Part shown: positions 1-64,000 of the stretch, in pieces
How positions within the stretch are numbered: the first letter of the stretch is position 1
Layout: the number at the start of each line of letters is the position of its first letter
NCBI RefSeq assembly: GCF_022201045.2
Contig: NC_068560.1
Span: forward strand, 33,567,001 to 33,631,000
Reading direction: 5' to 3'
Length of the DNA stretch: 64,000 nt
Source: Citrus sinensis
Taxonomy: Eukaryota > Streptophyta > Magnoliopsida > Sapindales > Rutaceae
Translations under genes and position numbers: made by a program
Notes under the pieces: model-generated
Database searches by the model: none
The model's input: only the letters and a program-made list of their open reading frames with translations
Told to the model about the DNA's origin: nothing

Positions 1-334
1 GAATGGTTACCGAATTGGGATTTGAACAAAGACAGGTGGCTATTCACTGTGACAGTCAAAGTGCAATTTGCCTAAGCAAACCAGGTGCATCACGAAAAGA
101 CAAAACACGTTGACATTAAACTGCACTTTGTCAGGCTGGAGGTGTCTAAAAGTGTGGTGAAACTGTTAAAGGTTCACACTGATGATAACCTTGCTGATAT
201 GTTAACAAAGGCTGTACCAGCAGCCAAGCTGGAGTTCTGCATAAACTCAGCTGGGATCTGTAGGATATAAAACTGCATAGATACAGTGGAAGGCAGAAGC
301 AAAATGGTAACTGATTTGAGTTCAAGGTGGAAAG
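1..334 (+). mobile_element. Ty1/copia polyprotein 3' end (RNase H tail), decayed
   Basis: This is the C-terminal end of a copia-type Pol polyprotein. In one frame from base 3 it reads an RNase H piece with CDSQSAICLSKPG. From base 85 the next frame continues with HHEKTKHVDIKLHFVR and DNLADMLTKAVPA, which are hallmarks of the copia RNase H terminus. The shift between the two frames near base 80-86 (about two bases lost) shows the copy is not functional. A purine-rich tract at 324-334 (AAGGTGGAAAG) sits directly before the LTR and fits a polypurine tract. The rest of the element lies left of the window. Confidence 0.88.
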
Positions 335-1017
335 TGTTGGAATTATGAAGCTCAAATTTGATTTTTGGGATATGTATGACACGTCGTCTATTTGTCAGCA
401 AAGATAAACGACATGTCATGCATTGGAGTTCAGAACAGCTGAATGATACAAATGATATGTCAGCTAGATTCGTTAGTAATGCACGTGATGCGTCACATGT
501 TTCACTAACTCAAACGGCAGCCATCTCTGCGTTTTAATCAACAGATTACGTGAACGTTTGACAAGTGTCCCTAAGCAAATTCAAGAAGTTGTTTTTTCCG
601 TTAGATCTCGCGGGAAGCAACTGGAGGTCTTCTTAGTTGGAAACCCAGGAGCGTGAACTGAGTTGTTGGGGTTCTTTTGGATTGGTCACAATGGAGTATA
701 AAAGGCCATAGGATCTGTAGTTAAGTGTATCTGTCCATTTACATGTATTCTCCAGATTTGTAACTTATTCTCTGAAATTAGTAAAAGGGTTGCTTCGTTT
801 TCCACAATGGATGCAGGCAAGAAATTAGCCGAACCACTATAATCTTTGGTGCAAAGTGTGTGATCTAATTTTCTTTGATTGTGTGATTGATTTCCAGTGG
901 TTATTCTTGTTTCTTGTCAAAACTTAGTTTAGTGATTAATTCCAGAACAAGATCAAGTTTCATAGAGTGGGTCTTGGGGGTTCCAAATTGGTCTTGGGGA
1001 TTGGGTTGGATTCAACA
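335..1017 (+). repeat. 3' LTR of the copia element
   Basis: The LTR begins TGTTGGAAT right after the polypurine tract and ends ATTCAACA, giving the short TG...CA inverted termini typical of copia LTRs. Length is 683 bp. An internal promoter is visible as TATAAAAG at 697-704. The matching 5' LTR is outside the window, so neither divergence between LTRs nor the target-site duplication can be read; the right flank begins ATTTG. Confidence 0.8.
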
Positions 1018-1537
1018 ATTTGAGTAATCCGCAGGTTATGCTTTAATATCTACATATACAATTTGCTTGCTTTCGTCCAATTAATTAGACAACTTTTCGA
1101 CAGAAATATATTTTATTATGGGAGAAGCACCAAAGGCATTCTCATTATCTTGAGCTACAAAATCCTGAATTGGGATTTTTTTTTTCATTTTTTTAATGGA
1201 TATCATGACATGACAGTTGTTAATTTTATTATATAAATTGAAATGAATGTATTTTAATTCCCGTAATCCCCCCCCCCCAAAAAAAACCTAAAATGATGAA
1301 TGCTTTAATTGAAATTTAATCTATTTATATTGTGGCCCCCCAAGTTCTTCATTCTAACTAGTGTTCATAGATAAACCAAAATCTTCATTCCGCAATCCTG
1401 CATGAACATGTTCAAATACTGTCTTCAAGAAATTTTTAATTTAAAAACAGAAAAAAGTAAACCGATCGAATTACACTTATTAGGTATTTTCAACCGTTAA
1501 GGAATGAGCTTAATTGTTGGTGTAAATTCGCAAATAC
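1018..1537. other. AT-rich intergenic stretch
   Basis: No gene seen. It contains a homopolymer junction of about ten C followed by eight A near 1268-1287, and otherwise low-complexity AT-rich sequence. It is the downstream flank of the minus-strand acyl-activating enzyme copy. Confidence 0.6.
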
Positions 1538-3194
1538 CTACATGCGTGAATGAGACATGGACATGGAGTTGGCAATATCCCTAAGCACGTACTTTTGAAC
1601 TTTGCTGGTAGCTGTCTTGGGAAGCTCATCTATGATCACCACAGTCTTGGGCACCATGTAACGCGGGATTCGAGCTCTACAATACTGTATTATGTCCTTC
1701 TCTGTTGTCATCATGCCCCCACTGTCAGTCCCAGTCTTCAAAGACACAAAAGCACACGGGATTTCCTGCCAAAACGGGTCGGGTCGACCCACCACCGCTG
1801 CTTCGTTAACCACTGGATGTGAATACAGTACCGACTCTATTTCAGCACTGCTTATGTTCTCTCCCCCGCTTATGATCACATCCTTTGATCGATCTTTAAT
1901 CTCTAAGTAACCGTCAGGATGCATCACACCAACATCACCTGTATAATACCGCCCATCTTTCATGCATTTAGACGTCGCTTCTGGGTCTTTTAGATAGCCT
2001 AACATTAAAGATCCTCCTCGCATCACGATCTCGCCACGTGTCAGTCCATCTCGTTTCACGCTCAGTCCTGTCTTGGGATCAACGATGTCCACTTCAGTCA
2101 ATCCGATGGTCCTAACTCCTTTCCTTGCCTTCAGCCTTGCTCTTTCACTGGCGGGTAATTTGTTCCAAGCACAGGATACAATGACACCAGCAGTCTTCAG
2201 TTATCCCGTAACCGTGACTCACTATGAAACCCAGTGACTCAGTTCTCAACAGCACCGGTGCTGGCGGAGGAGAACCGGCGGTTAGGATGTGGACAGGACG
2301 GTCGAGCGGTTTAGCTTCTGGAGAACTTGATAGCAAATTGAGCACGATAGGGGCGCCGCACATGTGTGTGACACCATGTTTTCTAATCAATGCAAAGACG
2401 GTGGGCGCGTCAAATTTGCGGAGACAAACATTTGTTGCGCCAACAGCGGCTGCACCCCAAGTGAAGCTCCATCCATTGTTGTGAAACATGGGTAGGGTCC
2501 ACAAAAGAACTGACTGTTTAGGAACTGACCAATCGATCAGTGAGTCGACGGCTATGATGAAAAGCGCCTTGTGACATTGAACGACTCCTTTTGGAGCGGA
2601 AGTTGTACCCGATGTGTAGTTCAAAACCATGCGGTCTAAGTCACTTTTGGGCCGGACCCAACTGAACTGGGGATCACCTTTTGCCAGCATGTTTTCGTAT
2701 GTGTCAACAAAATCAGCGGGTGGGATCCGGGGTGGTGGTGAGGATGATGATGAGATCTCCTTATCATCAGTGATGAGGACGAGTTTCGGGGTTTTGGAAT
2801 GGGGAGGAAACAAAGAGACAGCTTCGAGAAGAAGAGAGCTTGAGAGATGATCAACAAAAACGAGCTTTGACTAGCTATGTTGAAGGATTATTGATATGGT
2901 GCGGGCGTCAAGGCGTGTGTTGAAAATTGCGCCGGACATAGGCACAGCAAAATGGAGTTCATACATGGCCGGGATTTTGGGGGCAATCACGGAAACCACG
3001 TGGCCAGGATTAATACCAAAGGAGAATAGTGATGACGCCAACTGGAGGCACCGCCGGTAGGTTTGAGACCATGTGTAAGTGGTGTCGTTGTAAATAATAG
3101 AGGGACAATCATCATAGGCAGTAGCTGCTCTTTCAATAAACCCTAATGGAGTAAGGGGGCAAGAGTTGGCAGGGTTTGGTTTCAGTTGATCCAT
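1538..3194 (-). pseudogene. Acyl-activating enzyme (AMP-forming acyl-CoA ligase), two lesions
   Basis: Nearly full-length plant acyl-activating enzyme (AAE; clade of peroxisomal benzoate/branched short-chain acyl-CoA ligases). These adenylate a carboxylate with ATP and then form the CoA thioester. The 1657 nt would encode about 552 aa, the usual family length. Visible motifs: N-terminus MDQLKPNPANSCPLTPLGF, P-loop YTSGTTSAPKGVV, adenylation motif GYLEIKDRSKDVIISGGE, and C-terminal TSKVQKYVLRDI carrying the catalytic Lys (the usual Gly before it is Ser). It ends SRM, a plausible peroxisomal PTS1. Two breaks: an in-frame TAG at 2873-2871 (HS*SKLVF, where the second copy has HSESKLLF) and a one-base insertion near 2195 in the SYG-TE-TAG motif. 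The reading frame is otherwise clean, so inactivation is recent, or one lesion is an assembly error. Substrate cannot be told. Confidence 0.88.
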
Positions 3195-3308
3195 TGAGAG
3201 AAGAAAGCAAAATGCAGGTGAATTGATTTAGTGATTATATTTAGTATTGGTAGCACTAGTGTATATATGTTTATGATGTGTTTGTTTGAGATTGAGGCAT
3301 GCTTCTTC

Positions 3309-3316
3309 TATATATA
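3309..3316 (-). promoter_or_regulatory. TATA box upstream of the acyl-activating enzyme pseudogene
   Basis: TATATATA lies about 115 bp before the ATG at 3194 on the minus strand, a normal distance for a plant core promoter with an 80-90 nt leader. No experimental support. Confidence 0.45.
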
Positions 3317-3319
3317 GAA

Positions 3320-4191
3320 TTTTGAGCCTTACTTACAACTACCAGTGTTGCCATTACAAATTTGGGCGGTGATCGATTAGGATATATCGACGACCAAAGG
3401 TACATATATGTTTGGAATGGTTATGTTTTTGCTTTGATTATTACTATTAATTAAATACCAAACCAGGACTGAATGCAGGTACTTTATTCATTTATGCATT
3501 TTAAAATAATTATTATGACACTATATTACGACTGGCACATGTAGCTTGTTCCTAAATAATTTCAAACGTAAGGTGTTGAGTTTTGACTACCAACATTCTT
3601 CTCAGATAATGAACTGAGCATGCATACCATGTGATCCAGGTGTGTGACTCTTCGATATAATCAAGCAATAAGACATAAGCCTACGGGGAAATGCATTATC
3701 AAACTAAAATATATGTTATTCTTGATTTGATATAACCCGATGGAGCTTTAATTTATCTCTTGGTAGCTCGCTGGGTGGCTAGCTCCACACAATTATATTT
3801 CGTTTACTTTTGGAATTAGGAAATTAGAATTTGGAATTGTTATCATTTATAGTGTTTACTTTATAAAATAGAGTAAAAAATCGAAATCAAAATCATGGTT
3901 CATGGAGCCCACCACAATTTGATAATAAGGAATGGTAGACTCATTTTCAAGAGGAGGTGGGAATGAGTCCCATTTCCAGTATTGACTATTTTGTCCTCCT
4001 CCAAAATTGAAAATGTCCATATTGTCATAATTTATAATTAATTAATATATTATTATAAATTATTTAATAAATTGATATATTATTAACAATAATTATTAAT
4101 AATTATCATTTTTGAATAAATAATCACAATAATTAATATATTATTATTTTAATTAATTAATAATTTAATTATTTCATATTATTATTATTAT

Positions 4192-4223
<32 letters not shown>

Positions 4224-6839
4224 ATAGTAGTAGCAGCAGCAATAGTAGTAGTATATTATGATTATTATAATTAATAATAATAATAATAATTAAAAAATTT
4301 ACAATTAATTAATATATTAAAATATTATTGGCAATAATTATTAATAACAATAATTTTTGAATAAATAATCACTATATGACAATAATTCATTAAGTACTTT
4401 TTAGTAATTTGTTACAAGTTAACTCCTTCCAACTCTAAGATAAAATAAACACATCAATGAGATTTCAACCCATTCCGATTCCAGCTCATTTCAATTCCAG
4501 CCCATTCCGATTACTGCCAAATAAACCCAGCATTAAATTCTACACAAGATACAACTGAGATGACAATTGGGTAACTATTCTTGTTGGTTGCATAATTTGC
4601 ATACAACTATAAATTATGTGATTGTCAACGGCTTTCAACTGAAAATTTTGAAAATACATTGAAGGATTACCATATCGTCAATATAATCATTAAATAATAT
4701 TCCTACTATTAGACATTAATATCCATCCATGATATAATGCAAACTCATATTCTTCATTGTGCATGTTTGTAACATAGAATAAATAATAGTCAAATACACC
4801 AGTGTATAAGAAGTCAATAAAAGTTTGCCACACATGATGCATAAACCAAAAAAAAAAAAATTAAATCGTTCACGTAATGCAGGATCTATAGATATATGAG
4901 TTCTACTCTAATAAAGAATCTCTTGTTTCAATATAGTAAAAAATAATTTTAAAGACAAAAGAATATAAATTTTTATCGTACAAAATATATTATATCAAAA
5001 TATATATCTTTTTAGCTTATTACTTTATGGTCAGTGACATCCTTTTCTTTCCATCATCTCCGCTGCCTTGTTTCTCAATAAAATGCTGCCGCCACCTCAT
5101 GCTGACTTCATTAACAATATTTATGTTTTTTTTTTTTTGTTGAAATCACCGGCCCCAAGTTCTTGGAGCAAGTCTTTCTAACCTATTTTAAAACTACACA
5201 AACGGAAGCAGTGAAATATTTTGAAGAAAATTTGGCAGTGTCTCTCCTTTTTATATTTCCCCACTTATAAACCTTTAAATATAGCGCTTCAATCATATTT
5301 TTAACTCTAATATACATTGTAATGAAACCTTCAATCATATTTCCAATCCTCATTTTTCTATTTTGCAAGAACAAAAACTATACATAAAGAAAAAAATTTG
5401 GCAAGTCTTCGTAACAGCATAATTTTTATTTGGCTCCGGGCCTCCGGCTAAGTTGGATCATCTTCAATTTTGGAGTCAACTAACTGCAGCCGTTGGATCC
5501 CTACGCTGCTTTTCAACCGTTAAGATTATTAATATAAATGTTAGCCGACCAGGTAAAATGGTTGTTTTTCCACTTCCTCATCTTCATCCTCCTCGTCCCC
5601 ACCTTTACTATTCCTATTTTGCCCCCAACTTTCTGTTTAATCCCTAACATACCCTTCACCACTTCCCTTCATCGACAAGCTCACCAACAGAAACCCACTT
5701 CCCCAGTGCCGCTAATGAACAAAACGTAGGATTTGATTACCAACTGAATGAATGTTAAATCAATGAAACAAACGAGGGTGCCAGTGCTGTTGTTTAGTCA
5801 AGAAACAAGCCACCGAATACAAACGGGTGATGATCATGATCAGAGGGTAACTCTGATTTGATCAAGTGGGTAGCTAGGCTGAAGCTTAAAGAATGATCTT
5901 GACCATACATTGCAGCAGCTAGTAGTAGTTGGTGATGCGTATTGCTTTAACACAAGAAGAAGTGACAACATTAGATGTTGGGTGGGATCATATAATATAG
6001 GAGAGACAGATGTGTGAAGAAGAAGACACAAGAAAGAATTTTAGAATATGAAATATGTTTTTTTTATTTGATTTTTCTTAAATCAATTAAGTGTGAGAAT
6101 GAGAGTGTTGTTGGTGTGACCACCGTGTTCACTATGCCAATAAGCGAGCCCTTAAACATCAATGCTTCTCTCTTCTTCATCCTTCTCTATTTATCGAAAT
6201 GGAATCAGTAACTTTTGTGGAGGTGCCACGTTTCCATTAGACGTAGATTTTCTAAATATGTAATCTTCACTCTGACTTTAAAAGTGACTGTCCAACGGCT
6301 ATAGTTAGCTGGCTCTAAGTTGGAGATGACCCATCTTAACTGCAGCCTTTTTTTTTTTTTTAAGATTAGTTACGTATTAAATTATTGTATTTTATATATA
6401 TTTACAATTATTATTATAATAGTATATTTATAACTACTATTATAATAATATTATACTGATATTTATAATCAAATATATATATAACTAAAATTTATATTAT
6501 TATATTAAATTTTATAAAATATATGTACAAATAAAATAACCCGAAGGAAGGAAGGATATCCCTGTTGATTTTATGAGAAAATTGATCATACCCATTTTCC
6601 CATGGTAACAAAGACATTGGGAAACACAAAATTTTCTTTTTTTTTTCCAATTTATCTCTCATTATTCATGGGACCCATAACTACTTTTACAGCTTTTCTT
6701 ACTTCATTGTCTGCGGTCCTGCAGTAAAATTAATATCGTTTCCTCTCTCTTTCATTTTATCCACTTTATGGATAAACATAAGTATGAAAATAGGTTCCTT
6801 TCATTTTCTCTCTCTTAGGTTTAGGTTCTTTTCCTTTGT
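3320..6839. other. Gene-poor AT-rich tract with microsatellite
   Basis: No recognised protein gene. It holds very AT-rich sequence (about 4020-4400), a triplet microsatellite (next entry), and poly-T/poly-A runs. Short ORFs at 5183-6211 have no recognisable domains. A possible minus-strand transcription unit around 5840-6194 is discussed in the findings. Confidence 0.55.
4178..4253. repeat. TTA/TAG triplet microsatellite
   Basis: A run of TTA triplets changes into TAG triplets with a few AAT and CAG interruptions. It is a likely length-polymorphic marker. Confidence 0.9.
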
Positions 6840-6860
6840 CTAGACACCAAAACTATCGCA

Positions 6861-7343
6861 ATGGCTGATGTCGAGGAGGTTCAGAACGGAGCTGCACCGG
6901 CGAAGACGGCTGTTCCTGCTTCCACGGCCAACTTCACGGGGATGAAGCCGCAGTTGCTTGTGGAAGCACCGAAGGCTACTGACGTTGTTCAGTTCTACAA
7001 GACCGCGTTTGGTGCCTTGGAGATTGGCTGTAGCATGGAAACCAAACGCAAGGCTGAACAGGTGTTTAACTCGAGATTGCCACTCCACTTTCCTTGTCTC
7101 TGACCTTTCGATGATTCTGCTGCTGCTAAGAATGTGGGAACCGGATGCACGCTCTGCTTGGAGACTGAGGACATTCATGCGGCCCTCGCCAATGCTGTGA
7201 GTGCTGGAGCTGTTGCTAAGGGTGAGCTCGCTGAAGGCCACAGCGCGCGTAATGGTGGGCGCGTGGGAAAGGTCAACGATCCTTATGGTTTCACATGGCT
7301 CATTTGCTCTCCGGTCAAGAAATGCGCTGAGGTGGAAGCTTGA
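6861..7343 (+). pseudogene. VOC/glyoxalase-fold protein (At5g48480-like), frameshifted
   Basis: Similar to the plant VOC-superfamily protein of the At5g48480 type (about 165-175 aa, function poorly known). Frame 3 from ATG 6861 gives MADVEEVQNG, then KPQLLVEAPKATDVVQFYKT and FGALEIG, typical of the first beta-alpha module. Around 7063-7078 the frame shifts and several residues are missing. DCHSTFLVSDLS is then read in frame 1, and after a one-base loss just past 7110 the frame returns to 3, running from KNVGTGC to NDPYGFTWLICSP at the C-terminus (stop 7341-7343). No intron interrupts the copy and an A-rich stretch follows at 7494-7513, so a processed retrocopy is possible. If the parent gene has an intron here, that would settle it. 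Confidence 0.8.
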
Positions 7344-7514
7344 GAGCTGCCTGATCTGATCTTTAGATATTGATCTACGGTCACATGAATCTCTTTTTTC
7401 GTTCTTCTTTCATGCTTTGGGTTAGGCGATGTATAGCTGAAGGCTTGATGATATCGCTGAATGTTCATCATGATGAAGAAACTAACTAGACTAAAAGAAA
7501 AGAAAAAAAAATTG

Positions 7515-10112
7515 AATGGGTAATGATGGGATTAGTAGCAGTTGCTATTTCTTCAATTTTTTTTTTTAATTTTAAGGAAATATAAATAATTTAAAGAGAA
7601 TAAAATAATTATTTTAATTATTTATAAAATTATAAATATTTAAAATTAATAAGAGTAAAAAATGCTTAAAAAATATATTTTTGATTTTCGCACTAAGAAT
7701 TTTAACTTTTTTTTATATATCTATATCATTACTGATACCAGGAGTAATATCATTTTTCCAAAGTCAACTATTAGTCAATAAAAAATTTATCTAATGGTGG
7801 GAGATTTTTACAAATAAAACGATATAGGCCATCTACTTGAAACAGCCCAAACTTCAGGGAGGCTTTTATCCTAATTATTCTTATACAAGCAATCAAACAC
7901 ATTCTCATTTTTTTTTCATTTTCAAATATTTTTTAAAGCCAAGTTACCAAATATATTTCTAAACTTACCAAAAACTAATCATTCTTATATTATAAAATAG
8001 ATACAAAAACACCATCTCTCATCCATTAAAACGAAGTTAAGACCTCAATGCTAACATGTACTGTGCAATTCAAAATCAAAATTCTCATATCAAGATTAGA
8101 TGAATGAAATAAATTGTAACAAATTAAATAAATAGTCCATAGAATTATTTTGTGCCACAAAATTTTTATCAAATTGGTACTAACTTGTCTAGTTTCTGTA
8201 ATTTTCTTAATGGAGAAAAAATTAATAAAACGAAATGGACATAAACTCACCAAGTTACTGGATATTAACAGATCGATTTGCTAGGCACTCGGTATTAACA
8301 AAGATGACAAAAGAGTACGGGCTCGGCAAAGCCTGGTATTTGAGTGGGCGAGGCTGGCTTGACCGGCACAGGCTTTGCAAAGAGCCTAGCCCAGAATAAG
8401 TTGCAAAAAGAAAATTAAATTTTTTTAACATCCGTAAAAATTTAGACATACCCTTAGATTAAAAAAGCTAAAAATATATGAATTAAAAATGGAGAGGCTA
8501 TTTGAATCGATTAATTTTTTTTCAATATCTACTTTTTTAATTTAAATAATCATGAAATTGTAACTTATTATTTTAATTCATTAATTCTCAAAAATCACAA
8601 AATTATCCTTATCAATTACTCTCTCTTTCTATTGTAATAATGGTAAAAAAACTAAATTAGTTTCTCTCTCTTATATTTTTTCTTTTCTTATTCTTTCTTG
8701 CTACATCAACTATTATCATTCTCTAAGCCTTCAATATAACTACTGTTTAGTCAATAGTAATTAGGGACAACAATGGGGTGGAGAGGCCTACCCCATTGCC
8801 AGCCCATTAAAAATTCCATCCTTACTCCTTATCTCATTTTTTAATAAATTTAGTAAAGTGTGGATGAGGCATCCCCATGTGGGCAATGGGGATGAGGAAT
8901 CTTCATGTCGAGAATGATTTCCCCATCCACACATTATTTCCCATTTATTTATTTTATAGTAGGCATGGATACTTGATTTTGGTAAAATAAAGTTAGAGAC
9001 TTAAATAAAATCATCACCATATTATAAAGTAATTAAATTATTAAAAAAAATCTTCAAAAGTTTGAAACAATATCTTGAAATAATATCAAAATTATAAAAT
9101 GCTTAAAGAGAGTGGCACCTTAAGATAGAAAAAAAAAAGTATGACGGTATTTTAGGGTTGAATAAAAATTATATTGTAGGATTTTTTTTAGTTATAACCT
9201 ACTTATATTAGGAAAAAAATAAAAAGAAATTTATTAACCAATTTTGTAATTGATTTTAAAATATTAAATAAAAATTAAAAAATATTTACATATAATAGGG
9301 TTTGAGATGAGGTTAAGTAGAGAATACAAAATCAACCCACTCCATCAAAAATTTAAGAATTACTTTTCTCCGGTCCTTAAAAATTATTTAAAATTCATGT
9401 CATTTGAAGTGGGGCCTTAAGTCATCTAGGATTTAGCCAGCCTCGACGGTAATTCAGCAACTGCCACGCTCAAAAACTAAACCACATTCAATGACCATCC
9501 CAAGTTTTTGAACTTTAAAGCCAAGAAACATGAAACCAGCCGCTTTTATGTTCCAATGATCATGCAATTAGTTTGATGATTGAAAAAAATTAGTCAAATC
9601 GATGGAGAGTTATCAAGATGATGACGATTAGAAAAGAAAAAACAAATGCCTGGCAGATAATGAAATTTTATGCATAAAATTATTATTGAAAGAACAATTC
9701 CGAGTCAATTAACCCAAAAAAATAAATTTTATTTAAAAAAATAAAATAAATTGGGCATTACAATTGAGTATTTCGAATTGTTCTATGACATTCATTTATT
9801 AGAAAATGTCATACAGCGCTTGGATCATAAAAGGTGGTATAGCAGTTGGGAACTCTGGTATTATTTGTTACAATTTTCATTTAACTGATGCATATTGATT
9901 AAGATTAACAAATCATAAATAGCAAACTTTATTTTCTAATGAAAGGATGGGGACTAATTACTTCAACATTATAACAGCTATACTATAATTTAATGACAAT
10001 TTCAGTTAAAAAAAACGATCCATAAAGATGAATTTAACAGGCTTCATCTACCACGATTATAAAAATCATTGAAGCAACAAAATTTAGTTAAAACATTTAA
10101 CGAAAATACCAA
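7515..10112. other. Gene-poor tract, repeat-like
   Basis: AT-rich intergenic DNA with no credible coding region. The stretch beginning near 8763 (TAGGGACAACAATGGGG) resembles the terminus of the hAT miniature elements found further right, but no matching right end was found, so it is not annotated as an element. A GC-richer patch at about 8315-8395 is also repeat-like. Confidence 0.5.
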
Positions 10113-11490
10113 ATGGAGCAATTAAAGCCAAAACCTGCGAACTCTTGCCCTCTCACGCCATTAGGGTTTCCGTGCTCCTGCATCACAGCGAATCAAAGCT
10201 CTTGTTTGTTGATTATCAATCTAGTCCCCTTGCCCTTGCGGCTCTCTCTTTGTTTCCATCAAACACAATACTCCCAAAACCAGTCCTCATTCATGATGAT
10301 GTATCCGCAACATCATCACCAACCGTGGGTTTTATAGACAGTCATGAGAGCATGGTAAAAAAGGCGATCCAAACTTCAAGTGGGTCCAGCCGGAGAGCGA
10401 GTGGGACCCAATGGCATTGAACTACACGTCAGGCACGACATCATCTCCTAAAGGAGTGGTGCATTGCCACAGAGGACTCTTCATCATCACCGTCAGCTCA
10501 TTGATTGATTGGAGGATTCCAAATCAACCGGTTTTCTTGTGGACACTGCCCATGTTTCATGAAAACGGATGGAGCTACAGCTGGGGCATGGCGGCCGTCG
10601 GTGGGACCAATATTTGCCTCCGTAAAGTCGACGTGCCAATCATCTATAGCGTGATCAAACATCACGGAGTAACCCACATTTGTGGTGCACTTGTAGTGCT
10701 CAACATGCTATCTAGCTCTCCCAGCACTAAACCTCTTGATAGACCAGTCAAAATCCTCACTTCCGGAGCTTCACCACCGGCAGCAGTGCTCTTAAGAACC
10801 GAGTCACTAGGTTTTGTAGTGAGTCATAGTTATGGGCTAACTGAAACAGCTGGTTTTGTAGTGTCATGTGCATGGAAGTCGCAATGGAACACGTTGGCTG
10901 ATACAGAGAGAGCAAGAGTGAAAGCAAGGCAAGGAGTAAGAACAATTGGCTTGGCCGACATGGACGTCGTGCATCCTGAGACAGGAATGAGCGTAAAGCA
11001 CGACGGGCAATCACAAGGGGAAATTGTTTTTCGCAGTGGCTCTATCATGTTAGGTTATCTTAAAGACCAAGAAGGCTCATCGTTGTGCATGAGAGACAAC
11101 GACTGGTTTTATACTGGTGATATTGGTGTGGTTCATTCGGATGGTTATTTAGAGATCAAAGATCGATCAAAGGATGTGATCATAAGTGGGGGAGAGAATA
11201 TAAGCAGTGCAGAAGTTGAATCGGTGTTGTACATGAACCCAGCTATTAATGAGGTGGCTCTCGTGGCTCAACGAGACAAATTCTGGGGGAAGAGGCCCTG
11301 TGCTTTTGTGAGTTTGAAGTGGGAGTTGAGTAAGAAGCCAACCGAAGAGGCGATAATAGAGTTCTGTAGGGCTAGGTTGCCTCATTACCTGGCGCCCAAG
11401 AGTTTAATAATCCAAGATGAGCTTCCAATAACTGCGACAGTAAAAATCGAGAAGTTTGTACTAAGAGAAATTGTCAACGCTGTGAATTGA
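10113..11490 (+). pseudogene. Second acyl-activating enzyme copy, internally deleted
   Basis: Paralogue of the minus-strand copy at 1538-3194, in opposite orientation. It starts MEQLKPKPANSCPLTPLGF, then jumps to HHSESKLLFVDY in another frame. About 85 codons of the N-terminal domain are missing. A second frame change lies in the A-run at 10357-10362, where one A appears lost (ESMVKK, then GDPNFKWVQPE). From 10411 the frame is open for 359 codons with YTSGTTSSPKGVV, HSYGLTETAG, the GYLEIKDRSKDVIISGGE block and the C-terminal TVKIEKFVLREI (catalytic Lys kept, preceding Gly changed). It ends AVN with no PTS1. The 359-aa part retains the adenylation core but lacks the N-terminal subdomain, so a working enzyme is unlikely. 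Confidence 0.87.
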
Positions 11491-12071
11491 GTTGTCTAGA
11501 CTTCAAAGATTTTATGCTTTGTAAGAGAAGTAGGCCTTAGAAGTAGCAGCATCGCAACACAACTCCGGGCCTCACCTCATATACTTGCTCCACTGGGACT
11601 CCTCAGGTTTTGAAAAATTAAAACAGGGACAGGGTCAGCTGTGTTTTCTAATAGAATCATTCAATCACGGATTCACGATACGATCACACCCAAGATTTTT
11701 GTTTTTCTGCTGGTCAATGTATATAATGCAAGCAAAACACTCCATATTACTGATATGCTGAATTATGCAATTTACAGGCTCACGGTATAGTCCGCCTCCA
11801 CAACCCCTCCCCCCAACAAAATTTTTTTTGTCAAACAAAAACATGGGAAATCATCCTTTACATGAAATTGAGTAGTAGAAGTAAAGGATTGTATCTTTCC
11901 TAGTCAGTGGTGAAGATATTTTCCTCTTAGATTAAAGCAGATCTTGATAAGCAAATTCTTGCTGTGGAGAATATTTTCAGGGTAAATTATCACAAACTTT
12001 CACAGCTAAGTTCTCCAGAGGCCAAGGATTCTGATGCCAGATAACTTTTCCTAATCATCTTTCTCACAGCT
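11491..12071. other. Convergent intergenic region
   Basis: About 580 bp between the 3' ends of the acyl-activating copy (plus) and the TPR gene (minus). No ORF of interest. It should contain the 3' UTR and polyadenylation signals of the TPR gene. Confidence 0.6.
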
Positions 12072-14601
12072 TCAGGAGACTTCTGTCTTGTCCCCAACCA
12101 CAAAACGGTTTGCATCATTACTCAAGCCAGACAAATGAAGCTGCTTCCTCCTCTTGACAAGATGTAATGCAGTCTGTCTGTCATCTCGAGCCTCCTCAGA
12201 ATCAGGCTGCATAGAGAGGCACACTTGATGAGATGGGTACAAAATTTGTACCAAAACAGTTGGTACACCTATGAATTGTCCAATGTCTCAAAGGCAAGGA
12301 CCTTATTCAAGGTACAATGACAGTAAGAAATTGGGCGACTCTTTTATTAACTCTTTCTTACATCAAAAATACAGGAAAATCAATTTTCATTTAGCTCCCA
12401 CAAAATAGCACTTTAACAAGTATAGCTTGCTGAATCTTTAGTGGCATTCCCACCAGTCACCATTTGATAGGTGTCCACTAAATATCAAGTTAAAAGCCAG
12501 AGTTTCATATCTTCAATAAAAATATCCTGAAACAGAAGGACAATGTATACAGAAATACAAATGGCACATCTGATTGTGTACCTTGATAGCTAATGCCCTC
12601 TCAAAGCTTTCGATTGCTTTATCAGGCTCCCCAAAGTTTAACTGTGCCCTACCTAGAGTTATCCATGCCTGAACAAAAGAACTATTATAAGAAACAGAGT
12701 AGATAGGTGGAACTGAACAAAGTAAACAACATCTTGAAATTCAATACAGATCCCAGGAAAAGTTTGATGCAGTTCACATTAAAAAGGAAAGGATAAAGCA
12801 TATAGCTGAATGATCATCCAACACAACAGTACCTAGGACTTTGGATGTAGTTCATATTCACAGTCCAATAGCTAAAGTATGGCGAGCATAAAGTTCATTG
12901 ACAGCTTTGGCAGTCTTATAATTCAATCAATTCCTCCCAGTTAAACAAAAACATAAACTTTAAGTAGGTAGACAATCATATGCCTCCAAAAGCTTTGTTT
13001 CAATGGGGTGTTACAACTTACCATGAAAACTGGAGGAACTAGTTGCAAATTAAGGCCCAACATACCATCCAAAAAGGCTAAAATTAAGTAAGTTTGAAAG
13101 TTGGAATTTATAAAGATCTACATTGTAATGCAACTCTAATATTGCGAACTAACACAAGGTTTCGAACATCTTTTCTTAGATGCCAAGAATATACGGGAAA
13201 ATAGACCATAAAAAGCAATTCCAATTGACAAGGAGATTGAGGAGTAATCCAAAAAAAAAACACTAATTACAAGTATAACAATTGGTTCTTAAAATAGTAT
13301 GACAGTTAGCATTTTCCATTAACTTCATAAGTCTTTGTAGGAAATCTTAAAAATGAAAATTATTTACACTGCACTATCAGTTCAATTTTGCAAAATCATG
13401 ATAGAAAATAAAGTCCTTAGAGAAATAAAAAACAAAAAGCAAATTGCCAATGAAAAACTTCAATAAGAAGGTTCAGGTTTATTTTTAAGGAAACCTTGTT
13501 CTTTCTTTCTTTATTTATTTATTATTTTAAGACAACATAGATATTAAATTTGATATAAGAACTGCACAGATAACAATCAAATTCAATGAGTTTAAGGTCG
13601 ACATACCTCTGCCCATGATTGTTCCAATTCAGTAGCTCCTGTAAAGTTGAAAGTATAAACCATAAGTTATGTACCACGGAACTTATTACAATAGACAAAC
13701 ATTAGTTGTAAGAAAGTCCAAAAGTATGCAACTCAGAACTTGAAAGATGCTAAATGTGAACATTCTGTTCACTGGATGTATCATAAAACCCAATTTATTC
13801 TGATAGAAGACATGAACTTAAATATTGAAAGATTTTAAAATTCAAGGGCATATAAGAAGTTTTAAGGAAGATAACGCATACTTGTCAGTCATTTACAATA
13901 AAACCATTTAAGCATATCAAGCTACCATTCAAATACGATGCATGAAAGAAAAACGGATATGAATTTGATCATACGAGTAGCTGCCTTCAATGCATTCCAC
14001 GCATCCCCAAGTTCTAATAAAACTTGTGCTTTCTGCTCATGCAAGACCGCATTTTCAGGCCTCAAATTAAGAGCAGCCTCCCACTTTCCAAGTGCTTCCC
14101 GGAATTTCCCATCCTTCAAAATGAAAGTGCCATCATAATAGTGAAACGCATGTAAACCCCAAATGTAAATAACAAATAAAAACAATACTTGCACACATGC
14201 AATTTTTCAGCCTAATTATTTTCCCCCCAAAAGCAATCCTTTCCCTATTGTCTCACAAAATTGATCGAACCTAACCAACAAGTCCTGCATGCCACATATT
14301 TAACAACCCCAGATAAAATTAAAAATGAAAAATTATGTCTTTTTAATAGAAAAAGCAGAATTGAGTATTGAAGCGAAAGTAAAGAAAAGGGTACCTCGGC
14401 AAGGTTATTGCCTTGGGCTTCGAATGATAAGGCAAGTTGTTTAGCGTCGAAGGGCTCTTGATGTTCGTTATTATCATCGTTCTTTTCGAGCTCTGTACCA
14501 CTTAATCCGCGCTCTTGGTCTTGTTGGTCAAAAGGAAGATTTGGGAATTGCTGCAGTGACCGCTTCTTGTTGCCCTTGTTTTTGTTCCACGTCAATTTCA
14601 T
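12072..14601 (-). CDS. TTC33: TPR protein, TTC33-like, five exons (199 aa)
   Basis: Assembled by eye from GT-AG sites: exons 14601-14395, 14113-13975, 13638-13607, 12668-12582 and 12206-12072. Frames join cleanly (207+139+32+87+135 nt, 199 codons plus stop). The protein opens MKLTWNKNKGNKKRS, a basic start, then an acidic linker. A first TPR-like pair is DGKFREALGKWEAALNLRP and AVLHEQKAQVLLELGDAWNA, then ATELEQSWAEAWITLGRAQ and FGEPDKAIESFERALAI. The tail is PDSEEARDDRQTALHLVKRR and a polar end. This order matches plant proteins annotated as tetratricopeptide repeat protein 33; TPRs bind partner proteins, and the partner here is unknown. No lesion seen; the gene appears intact. Confidence 0.92.
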
Positions 14602-14884
14602 CTCTCTCCGCCTCTCCCCCTACTTTCTCAATTTCTCGGGACAAAACCACCCACAGTTAGAAACTTGTACCTCAGCCATTGCAATATCTTACACTTCTTG
14701 TTCTAGTCGGGTAGAAATAGGCAGCCCAGTCCAGTAACTAGCTGGACCCACTAAACATATTAAAATGGCCCTCTGATTCATAAGGATGGGCTGCCCCAAA
14801 GCTCGTTCATGATGCGCATTTAGGTGTCTCTACTCTCTAGGATATCTATCATACTATTTTTTAAAACTTCAAGCATCATGAACA
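14602..14884. promoter_or_regulatory. Divergent spacer between TPR gene and tRNA-Arg
   Basis: 283 bp holding the 5' UTR and promoter of the minus-strand TPR gene and the upstream flank of the tRNA gene. No clear TATA box was identified for the TPR gene. Confidence 0.4.
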
Positions 14885-14957
14885 GCGCCCATGGCCTAAT
14901 GGATAAGGCGTCTGACTTCTAATCAGGCGATTGTGGGTTCGAGTCCCACTGGGCGTG
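14885..14957 (+). tRNA. trnR-UCU: tRNA-Arg (anticodon UCU)
   Basis: The 73 nt fold as a cloverleaf. Acceptor strands GCGCCCA and TGGGCGT pair (one G-U), with discriminator G. The D-arm region is TGGCCTAATGGATAAGG (A box), the anticodon loop CTTCTAA carries TCT, and the T arm GTGGGTTCGAGTCCCAC contains the B box GGTTCGAGTCC. No intron. It decodes AGA. A run of four T at 14973-14976 and ten T at 14992-15001 give Pol III stop signals. Confidence 0.97.
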
Positions 14958-14991
14958 AGTGAGGTTGAGCGCTTTTATAGAGCTCAGTTCA

Positions 14992-15001
14992 TTTTTTTTT
15001 T
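14992..15001 (+). terminator. Pol III T-run terminator of tRNA-Arg
   Basis: A run of ten T starts 35 nt after the tRNA 3' end. A weaker TTTT at 14973-14976 comes first and may already stop most transcripts. Confidence 0.6.
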
Positions 15002-15955
15002 CAACTTAAATATTTGGTCTGTTTGTGTTCGGTCTTCCTTCTCTTTTCCTAGATTGAAGTCTGAAGAGAGCTACCGCTGATTTTCAATTCGTCCAATCAG
15101 TTTCCTCGAAAGCCTCTTGTGGTGAGAACGTTGAAGACTTGTTCTTTTTTGTCTGTACGCGTGTCACATTTGTCTTTATATGTTATGTATAAAGTTTATT
15201 GTTAATCTAAACTTTAATTAAGATTAATTATATCAAAGTTACATTTTCCTATTTGAATTTACATACTCCATCTCGATTAAATCTACATCTCCGTCTAACC
15301 TCACGCGACCCTTTTAATCAATAACAAAAGTTTCCCAGAAACTTCTATTGATTTCGTAATTATATTTTATATTATTCAGATTCCCACTAACGTTGTGTGA
15401 AATTCATGATTCATGAGAAAAGGAAATGGCCAATAATAATAATGATGAAAATAATGTAATTTAACTTGGTGAAAATAGTATTCTTTGAATCGTTACTGTA
15501 TTACTGAATCTAAGAAATTATTATTATTATTATTATTTTGGCACCTAAATAAAGGGCAAAATTGGTTCACACATCAATGACACGTTGAAATAGGAAAAGT
15601 AAACCAAAATTAATCCGGCATATAAATGAATGGCAAAATTCCAAGAACCGCGTGCATCTAGTCTACAGGGGCTCACGCGGTTTTGGGGTTCAAATATCTA
15701 GCTACGAGCGAGCGGAGCTAGCGTTACATATGAAAGAATTATGGACAACTAATCTTTGATTTGTCTTTATATTCCATATATTTATTATGATGAGTTAAAA
15801 AACCAAAAGGAAATTAAAGTCCCACATTTTAAGTCTCCAAAAGCCCTTTGTTGCATGCGTAGTTCTCTGAAACATCATTATCGCAGTTATTAGGCCACTC
15901 ATCCAATTCGGACTTTCACTTTGTTTCTAAAAATTAGAAACCTCAGAATTTAATT
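15002..15955. other. Intergenic region upstream of small-protein gene A
   Basis: No ORF supported. It includes the likely promoter of the 15956 gene. Part of it (about 15350-15430, AAACTTCT then GTGTGTGAAATTCA then GATTCATGAGA) resembles 21080-21150, which suggests an old duplication. Confidence 0.5.
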
Positions 15956-16195
15956 ATGGGGCAGAAGCTGGGAGAGGAAGTTGCCAGAGCCGAGGTGGCT
16001 GCGCCGAGATTCACTGCCAAGAAAGGAGGAATCATTCCGCCCAAAAGGAAGTCAGTGAAGAAGATTATAGGTATTGAAATAGCCCAGTCTGTTTCTTCTC
16101 TTCTCCGTTTATGCTGCCTTTCTTCGAAATCCCCTGAAGATCCATCTATTAACACTAACAGTAATAGTTGCCCGAAAATGGAAAAACAAAATTAG
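15956..16195 (+). CDS. Small basic protein, family member A (79 aa)
   Basis: Unrecognised small protein. It starts MGQKLGEEVARAEVA and carries the family core GGIIPPKRKSVKKIIGIEIA at residues about 24-43, followed by QSVSSLLRLCCLSS with a Cys pair and a polar, Ser/Asn-rich tail. The core aligns with four other ORFs in this window (29701, 37131, 40011, 48733), and that repeated conservation is the main reason to call it a gene. The core is a Pro-Lys/Arg cluster followed by an amphipathic stretch; no signal peptide or membrane segment is evident. A second Gly follows the initiator region (MGQ), so N-myristoylation is conceivable but not assured. Function unknown. Confidence 0.65.
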   Translation: MGQKLGEEVARAEVAAPRFTAKKGGIIPPKRKSVKKIIGIEIAQSVSSLLRLCCLSSKSPEDPSINTNSNSCPKMEKQN

Positions 16196-19100
16196 GGCAT
16201 CAGTCTCATACGTTAGCGTACAAAACCATCAAAATTTCACTTTATATAGAGCTTTTTTTATAGTGAAAAGCACCTACCTATATCCATACCCCTTCAGTTA
16301 ACTTGCACTTTTTCTTTTTCTTTTTAAACTTCTATTTCATCTTGTGTTGTACGATTATTATATCAAATTTCTTGTGATTGGAATTACATGCAAGCGTCTC
16401 GTGTACTTTTGTACTAGCAGCAATATCAATATAATACGTATCATACACTGATGGAGTGAAAATTAACTACATTTTTATCCCATCAGTTACTATTTTAATT
16501 AGTAATAGCACTTGTATGAAAGTTGTTTCTCTCAGCTTTCTTTTGTTCAAACTATTTGTTAATTCATGTCCCTTGATCTCCCGCCTTCAAGCAAAAAGTT
16601 GGTGTTAGTTAATTCGTGAGAATGATGGATAGAGAGAGACAAAACACTTTAATAATTTCACTTCATTCTTTAAAGTAGGCACCATTGTATCTTTGACACA
16701 TCTGGCCAAATCTTTAAAGATTTACAAGAACGTAATTAGTTGGGGTCACACGGATGACTGATCCATGATCTCTAAAGTTTAAAAGTACAAAAAGAAATCA
16801 TTTCTAATTTTTCGCTCCATGTGCAAATCATATTTTTCATTACAAAACAAACTTTTTTTTTTCCCGATGGGTTTTGTTCTTTTCCATTCTATGAACAATT
16901 TATTCCTCTTCCATTTTTATATTTCTGTTTAATTTTAAATAACTTCAACATAAATTAATATGGACGCAATGTTCTAACTATTAAACTATACGTGCGGTTG
17001 GTGAGTATTTTAATATAACGGTTAAAAGCTTATTTGGTTTCTGTATTTTAATATCAGTATCCATTTAGTTTTTATATTTTTAAAAATATCTCAAAATATT
17101 AAAGTATTAATATCCCTATCATTACTTTTTATTTCTTTTCACTTACTTTTACAATATTATCCTTTTATAATAATTTTTTTGTTTGGACATTAATAAAAAG
17201 AAAATAATTAAATTATCAATTTAACCCTATAAAATTAAAATATATATATATATATTAATTTTTTTGTAAGCACCATTTGCACACTTGGTAGTTTGCATAC
17301 AATTTTTGATAATTAAAAATTAATATAATTTTTTTTAAGTTTTAGGATTAAATTGATAATTTAATTATTTTCTTTTTATTAATTTCTAAATAAAAAATTA
17401 TTATTAAAGGGTAATATTGTAAAAGTAAGTCAAAAGAAATAAAAAATCACGGTAGGGGTATCAATACTTTAACGGTAGGAATGTTTCGAAAATTTTTTAA
17501 AAATATAAGGACTAAATGGATACTAATCTTAAAATACATGAACTAAATGGACTTTTACCTTTAATATAACTATTGAACTTAATTTATTCTTACAGTTTCC
17601 TAAGAACCTTTTTTCTTGGCGAAACAAACATTTATGCAGTTCAAGGTTGATCATCTGCAAATGTTTTTACGCAATGCAAGCCGGGCCCTGCTTCACTCTC
17701 TTTAGGACCCTTTAACTTGAAACCACTCGTTTATCGAAAGTACCTACCCGGAAACTTCTCTCCAATTCTTGATCCTTAATTTATTTTTACTGTTCAATTA
17801 AATTCTGAAATCCTGTATTCAGTAAACTTTCACTTGCGTGTGAACTTTTAAAATTGATCAGGAAAGCAATTTTGTAGCAATTTCTTAGAATTTCAATAAA
17901 CATGACAGTAAATTGTAAACCCCAAGTGACAATCCATGACCAAACTCAAGCAAGAAAATTTTTGCGGCAAAAAGAACCTTGAATCCCGGCATATCGGTAT
18001 CTTTTGGGACATCCCACCATTCAAACTGAAGCAAGAAAATTGAAAATTGGTTTGTTTGTGGGGCAGCTTATTGCATTATCCTTATTTGTCTTCATAATTT
18101 TTATTTGTCTTGTAGGTAGGTAGCTGTATGACCATCGCTTTCCCATTTAATAATGATATTCTTTTGGGTCGTATTTGAACCTGGATCTAAGATTAAGATA
18201 TGTGCATTAAATAACCTCCGGAAATCGTCTCCTTTCCATCATTTTAATCTTTACTTTTTTTTTTGGGGGTCCGTACGTTCAAAGATCTGTGATATTATTT
18301 TAATTTATTAACTTAATGCGTGGCCCTGGTCCTCGTATGGTTGATTTAGAAAAATAATTGACGGTAAGTTTGACTAAATTAGATCAGATGGTGAGAGTTT
18401 AATTTTATTTTTTTATGTGATTTAGAAAAATATCACATGAATACATACAAGGGCGGATGTAGCATGTGACTAGTGAGGGCTTGCTCTCACATGCAGGCAA
18501 AAAAAAAAAATTCTAAAATTAAAAAAGAAAAATATTTTAATTTTCTAATTAGTCCCAATACAAAATTTATTAAAATAATCACTATAAATTATAAACCCCC
18601 ATAAAATTTAAAATTTAACTTTTAAGAATTATAAAACTTATATTTTAATTAAAAATAATGATAGTCCACCACTCAAAATATTATCTATTCTCAAAATTAG
18701 GATTAATTCTTCCAGTCTTTATAATAATACTAGAGCGTACGTTTTTTGTAATGAAACTCATGAAGAATCATCTTTGGAATCAAATGAGATAAATGATAGT
18801 TTAGTTGTTTATATAGGAAATAATAAATTTAATAATATTGATAATAAGTCTATTGCATAATATTTTTAAAATACGAAAATGCATAGATAATATTATAAAT
18901 GTATTAACAAATATTTTATATATTCAAAATTTTAGTTTTTCATATTTTACTATTATCTAATTTAACCCCCGGTAAATTATTTTTCTAGATATGTCACTGA
19001 GTACCTAGCCATTGAACTGTGTCAACCATGCACCAACCAGCAAGTAACACGGAAGACATTATGGTTGATTAGTCAACGAGATACTAGAATATATATATGT

Positions 19101-19369
19101 TAGCTTAGGTAAAATTAATGTCCGATAATTTTTAAGCAGTATTTTGTTGAATGATTAATTGGTGGTTCTGTTAATTTCATAGAGATATATAATTAGATTC
19201 GTCAAGAAACCAAACTTGAATAGCCTTAAACCAAGAAATTCCAATTCGACATATATACGAGATATCGAAATTTTAACACAACTTTGAGGGGAGACCATAA
19301 TTATAACTATAAACTAATTTAAGATGATTGGCACTTATATTATAAATAAAAAAGCATAAAATGTTTTTG
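16196..19369. other. Gene-poor tract with transposon remnants
   Basis: No coding region supported. It contains the MITE at 17020-17559 and a segment around 17790-17960 that resembles 25070-25200 (CTTGTATTCAGTAAA-type sequence followed by TTTCACTTG), evidence of older duplication. The remainder is AT-rich. Confidence 0.5.
17009..17570. mobile_element. Mutator-like MITE with long inverted arms and TSD
   Basis: A 540-bp element at 17020-17559 has arms of roughly 200 bp in inverted orientation. The left end GGTTAAAAGCTTATTTGG corresponds to the inverse of the right end CCATTTAGTTC...GACTTTTACC only approximately, but inner arms match well (TATCAGTATCCATTTA against its complement near 17515). It is flanked by an 11-bp direct repeat TTTAATATAAC (17009-17019 and 17560-17570). 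Long terminal inverted repeats with a 9-11 bp target duplication suggest a Mutator-type non-autonomous element. No transposase is encoded. Confidence 0.7.
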
Positions 19370-19990
19370 TTTAATAGAAACATTTTGGTCATTTTCAAAT
19401 TTCTGACGAAGTAATTGTGACGGTTCTTTCCACAATCAGTCAATTATTATGATCGCTCACTTTATGCTAATTGTTCAACCACTCTTTCAACTTTTTCTTT
19501 TCTGTTCAACGATGGAATGATAAAATGATCAAAATAATGTGATAGGCTGATAATGAATTAAGTCCAATGCACACAAGAAAGTTTTGAAAAAGTTTTTGGA
19601 AATATCGATCTATAGCTTTATATCATTGATCAAAATAGATAAAAACAAGCAATTACACCGTTTTTTGGAGAGTTGTTTTAGTTTCTTTCAATTCTCATAA
19701 AAGCATTTGTTGTGTTAAATTTCCCATCAGCTCCAGCTTGATCTCAATATTTCCTTATTAGCGTATCAGTACTATCATTTACTGTTCTCCTGTTCAAAAT
19801 CTTTGAATCCCTTAAATTGGAATTGTAAAATTTGATTTTTCCCTTTGAAGAGTATAATCTAGCTAGTTAGGCTTGGTCAAGAATTTCATGATCACCAAAC
19901 CATCTGATTAAGCCACTAAACTTAGAGATAGAAAAATTAATCAATTACTTGGTTTCAACTTAGCCAAGAAATGTCCAAGAAACTTCCTAG

Positions 19991-20041
19991 CTCGAAATTA
20001 TTTATAATTAAAAGGCTCGAAATTATTTATAATTAAAAGGC
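19991..20041. repeat. Short tandem duplication
   Basis: GCTCGAAATTATTTATAATT plus AAAAG is present twice in direct succession, a unit of about 25 bp. Confidence 0.85.
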
Positions 20042-20188
20042 TTTAGTAATATAATTTTATGACCCTAGTAATTTAGTTCCAATGTGACAGTAAGTTGCTC
20101 AAAGTAATCAATTTCCAAATGAAGATAAAGACATGAGTCATGACCACCTTGCCACAATATTACTAAAGGGTCATATGTGTGTGTGTAT

Positions 20189-20495
20189 ATCAAAATCTCC
20201 AATTATGTATCATGCATGCATGTGTGTGTGTGTATAGTTTTTCTCTAGTGCTAACATCCTCATTTTTTTAATGCGGACACACTCTTAAAACCCATGAGGT
20301 TTAATAAATTTATTTCTAAATGAACTATAAAGTCGTGCCGTTTAAGAGAGTTAAAATCTTAACTCTATTAAACCTTATAGTTTAAAAGCATGTCTGTATG
20401 AAAAAAAAAATAATGTGAACACTCGCACTAGAGAAAGACTATACACACACATACATCCACAAATACATACATGATAAATGATTGGAGATTTTGAT
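20189..20495. mobile_element. Foldback (long inverted repeat) element
   Basis: The left arm begins ATCAAAATCTCCAAT and the right arm ends ATTGGAGATTTTGAT. Inside, TATAGTTTTTCTCTAGTGC on the left matches the inverse of GCACTAGAGAAAGACTATA on the right. Arms are about 100 bp with mismatches and a spacer of about 100 bp. Target duplication is not clear. Probably a MITE or foldback element. Confidence 0.6.
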
Positions 20496-20830
20496 AATCT
20501 AAAAGATATTGCGTTGATTGGATCATCAATACTTTTGATTGAAGTGTTATATATGGGTTGGATTTTTACCAAGAAGTTCATTTGAACTACTTATAATTTA
20601 ATATACATCTAGGGTCTATATAAAATATTGTCCAAGTTAACAAGTAATTCCGATTTCAGTTATTTTTCACAATGATACCGGTGCTTAATTTGTTTTGAGA
20701 GACGATTTTAGATGAGTATCGCGGTAAAAGTGTCTTTTGTAGTGGTAATTTTCGGATGTTGGTCAAGTTTACTGCAGCAAGGAATTTACCATTGGCTTAT
20801 CCTTGAAAAAATTAAGTTCAAGTCTCGTAC

Positions 20831-23800
20831 GAAGGAAGTGCCAAAATTTGAAAATCAACACACTGACTTTTTACCTTGAATATTTTGTCACGTTCTCACA
20901 TAGTTACATTTAATAATCAACAATAAGAGCCAACATCTCAACAGCTAGCAGAACCTTCTTCTAGTTATATATTTTTCTGCAAAAACCACGTAATTCCAAA
21001 ACTTTTGTGGCTCGGTTAGAGCATGCACCCCTTTGACAAGTGAGTTGGACTCTTCACGAGTTTTCAGTTTGATAAATTTCACAGAAACTTCTCACTTTGA
21101 TCGTTAAATTTTCACTCCCGTGTGTGAAATTCAAGATTCATAAGAGAATAAGATGACCACTATCGACAGAAATGTCTGTGGCATCATCATGGAAAGTGAT
21201 TTCTGTGCGAATTTCTACTGCAATTACATATATATATGTATGTATGTATGTATCATGTATGTATGTATCGTTAATTGTCAGCTACTGAACCCAGTTATTA
21301 AAGCCTTTGTTGATGGATGAATCATAAATCAAGACCAGACCCAAAAGGACGGTATTTTCTTTTTCGTTTCCAGCTTCCGAATTTATTCATTTAGGTCCAA
21401 CTCAGGTTAGTGACTTAACCAGTTTAGTCCACGCACGTAAATCGCTTATGTTGACTAAGTCAAAAGGCCGTTATTGGCCGTCAAAAGAAGCGGGAGTGAC
21501 AGCTGGTGATTGTTATGCTCTGACAAACTCTCCTAATTATAGAATTATAGCTGATTTACCGCCTTTCTATAGATAGAGATTTAGAGCTATAGAGAAAGAA
21601 ATTCGGGAAAGTTTCCTCTTGAGATAAGCTCTATGTGGTATTATATAAACACTCGTTATAGTAACTTAGAAGCTAAATTGATTTCATTCTACATTTATAT
21701 AACGAAAAATTTACATTATTTTAATTACTTTTGTCAATATTATTATTTAAAAATTATATTTGTCACATATTATTAAATTTTATTTTATAGTGATATTTTT
21801 TCTTAAGTAATAATGACTTTGAAGACGCAATATTTTTTTTTTCTCTTTCAAAAATAAAAGAGAAAATTAAAAAAAAAAAGAACATTCCTTTATGCTTTCT
21901 TTCGTAGTTGACATTGCTTTTGTTGCTTTTGTGCAATGCTATCAAAAATGGTAGAGAAGAAAGTGGTGGACAACATCCTTCTAAACCTCTCATTTGATTG
22001 TTTCACTTGTATTCAAGTTAGACCTAGAAAGTTTTGATAATTAGGGTTATACTTCATATACCTTTTGAGTCATTAATGGAAATGTTTTAAGATTACTTTG
22101 GTTTAATTTTCACCGCATTTTTCATTTTTAGAATAAACTTTTGTAAGGATTTGCAAAGGCTTCAGGATTGCAAGAGTTCGGGAAACTTAGAACATATATA
22201 TTAAACTTGTATTTTCGAATGGGGACTTAAGTGAGAATAGCGGCCCACAACTCCGCCTAATTTAAATAGTTTGGGCTTTTTGACATATTAAAGAGGAGTA
22301 AAGACTGTAAAGTTATTTAGCACCCCTTTATTATCCTTATAAAACCCAACTTCATATAAAATTATAATTAAAGACACATAAGAATTAAATACATCAAGAT
22401 TTTTTTCAACAAATTACTTACATTTATAATCAATTCTTTTTTTATTTTCTACTTGTTACTTCCTATATAACTAACATAAATTGCATAATTTTAGAATAAT
22501 CTATAGTTCTTTTTCTATTTCTTATTGATTAAATATGTTTCTACTTAAAATTGCTTTCAAATTATAATCTAAAATACGTATAATTTATGATTAAGAATAA
22601 AAAATTAATCACTGAAAAAACTTTTAATTTGTATGTAAGGTAACATTAAGATTGCAAAAGAGGGGAAAAAAAGCACAATACGACTTTGAGTTTTAACAAT
22701 AAAAAAATTAAATGAAAAATAGAAGAGTGTATTTGAAAAAAAAAAGAAATATTTTTGGAAATAAAATAAATGTAACTGAAAAAGGGATATATATAGAATG
22801 TACAATGTAAAAGTTAATTTTTTAAAATTCGTATGTAAGTGTAAATATTAATAAAGTATTTTGAAAAAATTTTAGAATGTAAGTAGCTTCAACCGTAAGT
22901 TTGATAAAAATCACTTTAACTTCCCAACCATAGCTACAAATACAATGTTTACAAATACTTTAATGTAAGTCACATCTCCCCCAACAACGATAGCAAGTAT
23001 TGTCAAAGACTTTACTGCAAACCACAACTCCCAAACAACAATACCAAACTGAGTGTAAATGCCAATTTGGTAATGTTTTAGCATTTAAAATCATTATTAT
23101 TAGTTGTGCTATATAATTAATCAGTTCTGAAGAGAATTAACTAAATATTTTTGTAATTTGTTTTTGAAATACTCTTATTTTTAAAAATAATCATATGTAT
23201 TTCATATATCTTACTTCTAAACTATTGTAAGAATACAAATGATTAAAATGGACATAATATTAAATAATATTTATGTACGCATTTATAAACATGTACATAT
23301 AATATTTTTTTATTATGTATATGTAATAATTGATTATTGGAATAAATATTTTTTTTTATTTTGTCATCACAATATAATTGGTGGTTATAATAAGTCTTTA
23401 AACTTAATAATTGTATTTTCTATTTGAATAGGGAAAATTTTATATATATATATGAAACTGTGTTAAGTATAATACTGATTCTCAAAATCAGATTTTGAAA
23501 AGTTACTCTTTTCCTGTTTTTAACTTTTCAAAATCTGTTGTACACTGGCAAAATGCTTTTAGAAAAATTTATCAAACACTAATGTTAATTTTGTATATTT
23601 TTAAATTACTTTTCAACATTTCAAAAGTAATCTCAAATAGGTTAATTGGCCGGAGCCAAAACACGAAAACAAGAAAACAAAATTTAAAAGTTAATAGAAA
23701 CAAATTAAAACCTTCCTGTGACTTCGCAATAGACCAAAACAAAGTTACAACAAATTTATTGGAGTCAATTATTGATGCAACGCTTTTTATACGAAAAGGT

Positions 23801-26800
23801 TTTACTAGAAACTGACGCAGTGAATGAGGAAATGATGAAGTTGATGGATATATAAAATATACTTGTCAATGTATACTTTATTGATTCAAAGAATATTTGA
23901 AATAACGAAATATTAAAACTAAATTCACATCCAGTTGAGAATATCTGTAAATCTGGGTAGTTAAGTTATGTCCTGTTGATTTAATAAAATAACTAGAAAT
24001 AATCTGAGGTTAAAACTTACACAATGGCCTTGAAATTAAAATCATTATATAGCTCAAGTCTTCCTCAAAAAGCTACAATAGACTCGTGCATATATATAAT
24101 GAGAGATTCAGTACTATTACTAATGGGTTTGTTTTTGTGAATCAGAGCTGTAAGTTCTAATAAATAGGATTTGATTGAAGAAAATGGCTCTTTTAAAAAA
24201 AATATCTTCTTTGTAATTCCTATGGCTTTCACACAATTCTTACCCTCATTCCAATCCAATTTCCAAACGGACTTGGGCATGTATTAATGATTGTTAATGT
24301 TTCGTCTTCTGTTTTGTTAAATTGGAAAATTCGAGAGGGATGAGAGAGAAGAAGGAAAGCAAATACTTTTAGAAATGGAGGAAAAAAAAAAATTTAAGAT
24401 GAAAATTAATAGTTACATACCAAATTATTATTAGTTTGTAATTCCACATCAGTACCAAACATTTAATGTACCTTCCAGAAAGATGTCAACTTTACTGGGA
24501 GTAAAGACTTCACCTCTGAAAAAAGTTGAAAATAAAAAGTAAAAATTTTGACTGTCAAAATCGCCGCAAAATGTGGAAATCAGCTTTGGGGAATTTTTTC
24601 CTTAAATTATTGTCACTTTCTTGCATTTAATCATTAAATAATTACCCCGAACCACAATACCAACCACCTGAAGTCTGGGTACGTTGGCCATGATTTCCAG
24701 CAGGAAATTATTGCACCCAAACGTGCGGTTGAAATTTAAAACGTGAAAATTTCCACACTTAGTATAGAAATTTGGAAATGCTATACGCAAGCTTTTCCAC
24801 CTAGATTCTATAGTTTAGATTGTCGGCCGTAATTATAAAGAAGTACCGCGTGGACCTCAGTTAGATATTTTCAGTTTCCGATAAACCTCCTTGTTGCCTC
24901 TTGGTGGGACATGGGAAACAGACATCAACTCAGTTGAAGAGGATTGGCTGTTTTTAGTCAGTGTTAGTAGTGGCATGCTTCACTTTCTTCATGACTCTTT
25001 GTAGTATATCAAAAGTTTCCCATAAATTTCTTTCTAATCTCCGACTTTTTCTTATTTTGGAGTGTTTTGTTATTTATAAGTTTTGAATTCTTGTATTCAG
25101 TAAAGTCTTCACTTGTGTGTGAACATATAAGATTGTGGCAATTACTTAGAATTTCACTAACCAAAACCACGTGTAAGATATAAATGCCAAATTGACCCAT
25201 GATTAAAACTCATGCATGTGGCCATATGGGTATGTTTTGGAACCTATTTTTCAAACTGAAGCTAGAAAAAAAGGAGAGTTTGTGGGCCAAGGGCTGCTTC
25301 ATTACATGTAATTTTTCTCCAGCACTTGCATCATCCTTCTTGCCTTCATTCCCTACCTCTTATCACCATTTATTTTTCTTTTCTTTTCTTTTTTCTTTTT
25401 TTGGCACCCATTATTTGTGTGACCAATTTGATACATATATGACATATGTAATTGAATTTAATGTAAGCATCATTTGCATAATGATCTTTTAAAATAAAGG
25501 TACACTGTGTTATAACATCATTTTCTTATTATATATATGACATAATACTTCTAATGTATTATAAACTTTCTCATATGTGTGACCAATTATCCATTGTTCT
25601 CCCATTTAATTGATTGTGAGACTCTTTTGAAAATTGGATCAAACCATGGCCAATTACTCAAATCAACCAATAGCAAAAGTTTTCTAGAATACATTTCAAA
25701 TTTCCAAGCATAATTTTATATGTTGAATCTGAGTACATCTTTGGTTTTTGTTATTTACTTTTCTCTCTTTCTTTCTTTTTTTCTTTTTTTTTTTAATATT
25801 GATTTTTGGGTTACAATTGACTCGACTGATTTTATTAGACTAACTGTTTTAAAAGTGGAAAGACAAAGGAGCTATGATAGCTATACCTAGAGGCTAGACT
25901 CGTTGTTTTTTCAATTTCAGTTTGGAAATTTGATGATGCATGCATGGCAAAGTTTAGACTTAGAAGAATCCAAATTTATTATATATAGTTATGTGGGGTT
26001 TGGTGTTAGCATGTTGACCAAATTCACCAACCTGATTTTGCTACTTTATTAATTTAGCAAAATCTATTAATCTTTGATGAGAACATAGATACGTGTGTGT
26101 TATCGAGGTCTTTGGCGAGCCCACGACTAGTCCACTACCAATAATCGTGTCGTCATTTGCAATTGCGCATCTCTTTGAGTGCGTTTGTTACACGTATTGT
26201 AATATTAAAAAATATTTTTAATAAAATAAAAATATTAAAAATTTATTCTTTTAGACTCACAATTGCTTATTCTATTTTATTAAATATTATTTAAATTTGA
26301 AAAATAAATATAATAATAAGCCTATGACTATATAACGTTAAATAAAATCAAATAAATAATATTAAAAAATATTTATTTTTAATAAAATAAATAATATTAA
26401 AAATTTATCCTTTTGAATAAAATAAATAATATTAATTAAAATTATATTTTTAAGACTCACAACTGATTATTTGTTTTATTTAATATTATTTAGTTTTTTA
26501 AAGAATAAATATAATAATAAGTCTATAACAAATAACATTAAATAAAACAAAAATAAATACTATAAATAATATTAAATGAAATAAAAATAATTAATATTAA
26601 CAATTATATTTATTTTTTAATGCTCACTACTTATTATTTTATTTTATTTAAAAATTTTTACATTTTGGAAAGATTAAATACAACAATAAGCCTGTAACTA
26701 AATAATATTAAATGAAATGCGAATAAATAATATTAATTAATATTTTTAATAAATAAATGATATTAAAAAAATTTAAATAAAATATAAAATATAAAAATAA

Positions 26801-27029
26801 AATTTATGTTTTAAGACTCGCTACTAATTAAACAACATAAAATTTTAAACAATTTAGACGTATGTGCTAAGCGTTTTAATTCTTTAGCTCTTTTGAGCTT
26901 TTGATAAATAGGAGGGAGCATCATGTTAACATTCAAATAAATGAATCTCTACCCTCAAATCTACTTTTTCATTGAATCCAATAACCAATAATTGAAACCA
27001 CAAAAAAATAAAATCAGGCGGTACCTTGC
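20831..27029. other. Long gene-poor tract
   Basis: Over 6 kb of AT-rich sequence without a supported gene. It includes a TATG microsatellite near 21228-21270, a segment at 25070-25400 resembling 17790-18200, and a degenerate tandem repeat at about 26200-26840. The short ORFs in this stretch have biased composition and no recognisable domain. Confidence 0.5.
26200..26840. repeat. Degenerate AT-rich tandem repeat, about 170-200 bp period
   Basis: A recurring order of landmarks is seen: GACTCACAATTGCTTATT (near 26252), GACTCACAACTGATTATT (near 26454), GCTCACTACTTATTATTTT (near 26622) and GACTCGCTACTAATTAAAC (near 26816), each but the last followed by AATAAGCCTxTAACTA-like sequence. Spacing is about 170-200 bp, so roughly three copies. 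Confidence 0.6.
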
Positions 27030-27744
27030 AACTGTTGCAAGATAGTTGAGTCCCCTATTTATTAGTACAAGTAAATTTTTGACTAATCTCAACATATTGT
27101 AATTTATGTCTATTACAACAATTTAATAAAAAAGTCTTGCAGATGATAGCTTATTTAAAAATTAAAATAACTGGGCTCTACAAACTATTCTTCAATTTAC
27201 AATTTTGGAGTTTCTAAATTCCCACAAAAAATTAGTTTACTAGGTTACTCATGGTTTGTTTGGGATTAAGATTAGGTAGTTGTGGCTTAAAAGCTACAAT
27301 ACTAAATTGTTTGATAAACATTAGCTGCTATAATTTGAGAGTTAAATTGATTCAATTTTAACTTGTATGATGAAAAATATGTTATATCTTTATTAATTTT
27401 ATCAAAATTATTATTTAAAAATAATATTTATTACATAACATTAATTTTTATTTTATAATTATAATTTTTTTCACAACAACTGTATTTTAAAAGATAGAAT
27501 ACATTAGTAATACTCGAACAACAGAGATTGAAACAACAAAATATTCAAGAAAATTAATGAACTTTTTAACAATTTCAGGTTTTTATTACTGTATATTTGA
27601 GGAATTAAAGTACACATATTTGGTAGTTGGTCAAATTAACGGCAGAGCGAAATTTATTTCTCTAAAAAAGTGAAAGTTGACAAATGGGTAGAAGTAAATT
27701 TCTGATCTGGAACGAACTGCAATATTTGAAATCCATCCCATTGC

Positions 27745-28472
27745 TAGGGGTGTCAAAAAAGCCCGCCCGGACCGGACCCGGCCCGAACCCGGCCAATCCG
27801 ATCCGGGCAAAACCCTGACTGCATGCATATAAAAACCGGATCCGGGTTTGAAATTCTCAAACCCGGATATTTTCGGTCCCGGGTCCGGGTTTAACACAAA
27901 AAACCCGGAACCCGGACCGGACCCGGTTTTTTAATAAATTTTAAAAAAATAAATATATTATATATAAATATATAATTATGAATTTATGATATATTGGATG
28001 TTATTTAAATTTATTGTGTTGTTGAATTTAATTTATTTATTTTATATATAGATTGAATGAGTTTAAGTTAGAAATTGGATAAATTTAGGTATTAAAAAGT
28101 AGATTGAAATAATTTTTATTTATCATTTGTGCAAAATTTGTATTGTTAATGTGTTATATATTTGTATTTGACTATTTTCTTTTTTAAAATTTGAAATTGA
28201 ATGAGTTTATTTGATTATTTTCTTTTTTAAAATTTGTATTGTTAGAGAAATTAAAAAAAATTGAAGAAAAAAATTGAAAAAAAATTAAATTTATCACATG
28301 CGGGTTTAAAAAGCCCGGATCAAAACCCGGACCCGGAAGGTGCCGGGCTCAAGCCCGGACCGCACCCGGAAAAACCAGGTTTTAACCCGGGTCTGGGTTT
28401 GCATTTCTTTCATCCGGTCCGGTCCCGGGCAACACCAAAACCCGGACCGGACCCGGATTTTGCCAAGCCTGG
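27745..28472. mobile_element. hAT-type non-autonomous element
   Basis: It begins TAGGGGTGTCAAAA and is filled at both ends with CCCGG-rich subterminal repeats (CCCGGACCGG and variants). The right end TTTTGCCAAGCCTGG is a degraded form of the expected inverse terminus. Flanks are CCCATTGC at 27737-27744 and GCCATTGC at 28473-28480, an 8-bp duplication with one mismatch. The paralogous site near 36219 has a single CCCATTGC, i.e. the empty site. The middle is AT-rich and encodes nothing. Confidence 0.75.
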
Positions 28473-29463
28473 GCCATTGCCTGCCTTGCTGTTATCTCGA
28501 ACTTTGTCAGATTCGTACATATTTTATTTTTTATTTGTATTTTTTGATAAATTGTACATATTTAGTCAACCAATAACAAATTAAACAAATCATGGACTGG
28601 GACAAAACTACGTTACAGAATCTGTAAGGTACAGACTGCAGCATCAGCCGTTGGATGTGGTTGGATGTGGAGTGAGAAACTAAACAAAAGAAAATCGGAT
28701 GGTGGGATGACGGGAGATGTTTGTTACAGAATCTGTAACATAGACAGGTCCACAAATCATGATCTCAACTGGCCCGAACACGTGGGGCCAGCTGAGAATA
28801 TTTTAGTAATGTTTTCCTGCGAACGTTAATGACATCCACACGTGGGGGACGGAAAGCCGGTAACTATCATGCTATTTCATAAGAGACAGCGGGCCACGTT
28901 GTTGAGTCCTATTCGCAGCCAGCTGTAGAAATATTTTCCGCATTTATTTTATACGCGCATGTGATTTTTATTTTTTTATAACATATATTCTTTTTTAAAT
29001 CACGAGAAAGAGACTAGCCCATTAAAATCAATAATACCAATTACTTCAAATAAATTAACGATGATTGCAATTTAATTACTTAGACGTCTCCATTAAAATT
29101 GTAGTAAAACAATTTTTTTTTTTTCATTTAGAGGCTGACAGATTTATCTCTCAAGTTCACTACATATTAAAAAAGTTTAAATTAATTAAGTTGTTGGCCC
29201 ATTTCTTATTGTTTGCTTTTTTTTTTTTTTTATGCTTCTTATTGTTTGCTTAAGAATTGATTTATTGTTGGATTTTGGTGAAAAATCACGATTAGCAGAA
29301 ATAAATGAGATTCATCATTTATAGCACTACCCGCACAATTTATGTGCCAACTTTTGCTGGATAGAATTTTGCTAATTAATAAATGAAGTGCCGACTGACG
29401 TAAAACCAGTGAGTGAATGACGTGGGCACTGTCCGGCAACTTATATGCCAACTTGCTTGTGCA

Positions 29464-29473
29464 GACACGTGTC
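29464..29473 (+). promoter_or_regulatory. Perfect G-box palindrome upstream of member B
   Basis: GACACGTGTC, a 10-bp palindrome with the CACGTG core bound by plant bZIP and bHLH factors. It lies about 230 bp before the ATG and 120 bp before the TATA box. The corresponding place in the paralogue upstream of 37131 reads ATGACGTAAG, so the CACGTG core is not shared. Confidence 0.5.
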
Positions 29474-29591
29474 TCAGCAAGGAAACTTCTTTACAATTGC
29501 TTGCCCTCCAAGCTTTCATTCTCACTGCCCCAAAATCAAATTATGAAAAATTCCCACAATTTTTCACGGTCGTTCACGCTTCTCTCTCAAA

Positions 29592-29598
29592 TATAAAA
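29592..29598 (+). promoter_or_regulatory. TATA box of member B
   Basis: TATAAAA about 103 bp before the ATG, conserved in position in the duplicate gene (37023-37029). Leader length would be about 70-75 nt. Confidence 0.65.
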
Positions 29599-29700
29599 GC
29601 GGTTAAATTTAACCAAGAAACATAATTTCGCATAGAGTGAGTCCTAATCTTTTAATTCGTCCAGCTTACTAGGGCCAAGGCTTGAGCATTTGAGACAGAG

Positions 29701-29898
29701 ATGGCGGTGAAGGTGAACCCAAGTGATGAAGAAATGGTCACGTCAAGGGCTGAGGCTAAGGCTGAGACATATTGGTTCAAGGCAAAGAAGGCAAGTGTGA
29801 TCCCAGCACGGAGGAGACTTGTGAAGCGAATGGTGTTTGATTGCTTGGTCCAATTTCTGGCTTCGCTTTGCTCCAACTCCCACAAACCCAAAGTGTAA
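29701..29898 (+). CDS. Small basic protein, family member B (65 aa, possibly longer)
   Basis: Starts MAVKVNPSDEEMVTSRAEAK and carries the family core ASVIPARRRLVKRMVFDCLV at residues about 31-50, followed by QFLASLCSNSHKPKV. The near-identical gene at 37131 keeps the reading frame despite nucleotide changes and a 6-bp (two-codon) indel, which supports coding. A GTAAGC donor overlaps the stop (29895) and a TTACAG acceptor ends at 29970. Splicing would remove 76 bp and extend the protein to 76 aa with a Cys-rich tail VVCFCCCSTGYL. The unspliced form stops at KPKV. A TATA box and G-box lie upstream. No known domain recognised; the Arg/Lys cluster could be a nucleic-acid or nuclear-targeting signal, but this is guesswork. 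Confidence 0.75.
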   Translation: MAVKVNPSDEEMVTSRAEAKAETYWFKAKKASVIPARRRLVKRMVFDCLVQFLASLCSNSHKPKV

Positions 29899-30507
29899 GC
29901 TAAGATAAGGTCGTCTGTTTATTATATATCTTGTTGGTTCTAACCTTGTAAACTGGGTCTTGAATTACAGAGTGTGCTTTTGTTGTTGCTCCACTGGTTA
30001 CTTGTAAATGTTTTGTCTGTATATTGATGAGTCATCTTTGATTCTGTACCTGAGAGTGGAGTTTCTCTCTTATGATATTTAGATGGATCTGTGCTCTTTA
30101 TCAATTGGGCGACATGATCAAATCAAATCCTCAGCTATATACATAAACATAGCGCAAGAGAAATAACATAATTAAGGACTTAATCTTAAACACCATATAT
30201 GATGAAAGATTACATATTTTCCGGGAAACAGGGCCCCTTCTATTTGTCTAATGCATGTTCTAACTTGCAATTTCCACCATTCAAAAAAAAAAAAAAAAAA
30301 GAGACCTGTAATTTCTCTTTAAATGATAATTATCACTATGATCAATCCAACAAACGCACAATTACCCGCCAAGGTTGAGGCTTCGGGTCAAGACTTGGGT
30401 GGGGTTCCGGCGGAAGAGAGAATTTGGGCTCTGATCAAGCCGATTCCAAATCCCGATTAAACCGCTTGGCTTTGCTCCAATTAAAGTCTTGGACTGAAAC
30501 AACCTCG

Positions 30508-31070
30508 CGAAGGTCGTCGGAAACTCAGATCGGTGCTGTTGGGTGCTGATGATTGCAGGCGTCGGCATCGCATAGACCATCTGCAGAGCAAAAGCCTGCA
30601 AAAAGGTTTACTCAGTCGGAAATTTTGATCGGAAAAGAAGCTGTTTTCGACGGAGAGGAGAATTTTTTTCCTCGTGACGTGACCCTTTTCTTCTCTACTA
30701 GAAAGTGAGTCAGTGCAGACTGTGCAGTAGATGAAAGGAAGAGAGAGAAAAAGAAAAGTTAATTTGAATCCATGTATTAAATAAGAAAATATATATATAA
30801 AGGTCTTCGGGAACTCAGGTTGGTGCTGTTGGGTGATGATGATTGCAAGAGTTGGCGTCGCATGGACCATCTACAGAGCAATAACCGGCAAAAAGGTTTA
30901 CTCCGTCGGAAATTTAGATCGGAAAAGAAGCTGTTTTCGCCGGAGAGGAGAATTTTTCCCCGGTGACAAGACCCTTTTTCTTCTTTGACTAGAAGGTGAG
31001 TCAGTCCAGTCGATGAAAGAAAGGGGGAGAGAGAAAGAAAAGTTAGTTTGAATCCATGTATTAAATAAGA
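30508..31070. repeat. Internal tandem duplication, about 290-bp unit, left copy only
   Basis: The order TCGTCGGAAACTCAG, GTGCTGTTGGGTG, GGTTTACTC(A/C)GTCGGAAATTT, GATCGGAAAAGAAGCTG and TTTGAATCCATGTATTAAAT occurs twice (about 30508-30799 and 30800-31070) but once in the right copy of the large duplication (about 37958-38230). It arose after, or was lost from one arm of, the larger duplication. Confidence 0.8.
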
Positions 31071-31387
31071 CTAAATAATTGAATTAAAATACAGGCACTG
31101 GAGCACACCACGCCGTTCTTCGTTTCGCATTCCGAAGAAACGTGATTAATTTTTCATTAAACAAATGAACTTTTGATTGTGTCAATCGAAAACGATGTAC
31201 GGACACAGAGGAAACGATCATGATGATGATGATGATACATGGTCTCCCCCTAGCGAAACGAACATGTATTATTATATCAATAATATTAGGAAAACTAAAA
31301 GATGGATGATGGACGGTTAGATTCTTATACAGTTAGATTTATTTTTCCTTTTTTTTTTTCGCAATATGGAACAACACAGCTATGGTG

Positions 31388-32642
31388 ATAAAAATTAGGG
31401 GTGGGCAAATCGGGTTTCGGTTCGGGTTGTTCGGGTTTCGGTTTAGGTTTCAACCCGTTCGGGTTGGAGAATTGAACCCAATCGGGTTGAAAACGCCAAC
31501 CCGAACCAAACCGAACCGAATTTAATTCGGTTCGGTTCGGTTTGGGTTGACAATTCGGATCGGATTGGGTTGATAATTCGGGTTACAATTTCGGTTCGGA
31601 TTAATTCGGGTTAGTTCGGGTTAGAATAATTCGGGTTAGTTCGGGTTAGAATGGATTGAAACAATTTAATCTAAAAAACAGCAAAAATTAATCAATTAAT
31701 CAATCAATTAATTAACAATCTCCAATTTAATTAATAATAACAGCAGCAGCAAACCCGCTCCAATTTAATCAATAACCGTCTCCACTCTCCAATTGTTCAA
31801 TTATCAATAAACCCACTCCAATTTAACTAATAGCAATCTCCATTTGTTCAATTATCAATCAACAACAACAATCCCACTTCAAATAATTGAATAATTGTCA
31901 ATCAATTAATTAAAAATTTACAATTTAATTAATAGCAACAATCTTGTTGGGTTTAGCTCTTCGTTTTGGAGTGAGTTTGGGGTTTCTGTTTATGTTTATG
32001 TGAAGATGTGGTGAGAATGAAAAAAAGCTTCAGCAAGTTACAGCGTCGCCGTCGGCAAGGCAAGACAAACCTTGATCTCGGAGGTCGGAGCAGCTACAGC
32101 GTCGGCAGATCAAGACTATGCTGGGCTGAGTGGGACGCGAGGTGAACGCACAGCGCAGTTGCGGCGAGGCGTGCTGGCTGACGGCGAGTGGGCTGCGATG
32201 AACGGCTGGTGTCTATTGGAGCTGGACGGGGCTGCTGGCTGCTGCTGTGAGTGCTGTCGTCGTGGGCTGCTGTGGCTGTTGTCTGTTGGAGCTGAAGTGC
32301 TGAACGGGGCTGCTGTGGCTGCTGCTGAAGTGCTGATGTCGTCGGCCACAGTTCTCAGAAAGTGAGAACTGAGAAGAGGGAGCAAGGAGGGGGAGGCCGG
32401 GGCCGGGAGGGAGATGAAGTGAGATTTTTGTTTAGGGATTTTTAGGGATTTTTTTGTTTAATTAATGTACATATATTTTTAATTTAAAAGTTAAATCTTA
32501 AAAAAAAAGCTTCAACCCGAACGGGTTGAAAATTCGGTTCGGATTCAACCCGAACCGAAATTTAACCCGAACGGGTTGAAGCTTTGAATCCGTTCGGGTT
32601 TCACCGGTTAATCCAAACCGAACGCCCACCCCTAATAAAAAT
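31388..32642. mobile_element. hAT-type element (1239 bp) with perfect 8-bp TSD
   Basis: The element spans 31396-32634, from TAGGGGTGGGC to GCCCACCCCTA. It is flanked by ATAAAAAT at 31388-31395 and 32635-32642. The paralogous site near 38516-38523 reads GTGATAAAAATATCAAT, the exact empty site. Subterminal regions are repeats of CGGGTT and its complement. The interior (about 32035-32400) is GC-rich, unlike the rest, and includes a 97-aa ORF (32072-32365) of Ala/Cys/Gly-rich composition with no recognised domain. No transposase is present. Confidence 0.88.
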
Positions 32643-33490
32643 ATCAATATAATTTTAATATGATTGTTTTTATTAATAGGATCCTCTTTAATTCTTAATA
32701 CAGGCTTTGTTTCTCTTTTTACTTCAATAAAATCCTGTCAGATAGTCTTCCTCTTCAGTTTCAAACCCCTTTTAGTTTTAAGTTCTGACTGTGAATGCTG
32801 TTGCTATATTGGTAAGAAAATCTACCAACAATATTTGTTTTTTTTTCAAGTGTCAACGAACTTGAAGTTCATCTGAACTATTTTGAGAATGACAAAAGAG
32901 AAATATTGTATTTTTGTTTCAAATTAGGTAGCTTAGTGGGGAAGCTTAGTCATGAGTAGTTGTGGTAACTGAAAATTCAGTGGATAAGGAGTAGAAACAA
33001 TATATATTGCTGAAATGCAATGAGATAAAACCTCATCAAATCTTGAACTTTTTAATTGTCCCTTAAATAATTATAATAATTGGAACAACATTTTTTTTTT
33101 CTAGTAGAATTTTGATTGTCCTTTCAGATATTAAATAATTTTCTTAATTTTAGAAGTTGATGGTCACTTGATGAGCAACCAATTAAGACTTTTTTTTTTT
33201 TTATATATACACAGAACCAACGAAAGCAATACATCATTGGCATATCCAGCTATGCTTATCAGACGAAAAGAAAAGACAAAAGGGAAATATCTTTTAGAAG
33301 AATTGTAAAATGAAAATCTTTAGCATCATGGAAGAAAACATCAATTTACAAAAATTCAGGTGTATATCCATAACCCAATTACCCATACAGCGCAGTTGCC
33401 AGTTATACATCTTTAATTATGTTAATGCAAATTTTTTATCAATCAACACTAATTGATTTTTGTTCTAGAATTTCTTCATCATGAAATTTT

Positions 33491-34469
33491 ATAGTACTTT
33501 TTCTCTTGATGCAAGTGTCTCCAATCATGTTCTTGCTGTAGTTAATTATTCGGCCAAGAAAACAAAAATTGTCGAAGGGTGTCAAGATTGTCGACGATAA
33601 TCCTTCGACGCTCAAGTTAGCGCTTTGCACTCAATTTCTTGAGAGAGAGAGAGAATTTAGACGAAAGTGGACAACAATTTTTGTATTTATTTTATGTCTT
33701 ACCTCTAAATAAGGGAGGTCTTAACCTTTACTAGACAACTTGAAGCATTAAGGTAAAGCAGTTATTATGACAAGTGGCATTATTATTATGACAAATGTTT
33801 ATAAAGCTCATTAATAATGGCACCTATCAATATGTGTCTATACTTATTAATGACAGATACTCTTTACATACTAGTCCTAATTTTTTGCTATTAACCTTTA
33901 ATAGGCTTGGGCTTAACTTTGGCCTTTATATTGGTTCTTTATTGAGAGGATTGGTTAAGCGATATATCACCTATAAGCGAAGTCTTGTATAGTCTTTACT
34001 CATAGGCACTTCAATTTTTTTTTCTAAATAATTGGTCTTAGTCCATTCTTGTAAACAATGGCCCTACATAAATCTTTTTAAAAAAGTTTGCTAGTAGACT
34101 TATTAGACATATTTGTAAAATTTTACCCCTAGGCATGTTATATAAAGTGTTTGTTTGTTTGTAGGCGCATTTTGTAGAATTTTTTATTTTTTGATTTTTA
34201 ATTTTTTAGGCTTGTATGCACATTTCATAGAATATATGTATGCTTCTAAGCTTATTCCATACAATACATGTTTGTTCTATAGGCACATTTTATAGAATAT
34301 TTGTTATAGAGATAAAATTTTCATGAAAAGTAAATTTGTTCATATTTTAAATCAAAATTATAAAAAAAATTAGACCAAAATTATCACCATCTACCTAATT
34401 TCTTTAAAAAAAAGAAAAGAAAAAAACATTGGCACTTTCTTAAACAATTTTAATGCAATCATAAATGTG
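33491..34469. other. Spacer between duplicated blocks
   Basis: No gene seen. A GA microsatellite is near 33641-33652. The stretch 34125-34310 has about four degenerate copies of TAGGCxCATTTTxTAGAAT at uneven spacing. Confidence 0.5.
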
Positions 34470-35653
34470 CATATTTTCCTCTACCAAAAAACATTTTGAT
34501 CTTTTCAAATTCGATTTAATTAATTCAAACGGTCCTTGTCACAATCAATCAATTACTATGATCTCTCACTTTATGTTGATTGTTCAAACACTCTTTCGAT
34601 TTCAACTGTTCTTTCTAATCGAGGACGAATTAAAAATATATATTCATAGGCTGATATTTAATTAAGGCCAATATAGGGAAGTTTTATAACAAGTTCTTGG
34701 AAATTATATCCCTGGCCTCGTCAGTAATTGGCCAAAATGGATGAAAACACCATTTTTGGAGAATGGATTTAGTTTATTTCGACTCCCACAAAGCATTTGC
34801 TGCCTTGGATTTCCCATCAGCTCCAGCATGCATGATCTTATTCTATACATATTTATCTCTATCAACATGTCAATTACAATGATTAATGGTTCTCCCTTTC
34901 AATTTCTTTGAATCCCTTTAGCTGGAATTGAAAATTTTGAGTCCTTTTGAAGAGCAAAATATTTTGCAGGTAATTAGACTTGGTATTGAAGAATTTCACC
35001 AAATTCGCACTTTCTTCAATTTTAGCTCGAGCTTTTGTCAAATTCGAACTTTTGTCGAATTTGACAGGTAATTTATGCAAGCGACTGGTCTTTGGAATGA
35101 GTCAATGGGAGGCAAAATTGGTTGAGTAGCCCCCCTTTCACAAGCATGCAGGCACGGTTGGAGACTTGACCAAATAAACAATGTAATTGAGTTGATTATG
35201 CTGACTATACGCAGCTTTTATTGTCTAATTTGATGATGCTAGATTCCCTTTAGATAAGGTTTCTAGATCTTAGTCGATTGCATTATTTTTTCTCATAAAC
35301 CAATTAATAATTGGGTTTAATTAGATTCTTGTTCAGTTTTTCTTAAAAACTAAAATTAGGTTCAAAGAAGATTATGTAATAAATTGCAAGGAGAATGGGA
35401 CAAGACAATTAATTTATTAATAATTAATGTATTAGCTTACGTAGCCATCGAACCAGTTCTAACTAAATCATATTTAATTAATTAGATCATAAATACTTTT
35501 GATTTAAGTGTTATGTATTGGATTTGCACATGATGTTCATTTAATAAACTACTACCAAATCTATGTTTCTTTTTCTAATTTATGATGATGATTGTTTGTG
35601 GCTACACACTGCTTCTTTGGGCTTTCTACTCACCTTCGATTCCCGATGATGAT

Positions 35654-35760
35654 GCAAGTAAAGCCTTAGCCTAGTGGTTGGCTTGCACTCTTTACAAAGT
35701 TGAGAGGCAACCAGTTTAAGTCCTTAATTAATAATAACTCAAAATTTTTTGTCTGCCACA
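35654..35760 (+). mobile_element. Possible tRNA-derived SINE head
   Basis: TTAGCCTAGTGGTTGGC resembles a Pol III A box and CAGTTTAAGTCC resembles a B box about 35 bp further on. Taken together they look like the tRNA-related head of a plant SINE. No body, tail or target duplication could be defined. Confidence 0.3.
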
Positions 35761-37022
35761 ATTGTGGATAGAGCGTTTATCTCCCTATTTATTAGTAAAA
35801 GCAAATTTCCAACTAATCTTAACGCATTGTAATTTATGTATATTACAATAGTTTAATAATAATAAAAAAAAAGGCTTCCCGATGTTAGCCTATTTAAAAA
35901 TTACAGCAACTGGATTTCACAAATTATACTTCAATTTATAAGTTTGGAGTTATCCAAAGAGACTAGTTCACTAGGTTACTAAGCACAGTACAGCTGCTCC
36001 CTGAATAATACTGGAACAGCGGAGATTATAACTGCAAAATATTCAACAAATTCATTAATTCTTTTTAACTATTTTCAGATTTTTATGTTGTATGTTACCC
36101 TTGAGATATTGGTCAAATTTACTGCGGCAAGAAATTTATGTCTCTTTAATACTAAAAGTTGACACACGAGTAAAAGTAAATTCTCGTCTAGAAACAGCCG
36201 CAATATTTGAAATGCGAGCCCATTGCCCGAACTTTTTGTCAAATTCGTACACATTTATTTTTTTAATCATATATCAACAACAAATTAAGCAAATCACGAT
36301 CTCAACTGCCCCCAAGAGAAGCGTCTTTCGGCAAGAATTAATGGCATCCACACGTGGGGGCTGGGAAGCCATTAATTATCGTTGTATTCGCAATCAACTG
36401 TAGAAATATTTTACTCATTTATTTTATTCGTGCATGTGATTTTATTTTTTTTATAACATAAATTCTTTTTTTAAATCATGAGAAAGAGACTAGCCCATTA
36501 AAATCAATAATACCAATTACTTCGAATAAATTAACAACGATTACAATTTAATTACTTAAGACGTCTTCATTCAAATCGTAGTAAAACATTTTTTTTTTAA
36601 TTTTATAGGCTGACAGATTTGTCTCTCAAGTTCACTAAATATTAAAAAGGTACTAATTGATTAAGTTGTTGGTCCATTTCTTAAGAATCGATTTATTGTT
36701 GGATTTTGGTGAAAAATCATGATTAGCACAAATAAATGACATTCATCATTTATAGCACTACCCATGCAATTTGTGTGCCGACTTTGCCACATGGAATTTT
36801 TTTAATTAATTAATGAACCAATTAATTAGAGGTTTACATTTGAAGTGCCGGCTTGTGGAGGAGAATGACGTTGGCACCGCAAAGAGACAAAAAAATGGAT
36901 GACGTAAGCAAGGAATCTTCTATAGAATTGCTTGCCATTCAAGCTTTCATTCCCACTAATTCCCAAGATCAAACTATGAAAATTCCCACAATTTCTCACT
37001 GTCACTCAAGCTTTTCTCTCAA

Positions 37023-37029
37023 TATAAAA
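37023..37029 (+). promoter_or_regulatory. TATA box of member C
   Basis: TATAAAA 102 bp before the ATG at 37131, at the same place as in member B. Confidence 0.65.
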
Positions 37030-37130
37030 GCAGTAGACTAAACCAAGAAACATAATTTCGCATAGAGTGAGTCTTAATCTTTTAATTCGTCCAGCTTCGT
37101 AGGGCCAAGGCTTGAGCATTTGAGACAGAG

Positions 37131-37334
37131 ATGGCGGTGAGGGTGAACCCAAGGGATGAAGAAATGGTCACGGCAAGGTCTGAGGCTAAGGCTGAGGATG
37201 AGACATATTGGTTGAAAGCAAAGAAGGCGAGTGTGATCCCAGCACCGAGGAGACTTGTGAAGCGAATGGTGTTTGATTGCTTGGTCCAATTTCTGGCTTC
37301 GCTTTGCTCCAACTCCCACAAACCCAAAGTGTAA
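37131..37334 (+). CDS. Small basic protein, family member C (67 aa, possibly longer)
   Basis: Paralogue of the gene at 29701 within the large tandem duplication. Starts MAVRVNPRDEEMVTARSEAK, with two extra residues near AEDETYW, then core ASVIPAPRRLVKRMVFDCLV and the same QFLASLCSNSHKPKV end. Here the second core residue after VIPA is Pro, as in the gene at 40011, where member B has Arg. The same GTAAGC donor (37331) and TTACAG acceptor (ending 37416) are present. The 10-bp length difference between the two candidate introns is confined to the intron, and the predicted extra tail VVCFCCCSTGYL is identical. Spliced product would be 78 aa. Function unknown. Confidence 0.75.
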   Translation: MAVRVNPRDEEMVTARSEAKAEDETYWLKAKKASVIPAPRRLVKRMVFDCLVQFLASLCSNSHKPKV

Positions 37335-38178
37335 GCTAAGATAAGGTCGTCTGTTTATTATATATCTTGATGTAATTTGTTGGTTCTAACCTTGTAAACT
37401 GGGTCTTGAATTACAGAGTGTGCTTTTGTTGTTGCTCCACTGGTTACTTGTAAATGTTTTGTCTGTATATTGATGAGTCATCTTTGATTCTGTACCTGAG
37501 AGTGGAGTTTCTCTCTTATGATATTTAGATGGATCTGTGCTCTTTATCAATTGGGTGACATGATCAAATCAAATCCTCAGCTATATCCATAAACATAGCG
37601 CAAGAGAAGTAATATAATTAAGGACTTAATCTTAAACACCATATATGATGAAAGATTACATATTTTCCGGGAAACAGGGCCCCTTCTGTTTGTCTAATGC
37701 ATGTTCTAACTTGCAATTTCCACCATTCAATCCAAAAAAAAAAAAAAAAGACTTGTAATTTCTCTTTAACTGATAGTTATCACAATGATCAATCCAACAA
37801 ACGAAAAATTACCCGCCATGGTTGAGGCTTCGGGTCAAGACTTGGGTGGGGTTCCGGCGGAAGAGAGAATTTGGACTCTGATCAAGCCGGTCCCAAATCC
37901 CGATGAAACCGCTTGGCTTTACTCCAATTAAAGTCTTCGACTGAAACAACCTCGTGAAGGTCGTCGGAATCTCAGATTGGTGTTGTTGGGTGCCGATGAT
38001 TGCAGGAGTCGGCATCGCATAGACCATCTGCAGAGCAAAAGCCGGCAAAAAGGTTTACTCCGTCGGAAATTTTGATCGGAAAAGAAGCTGTTTTCGCCGG
38101 AGAGGAGAATTTTTCCCCGGTGACAAGACCCTTTTTCTTCTTTGACTGGAAGGTGAGTCAGTCCAGTGACTCCAGTCG

Positions 38179-38200
38179 ATGAGAGAGAGAGAGAGAGAGA
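38179..38200. repeat. GA microsatellite
   Basis: About 22 bp of GA repeats in the right copy of the duplication. The left copy has only a short purine-rich tract at the same place. Confidence 0.8.
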
Positions 38201-39119
38201 AAAGTTAGTTTGAATCCATGTATTAAATAAGACTAAATAATTGAAAATAAAAACAGGCACTGGAGCTGGAGCACATCACGCCATTCTTTCTTTCGCATTC
38301 CGAAGAAACGTGATTAATTTTTCATTAAACAAACGAACTTTTAACTGTGTCAATCGAAAACAATGTACGGACACAGAGGAAACGATCATGATCATGATGA
38401 TACACGGTGTCCCCCAAGCAAAAACGAACGTGTGTATTATTATATCAATAATATTAGGAAAACTAAGATGGATGATGGACGGTTAGATTTTTGGAAGAAC
38501 GAGCACAGCTATGGTGATAAAAATATCAATATAAATTTATTTAAGGGTCGTGATAAATAAATATAAAAATATTTATTATCATTAAAGAAGCATAAAAAGT
38601 GATTAATATAAAGAATTAGGATAAATAAAGTTTTAAAAATTTTAACGAAGTCACGTGAGAAAAATAGTGGTGCTATTTGAGAATGACAAAAGAAAAATAT
38701 TGTATTTTTGTTTCAAATCACTAATTAGGTAGCTTAGTGGGGGAAGCTTAGCCATGAGCAGTTGTGGTAACTGAAAATTGAGTGGATAAGGAGTAGAAAC
38801 AATATATATTGCTGAAATGCAATGAGATAAAGCCTCATCAAATCTTGAACTTTTTAATTGTCACTTAGATAACTATAAATAATTTTGTTAATTTTAGAAG
38901 TTGATGGTCACTTGATGAGCAGCCAATTAAGACTCTTTTTTTGATATATTTACACAGAACCAACGAAAGCAATACATCCAGCTATGCTTATCAGACAAAA
39001 GGGAAATGTCTTTTACTAGATTTGTAAAAAGAAAATCTTTAGCATCATGGAAGAAAACGTCAATTTACAAAAATAGCAAATTGATTTTTGTTCTAGAATT
39101 TCTTCCATATCAAGTTTTA

Positions 39120-39455
39120 TAAAATTTTGTAGGGCCTTTTTTTTTGTGAGCTTTTTTGGTTTTTATGATTTGGTATAATAAATTAGTTGGGCGATGATCT
39201 CTCTTAACGAGATTTGAAATAATAAATTCAACAATTAAGAGTTTTGTTGGTTCTCGCCCTTAGGTAATTTACATATAATACTTTTAAAATATTTAGGTAA
39301 TTCTTATGGAGGTTGAAGTTACGTCATTTTTTTACAGAAAATTTTGTAGGGCCTTTTTTTTGTGAACTTTTTTGCTTTTTATAATTTGGTATAAAAAATT
39401 AGTTGAGCGATGATATCTCTTAGCGAGATTTGAAATAATGAATTGAACAATTAAT
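39120..39455. repeat. Pair of 112-bp direct repeats
   Basis: A segment beginning AAAATTTTGTAGGGCC and ending AATTCAACAATTA or AATTGAACAATTA occurs at about 39121-39233 and 39341-39452, separated by about 108 bp. The boundaries TG...CA within it (TGTAGG ... CAACA or GAACA) are LTR-like, but no primer-binding site is evident. Confidence 0.7.
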
Positions 39456-40010
39456 AAGTACGTAATACCGACTCAATACAAAACCTCCATATGATGTGTC
39501 CTCGGATTTCCTTTAGTAATATTAAAAAAATATTTATTCCACCGTGGAAGGTTATAATGATCTTGGCAAGCGGAAATGACCAAAAGACCAGATAAGGATG
39601 TGATCACCATTACATTATTCAATTGACACTTTTTTTTTTCTTTTGGACCCTTCACTAAAAGTAATGAGGGTGTGTGGTTAGTGATTTGCTAGTATCGCTA
39701 ATCTAATTTTATTCGAGGTAATTAAAATTACACGAACATCACATCACATCAAATTGAATTCAACAGGGACAAGCTAGTGAGCACATGTATGTTTTGATAC
39801 GCCACTGGCTTTGTTAACGTCTACTATGCCCTAACTATACGTGTCAACAAATTACGGACTGCTTCGTCGCGAAGTTACACCCAGAACAGATCATCTCCAA
39901 TCTCTCTATTACACATAAAAAGCAAACATTTGGCAAATTCTTATTACCATATTGAAACACAAAAAACAAGTTAGAGAGAGAGATCCATTGAGTTGGCGAA
40001 GAAATTTAAA

Positions 40011-40241
40011 ATGAGCAACGAGGCAGGCAGGGTTAATAAAGTGAAACCAGCACAAGAAGAAACGGGAAAGGCCAAGATACAGAGTGTTGCCACTGTAATT
40101 CCAGCACCAAAGAAGTCAGTGAAGACAATGGTGTTTGAATCAATAGTCCAATCTTGTTCTTCTCTTTGCTCTTCTTCCTCTGGCTCCAACACTAAAAAAA
40201 ATGCCAAGAAGAGTAAGTATGTGTCCCCATATACTCCATAG
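40011..40241 (+). CDS. Small basic protein, family member D (76 aa)
   Basis: ATG at 40011 gives MSNEAGRVNKVKPAQEETGK, then core ATVIPAPKKSVKTMVFESIV at residues about 30-49, QSCSSLCSSSSGSN and a Lys-rich end (KKNAKKSKYVSPYTP). An upstream in-frame TTG at 39993 is not a credible start in a plant gene, so the ATG is used. The core matches members B and C in 12 or more positions. A strong donor, AGAGTAAGTATG, lies at 40213 inside the last codons, so a spliced form with a different C-terminus is possible (acceptors at 40320 or 40578). A weak TATA (CATAAAAAG) is near 39914. Function unknown. Confidence 0.72.
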   Translation: MSNEAGRVNKVKPAQEETGKAKIQSVATVIPAPKKSVKTMVFESIVQSCSSLCSSSSGSNTKKNAKKSKYVSPYTP

Positions 40242-40358
40242 CTAGCTAAAATTGCCAAAGTTCTCCTATGGAGGGTGAAGGGTGATTTTATAATATACTG
40301 CTAACGTTCTTATATATTAGTTTATTGTTGTGTCAATCACATATTCCTTTCAAATCTT

Positions 40359-40381
40359 GTCGTCGTCGTCGTCGTCGTCGA
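40359..40381. repeat. GTC triplet microsatellite
   Basis: Seven to eight GTC/CGT triplets in a row, 120 bp past the member D stop codon. Confidence 0.85.
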
Positions 40382-40900
40382 TACTTCTGGAGGCGACGGC
40401 GGCAGCAGCGGCGTATCTATTATGTTTAATTTATTATGCTACTACTTGTTGTGACAAGTGATGTGATGGTACTGAAAATTTCGGAGTTGGGTAAGTTACG
40501 GATCGTGTAACTTACAGACCCATTGGCTGCCAGCTCTCATTGCTTGTATGTATTTCAATGCTTTTTCTCTCCCCTCAGGACACATGGTTGCCAACCATTG
40601 GCTGTGTATGTTGCATAATCCGCAATATAGCAAGCTCCATTTCCTGAATTTCATGTTTATAAAATCACTGTATGTTTTATTGGACCACGACGTAGCTGGG
40701 GATATAACAGTAATTTGATTCTTGGTATTCTTGTCTCTACACAAAGCTGTTTGCCGGTTTGTTTCCAATATGTGCAAGTGCATGCGTGCATTTACATTAC
40801 GGTTTCCTTTATTGAGAACGTGTCGGTCTCTAATTTCATGTTCAATCTATGAAGATGACAAGAAATTGTTATTCTCCCACTCTACTTTACTCAATGATGT

Positions 40901-41113
40901 ACATGTATGTAATCTTGTGCAATGATGAACATGTAGATTCTAATCTAATGTTTCTTAATTCCTAGCTTTATGTAATCATGGTGGGATCAATGAATAGCGG
41001 ATGATGAACATGTATGAAATCTTGTACAATGATGAACATGTAGATTTTAATCTAATGCCTATTAATTCCCAGCTTTATGTAATCATGGTGGGATCAATGA
41101 ATAACGGATGGAC
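40901..41113. repeat. Two tandem copies of a 107-bp unit
   Basis: ACATGTATGTAATCTTG... at 40901 and ACATGTATGAAATCTTG... at 41008 run in parallel to CATGGTGGGATCAATGAATA with only a few differences. Period 107 bp. Confidence 0.88.
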
Positions 41114-42218
41114 ACGACTTTTGAGACATGTAGGACCAAATTCATTAATCGAACGACAATTATATGTGTAGCACAAAATCTTTTATGTCCCCCACCTAAT
41201 TAACTCCAAGTGGAAACTTGGAAGCATGTGATCATCTTCAAATGGAGCATAATTACTAATTAAAGCTGCAACACATGGAAGCTAAGACGGAGGGAGTAAA
41301 AAAAAGTGCTTTAATATTCTAAGCTCAATTCTGAAAAATGCGTGTGAAATCTGCAATTGCTGTCACTATCGGTGAAATGGGCAAGGCGAAAATTGGCAGT
41401 TTACATATAAGGCAATCAATATAAAACTGTAACTGGCTACACACTAATTAATTCAATAAAAAGAACAATATTCTTCTACTCGTTAATTTGCCATTAATGA
41501 GAATCTCGTAAGCATTTATTCTGGCACTTATAATGAACATTAAGTTCCATGTTTATAATAAATATCGGAATATGTAGCAGCAATTTAGAAATATTTTTAT
41601 CCTGAGAAGGAGATTATGTTTATTTGCCACACCCCCGGAAAGTAAGGGAGTAAAGAAGCTGAAAAGGAAATCTTGATTCTTGTGGGGGTAATTTGTCACT
41701 TCCCAACTGCTCCCCTTTTACTGGTAACTCACTCATGACTCATTGGACCGACCAAGGAAAAGTTACATGAGAGAAAGGAGAGGAAAAAGAGAGAAGGCAA
41801 AATCCAGATCTGTCACTCGTAACGTTGGTGGATTTTCGAATATGGAGGCAAATAACAGTAAGAGAATTTGATAAGATTTGAAACGTGTTTGCACACTTTT
41901 TTTTTAAGGTTTTATTTATCCTCACCAATCTTGAGTTGCTATAGAGTTTTAATGGTAACTTACCTCCAAGATATAACAAATCCTTAATACAATCTCTAGC
42001 AAATAAAATTGTATTTCAAGAACACATATGAAATCTGTAATTTTCTAGTCTTTTAATGTAAAGTGTGTGTCTATTTTAATGAAGAAGATGTTTATTTGAA
42101 AGAATACAACCATTAGAAATGGTACTTCTTTAAAGACACTCTTTTGGTTTGAAATTTGTACCCATTCACAATTGAATTTTTTAAGTCTACTAACTGTTTT
42201 TTCAGTTGACGTGAAAAC

Positions 42219-42494
42219 ACGCTCTTTGGAAGAAAACGGTTAGCTGTTTTCTCAATAACGACGAGCCGTTTTATTCCAGAATGTCAAAATAAGTTGTTCT
42301 CTGGAAATAAACGGTTAGTCGTTTTATCCAAACGGTTAGCCGTTTTCTGTAGAACATAAAACACGCTCTCTAGATGAAAACGATTAGCCGCTTTCTCAGA
42401 AAACAACAAGCCGTTTTTTGCAGAATCCAAAACCTACTCTCTGGACAAAAATGGCTAGCCGTTTTATCTAAAACGGTTAACCGTTTTCTTTCTA
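42219..42494. repeat. Tandem repeat of about 70 bp built on a palindromic core
   Basis: About four units share AAACGGTTAGCCGTTTT, itself a near palindrome (AAACGGTTxxCCGTTT), followed by an ACACGCTCTCT- or CCTACTCTCT-type junction. Units start near 42219, 42304, 42373 and 42444. No ORF crosses it. Confidence 0.75.
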
Positions 42495-44526
42495 AATTTC
42501 AAATCACAAAATATTACAATCTCACTTGCACGTAATACATAAAATACCCACATCATAAATTAATAAATCAACTTAATAATTATAACCCTTATCCACGTGG
42601 GTCTAAAACAGTTAATTTATATCTGCGGCTGAAGTTTGTACGCTGCTGCATTTAGTTCCAGCCGTGGTTTAACAGGCTTGCTGCAACACAAAACTCCAAT
42701 GGCACACTGTCATAGAATGAAAAAGAAATTAAAAAGTGGAGCTCCGACTAGGTCACATGGATATAAGTAAAATCAAATGGTCGAAAGCTCATCAATTAAT
42801 AACATATCCGCAGGCTGCTAACGTGAGACAAGGCACCTATTAATTAGTGTTTTCCATCTCATCTTTTGACCATCTTTTTACCCACTTCTCTGGAAACGCA
42901 AATAAACTTTGATCTCCAAAATGCATGATGCATCGCATTCAGTAGGCTTTAATTTCATTAATACATGCCGTCTCATCGTTTTCAAATCAACTTTCTAGGT
43001 TCAAAGAATCTTCAGGTCATTTTATTTCTGCAAGAAGAGAAATTGACGGTTGTAATGAATTTGTATAATATTTATCTCCCTTACTAAAATCAATTTTAAC
43101 CAAAGATACTGCAGTGTGTTACCCTACAGATCAGATCAAATCGTGACCAGTTAAAAAATAATCTCTTCAAATATGCATAATCTTTTGGTTTGCTTCAAAA
43201 GGTAAAGATACAATCACAACAAAGGAAATAAAGCACCCTTTAGGCTTTAGTTCGTGAAAAAACTGGAGACTAGAAAAGGAAATTACTCCATAAAATGGGA
43301 CCGGCCGCAATATGAATAGTGAGATGATGCATGCAAAGATCTTCCTATTGGAATCTAGCTTTATTTGTATTCTAAACGACAAAATTAATTAATTCATTTT
43401 GGAGCAAAATTTTTGGTGACGTTGTTATTGGTGACGTAATGTTTATGAAGATCAAGAGTTCAATTTTGCGGGATCAAATTGTAACATAAAATCTTTGCCG
43501 TCCCATAAAAATATAAATTTTAATCACTGACCAAAAAGTGGCCTCTAGATAAAGACGAATATCCTGTGGCATATTTTTAAAATGACTTTTTTGTGTAATA
43601 TATGAAGACATCATTTATACCACTCAACGGGGAAAAAATGGGACATCTTGAATTAATTTAAGCTTGAGCAATAATGGGTACGATTCAGAAGCTGTAACCT
43701 TCTGGCTTTGATGTTGCTTGTCGTGTATTATCGTCCTTGCAAGTTGCAACCAAAGATAAAGGCATATAATAATTTAAATTGAACGAATTACAGTACGATC
43801 GTGAAGAAAAGAAAATCATTTATTTTTTCAACAAAGCGCTGGTCGGCGGCCTTTTTGTTAAACAGATCACGCGAAGTTTACGAATTACATGCATGGTTTG
43901 GGTTTAATTTATTCCGATCCTCTAGAATTAAATTATATATGTGCTTAAAATTCTGTTAGGCGTCAATTTTAATTCCCTGAAAATTAACCAGCTGGTCGAC
44001 GCGACGGTGACTTGACTTCCAAAGATCGTATGAGACAAAAGTCCCTCGGCCTGCTCTGGGGCTGGCGCGGCGGGCTGCAAGTATATATAATAACAAAAAT
44101 CTTTATCCAAATCAATGTGGGTCTCAAACGTTGATTTTACTGGCATGCAGATGCCGATGGTGATCACGAACTCGTCCACTGCTCTACTTGTTTTTGTACG
44201 TGGCACCCAAATGATCATGCCCTTTGACGTTTTTCTCTCCTTTCATCGGCCGGCAATACTTTTTTAATAATCTCAAGTCTCAACTCCATTAATGAAGTTG
44301 TCTAATTATTGTCAAGAATGAGAAGTACGACGCTGATAATCACACCCACAATTGAATTGTGCATGTATGTGCTCACTTTGGATTAATTATGGGCAATGAA
44401 CGTCATGCACCGACCCTTCGGCAGAGCTGGTGCATTAGTGGCTTATCCAAGGCGAAATGGTCAATCACATCACATCTCATCTAGCCAAGTTCACAATTGT
44501 TTGTATCATTGTATGTAAGGATCCCT

Positions 44527-44633
44527 CTAAGTTATATGCATGTACCTTACACTCCTCTCACATGAATAGTGAATGGACCCACATCATTTACTATTCATGT
44601 GAGAGGGGTGTAAGGTACATGCATGTAACTTAG
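44527..44633. repeat. 44-bp inverted repeat with 19-bp spacer
   Basis: Left arm 44527-44570 and right arm 44590-44633 are inverse copies with two mismatches. Inner sequence TCACATGAATAGT faces ACTATTCATGTGA. As RNA it would form a long hairpin. Confidence 0.85.
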
Positions 44634-46858
44634 CATTAACCTGTATGTAATTATGTGAGTTGATAGCTTGATGTGATGTACTGCACGCCTTGCAGGCTGC
44701 AGCTGGTGCATGGCCTACGTACCAACTTTTTGCAACAAGAACAGACATTCAGTAGACAAATAGACATATTTATTTATAGGGAAATTATTAATAGTATCCT
44801 TTATAGTTGATTTATTATAAAAAAATATTATAATATTTTAAGAGTGTATGAATCATCTATCATAAATTGATAAAATTATCTGTCAATCATCAAACCGTTA
44901 GCTACCATTTGAAAGTTAATGGAATTATAGTAAATTAACGATTTTACCCTTGAAATTTAAATTAAAATAAAAAAAAAATTATCAATTGTATCATATGAAA
45001 AAACTAAATTACCCTTTTGGCGTCACCCTATTTAAATGGTAAGTAATAGTTTTATGGATGGTAGATACATTTTGTCAACTTAGGGTGGACGATTAATACA
45101 CCCTTAAAGTATTGTAATATTTTTTATAATAGAGCAACTATAAAATATACGAATGATAATTTCTCTTTTTTATATTCAGCAAGATTTCATCTTACTGATT
45201 TATTATTACAATGACATGCATAATTTTATATTTATATATACATAACACTATTCTTATTAATTTCTTTCTCCACTTACTGTCACTATTCTAATAGTAATAA
45301 CTTAGTTCGTGATTTTAACAGTTTCATCTAGTGCTCCACTTACTGTCACTATTCGGCTCTGTCTCTTTGCTTTCTGATTAGTATTAAAAATTGTTTAATT
45401 ATCAAGCGATAATATGTTATTTTATGCTTATGTTATAATTTATATTTGTGTTTATGTAATATATTATGAATTATTAATTATGTTTTAAATATATTTAATT
45501 TTGTGTATTTTTATGTGTTTATTAGGAAAATTATTAATTTCATGTACTTCGAGGCTCCAAACAGATAAACGAAGGTCAAATTTGGATTCCGGAGGTCCGA
45601 AAACCTTAAGATCAGTCAAGATCGGCTTAAAATTGGACTTGTGTATAAAAAATTGACTTTTCCTGTTGACCGAGCACTGATTGGATGATGAAATGAGCTT
45701 ACAATAGATATGAGTGCATGGGATAACTGGAAATCTTGACTAAATCTCAACCGTTCATGATTCAATGGCCATGATTGTGCCACGTGGCAATGGTTGGTGA
45801 AGCAAGTTGGAGGATCCGAATCTTTGTATTCGGGTCGACCCGATCCACCCATTAACCTGCCAAATCTCAACCGTTCTTTGGGTAAATCGGACGAGTCAAA
45901 TGATGCCATGTGTGATGTTGACTTTTGAAGTTTGACCAGCCATTGGATCTTGATCTAAGGGTTGTGAGAAGCACATGCATGAAGCCTATGATGGACCGCA
46001 AAGCACTAGATTATGAATTTATTTTTCTATAAATAGAGCCTCATTTTTATGTTTTAATCATCTCTTTACAACTCTCTTCTTCTCAAATTCTCTCCATCTC
46101 CTTGTAATCTTGATTTCCAGGTGTGTTTTTAATATTTTGTATAATTATTTTCATTAATAAAATTAGTTTTATTTCCAATTTTAGTTGTTTTTATTTCTTT
46201 TAATTATAAGTAATTCAATTTTACTACTTCTTTTTATTTTAATTATGCTTAACTAAATAATATTAGTTAGGGGAAGGTGAAACTCTTAAGAAATAAATAT
46301 GATTTAATCAAATTCTATGTTTAATTTTATAAATTAAATTATTTTCTATTTAATTTTATACATGTTTTATATTTTGAAAATTTGATTTATTGTAGACAAA
46401 CAAATGAATTTGGCACAATAAATTCTTAAGATCTTAATATAAGGCATGGTGAAATGGTATTTTGACTTATTGTAGACAAATTAAATTTTGGCACAATAAA
46501 TACTTAATCCATAATAAAATTAAAGGGAAAATAATAATAATTTGTATAATTAATCTTTTGGGTAATAAATCTAAAACAAGTTGGCAAAAAGAATTTATTA
46601 AGTTTTATTTATTTCTAAGAGTGGATCCATAACCATAACTAGTTCAATTCCATAGTTTCATTTAAATTAAGTTGTTTATATTCAAGTTTTAATTTCAATT
46701 TTTAGATAAAATAAAATAAACTAATTAAATCTTTTCTCTGTGGATCGACCTCGGACTCACCGAGTTATAATACAACAAGACACTCTTATACTTGGGAGTT
46801 AAAATTTACTTTTAAGTTGTGTCACTTTCTACGGACAAAAGCCCAAGAGTAGAACAAA

Positions 46859-47340
46859 AGACAGCTTAGGGATGGCAAAATCCGGATCCGGGTCCGGGTC
46901 CGGGTTTAGCCTTTCCGGATCCGGACCCGGATAATATTTTCTTTTCCCGGACCCGGATTTTAACCCGAATTTTTTCACCCGGGTCCGGGTTCAACCCGGA
47001 AAATTCCGGGTTTCCGGATTCCGGGTTTTGAACCCGGATCAATGAATCAATATTAATTTCTAAAATTCTAAAAATAAAAAATTAATACATTTCTAAACAA
47101 TAACACATTTAGATTAATCAATAAAATTAATTAAAAAAATAATATTAAAATTAAATATCCGGTTCCGGATGTCCGGGTTAACCTAAACCCGGACCCGGAC
47201 CCGGATATATCCGGGTTATTAAAATTTATTGCGAAACCGGATTTTTTTATATTCCGGTGCGGGTTCAACCCGGCCCGGATTATCTGGGTTCATCCGGGTC
47301 CGGGCCGGGTCCGGATTATTTTGCCATCCCTAAGACAGCT
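46859..47340. mobile_element. hAT-type MITE (466 bp) with perfect TIR and TSD
   Basis: The element at 46867-47332 starts TAGGGATGGCAAAAT and ends ATTTTGCCATCCCTA, a perfect 15-bp inverted terminus. It is flanked by AGACAGCT at 46859-46866 and 47333-47340, a perfect 8-bp duplication. Subterminal CCGGGTCCGGG-type repeats are shared with the 27745 element. The interior is AT-rich and non-coding. Confidence 0.92.
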
Positions 47341-48326
47341 AATGAAGGAGACAAATTGATAAATTCCCCAACTTAGGTTTGCCGACCCGTTCCGCCCAGG
47401 GGCTTTGAATTGGAGGATTTCTAATCAGCAATTAAATGAAACATTGTCATACATTTATTATTATTACTGAATAAAGTTCTCTCTTTCTCCAACAGGTTAC
47501 TAAATTATAAATTCAATCTCCTGCTTAAAGTGCCATCTTAAATAAATCCATTCAAATTTCAAACCAGGATTATTCATTTATTTGTTTGTTTAATGACAAA
47601 TTATGCATGATTTGAGTAATTAACAATAGAGTGGCAACTCTAATTCCACCTCAACCACACAAAAGTAAATAAAAATTAAAACATTTTAATGAATACCCTT
47701 AAAAGTTTGAATTAACAATAAAGTTGTTCCAAATTATTGTCTTAATAGGGTTGAGGTAAGGCACATTGGTGGGGTTGCATATCATTTTTCTTATGGTACA
47801 GGTGGCAGTTTGAAGGTTTTAAAATTATAAAGGCAGTGTAAAATCTAAAACTGAATTGCAAAGGGCAGTTTCTAAAACTTTCAAATTTGCAAGGGTGGTT
47901 CTGATATTATACACGAAGAGAAAAAAAAAATCACTGCCAAGGGGAGGCCAATACTCCTATTTTTTTTTTTTCGCAAACTAATAATCACAATTGACGATCC
48001 TCTGCTATTTAAGGTGAAAATATATCGATTGTGAGTATTATTTTGTTTGATTTTATTTTCTTTGAGGTCAATTTTTCCTAATGAACATTCGTTATATTTT
48101 TATTAGGTGTACTTCGTGATTGGTTGGTTCAAAATACAAAGAACAAGAAATAAATGGACGTGTATAATAAAAATACCACTACATATTTGATTGTATAAAT
48201 CAAGAATTATTAATCCTATATCTAAGGTGAATGCACTTGAAGAAAAGCCAAGCCATATTGTGGGAAGGAAGATGGGGATTGGTGAATAAGCAAACTGACA
48301 AAATTCATCAACAATATTTTTGAAAC

Positions 48327-48329
<3 letters not shown>

Positions 48330-48373
<44 letters not shown>
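48330..48373. repeat. TA dinucleotide microsatellite
   Basis: About 22 TA repeats. Confidence 0.95.
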
Positions 48374-48376
<3 letters not shown>

Positions 48377-48646
48377 TAATTGAGTGATCGATGCATGAAT
48401 GAAACTCACTTTCGGATTCTAGAATGGGGCCGGCCACGTGCCACAAAATTAGTTGGAGCTGAGACTTTGACGTATACCTGGTGACGTCATGAATGAGGTA
48501 TGGCTTAAAAAAGCACTATTCCGATATGGGAAGCCTCACATAGTTACTATGAGTTCTCTTGTTGGATTGAAAAATGTAACAAATAAAAGTTCAAGAGATT
48601 ATGACAAAATTAATAAACACGCATGACTCAGAAATTCTTATCTGAT

Positions 48647-48649
48647 ACT

Positions 48650-48681
<32 letters not shown>
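48647..48681. repeat. CTCACC hexamer repeat
   Basis: Five to six copies of CTCACC lie 52 bp before the member E ATG. The unit is not the plant telomere repeat (CCCTAAA). Confidence 0.9.
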
Positions 48682-48732
48682 TAAGTAGCTGGCTTAGCCG
48701 CTGCTGTGTGTTGAGAACACAAGAAGAGAAAA

Positions 48733-48945
48733 ATGAGTGAAGCCAGCAGGCAAGGAGGAGGCAGCGAAGAACCCAGAAGTAGTGGGGCAGCTTACGGCTC
48801 TGGCGGGTCCAGGCAGCCGGTCAATGCCGTCGGCTGCAGGGAGAGGCCGATGGCGCCGCCCAAAAGAGGAAATGTTATCAAGACGATTTTCAATGATCTG
48901 CTCTCTCGCGACCCACCGTCTCGCGACCCACCGCCATCACGATGA
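48733..48945 (+). CDS. Small basic protein, family member E (70 aa), divergent
   Basis: Starts MSEASRQGGGSEEPRSSGAA, Gly/Ser-rich, with RPMAPPKRGNVIKTIFNDLL at residues about 38-57. This aligns with the family core (P-[AP]-x-[KR]-[KR]-x-V, then a hydrophobic segment), but the K after V is Ile and the following identity is low. It ends with a short duplication of SRDPP. In the overlapping +1 frame (48737) there is another open stretch, but only the 48733 frame carries the core. Membership is therefore likely but weaker than for members B-D. Confidence 0.55.
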   Translation: MSEASRQGGGSEEPRSSGAAYGSGGSRQPVNAVGCRERPMAPPKRGNVIKTIFNDLLSRDPPSRDPPPSR

Positions 48946-49614
48946 TCGCATCGATCACTTGATCAAGTGTTCAACATGTACGTGATTTGGTAATCATGTT
49001 GTATTACAGATAGAATAATGATGGTTGATGATCAAGTACTCTGTTTGGTGAACATTGTATTGCTGTTGGCTGCTTTGTGGGTTATGATTAGTTATTAAGG
49101 CAGTGCTAATTTAGTTAATTGATCATACTCTTAGCTTTCTTGCTCCTTGTTGCGTTAACTTTCCTATTTAACTACTGTGTTTGATTAATTGATCATGTTA
49201 TCCAAATTTAGGATTAATTTCAGAGCCCACAGCTGCTTCGACTACATTGAACTTTTGTTAATAGCTAGCTAAACCACCACCCATTTGAGATTATGTTTTC
49301 TTATTTATTTATTTTTTCATCATAACATTTGTTTGCTACCTTAGATTCTGATTTCTTTTATGAAGGGTGTAAGAGGGAATCTCTTTTAGTGTAAAATCCT
49401 TCTGGTTTAATTCATCCGACAAACAGATCTAAGAGGGAATCTCATTTTACCAACTTTTTTCACTAAAAAAAAAACATTTTTCATTTTATATTAGTTTCTC
49501 TCTCATTTGTCCTCTTTTATTTTGGTGACCCCTTCCGACCAACCCCTTATTTCTTTTTCTCTCAAATCGAGAAGAATCGTCCCACGCCCTTTAATTTTTC
49601 TCGTCGAGGAAACG
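48946..49614. other. Intergenic region between member E and the H2B pseudogene
   Basis: No gene supported. It likely contains the 3' UTR of member E and the upstream flank of the H2B copy. Confidence 0.5.
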
Positions 49615-49809
49615 ATGGCCCCGAAAGCCGAGAAGAAGCCAGTGGAGAAAAAGCCGGTCGGACGCGTCTCGTCTCGCGAGATAGAACAAGAAGCCGACGA
49701 TCACGTCGAGGGAGATCCAGACCGCCTTGAGATTGGTCGTGCCCGGTGAATTGGTGAAGACGCTGCATCGGAGGGGACTAACGCCGTTACTAAGTTTACA
49801 AGCTCTTGA
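49615..49809 (+). pseudogene. Histone H2B pseudogene, internally deleted
   Basis: Starts MAPKAEKKPVEKKPVG, the Lys-rich N-terminal tail of plant H2B. The whole histone-fold middle is missing. A different frame then reads SRLAR, a stop in place of Tyr, and [20 protein letters not shown], the alpha-3/alpha-C part, followed by GELVK. One more base is lost before [15 protein letters not shown] and the natural stop at 49807-49809. Total 195 bp against about 440 bp for a working gene. Three defects (large deletion, nonsense, frameshift) make it clearly non-functional. Confidence 0.9.
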
Positions 49810-51606
49810 TTTTGTGCAATTTTTGGCTTGTTACGGTTCCGTGTTCTTTTCAAATTGGTCCTATTGTCGCCCAAAAGAAAAACCGCCTGGAAGTCCGAGG
49901 ACCTTTAGTACCGTACCCTACCCCCGAACCAGCAGCCTTCGCGCCAAGCAAGACCGCCCTTGTCCCTTTCCTTTCTCCATTCCGCCTCTTTCTTTGCTTT
50001 GTTCCAATAGAGTATAAGGCAAAGCAAAAGTGGTTCGTATGCCTACTTTACCTACTTGACGAAAGGGAACGAACTTTGTTTCGTTTCCGGGTTTATGGAT
50101 TGGATTCAGTCAGCGTCACGACATAATCAAAAGGAGGGAGTGACACTTTGGTTACCGGCGAACGCTTCCAAAGGCGCCCCTCTCGAGTTTCCGGCTGTTT
50201 CCTAGATTGAAGTAGCCTTTCGTCGCCCTACCAAACGAAAGAAGTCACTATCAAACAGCTCGCCCTACTGAAGTACCAAAGGTGCGCTCCGCCCGGTGAC
50301 TAAGAAAGAAATGGGTTTGCGCTTAAATTGAAGTGATGAGGTCGCAAAGAGGGAAGTGGGGCTCCTTTTGACTAAAGGTTGGTTCTTCGGGTTCCTTTAG
50401 AATGAAAGTAGCTATGAAGCCCCTATTACTTACTTTCTTTGATTCAAAAGGCGAACAGCCCCCCCAACTAGTCGTATGGGGTGGGGTGCTTGTGGTAAGC
50501 TGCCTTGGATGTGAGGAATTCCTAAAAAAAAAGGCAAAGTCTGGTATTTGACGAAGATCTTCCTATCAATAGATAGGAATTAGTGTTCGATATAGGGGAT
50601 AGGATCCATCTGCTCTTTCTCTCTCCATTTTTTTTTTAGAGAAAAAAAGATATCTCGTTCATCTATCTTTTGTCTATCTATCATTGATTCTATCTATGAA
50701 TCAAGTCGAAAGACTTCGTTTTTGGGTTCCCCGAATGGATTGGATCGTTTCCGCTAACGAAATGAACGCGGAGCCCGTTCCGAATGCTTCTCCGATCCGG
50801 AAGTTCTCGCGAAGAGAATATTACATATTACCTCTGTCTTTTCTCGCTTTGCTAATCTTCCCCTCTAACGCGGGCCAGGCGGCGGCGGGCGCGGGAGGAA
50901 GAACCCTAAGAGAGGTTATTTTATTTCCTTCTTTTTTCAGTGCAACACAGGAAAGCGCCCTCTTTTTGTCATCCCTGCAGCTTTCTAGATTTTGTATTGA
51001 ACGCATGGCGTAGCTAGGACCTTCACCTCAAATCATGTTTGAGCCTATGTTCAAACCCCCCTATTTGATTGAATAAGGCTGGAAAGAATGCCCGCTAAGT
51101 TCAGATAAGGGAATGCTTCCCCCAACCATTAAATAAAGTAAAGGCTCGACGAAGGGAGGGAGATGCGGCGGGGGAAGGAAAACGCTTTCGGAGATCGAGA
51201 TATTTTATTTGTTTTTCATCGAAAACGAAGAAGGCCGAGGATGGCCTACGGTGCGTGTTATCTGAAGGGAACACGCTTTTTCGACCGCACCGCGGTGGTA
51301 TGATTGCCGAGGCCTCTCCTCGTTCCGCCCGCTGGGCTATTGGGATAGCAGCCTTCGGGCTTTGCCTGCCCTTTCTAATTAGAATATAGAATTCCGGCTC
51401 GGCCCGGGAAAGCGCTGGCAACAACAGAAAGGAAGGGGTCCATGTAGCTGCTGCGCCCGCCCCCTTCTTAGTCAATGGGGCAGCAGGTTCGGCATCTACT
51501 AGAAAAGAAAGAATCCACTTCAGATAACCACGCCTCTGCTAGGCAGCGTGTGGAATGGCCGGGAGCGGACCTTTTTGGATATATAATCCAAGTCGAGAGT
51601 GGAGTT

Positions 51607-51655
51607 ACGGGAACAGCCGTCTGATGGAAAACTACTTTCACGTTCGGTTCAGAGA
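51607..51655 (+). other. Possible group II intron domain V/VI remnant
   Basis: AACAGCCGTCTGATGG and, 14 bases later, CACGTTCGGTTCAGAGAG resemble domain V of group II introns, which carries an AGC triad and a pairing of AGCCG with CGGTT. The middle stem is poorly formed here. Such introns are common in plant mitochondrial nad, ccmFC and rps genes. No flanking exon was recognised. Confidence 0.4.
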
Positions 51656-52420
51656 GCAAAATAAGCAAAACTAAGTCTAACCAGTGGTTTAGTTAAGAAG
51701 ATGATCAAATTTGACCTTATTCTATAGTATAGAACAGAGGGAGGCATTCTGGGCCGACTACTACGACTACATGCGCATCTAGTGCAGTGGCTTGGAATAA
51801 AAACCTTGACCATCTTCCGAAGTTCTAAATAATCTACTGATCAAAGGCTGTAGGGGCGGACTGCTCTACATTCAGCCACGCCACAGTGACCCCCGAAGCG
51901 ATCTTCTTCTAGTTGCGGGGCGAAATCCGGCATCCAATTACTGGCTCTGAATAACCGGCCCAGCAATAAGTTAAGTTAAATTCTTCCATAACATAACGGG
52001 GCGGGGTTGCGCGCGAGCCGAGTGACGTAGGTGCACAAGAGTACTTCGCGCCACAACCATCTCTTTTTTATAGGTTCTACGGACCGATGCCTGCTGCTTC
52101 ATCTGGGAGAAAAGAATCATAGATATGCCGGTCATTCCTCTTACCGTACTTCCCGAGGGGAGGTTGAAAAAAGCTGTTACAGAATAAGAGTCCTTAGACC
52201 TCCCAAAAAGATAGAAGTCTCCGATAAACAGTCTTTACGCCGACATTAGCAGTAGCGCTAGTAAGGCCGACAAATACAATACAAAGAGTGAAGGTGCGAC
52301 AGCGCTTTTTTAAGCCCAAAGGCTAGTTCAGTCACTTCCGGATGAATAAGAGTTCTCTTTCTCGATCGAAAGAACCTTAATCGAATGGCCAAGCTAAGAA
52401 GAAGAATCGAATCATCGCCC

Positions 52421-52454
52421 GAAAGAAAGGGCCTTAATTAAGGCCCTTTCTTTC
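52421..52454. repeat. 34-bp perfect palindrome
   Basis: GAAAGAAAGGGCCTTAA is followed directly by its exact inverse complement, with no spacer. It lies inside the mitochondrial-type block. Confidence 0.95.
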
Positions 52455-53300
52455 CTAGATGGAGAGAATCCGCAAGTAGAATAAGAGCATTGGCCCTACT
52501 ATCCCAGGTGCAGGAGCGTAGCGGGATGTGTCAACCGGCAATGCGAGGTCGTATAGATCATTTCTTATTAGCAAGGATTTGGAAGCTTTGGGGGAGAGCT
52601 TCACATAGGACGGGACCGGGCTAGAGGACTCTCTATCGTCCCCATCGTCCTAACAGCCGATCACGCAATTAGAGCTACGAACAGTTTGATTGTTCTTGGG
52701 CAACAGAATCCGTAACACAATCAGGGGTGCCGGGCTTGGCTCAATATCGGGATAGAAGGAGGCCTAGGAAACTAGGCTGTCTCCAGGCTAAGGTAACAAA
52801 GTTAGACCGAGATTCACGACTGACTTCCTCTACAAAAGAAGTAGTAGAATAAGATGCGAGAGAGCCATGCCTTTAGAACAAGAAGGTTTTGATTCTGGGG
52901 TCAGCTGGGATCAGGATTTTACACTAAACAAAAGAGAGTGCGAACATTATTAAAGTACCAGACAGGCAAGTACGGAACCCCAATCACGAGGGGGAAAAGG
53001 ACACCCATTAATGGAGGCCCTATATTCTATTCTCTTACAAAATTTGGAGGACAAAGAATAGCACGCTTCTCTTGCCTCTAGGAAGAATAGAAGGAACCTA
53101 TTCTCTTACACAATCAGCTGTGCACAAAGATGTTAAGGAGAGTTAAAGAAAGTTTAATCCCGTCGCATAGCCGCAACCTACTGGGAGAAGTGACCCCGAG
53201 GAATGGGATTAAACTTGCGTAGGGCTTTTAGCCTGCGACTAAAAAGATTTATCTTCTTACTTTCACTGAAGGTTCAATGGTCATCTATTCAATTTCTTAA

Positions 53301-53339
53301 AAAGTCCGCAATTCCGATAGGAATTGAGTAAGGACTTTA
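53301..53339 (+). repeat. Dispersed hairpin repeat, copy 1
   Basis: The core CAATTCCGATAGGAATTG folds on itself (CAATTCC pairs with GGAATTG) and is framed by GTCCG and GTAAGGAC arms. Further copies are at 53784-53821 and 53921-53956 (inverted) and 54607-54642 (direct). Confidence 0.85.
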
Positions 53340-53783
53340 CCTATCTTTCCCTATTATTAATATTATTTACCCTATCTTTCCCTATTTTAAATATTATTTA
53401 AAATAGATAAGAATACTATATATATCCGTGTATGCACGGGATAATAGCTCCCCCTACGAGGGCTGCCTTTCCCTCTACTTCACCACCCCAAGGTATGGAA
53501 GTCTTTTTCTTCGAATTTGATTTGTCAAATTCGGTAATAAGAAAGAGACTTCTGTGCTTTTAATTAGAAATTCTATATGTTAAGAAAGCTGAAAGTTGAC
53601 TAACAAAAAGGTTAAGACTCTTTCGTCCATTCCCCCCGCACGTACACAACCCCAAAAAGACTATTCGTGTACACAGCTATACTTGACCGACGCTGGCTCC
53701 ATACCCAAGAATAAGGTGTGAAAAGTGCTTTTTCTTCGCAGACTTCTTTTTTTTTTTAATTAAATTTAGCGCTTTTTTTTTGG

Positions 53784-53821
53784 TAAAGTCCTTACTCAAT
53801 TCCTATCGGAATTGCGGACTT
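53784..53821 (-). repeat. Dispersed hairpin repeat, copy 2
   Basis: Inverse copy of the 53301-53339 element, with the same GTCC frame. Copies 1 and 2 face each other across about 445 bp. Confidence 0.85.
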
Positions 53822-53873
53822 GGGGATATAAAAGGGTTAAAGCCTTTCGGCTTTCCTTTGTTTTTCGGATTGA

Positions 53874-54182
53874 GAGGGGTTCCCCCTCTCCCCCGAGCCC
53901 CCTCACCCCCTTTTAAGGTGAAGGCCTTACTCAATTCCTATCGGAATTGCGGCCTTCCTCGGAGAAGAAAGATATATTTATAAACCTACCGGGGGGCACT
54001 TCCCCCGGACCCCCTTCTCGAATCAGGTTCCCCTCCGTGGTCCCCTTTCGGGTCCCACTCCGGCCCCGCTTCGCTCCTTTTTATCCAATCCAACAATCAT
54101 ATTCTGCTGCTTAACACACCAATTATGATTTTTCCTCCATACCGGGGGGATTCTCAGAAAGCTTCTTCCCCCCTTAAGAATC
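53874..54182 (+). repeat. Large perfect inverted repeat, left arm (309 bp)
   Basis: Exact reverse complement of 54381-54689 as far as I could compare it by eye. It contains hairpin copy 3 (53921-53956) near its outer end. GC-rich, with CCCCC and GGGGG runs. Together with the right arm and a 198-bp spacer it could form a very long hairpin. Confidence 0.93.
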
Positions 54183-54380
54183 CCCCCGGGTGGTGAATCA
54201 GAGCAGAGTCGAGCCCTCGCCCCCCCGGGGGGCGGGGGGATTTCCTCACATTTGAAGGATTCAAATGCTGTTATGCTTATCTGAAGGATTTCAGATAAGT
54301 TGAAAAAGCTTATCTGAAAGCTTTCAGATAAGACTCAAGGTTATATATATTTTTACATGCTTATCTGAACTCTTTCATAT
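54183..54380. other. Spacer of the inverted repeat
   Basis: 198 bp. It holds several overlapping short hairpins of the form CTTATCTGAA...TTCAGATAAG. No coding content. Confidence 0.8.
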
Positions 54381-54689
54381 GATTCTTAAGGGGGGAAGAA
54401 GCTTTCTGAGAATCCCCCCGGTATGGAGGAAAAATCATAATTGGTGTGTTAAGCAGCAGAATATGATTGTTGGATTGGATAAAAAGGAGCGAAGCGGGGC
54501 CGGAGTGGGACCCGAAAGGGGACCACGGAGGGGAACCTGATTCGAGAAGGGGGTCCGGGGGAAGTGCCCCCCGGTAGGTTTATAAATATATCTTTCTTCT
54601 CCGAGGAAGGCCGCAATTCCGATAGGAATTGAGTAAGGCCTTCACCTTAAAAGGGGGTGAGGGGGCTCGGGGGAGAGGGGGAACCCCTC
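54381..54689 (-). repeat. Large perfect inverted repeat, right arm (309 bp)
   Basis: Reverse complement of 53874-54182. It includes hairpin copy 4 (54607-54642). Beyond 54689 identity stops at once. Confidence 0.93.
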
Positions 54690-55020
54690 CCCTCCGCCGC
54701 CGCAAAAAAATAGCTCTTTTTTTATTTCCTTTTTTCCAATCCGTTTCCCAACCTATCGCGAAATCACCACCAATAATAATTCTCATCGGAATATTCTCTT
54801 TCCCGCCCCAAAGAATCCCCAGGAGTTGTCCCCCCGGTATGGAGCCACCGTCGCTTTCGCCTTCGCAGTCACTTCAGGTTTCATGTCCGGGTTGTCCTCC
54901 ACACTACTTGCCTGAGCTCTTCTCTCTTCTGAGCTGAGGAGCTCGATCGACGCCGAGACTTCCCCACGTGACGATACCGGCAGTTCGAGAGCCACTCGTT
55001 TGTCACTTTTGAGGCCCGCC

Positions 55021-56704
55021 TAGCCCAGGGTTTGCTTGTGACAATGCTTCTTATGGACAGACTAATGAAATTTATCTTCTCTTAAAAGTAAAAAAAAATT
55101 AAATTACCGAATTTTGAGTGGTTTCAGTTGGTATATGGAGACGATGACGGCGGATAATGTTGAGTTAAAGAATGAGTTTTGAAAGAGTGTTTAGAAAGAA
55201 AAAAAGATTAGATGAATTAATTTTAGAAAGAGAGAGGAATAAAACTTGTCAGTACCCTTTTTAATGGTCAGTTTTTTATTTTTATATTAGGTTAAAATAC
55301 AATTTTACCATTTAAAGGACATTTAAACCGTAACAAAAGTAATAATTTTTTTTTCAGCGATGTTGTGGCTTAAAATATTTTCCACCTCAATATTAAATAG
55401 ACTCTTCAATAAACATTATTTTGTTTAATTTTACAAATGCATGCACACTTTTATTTGATAGACGGTGCCAACCAATTGATACAATCGTACTTTTAATTCT
55501 TAATAATTCCATCGCATAAACAATTGTTGATTAAAAATCACAACACAAAAATTTTGAGCTTTCCGAAATGCCATTTCTGTGATATTCACACTATGTTACC
55601 CTACCCAACCAACTTTTAATATGGAACGAATTTGCCTGACGCATATAGATAATATGTGTTATATTTTTCCATTCCAGGTGTGAAAAGAGACTGTGACCAT
55701 TAATATTGAGATCAAGTGGTTGGCAAGCATGTTTACACAGAGTAATGTCTTCCACGTCCCTTTATAATCATAGTTCTATTATTACTAGAAAATACGTAAA
55801 ACTTATCTGAATTTAGTTAAATTAAAATATCTTTACAAATCATGGACCCTAACTATATGTTAATCCTTATATTTGATATCATTAATTTTATTGATAAAAT
55901 CAAAATAATTTTAAACCAATGTAGAAAACAAATAATCTAATAACAATAATTTTATAATGAAAAAGATTGTTTACAAAATCTATTCAAAATGTTAGAGAAA
56001 TTTAATTAAAATTTTATGTCATTTTTTGTAATTTCATAAAAAAAGGAGATCTTTATAAAAAAAAAAAAAAAAAGAGGTGAGGTTTATTAAGTTAAAAGGG
56101 TTTAAAAGGGGTGTTAAAAGCGAGCTCTTACAAAAAAAAGAAAAAAAAAAGTGTTAGAAGCTTTGCTCATTTACATAATATCAGTCCAGGCTTCATATTA
56201 AAATTAGCAATGGATCATCCCAGTTAAGTCCAAACAGGCTTGGCATAAGCCATAGCCCATAAGGAAAGTGCTGAACTGCTGATAGTGGTGGGTTCGAGAC
56301 TAATGGCCAGAGTGTCGCAGCCCAATTCACAAATGGTGGTGGACCTCCATCCAATACAGCAACTCCACGTTATATATATATATAAATGGGGCGCCATAAA
56401 GTTATTTGCTTCCGCAAGCACTAATCATTCTTTAATTTCTTTTTCTACCTAACCGTTAGACAACGGATTTATTATTATCATTAGACCCGGCAACCAAATT
56501 CAAATAATCTGAAAAAGGGAAAGAGCAAAAGCAAAAGCCACTCTTTTTTCCTTTACAAATTTTTTATTTATTTTTAATTAATCAAACACACCCACCAATC
56601 CTATATACTACATGTTGCCTACATTCTCTTTGCCTGGTTGGCTATAGATCAATCTCTCCCTCTCTCATTTCATTCGCCTCTGAATCTCAATCAAAATTCA
56701 GCAA
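55021..56704. other. Gene-poor tract before the MGCC gene
   Basis: AT-rich nuclear-type DNA with poly-A runs near 56055-56075 and 56130-56150. A segment near 56240-56330 (TGGCATAAGCC, later GGGTTCGAGACT) faintly resembles Pol III boxes, but no SINE structure could be defined. The proximal 100 bp should contain the promoter of the next gene. Confidence 0.5.
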
Positions 56705-57640
56705 ATGGGCTGTTGCATTAGCAAATGCAAACCCACGAAAAAACATTCCATTGATCAAGAATTCAACCATCATCGTCATCATGATGTTCAAGACAAGCTT
56801 GTTATCTCACAGCAAGCCCCCAGAACTCCAAATATCCTTCTCTCAAATAGAATTTCTCCCTGCCCTCTTTCCCCTCCTAGCTCAACTTCTTCCATTTCTT
56901 CCTTCACTTGTACAACAAGCAACACTTCCGAATCATGCTCATCGCTCTCTTCTAGTGCTTCTTCGGCCTTGAGCTCGAAAGACAGATCCTTTTCCAACGA
57001 GTTTTTGTGGTCTTGTGTGAAGGAAAATCCACATATTATTCGCATTAATTCTATCAAACAAGCTTCTCTATCATTAGCAACCACTAAAGTTCAAGCTAAA
57101 AAATTAGACTCACCCATTAAGTCAATAGCGGCAACAGTGAAGCAATCAATCCCACCAAGGATAAATGGCTCTACACCACAAAAGAGAGTTCGATCAAGCT
57201 CGCCAACACCTCTGTCACGACAAAAGAGCTTTCGCAGAGAGCCAGAGAGACAAAATTCTCCATATATTTTGTCGAGCAGAGGCTTGAGATCACCGTCTCC
57301 CAGTAGAAGATTCAGTGGAGATAGTAACAGGGGATTTGTCACAAATACAACTAAAGAAATTTGTTCAAACCGCATGGCTACTAAGGTACATAACGCTAAT
57401 CCTGTTTCTTCTTCTCTAAGAAAAGAAAATTTCAGGCCACCAAGTCCAAGCAATAATTTTAACTCAGCAGGATTGCGGCTTTGTTTAAGCAATAAAGAAA
57501 CATTTACTCATCGAATTGGTTCTAAAATTGATGAAGTTGCAGTGGCAGAAGCACTGGCTTCTCACGGTAACAGTGACCCCGTTCCTATGGAGGATATTGA
57601 TAATCCTCTAATTTCCTTGGATTGTTTTATTTTTCTGTAG
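56705..57640 (+). CDS. Ser-rich protein with MGCC lipidation start (311 aa)
   Basis: Intact intronless ORF. The N-terminus MGCCISKCKPTKK has Gly2 for N-myristoylation and Cys3, Cys4 and Cys8 for palmitoylation, so plasma-membrane anchoring is expected. A very Ser/Thr-rich segment (about residues 51-92) and an Arg/Ser-Pro region (RVRSSSPTPLSRQKS, SRGLRSPSPSRRFS) follow, with many SP sites that suggest phosphorylation and disorder. The end NPLISLDCFIFL is hydrophobic and, with the preceding acidic MEDIDNPL, looks like a conserved tail. It resembles plant proteins annotated only as uncharacterised or Ser/Arg-repetitive-like. The ATG is the first after a short leader and gives the only lipidation-competent start. 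No domain with a known activity is visible. Confidence 0.85.
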   Translation: MGCCISKCKPTKKHSIDQEFNHHRHHDVQDKLVISQQAPRTPNILLSNRISPCPLSPPSSTSSISSFTCTTSNTSESCSSLSSSASSALSSKDRSFSNEFLWSCVKENPHIIRINSIKQASLSLATTKVQAKKLDSPIKSIAATVKQSIPPRINGSTPQKRVRSSSPTPLSRQKSFRREPERQNSPYILSSRGLRSPSPSRRFSGDSNRGFVTNTTKEICSNRMATKVHNANPVSSSLRKENFRPPSPSNNFNSAGLRLCLSNKETFTHRIGSKIDEVAVAEALASHGNSDPVPMEDIDNPLISLDCFIFL

Positions 57641-60600
57641 ATAGGTGTTGTGTGTGCATTAATATTTACAATGTTGTGATGTTCATAACACTTCTTTGAT
57701 TTATTCTTTCTTTTATATTTTTTTTTATTATTTGTCTACAGTGTTATAGTTTTCAAGGTCATCGACTGGATGAAAGATATTATGTATGGATAATATGTTT
57801 GTACTAATATTGGCTGTAATTTTTTGTTCTCAAAGAGGTCATGTTGGAATACATGACATCTGTTATATACACAATTTGATTAATGTTACCATGTTACCTT
57901 CTTGCTGCTCTAGGCTCCTAACATTGGCACAATCATGTATTTGAGTACTTACAATTATTGAGACTCATTTTCTCTCCTAATTTAATTGGATAGGGGTAGA
58001 TTCTTTCCATTAACGTGGATAGAACATATTTCCCTTCGACATTAAATGAGAGTAAAAATTCAAACTATACTTTAATAGACCTCATCAAGTGAGGGTAAGA
58101 AATCTAAACTCTATTATAATACCACTTATTAAAGATAGTCCTAATAAGTTAATGATTATATAAACATTTTGATTTTTAATATATCTATGTATATGAAAAA
58201 AAAAATAGTACACTTATCTCATAACACAACTTTTATATTAAGAGTTAAACTATTGTTACCCCTTCATCCTCTTATAATTATATTTAAAGACAGATAGAAA
58301 GGAAATTAACCTGACTTATAATGAGCAGTTAGTTTCTCTAATAAAAAAACAAATACACCACAGTAGGGAAACAAATAAAATATTATCCCATTGAAAATAA
58401 ATTTCAAAGAGTTCTCAAACTAATTACTACACGATGCACCCAAATTTTAGTGAATAAAATATTCTAAGAGTAGAATATTTTTTTAAACAATAGAGAAAGT
58501 TTGAAGAGAATAATAAATAAATCAAGATTGCAAAAAAAAAAAAAAAATTAAAAGTGAGATGGTTATATAAAGTCGAAAGAATTTATGAAAAAAATGATGC
58601 TTTTAGTGTTACATGGAGTATAATTTGGGGGGTTTAAAAAGAATTTTGAAGGGGTGCCAATAGTCTAATACATGTATATTTGTATTTCAGTGAGGTGCAT
58701 AAAGCAGCTGAAAGATTTAATTGGGATGCTAATGACGGGGCAGGTATTTGTTTTTGGGCTGGACTACTCTTACATTAGAAATTGGGTAAAGCACTAATGC
58801 CACCCGGAAATATCCTCTTGAAAGCCAATCATTAAGTTAACCCCGTATAAATTTATATTTTATTATATAATTTCTTTTAAAATTACTTAATTAACCCTTT
58901 ATTCTCTTTTTCTTCTCAATTTTATAGATTCTCATCGATTAATTCCAATATATTCTTTCAATTACAATTAATTGATATCATTAACGAAGAGAAACATAAT
59001 CCACCATTTAAAAATGTACATCAATACATTTTTTATAATCCATGAAAGTTAATGAATATAGAAATTATTTTTTACCAAATATAAAAGCTAATGAAAATCA
59101 AGAAAATAATTCTTATATATAGAAAGTATGAAATAAAGATCATAATCTACTGAGAAAGACTGAAACATGAATAGAAAAGAAAGTAAAATTGAGTGATTAG
59201 TTTGTAGAATATAAGAGTATGGGAGAATACATAATTGTACGGTAGAGAGAGAAAGAGATAGTAAAGGGTGATTTTGAGATTTTTAAATTTTTAATTTTTA
59301 ATAATGAATTCTGTTGTGCAAAATTTAATGTACTCGCAAGCACACGAGTATATTGAGTTCAACCCACAAGGGACTGTTAATTTTTAGGAAGGCAAAATTT
59401 AAATTAAGCTAATAAAAAAAATCTACCCTAGTTGAAAAGAAAATAGTTTGTTTGAGAAAATTAAAACTAAAAAGACAATTAAAATTAAAACAAGTGTATT
59501 AACATAAGAATTCAAAAGATTGAAGCTACTAGAGTTCCAAAATCCACCACAGTTCAATATAACAATTATTTAATTATCAATCAATTCCCAATTTTAGAGT
59601 AATAACTCGAAATCAATTTATATCCACTCATGAATATAGCAATAAAGCGCAATTAAATCTAATCTCATATGGGTTCTTTTTATACTTAATAGTATGATAT
59701 CAAAGCATACTATGTAAACATATTGAATTATAAAGAGTTAAAGTTTTTCAAGTATTCTGTGTAAACAATTTAATAAAAGATACAAAATTAAAAATAAAGT
59801 ATATATAAACCTTTTAAATCTAAGCATAAGTTTAGTTAAATATTAATTTTAACAATCAATAATACACGACAAAACTAGAGAAAAATTAACAACATTTAAC
59901 GAATCGTATGAAACAAAAATCATAAATATTAAAGTACACATATAAGAAATTAATTGAATAAAAAAATAATTTATTTCATCGAATATGACTTTGTCCTTAG
60001 TATAGAAGATTAGAAAGACATAAAGGGCCCGAGGACAGTAGAAGCGATACTACGATGGAAGCCATTGTGAAGCAGTGGCCTTCAATTCTTCTATCTGTCT
60101 CGCGGTCCGTCTCTTCTTCCGTGCAAAAGCCAAAGCTTTGGCTTCTATAATGTTAAGCCACCGCCTCTGTAGTTAAATCCTTAAAGATTTTTTATTCATA
60201 TCGTTACAAGGCAAAACGAAAAGCCACTAAATTGAATTAAATTCAATTTTCTCTTTAATCTCAATGTCCATGTTTAAAACTAAAATCATTTAATTTTCTT
60301 TCTTTGCGTGTGCATGGATGAATTAATTTATTGGCTTTGGCTTCCTCGGCTTGAATTTTACATGCATCTACGCCTAATTGGTCACAAAATCAATTAATCT
60401 CTAATGCTTCTCAAATTGAGCTTCTCCATGTACGTTTGATGCATAATCTTCAATTAATTTTCTGTTCAATAAAATAATTCATTTAATTAAAAATAATAAA
60501 TAAATAATAATTATTATTACATTTATCAGAATTATTTTTTAAAATAGGTGTAAAAAAGAACCTGGTGGCTTTAAATAATCCTATCTTATATTAAAAAAAT

Positions 60601-62931
60601 TCACTAAACTATTAAAAATAATTTCAATTCCAAAATATCCTTCTTCTAAACAACAATTTCTCTCACTTAAAAAAAAAAGTCCAGAAAATATTTACGATTT
60701 GCTTCAGAACATCTGGAACTTTTTTTTAATAAAATAATTTTCTCAAATAAAGTCTTTAGTTTATCCATTTGTATCATGTCAGCCTATCTGTCTATGTTCT
60801 CATAGAAATGGACTGCAATATCAATTGATGCTAAGTTACATACTGTGCTCACATTTCAGAAATTTAACTCTATACCATTTTTTATCGGGATCGTCAATTA
60901 TCATAGATTTACAAAGCTGCCGTGTACAAATCGGTGTGACGGGCGTATGATCATATGGATTAGATAAAAGCATCTGACTACAGGATAATTAAGGTGTGTG
61001 ACGTGCCAAGCGCCAACGGCGACTTGACCATTCGATTAAGACTTATACAATACGGATGAGATGATTATCAACTTGAAAAATAGGGCAAGCATGTCATGGC
61101 CATGTATAATAATCCAACCTTATAAAAAGACAATGAAGTTCACGTGAAGTTGTCTCCTCCTACAAATTAATGGAGTGCAACCAAAGCAAATATGGATTTA
61201 GATTTGCATGCCCGTTGTCCTATTGTCCTCCCTTCTTCAGGGATGATATGTTTCAGGTAGGGGCCGTTTTTTGATATCGACTTTGCAGAGAAACCATCGA
61301 TTGTTGTTTTGAATTTAAGAAACTGTTGATACTAGCTATGTCCCACTATTCAGAATGAGGTGTTCTACTTTTTGGTTTTGAGTAAATCATAAAAATCAAA
61401 CAAAAATAAATGGCACGAGGTTGTTGAACCCTGAGCGGAATGAAAACTGGGTTTCCTCGATGCTAGCTAGCTAGCTGAGGTTTTATAATTCTCAAACCAT
61501 TTTCAACTACATCATGATCTTATGAAAATAATTAAAATTGAAAGAGAGGAACAAAAAATCTTACCTATATAATTACAATAAGTGATCTATTGAGCTTCAA
61601 TTCAATGGTTAAACTGTACGTAAACGAATCAAAGTGATTTTATAACCATTGATTTTTGTACAAGCATTTAGTTATCCTATGATATGAATGACATGAACAT
61701 ATGACACACACATCTATTAAACTCACATGTCTCTTACACCCTCATACTGCTATGATTACTAAAAATCCACATGTATGAGAGTCCTCAAACCCTCACTAAT
61801 ATGCCTAATTCATTAAGAATGAGCTGAAATTGCCGAAGTCTTTTATATATTTAGTTTAATATCATTTGTGATTTCTTGTCATCAATAAGTTTTCCCCTTG
61901 TTCATCCCAAAAAAAGAAAAGGAAGAAATATTTTAGGATTTTAGATTAGAAGTCCTGTATGGAAGTATTCGAGTCATTATACAACAATCCATTGAATTGG
62001 TGCCAATGTATCAATATTAATTTTATTAATTTTTATGAATATACGGCGCATGCATATTGAACGAAATAATCATTTAATTAATTTTTATGTCACATCTCTC
62101 TTCTTCGTTCAAATATACATGATTTGGACTAGTCAATTTCGTATAATTTATTTAGTACTGCTTTCCCAAAATGGACAATCATCCATCCCTTCACACTACT
62201 TCCAAAAAGAAACGCAATCAACCATCACTTCACTCTCATCTATTCTATTATTTTAGGTGAATGCTTTATTCTGAGTTTAGTGTTGAGTTAATTTTTTTAT
62301 TTTAAAAAATATTTTAAGATACACTACTGTTGAATATGTGACACTTATATTTTTTATTTTTCTTTAAAAAAAAATAATACTCTTACAACAATATTCTTGT
62401 GAACCTTAATTAATTTATCTGTAAAAATAATTAATTAACAATTTAAACCTAAAAGTTAAAAACATAAATGTATTTTTCCGTTGTTATTTTACTTTTAGGA
62501 TTATTTTGATAAATTAATTTTTATAATAATTATTAGCCAGATTATTGGAAATGTATTAAACATTATTTTAAAATTGTAGTGAGGGTTATATTGTTAAAGT
62601 AAAAAAAAAAAGGACATGAGTGTCACATATTCAAATAGAAAGGACATCTTAAGATATTTTTTAAAATATAGAGATTAAACATATACATAACTCAAAATAT
62701 AATAACTAAACAAACATTTACCCTATTATTTTTTATCTTAAATTTTTTTAGTTAGAATCATGGCTTAATTTTTCTTCCTATAAATCTATTCAATCTAATG
62801 ACTTAGACAAATTTAAAACTAATTAAAAGACAATATTGAAGTCATTGTTCATCTACCATTAGATTGAATAGTCATTAGATCTATATGCTTCTCCTAAAAT
62901 TTCTACCCTGTGCTCTCTGATCGACTTAATC
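57641..62931. other. Gene-poor tract between MGCC gene and GA20ox
   Basis: 5.3 kb without a supported gene. At 60055-60150 a 32-codon ORF (MEAIVKQWPSILLSVSRSVS...) lies in a locally GC-richer patch and may be a gene fragment. The segment from about 59290 to 59700 (GTACTCGCAAGCACACGAG followed by ATCCACCACAGTTCA) has the look of retrotransposon-derived noncoding sequence. The rest is AT-rich. Confidence 0.45.
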
Positions 62932-62939
62932 TATATAAA
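62932..62939 (+). promoter_or_regulatory. TATA box of the GA20ox gene
   Basis: TATATAAA 45 bp before the ATG, implying a leader of only about 15-20 nt. It is the best TATA candidate in the 300 bp upstream; a longer leader with another promoter is possible. Confidence 0.5.
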
Positions 62940-62983
62940 TTGACATATGTAGTATCACGATCTATACTGACTTGTGTCTCTAA

Positions 62984-64000
62984 ATGGATTCAAGTTCCTC
63001 TACAGTACTTTTCTTGCCATCTCCAGTAGAGCTCCAAGGCCAAAGAGATCACAGTGGAGTTTCTCTTGTTGATTCATCTCTCTCGCAAAAACAAACGAAC
63101 TTACCCGTAGAGTTCACTTGGTCGAAAGGAGATTTGGTTAGCTCTCATGGGGAGCTAATGGAGCCAGTAGTTGATCTTGAAGGTTTCTTTAGAGGTGACG
63201 AGGTGGCAACTCAGCGAGCTGCGAGGATCATAAAGGATGCTTGTATGAGCCATGGCTTCTTTCAAGTAATCAATCATGGAATTGATGCTAGCCTTATAAG
63301 TGCCGCCCATGATCAAATTGACAATTTCTTTAAGCTGCCGACCAGCCGGAAACTAAAAGCTCAGAGGATGCCTGGTAACATGTGGGGCTATTCAGGTGCT
63401 CATGCTGACCGATTTTGCTCTAAATTGCCATGGAAGGAAACATTATCTTTCGGCTTCGATGACTGTTCCTTGAACCCCATGGTCGTGAATTTCTTTAAGT
63501 CCAAGATTGGGAAAGATTTTGAACAGACAGGGTAGGAGAAAATTCTGTATTTGTGGTTACCCTAACCCTAATTTGTATGTGTTTATGTTTTTTCTTACAA
63601 ACTATAATACTAAGTACATATATGCACTTTGCGTTATTGTAGGATAATCTATCAAAAATATTGTGAAGCAATGAAGTGCTTATCTCTAGGAATAACGGAG
63701 CTCCTAGCAATCAGCTTGGGAATCAATGATCGATTACATTATAGGGAATTTTTTGAAGAAGGTTGCTCTATAATGAGATGTAACAACTATCCTACTTGCC
63801 AAGCGTCAGATCTTGCTCTTGGCACTGGCCCTCATTGTGATCCAACTTCCCTAACCATACTTCACCAAGATCAAGTTGGAGGATTAGAAGTATTCGCCAA
63901 CAACAGATGGCAGAGTGTTCGACCTCGTGATGATGCCCTAGTTATCAATATTGGGGATACTTTCACGGTATGTGCCCATAAGAACCTAAAAATTAAATGA
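62984..64000 (+). CDS. GA20ox: Gibberellin 20-oxidase, exons 1-2 (3' end outside window)
   Basis: Fe(II)/2-oxoglutarate dioxygenase that oxidises GA12/GA53 at C-20 to GA9/GA20 in the cytosol, a rate-limiting step of gibberellin synthesis. Exon 1 is 62984-63531, exon 2 is 63643-63967; GT-AG sites join in frame (548+325 nt, 291 codons). Family marks: LPVEFTWSKGD, LPWKETLSF, NNYPTCQ (usually NYYPxCQ), and LGTGPHCDPTSLTILHQDQ with iron ligands His247 and Asp249, then VGGLEVF and NIGDTF. The third ligand (His) and the 2-oxoglutarate Arg are in the missing exon 3. The intron pattern (cuts after EQTG and GDTFT) fits GA20ox rather than GA3ox. The last in-window bases are intron 2. No lesion seen. Confidence 0.92.

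Follow-up and report, generated by a model that had tools for sequence, protein, structure and literature searches.

Two groups of small plant proteins are the closest described systems to the genes studied here. VQ proteins are defined by the motif FxxxVQxxTG, of which a basic IP[AP]KRK stretch is not a part, and PROPEPs are found in tandem clusters and possess an N-terminal helix. VQ proteins are described as small proteins that contact WRKY, MAPK and CaM (PMC10573558). For the Peps of Arabidopsis, a C-terminal motif SxGxxxxxN is reported, which varies among plant families (PMC4526913). The PEP and systemin precursors are presented as having no predicted signal peptide, with Propep1 and 6 on the tonoplast and metacaspases favouring R/K (PMC13157962). 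The family found here, in a window that is the whole stretch of 64,000 nucleotides analysed from Citrus sinensis, resembles both groups. Its members are small plant proteins, of which three in the window have F-x-x-x-V-Q like the VQ proteins; as with PROPEPs (PF17232, Pep1_7), there is no signal peptide by a crude test, and the helix region of one homologue (P0023) gives a sub-threshold match. The family differs from VQ proteins in that no TG follows VQ in any of 70 homologues, and from PROPEPs in its other short tail, [IV][FY]P, and in being most conserved in the core.

The family in the window and in other plants

A preliminary description of the window had proposed a five-member family of small basic proteins sharing one core, with ORFs starting at 15956, 29701, 37131, 40011 and 48733. 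All five ORFs do lie on the + strand at these starts. We searched the 2062 six-frame stop-to-stop ORFs of the window with a family profile (HMM) built from 70 outside proteins, the window copies and near-copies being excluded. Four ORFs were recovered, 29701 (83.4 bits, E = 1.6e-24), 37131 (74.6 bits, E = 8.6e-22), 15956 (53.0 bits, E = 4.2e-15) and 40011 (51.2 bits, E = 1.5e-14); the next-best window ORF scored 6.0 bits, and the best score across 40 Markov-chain windows was 10.1 bits. The fifth ORF, 48733..48945 (+), was rejected as a member (1.7 bits, E = 33, rank 45 among the 1703 window ORFs listed). With an HMM of the core only, it obtained 2.5 bits (E = 11, rank 21 among 1708 listed), and hhalign gave a probability of 5% with P = 0.0073, uncorrected for the choice of this ORF from 105 of at least 60 aa. 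Its resemblance to the family is little more than PPKRxxVxxxI, and a search of its own genome with the protein returned only itself. Because 48733 fails the profile tests and this own-genome search, the family here has four members.

Member 1 (15956..16195, + strand, 79 aa) was found by HMM and has its core at 16010..16105 (+) in the alignments; its long branch in the tree marks it as divergent and of an old lineage. Member 2 (29701..29898, +, 65 aa; core at 29776..29871, +, by alignment) and member 3 (37131..37334, +, 67 aa), both assigned by HMM, are the two halves of a recent tandem pair, and a TATAAAA lies 109 and 108 bases upstream of their ATG, respectively. Member 4 (40011..40241, +, 76 aa) was assigned by HMM and by the tree. 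The ORF of this member is contained in a longer one opening at a TTG at 39993. In the interval from the tRNA at 14885 to the ORF at 56705, a Pfam scan of two of the other ORFs found no match.

Outside the window, a search among 5.8 billion proteins yielded 70 homologues at E ≤ 10. The best that was not a search seed was Punica P0012 (E = 1.6e-17), followed by Camellia P0016 (E = 6.4e-16), and the weakest are marginal when taken alone (P0077, E = 5.0; P0073-P0076, E = 1.2e-3 to 9.2e-3). The core pattern is present in all 70, an invariance that is partly built in, as candidates were required to have exact words in common with the core seeds. The named genera are Vitis, Punica, Liquidambar, Carya, Carpinus, Fagus, Prunus, Malus, Melia, Crotalaria, Camellia, Nepenthes, Beta and Chenopodium; Brassicales, Solanales and monocots, for example, have no representative among them. 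The search with the core thus found it conserved in many eudicots, which bears out, for four of the ORFs, the earlier proposal of real genes of one family. We are highly confident that 15956, 29701, 37131 and 40011 are members of a real, unnamed plant family of small basic proteins.

The homologues are deposited as hypothetical or uncharacterised proteins, with the single exception of a 'Filaggrin-2 like' entry. Deposited relatives assigned to the family by profile include Punica CDL15_Pgr012681/012677, Liquidambar L1049_027249/027251/027254, Vitis VitviT2T_027010 and Beta BVRB_1g010400/010410, all without a name and without a Pfam domain in the precomputed annotation. Six homologue locus tags had no match in the main texts of the literature searched, and neither the family motif strings nor calmodulin-motif terms retrieved a paper there. 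Members have close locus tags in six named genomes, which suggests that clustering is characteristic of the family.

No match at cut-off was obtained in Pfam, NCBIfam or PDB among the proteins scanned, which were the five window proteins for NCBIfam, and one protein and the family profile for PDB. Matches below threshold (Mnt, sactipeptide, SCP2_Rv3818, DUF1117, DUF6540, Neurokinin B and others) were dismissed as chance, different families being touched by different members. A hydrophobic N-terminus is absent in 68 of the 70 homologues and in the window ORFs according to a crude hydropathy test, and 64 of the 70 have an isoelectric point above 9. This high isoelectric point and the basic core would suit the nuclear or nucleic-acid-binding role suggested in the preliminary description, in which the basic cluster would be a nuclear signal or bind DNA or RNA. 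We regard this role as unlikely: nothing specific to nucleic acids was found, there being no domain match over the cut-off, no solved relative and a single isolated helix. The lone DNA-binding name, the phage repressor Mnt, was matched below cut-off over 12 residues (E = 0.021 for 29701 and 0.026 for 37131) and is taken as chance.

Duplication, age and selection

The preliminary description had attributed the family to local duplication, which is supported in part. In a blastn self-comparison, a segment at 28910..31326 (+), which contains member 2, was found again at 36385..38492 (+), which contains member 3, with 86% identity over 1928 columns and 88% over 545 columns. Among the window members, only 29701 and 37131 are such a recent segmental copy; 15956 and 40011 are not recent copies. 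In the tree, 15956 lies on a long branch together with Carpinus 018411 and two jgi proteins, separate from the remaining window genes; 40011 forms its own deep branch with two Logan proteins, P0009 and P0049 (support 91/79, not starred). Because these two genes branch separately, the window array is probably old.

A dN/dS near 1 had been named beforehand as an argument against real genes, and the recent pair does come close to it (pN 0.040, pS 0.046; pN/pS ~0.86), an estimate from only eight differences, 6 nonsynonymous and 2 synonymous, and so of little power. This ratio is what would favour regarding the four ORFs as chance or decaying reading frames and not as genes, a reading that is scarcely credible against the same core in many eudicots, the same tail in half of the homologues and null scores far below those of the members. 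Conservation across species is the stronger evidence for genes than the ratio of this pair. For the five older pairs, pS ranged from 0.46 to 0.77 and pN from 0.23 to 0.48 over the 21-codon core, versus a pS of 0.27-0.65 and a pN of 0.28-0.57 in the other two reading frames of three pairs; the selection signal is therefore weak.

Core, helix and tail

The proteins begin with an N-terminus that varies among members, followed by a conserved basic stretch with a predicted helix and by a linker that is again variable; half of the outside homologues also carry an [IV][FY]P motif. The shared core reported previously is present in the four ORFs beyond chance (HMM vs. null) and was not recovered in 48733, and it is longer than first described: F-[KR]-P-K-x-[GA]-[SG]-V-I-P-[AP]-K-R-[KR]-[LS]-V-K-x-M-M-F-[DE]. 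The motif as originally written occurs in full in three of the five window ORFs (29701, 37131 and 40011) and in none of the 70 outside homologues, 50 of which match its beginning as far as VKx[MI].

This core leads directly into a single predicted helix about 18 residues long. AlphaFold2 places it at residues 43-60 of member 3 (37257..37310, +), with a mean pLDDT of 81 for the block 41-50, 84 for the block 51-60 and lower values elsewhere, and at residues 37-54 of member 4 (40119..40172, +), with a mean pLDDT of 94 for the block 41-50 and low confidence outside the helix. The same helix was thus predicted in two runs, whose input alignments overlapped. By single-sequence helical moment, its amphipathicity was no better than that of shuffles (0 of 61 sequences in the top 5%); only the averaged helical profile has a stripe, strongest at 85-95 degrees.

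A helix of this kind could belong to a family of transcription co-factors similar to VQ proteins, with FxxxVQ binding a WRKY-type partner, and F-x-x-x-V-Q is indeed found in 29701, 37131, 40011 and 14 of the 70 homologues. Nevertheless, the complete FxxxVQxxTG is present in none of the 70 homologues and none of the five window ORFs, the position of Q is variable (Q21, K16, S8, N5, D4 and R4 of 69), and Pfam VQ gave no match at E ≤ 10 in the five window proteins and none in 10 homologues. VQ membership was rejected on the missing motif and Pfam match, and we consider a VQ-like co-factor role very improbable.

Near the C-terminus, [IV][FY]P was found in 35 of the 70 outside homologues (29 of 59 without near-copies), versus a mean of 0.6 and a maximum of 4 in the shuffle control. 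It lies within 6 residues of the stop in 25 of these 35 carriers. The tail was masked as X in the search seeds and absent from the full-length seed, so this element was not selected for. All four window members lack the strict motif; the tail of member 4, KYVSPYTP (40215..40238, +), is read from the alignment as a VSP variant of it. An unnamed family kept in many eudicots, often clustered and with two recurring motifs, represents a gap in plant annotation, and such short proteins have probably been missed in many genomes. The motifs suffice to build profiles, to count clusters and to pick members to study.

Possible functions

The computation shows that the family exists, has a recurring tail element and is clustered in this genome, and it predicts the helix. 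Our preferred reading is that the family is real and made of leaderless intracellular proteins acting as two-point adaptors, a statement to which, as a whole, we give nearly an even chance; its mechanism, docking through helix and tail, is somewhat more tentative. The proteins would remain inside the cell, where the basic helix would dock on an acidic partner or a membrane surface and the tail on a second partner. The linkers would be free to vary, and the copies may diverge in their choice of partner.

Alternatively, the proteins could be leaderless phytocytokine precursors similar to PROPEPs, with the helix on a membrane and a metacaspase-type protease cutting at lysines ahead of the tail to free the [IV][FY]P end as a signal. 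Small size, the lack of a signal peptide in the crude test, low model confidence beyond the helix and the tandem copies are consistent with such precursors. Moreover, 27 of the 35 carriers have K or R no more than 4 residues ahead of the tail motif, a count from lysine-rich linkers and without a control, and P0023 touches Pep1_7 across the helix region (E = 0.032). However, this match is below the cut-off (15.1 vs. 26.2 bits), is the one weak match in a scan of 40 proteins, comprising three window members and 37 of the 70 homologues, and is no better than the chance matches to unrelated families. Conservation in the family peaks in the core and not in the tail, whereas the Rosaceae Peps described in PMC5782389 peak at the C-terminus. 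SxGxxxxx[NH] is also absent near the C-terminus of all 70 homologues, a weak argument, as the Pep motif is described as not strictly conserved (PMC4526913). PROPEP membership is unsupported, given the sub-threshold Pep1_7 match and, with less weight, this missing C-terminal motif, and a PROPEP-like role is in our view a minor possibility. The broader proposal of a eudicot-wide, unnamed class of leaderless precursors, in which the helix would park on a membrane, proteolysis of the lysine-rich linker would free an [IV][FY]P peptide and the old tandem array would supply divergent signals, seems quite improbable. Without restriction on position, SxGxxxxxN occurs in 4 of the 70 homologues and also within 40011 and 48733.

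Family membership in the window and in the genome

Homologues were collected by three protein searches. The first, seeded with the ORF at 37131, returned four proteins (two window copies, a near-copy at 91% and the more distant P0004). The second, whose seeds were core rows padded with X from P0004, 15956, 40011 and 48733, yielded 12 proteins, extending the set to Punica, Liquidambar and Crotalaria. The third used cores from these three plants and from 48733, plus one composed row, and gave 70 proteins with E values up to 10 among 99 candidates. From the 77 proteins P0001-P0077, we dropped seven (copies or near-copies of window genes and one truncated piece), leaving the 70 outside homologues behind our profile, search seeds included.

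The preliminary description had assigned five small forward-strand ORFs, at 15956, 29701, 37131, 40011 and 48733, to one family. Their positions were confirmed, and the assignment holds for the first four, which score 51-83 bits with the profile of the 70 (next-best window ORF, 6.0 bits; best of 40 Markov windows, 10.1 bits) and 40-67 bits with a core-only profile (next ORF, 8.8 bits, E 0.12). It does not hold for 48733, with 1.7 and 2.5 bits, respectively. This rejected ORF (48733-48945) is single copy in the genome by protein search and could be a small gene in its own right; it nonetheless has a PPKRGNVIKTIF stretch.

Relatives originating in Liquidambar, Punica, Prunus, Melia and one jgi/ena source served as queries for protein searches of the C. 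sinensis genome (299.7 Mb, 11 contigs, the window lying on contig C5). Every search listed either all four window genes or three of them; 15956 was missing from one, and 40011 was weak in two (E 0.61 and 0.20) and missing from a third. Sites on C2, C7 and C9 had E values of 2 or more. Since all matches at E < 0.02 are window genes, there appears to be one family cluster in the genome, the scoring having covered only the best first-look candidates.

Conserved elements and putative role

Four core positions (a P, an R, a V and a K) are identical in all 70 proteins of the profile alignment, and three more are nearly so (K, 69/70; I and M, 63/70 each), a conservation inflated by the use of core words to find candidates. 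F-[KR]-P-K is common upstream of the core and F-[DE]-x-[IL]-V-x-[SF]-I-A-S-L-F downstream. The C-terminal tail [IV][FY]P, whose count is free of this selection bias, was found in 35 of the 70 and in 29 of the 59 non-redundant proteins; shuffled sequences gave a mean of 0.6 and no more than 4. In 25 of the 35 carriers it lies within 6 residues of the stop. Under a stricter core pattern, which loses five proteins, the count is 30/65. The strict tail is missing from all four window genes; 40011 ends in KYVSPYTP. AlphaFold2 predicted a single helix, spanning residues 43-60 of 37131 and residues 37-54 of 40011, with lower confidence elsewhere (mean pLDDT of the models 61.9 and 69.4, respectively).

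Two known plant small-protein families were weighed as identities. Membership of the VQ family fails (on VQ proteins, see PMC10573558), and that of the plant elicitor peptide precursors (PROPEP) is unsupported (on such peptides, see PMC13157962, PMC5782389 and PMC4526913). No Pfam match above cut-off was obtained for the five window proteins or for 40 proteins scanned (37 from the 70), a relative of known structure was not found, and neither was the family itself in the library of open-access main texts that was searched. We tentatively regard these proteins as putative intracellular two-point adaptors, a role they might well not have; the main rival explanation is that they work like a leaderless peptide precursor.

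Taxonomic spread and history of the array

By the named sources in the second and third searches, the family occurs in at least Punica, Liquidambar, Crotalaria, Camellia, Carya, Nepenthes, Fagus, Prunus, Melia, Vitis, Carpinus, Malus, Beta and Chenopodium, a lower bound because only proteins sharing exact words with the seeds could be found. These plants are rosids, Saxifragales, Caryophyllales and Ericales. Judging closeness from tag numbers rather than DNA, six named genomes have at least two members with neighbouring tags and equal-sized contigs: Punica (012677/012681), Liquidambar (027249/027251/027254), Nepenthes (002745/002748/002750), Carpinus (018407/018411), Prunus campanulata (004860/004866) and Beta (010400/010410). 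Clustering was not seen for the Malus domestica and Prunus armeniaca proteins, on contigs of differing size, nor for the two Carya proteins, from different assemblies (both chromosome 16).

In the window, 29701 and 37131 lie within a tandem duplicated segment, whose copies are 86-88% identical over long alignments and reach 98% in some pieces. A tree was built from 43 short rows (39 of the 70, selected by us, and the four window genes), with 12 of 40 inner branches starred. In this tree, 29701 and 37131 are sisters (99/95), joined next by the Logan proteins P0004/P0007 (94/90). On a long branch, 15956 belongs to a group (96/87) that also contains Carpinus 018411 and two jgi proteins, and 40011 groups with Logan P0009/P0049 (91/79, not starred). 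The Carpinus pair is split over two groups, as is the Prunus campanulata pair, with modest support. From these groupings and splits, the array is probably older than the separation of these plants, and the recent 29701/37131 copy is a later addition to it.

Other features of the window

Two AMP-binding genes or pieces (acyl-activating enzyme type), at 1538-3194 (reverse strand) and 10113-11490 (forward strand), are mutually inverted, with 69% identity across 1.3 kb. Downstream of a glyoxalase At5g48480-like N-terminal domain (6861-7103, forward) lies another ORF in the same reading frame (7134-7343, forward); 6861-7343 is therefore probably a single gene with an intron. ARAGORN and Rfam both detected a tRNA-Arg (TCT) at 14885-14957 (forward), and the start (DIOX_N) of a 2-oxoglutarate dioxygenase gene, similar in sequence to a gibberellin 20-oxidase, occupies 62984-64000 (forward). 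Two dispersed repeat pairs, 19378-19888 with 34489-34998 and 27745-27893 with 47184-47332, are each about 70-72% identical. Finally, a 100% identical inverted repeat of 309 bases (53874-54182 and 54381-54689) gives 14 genome matches in total, counting partial copies at other sites, and lies near a stretch of raised G+C at 50-54 kb, which we would guess to be an organelle-derived or mobile insertion.
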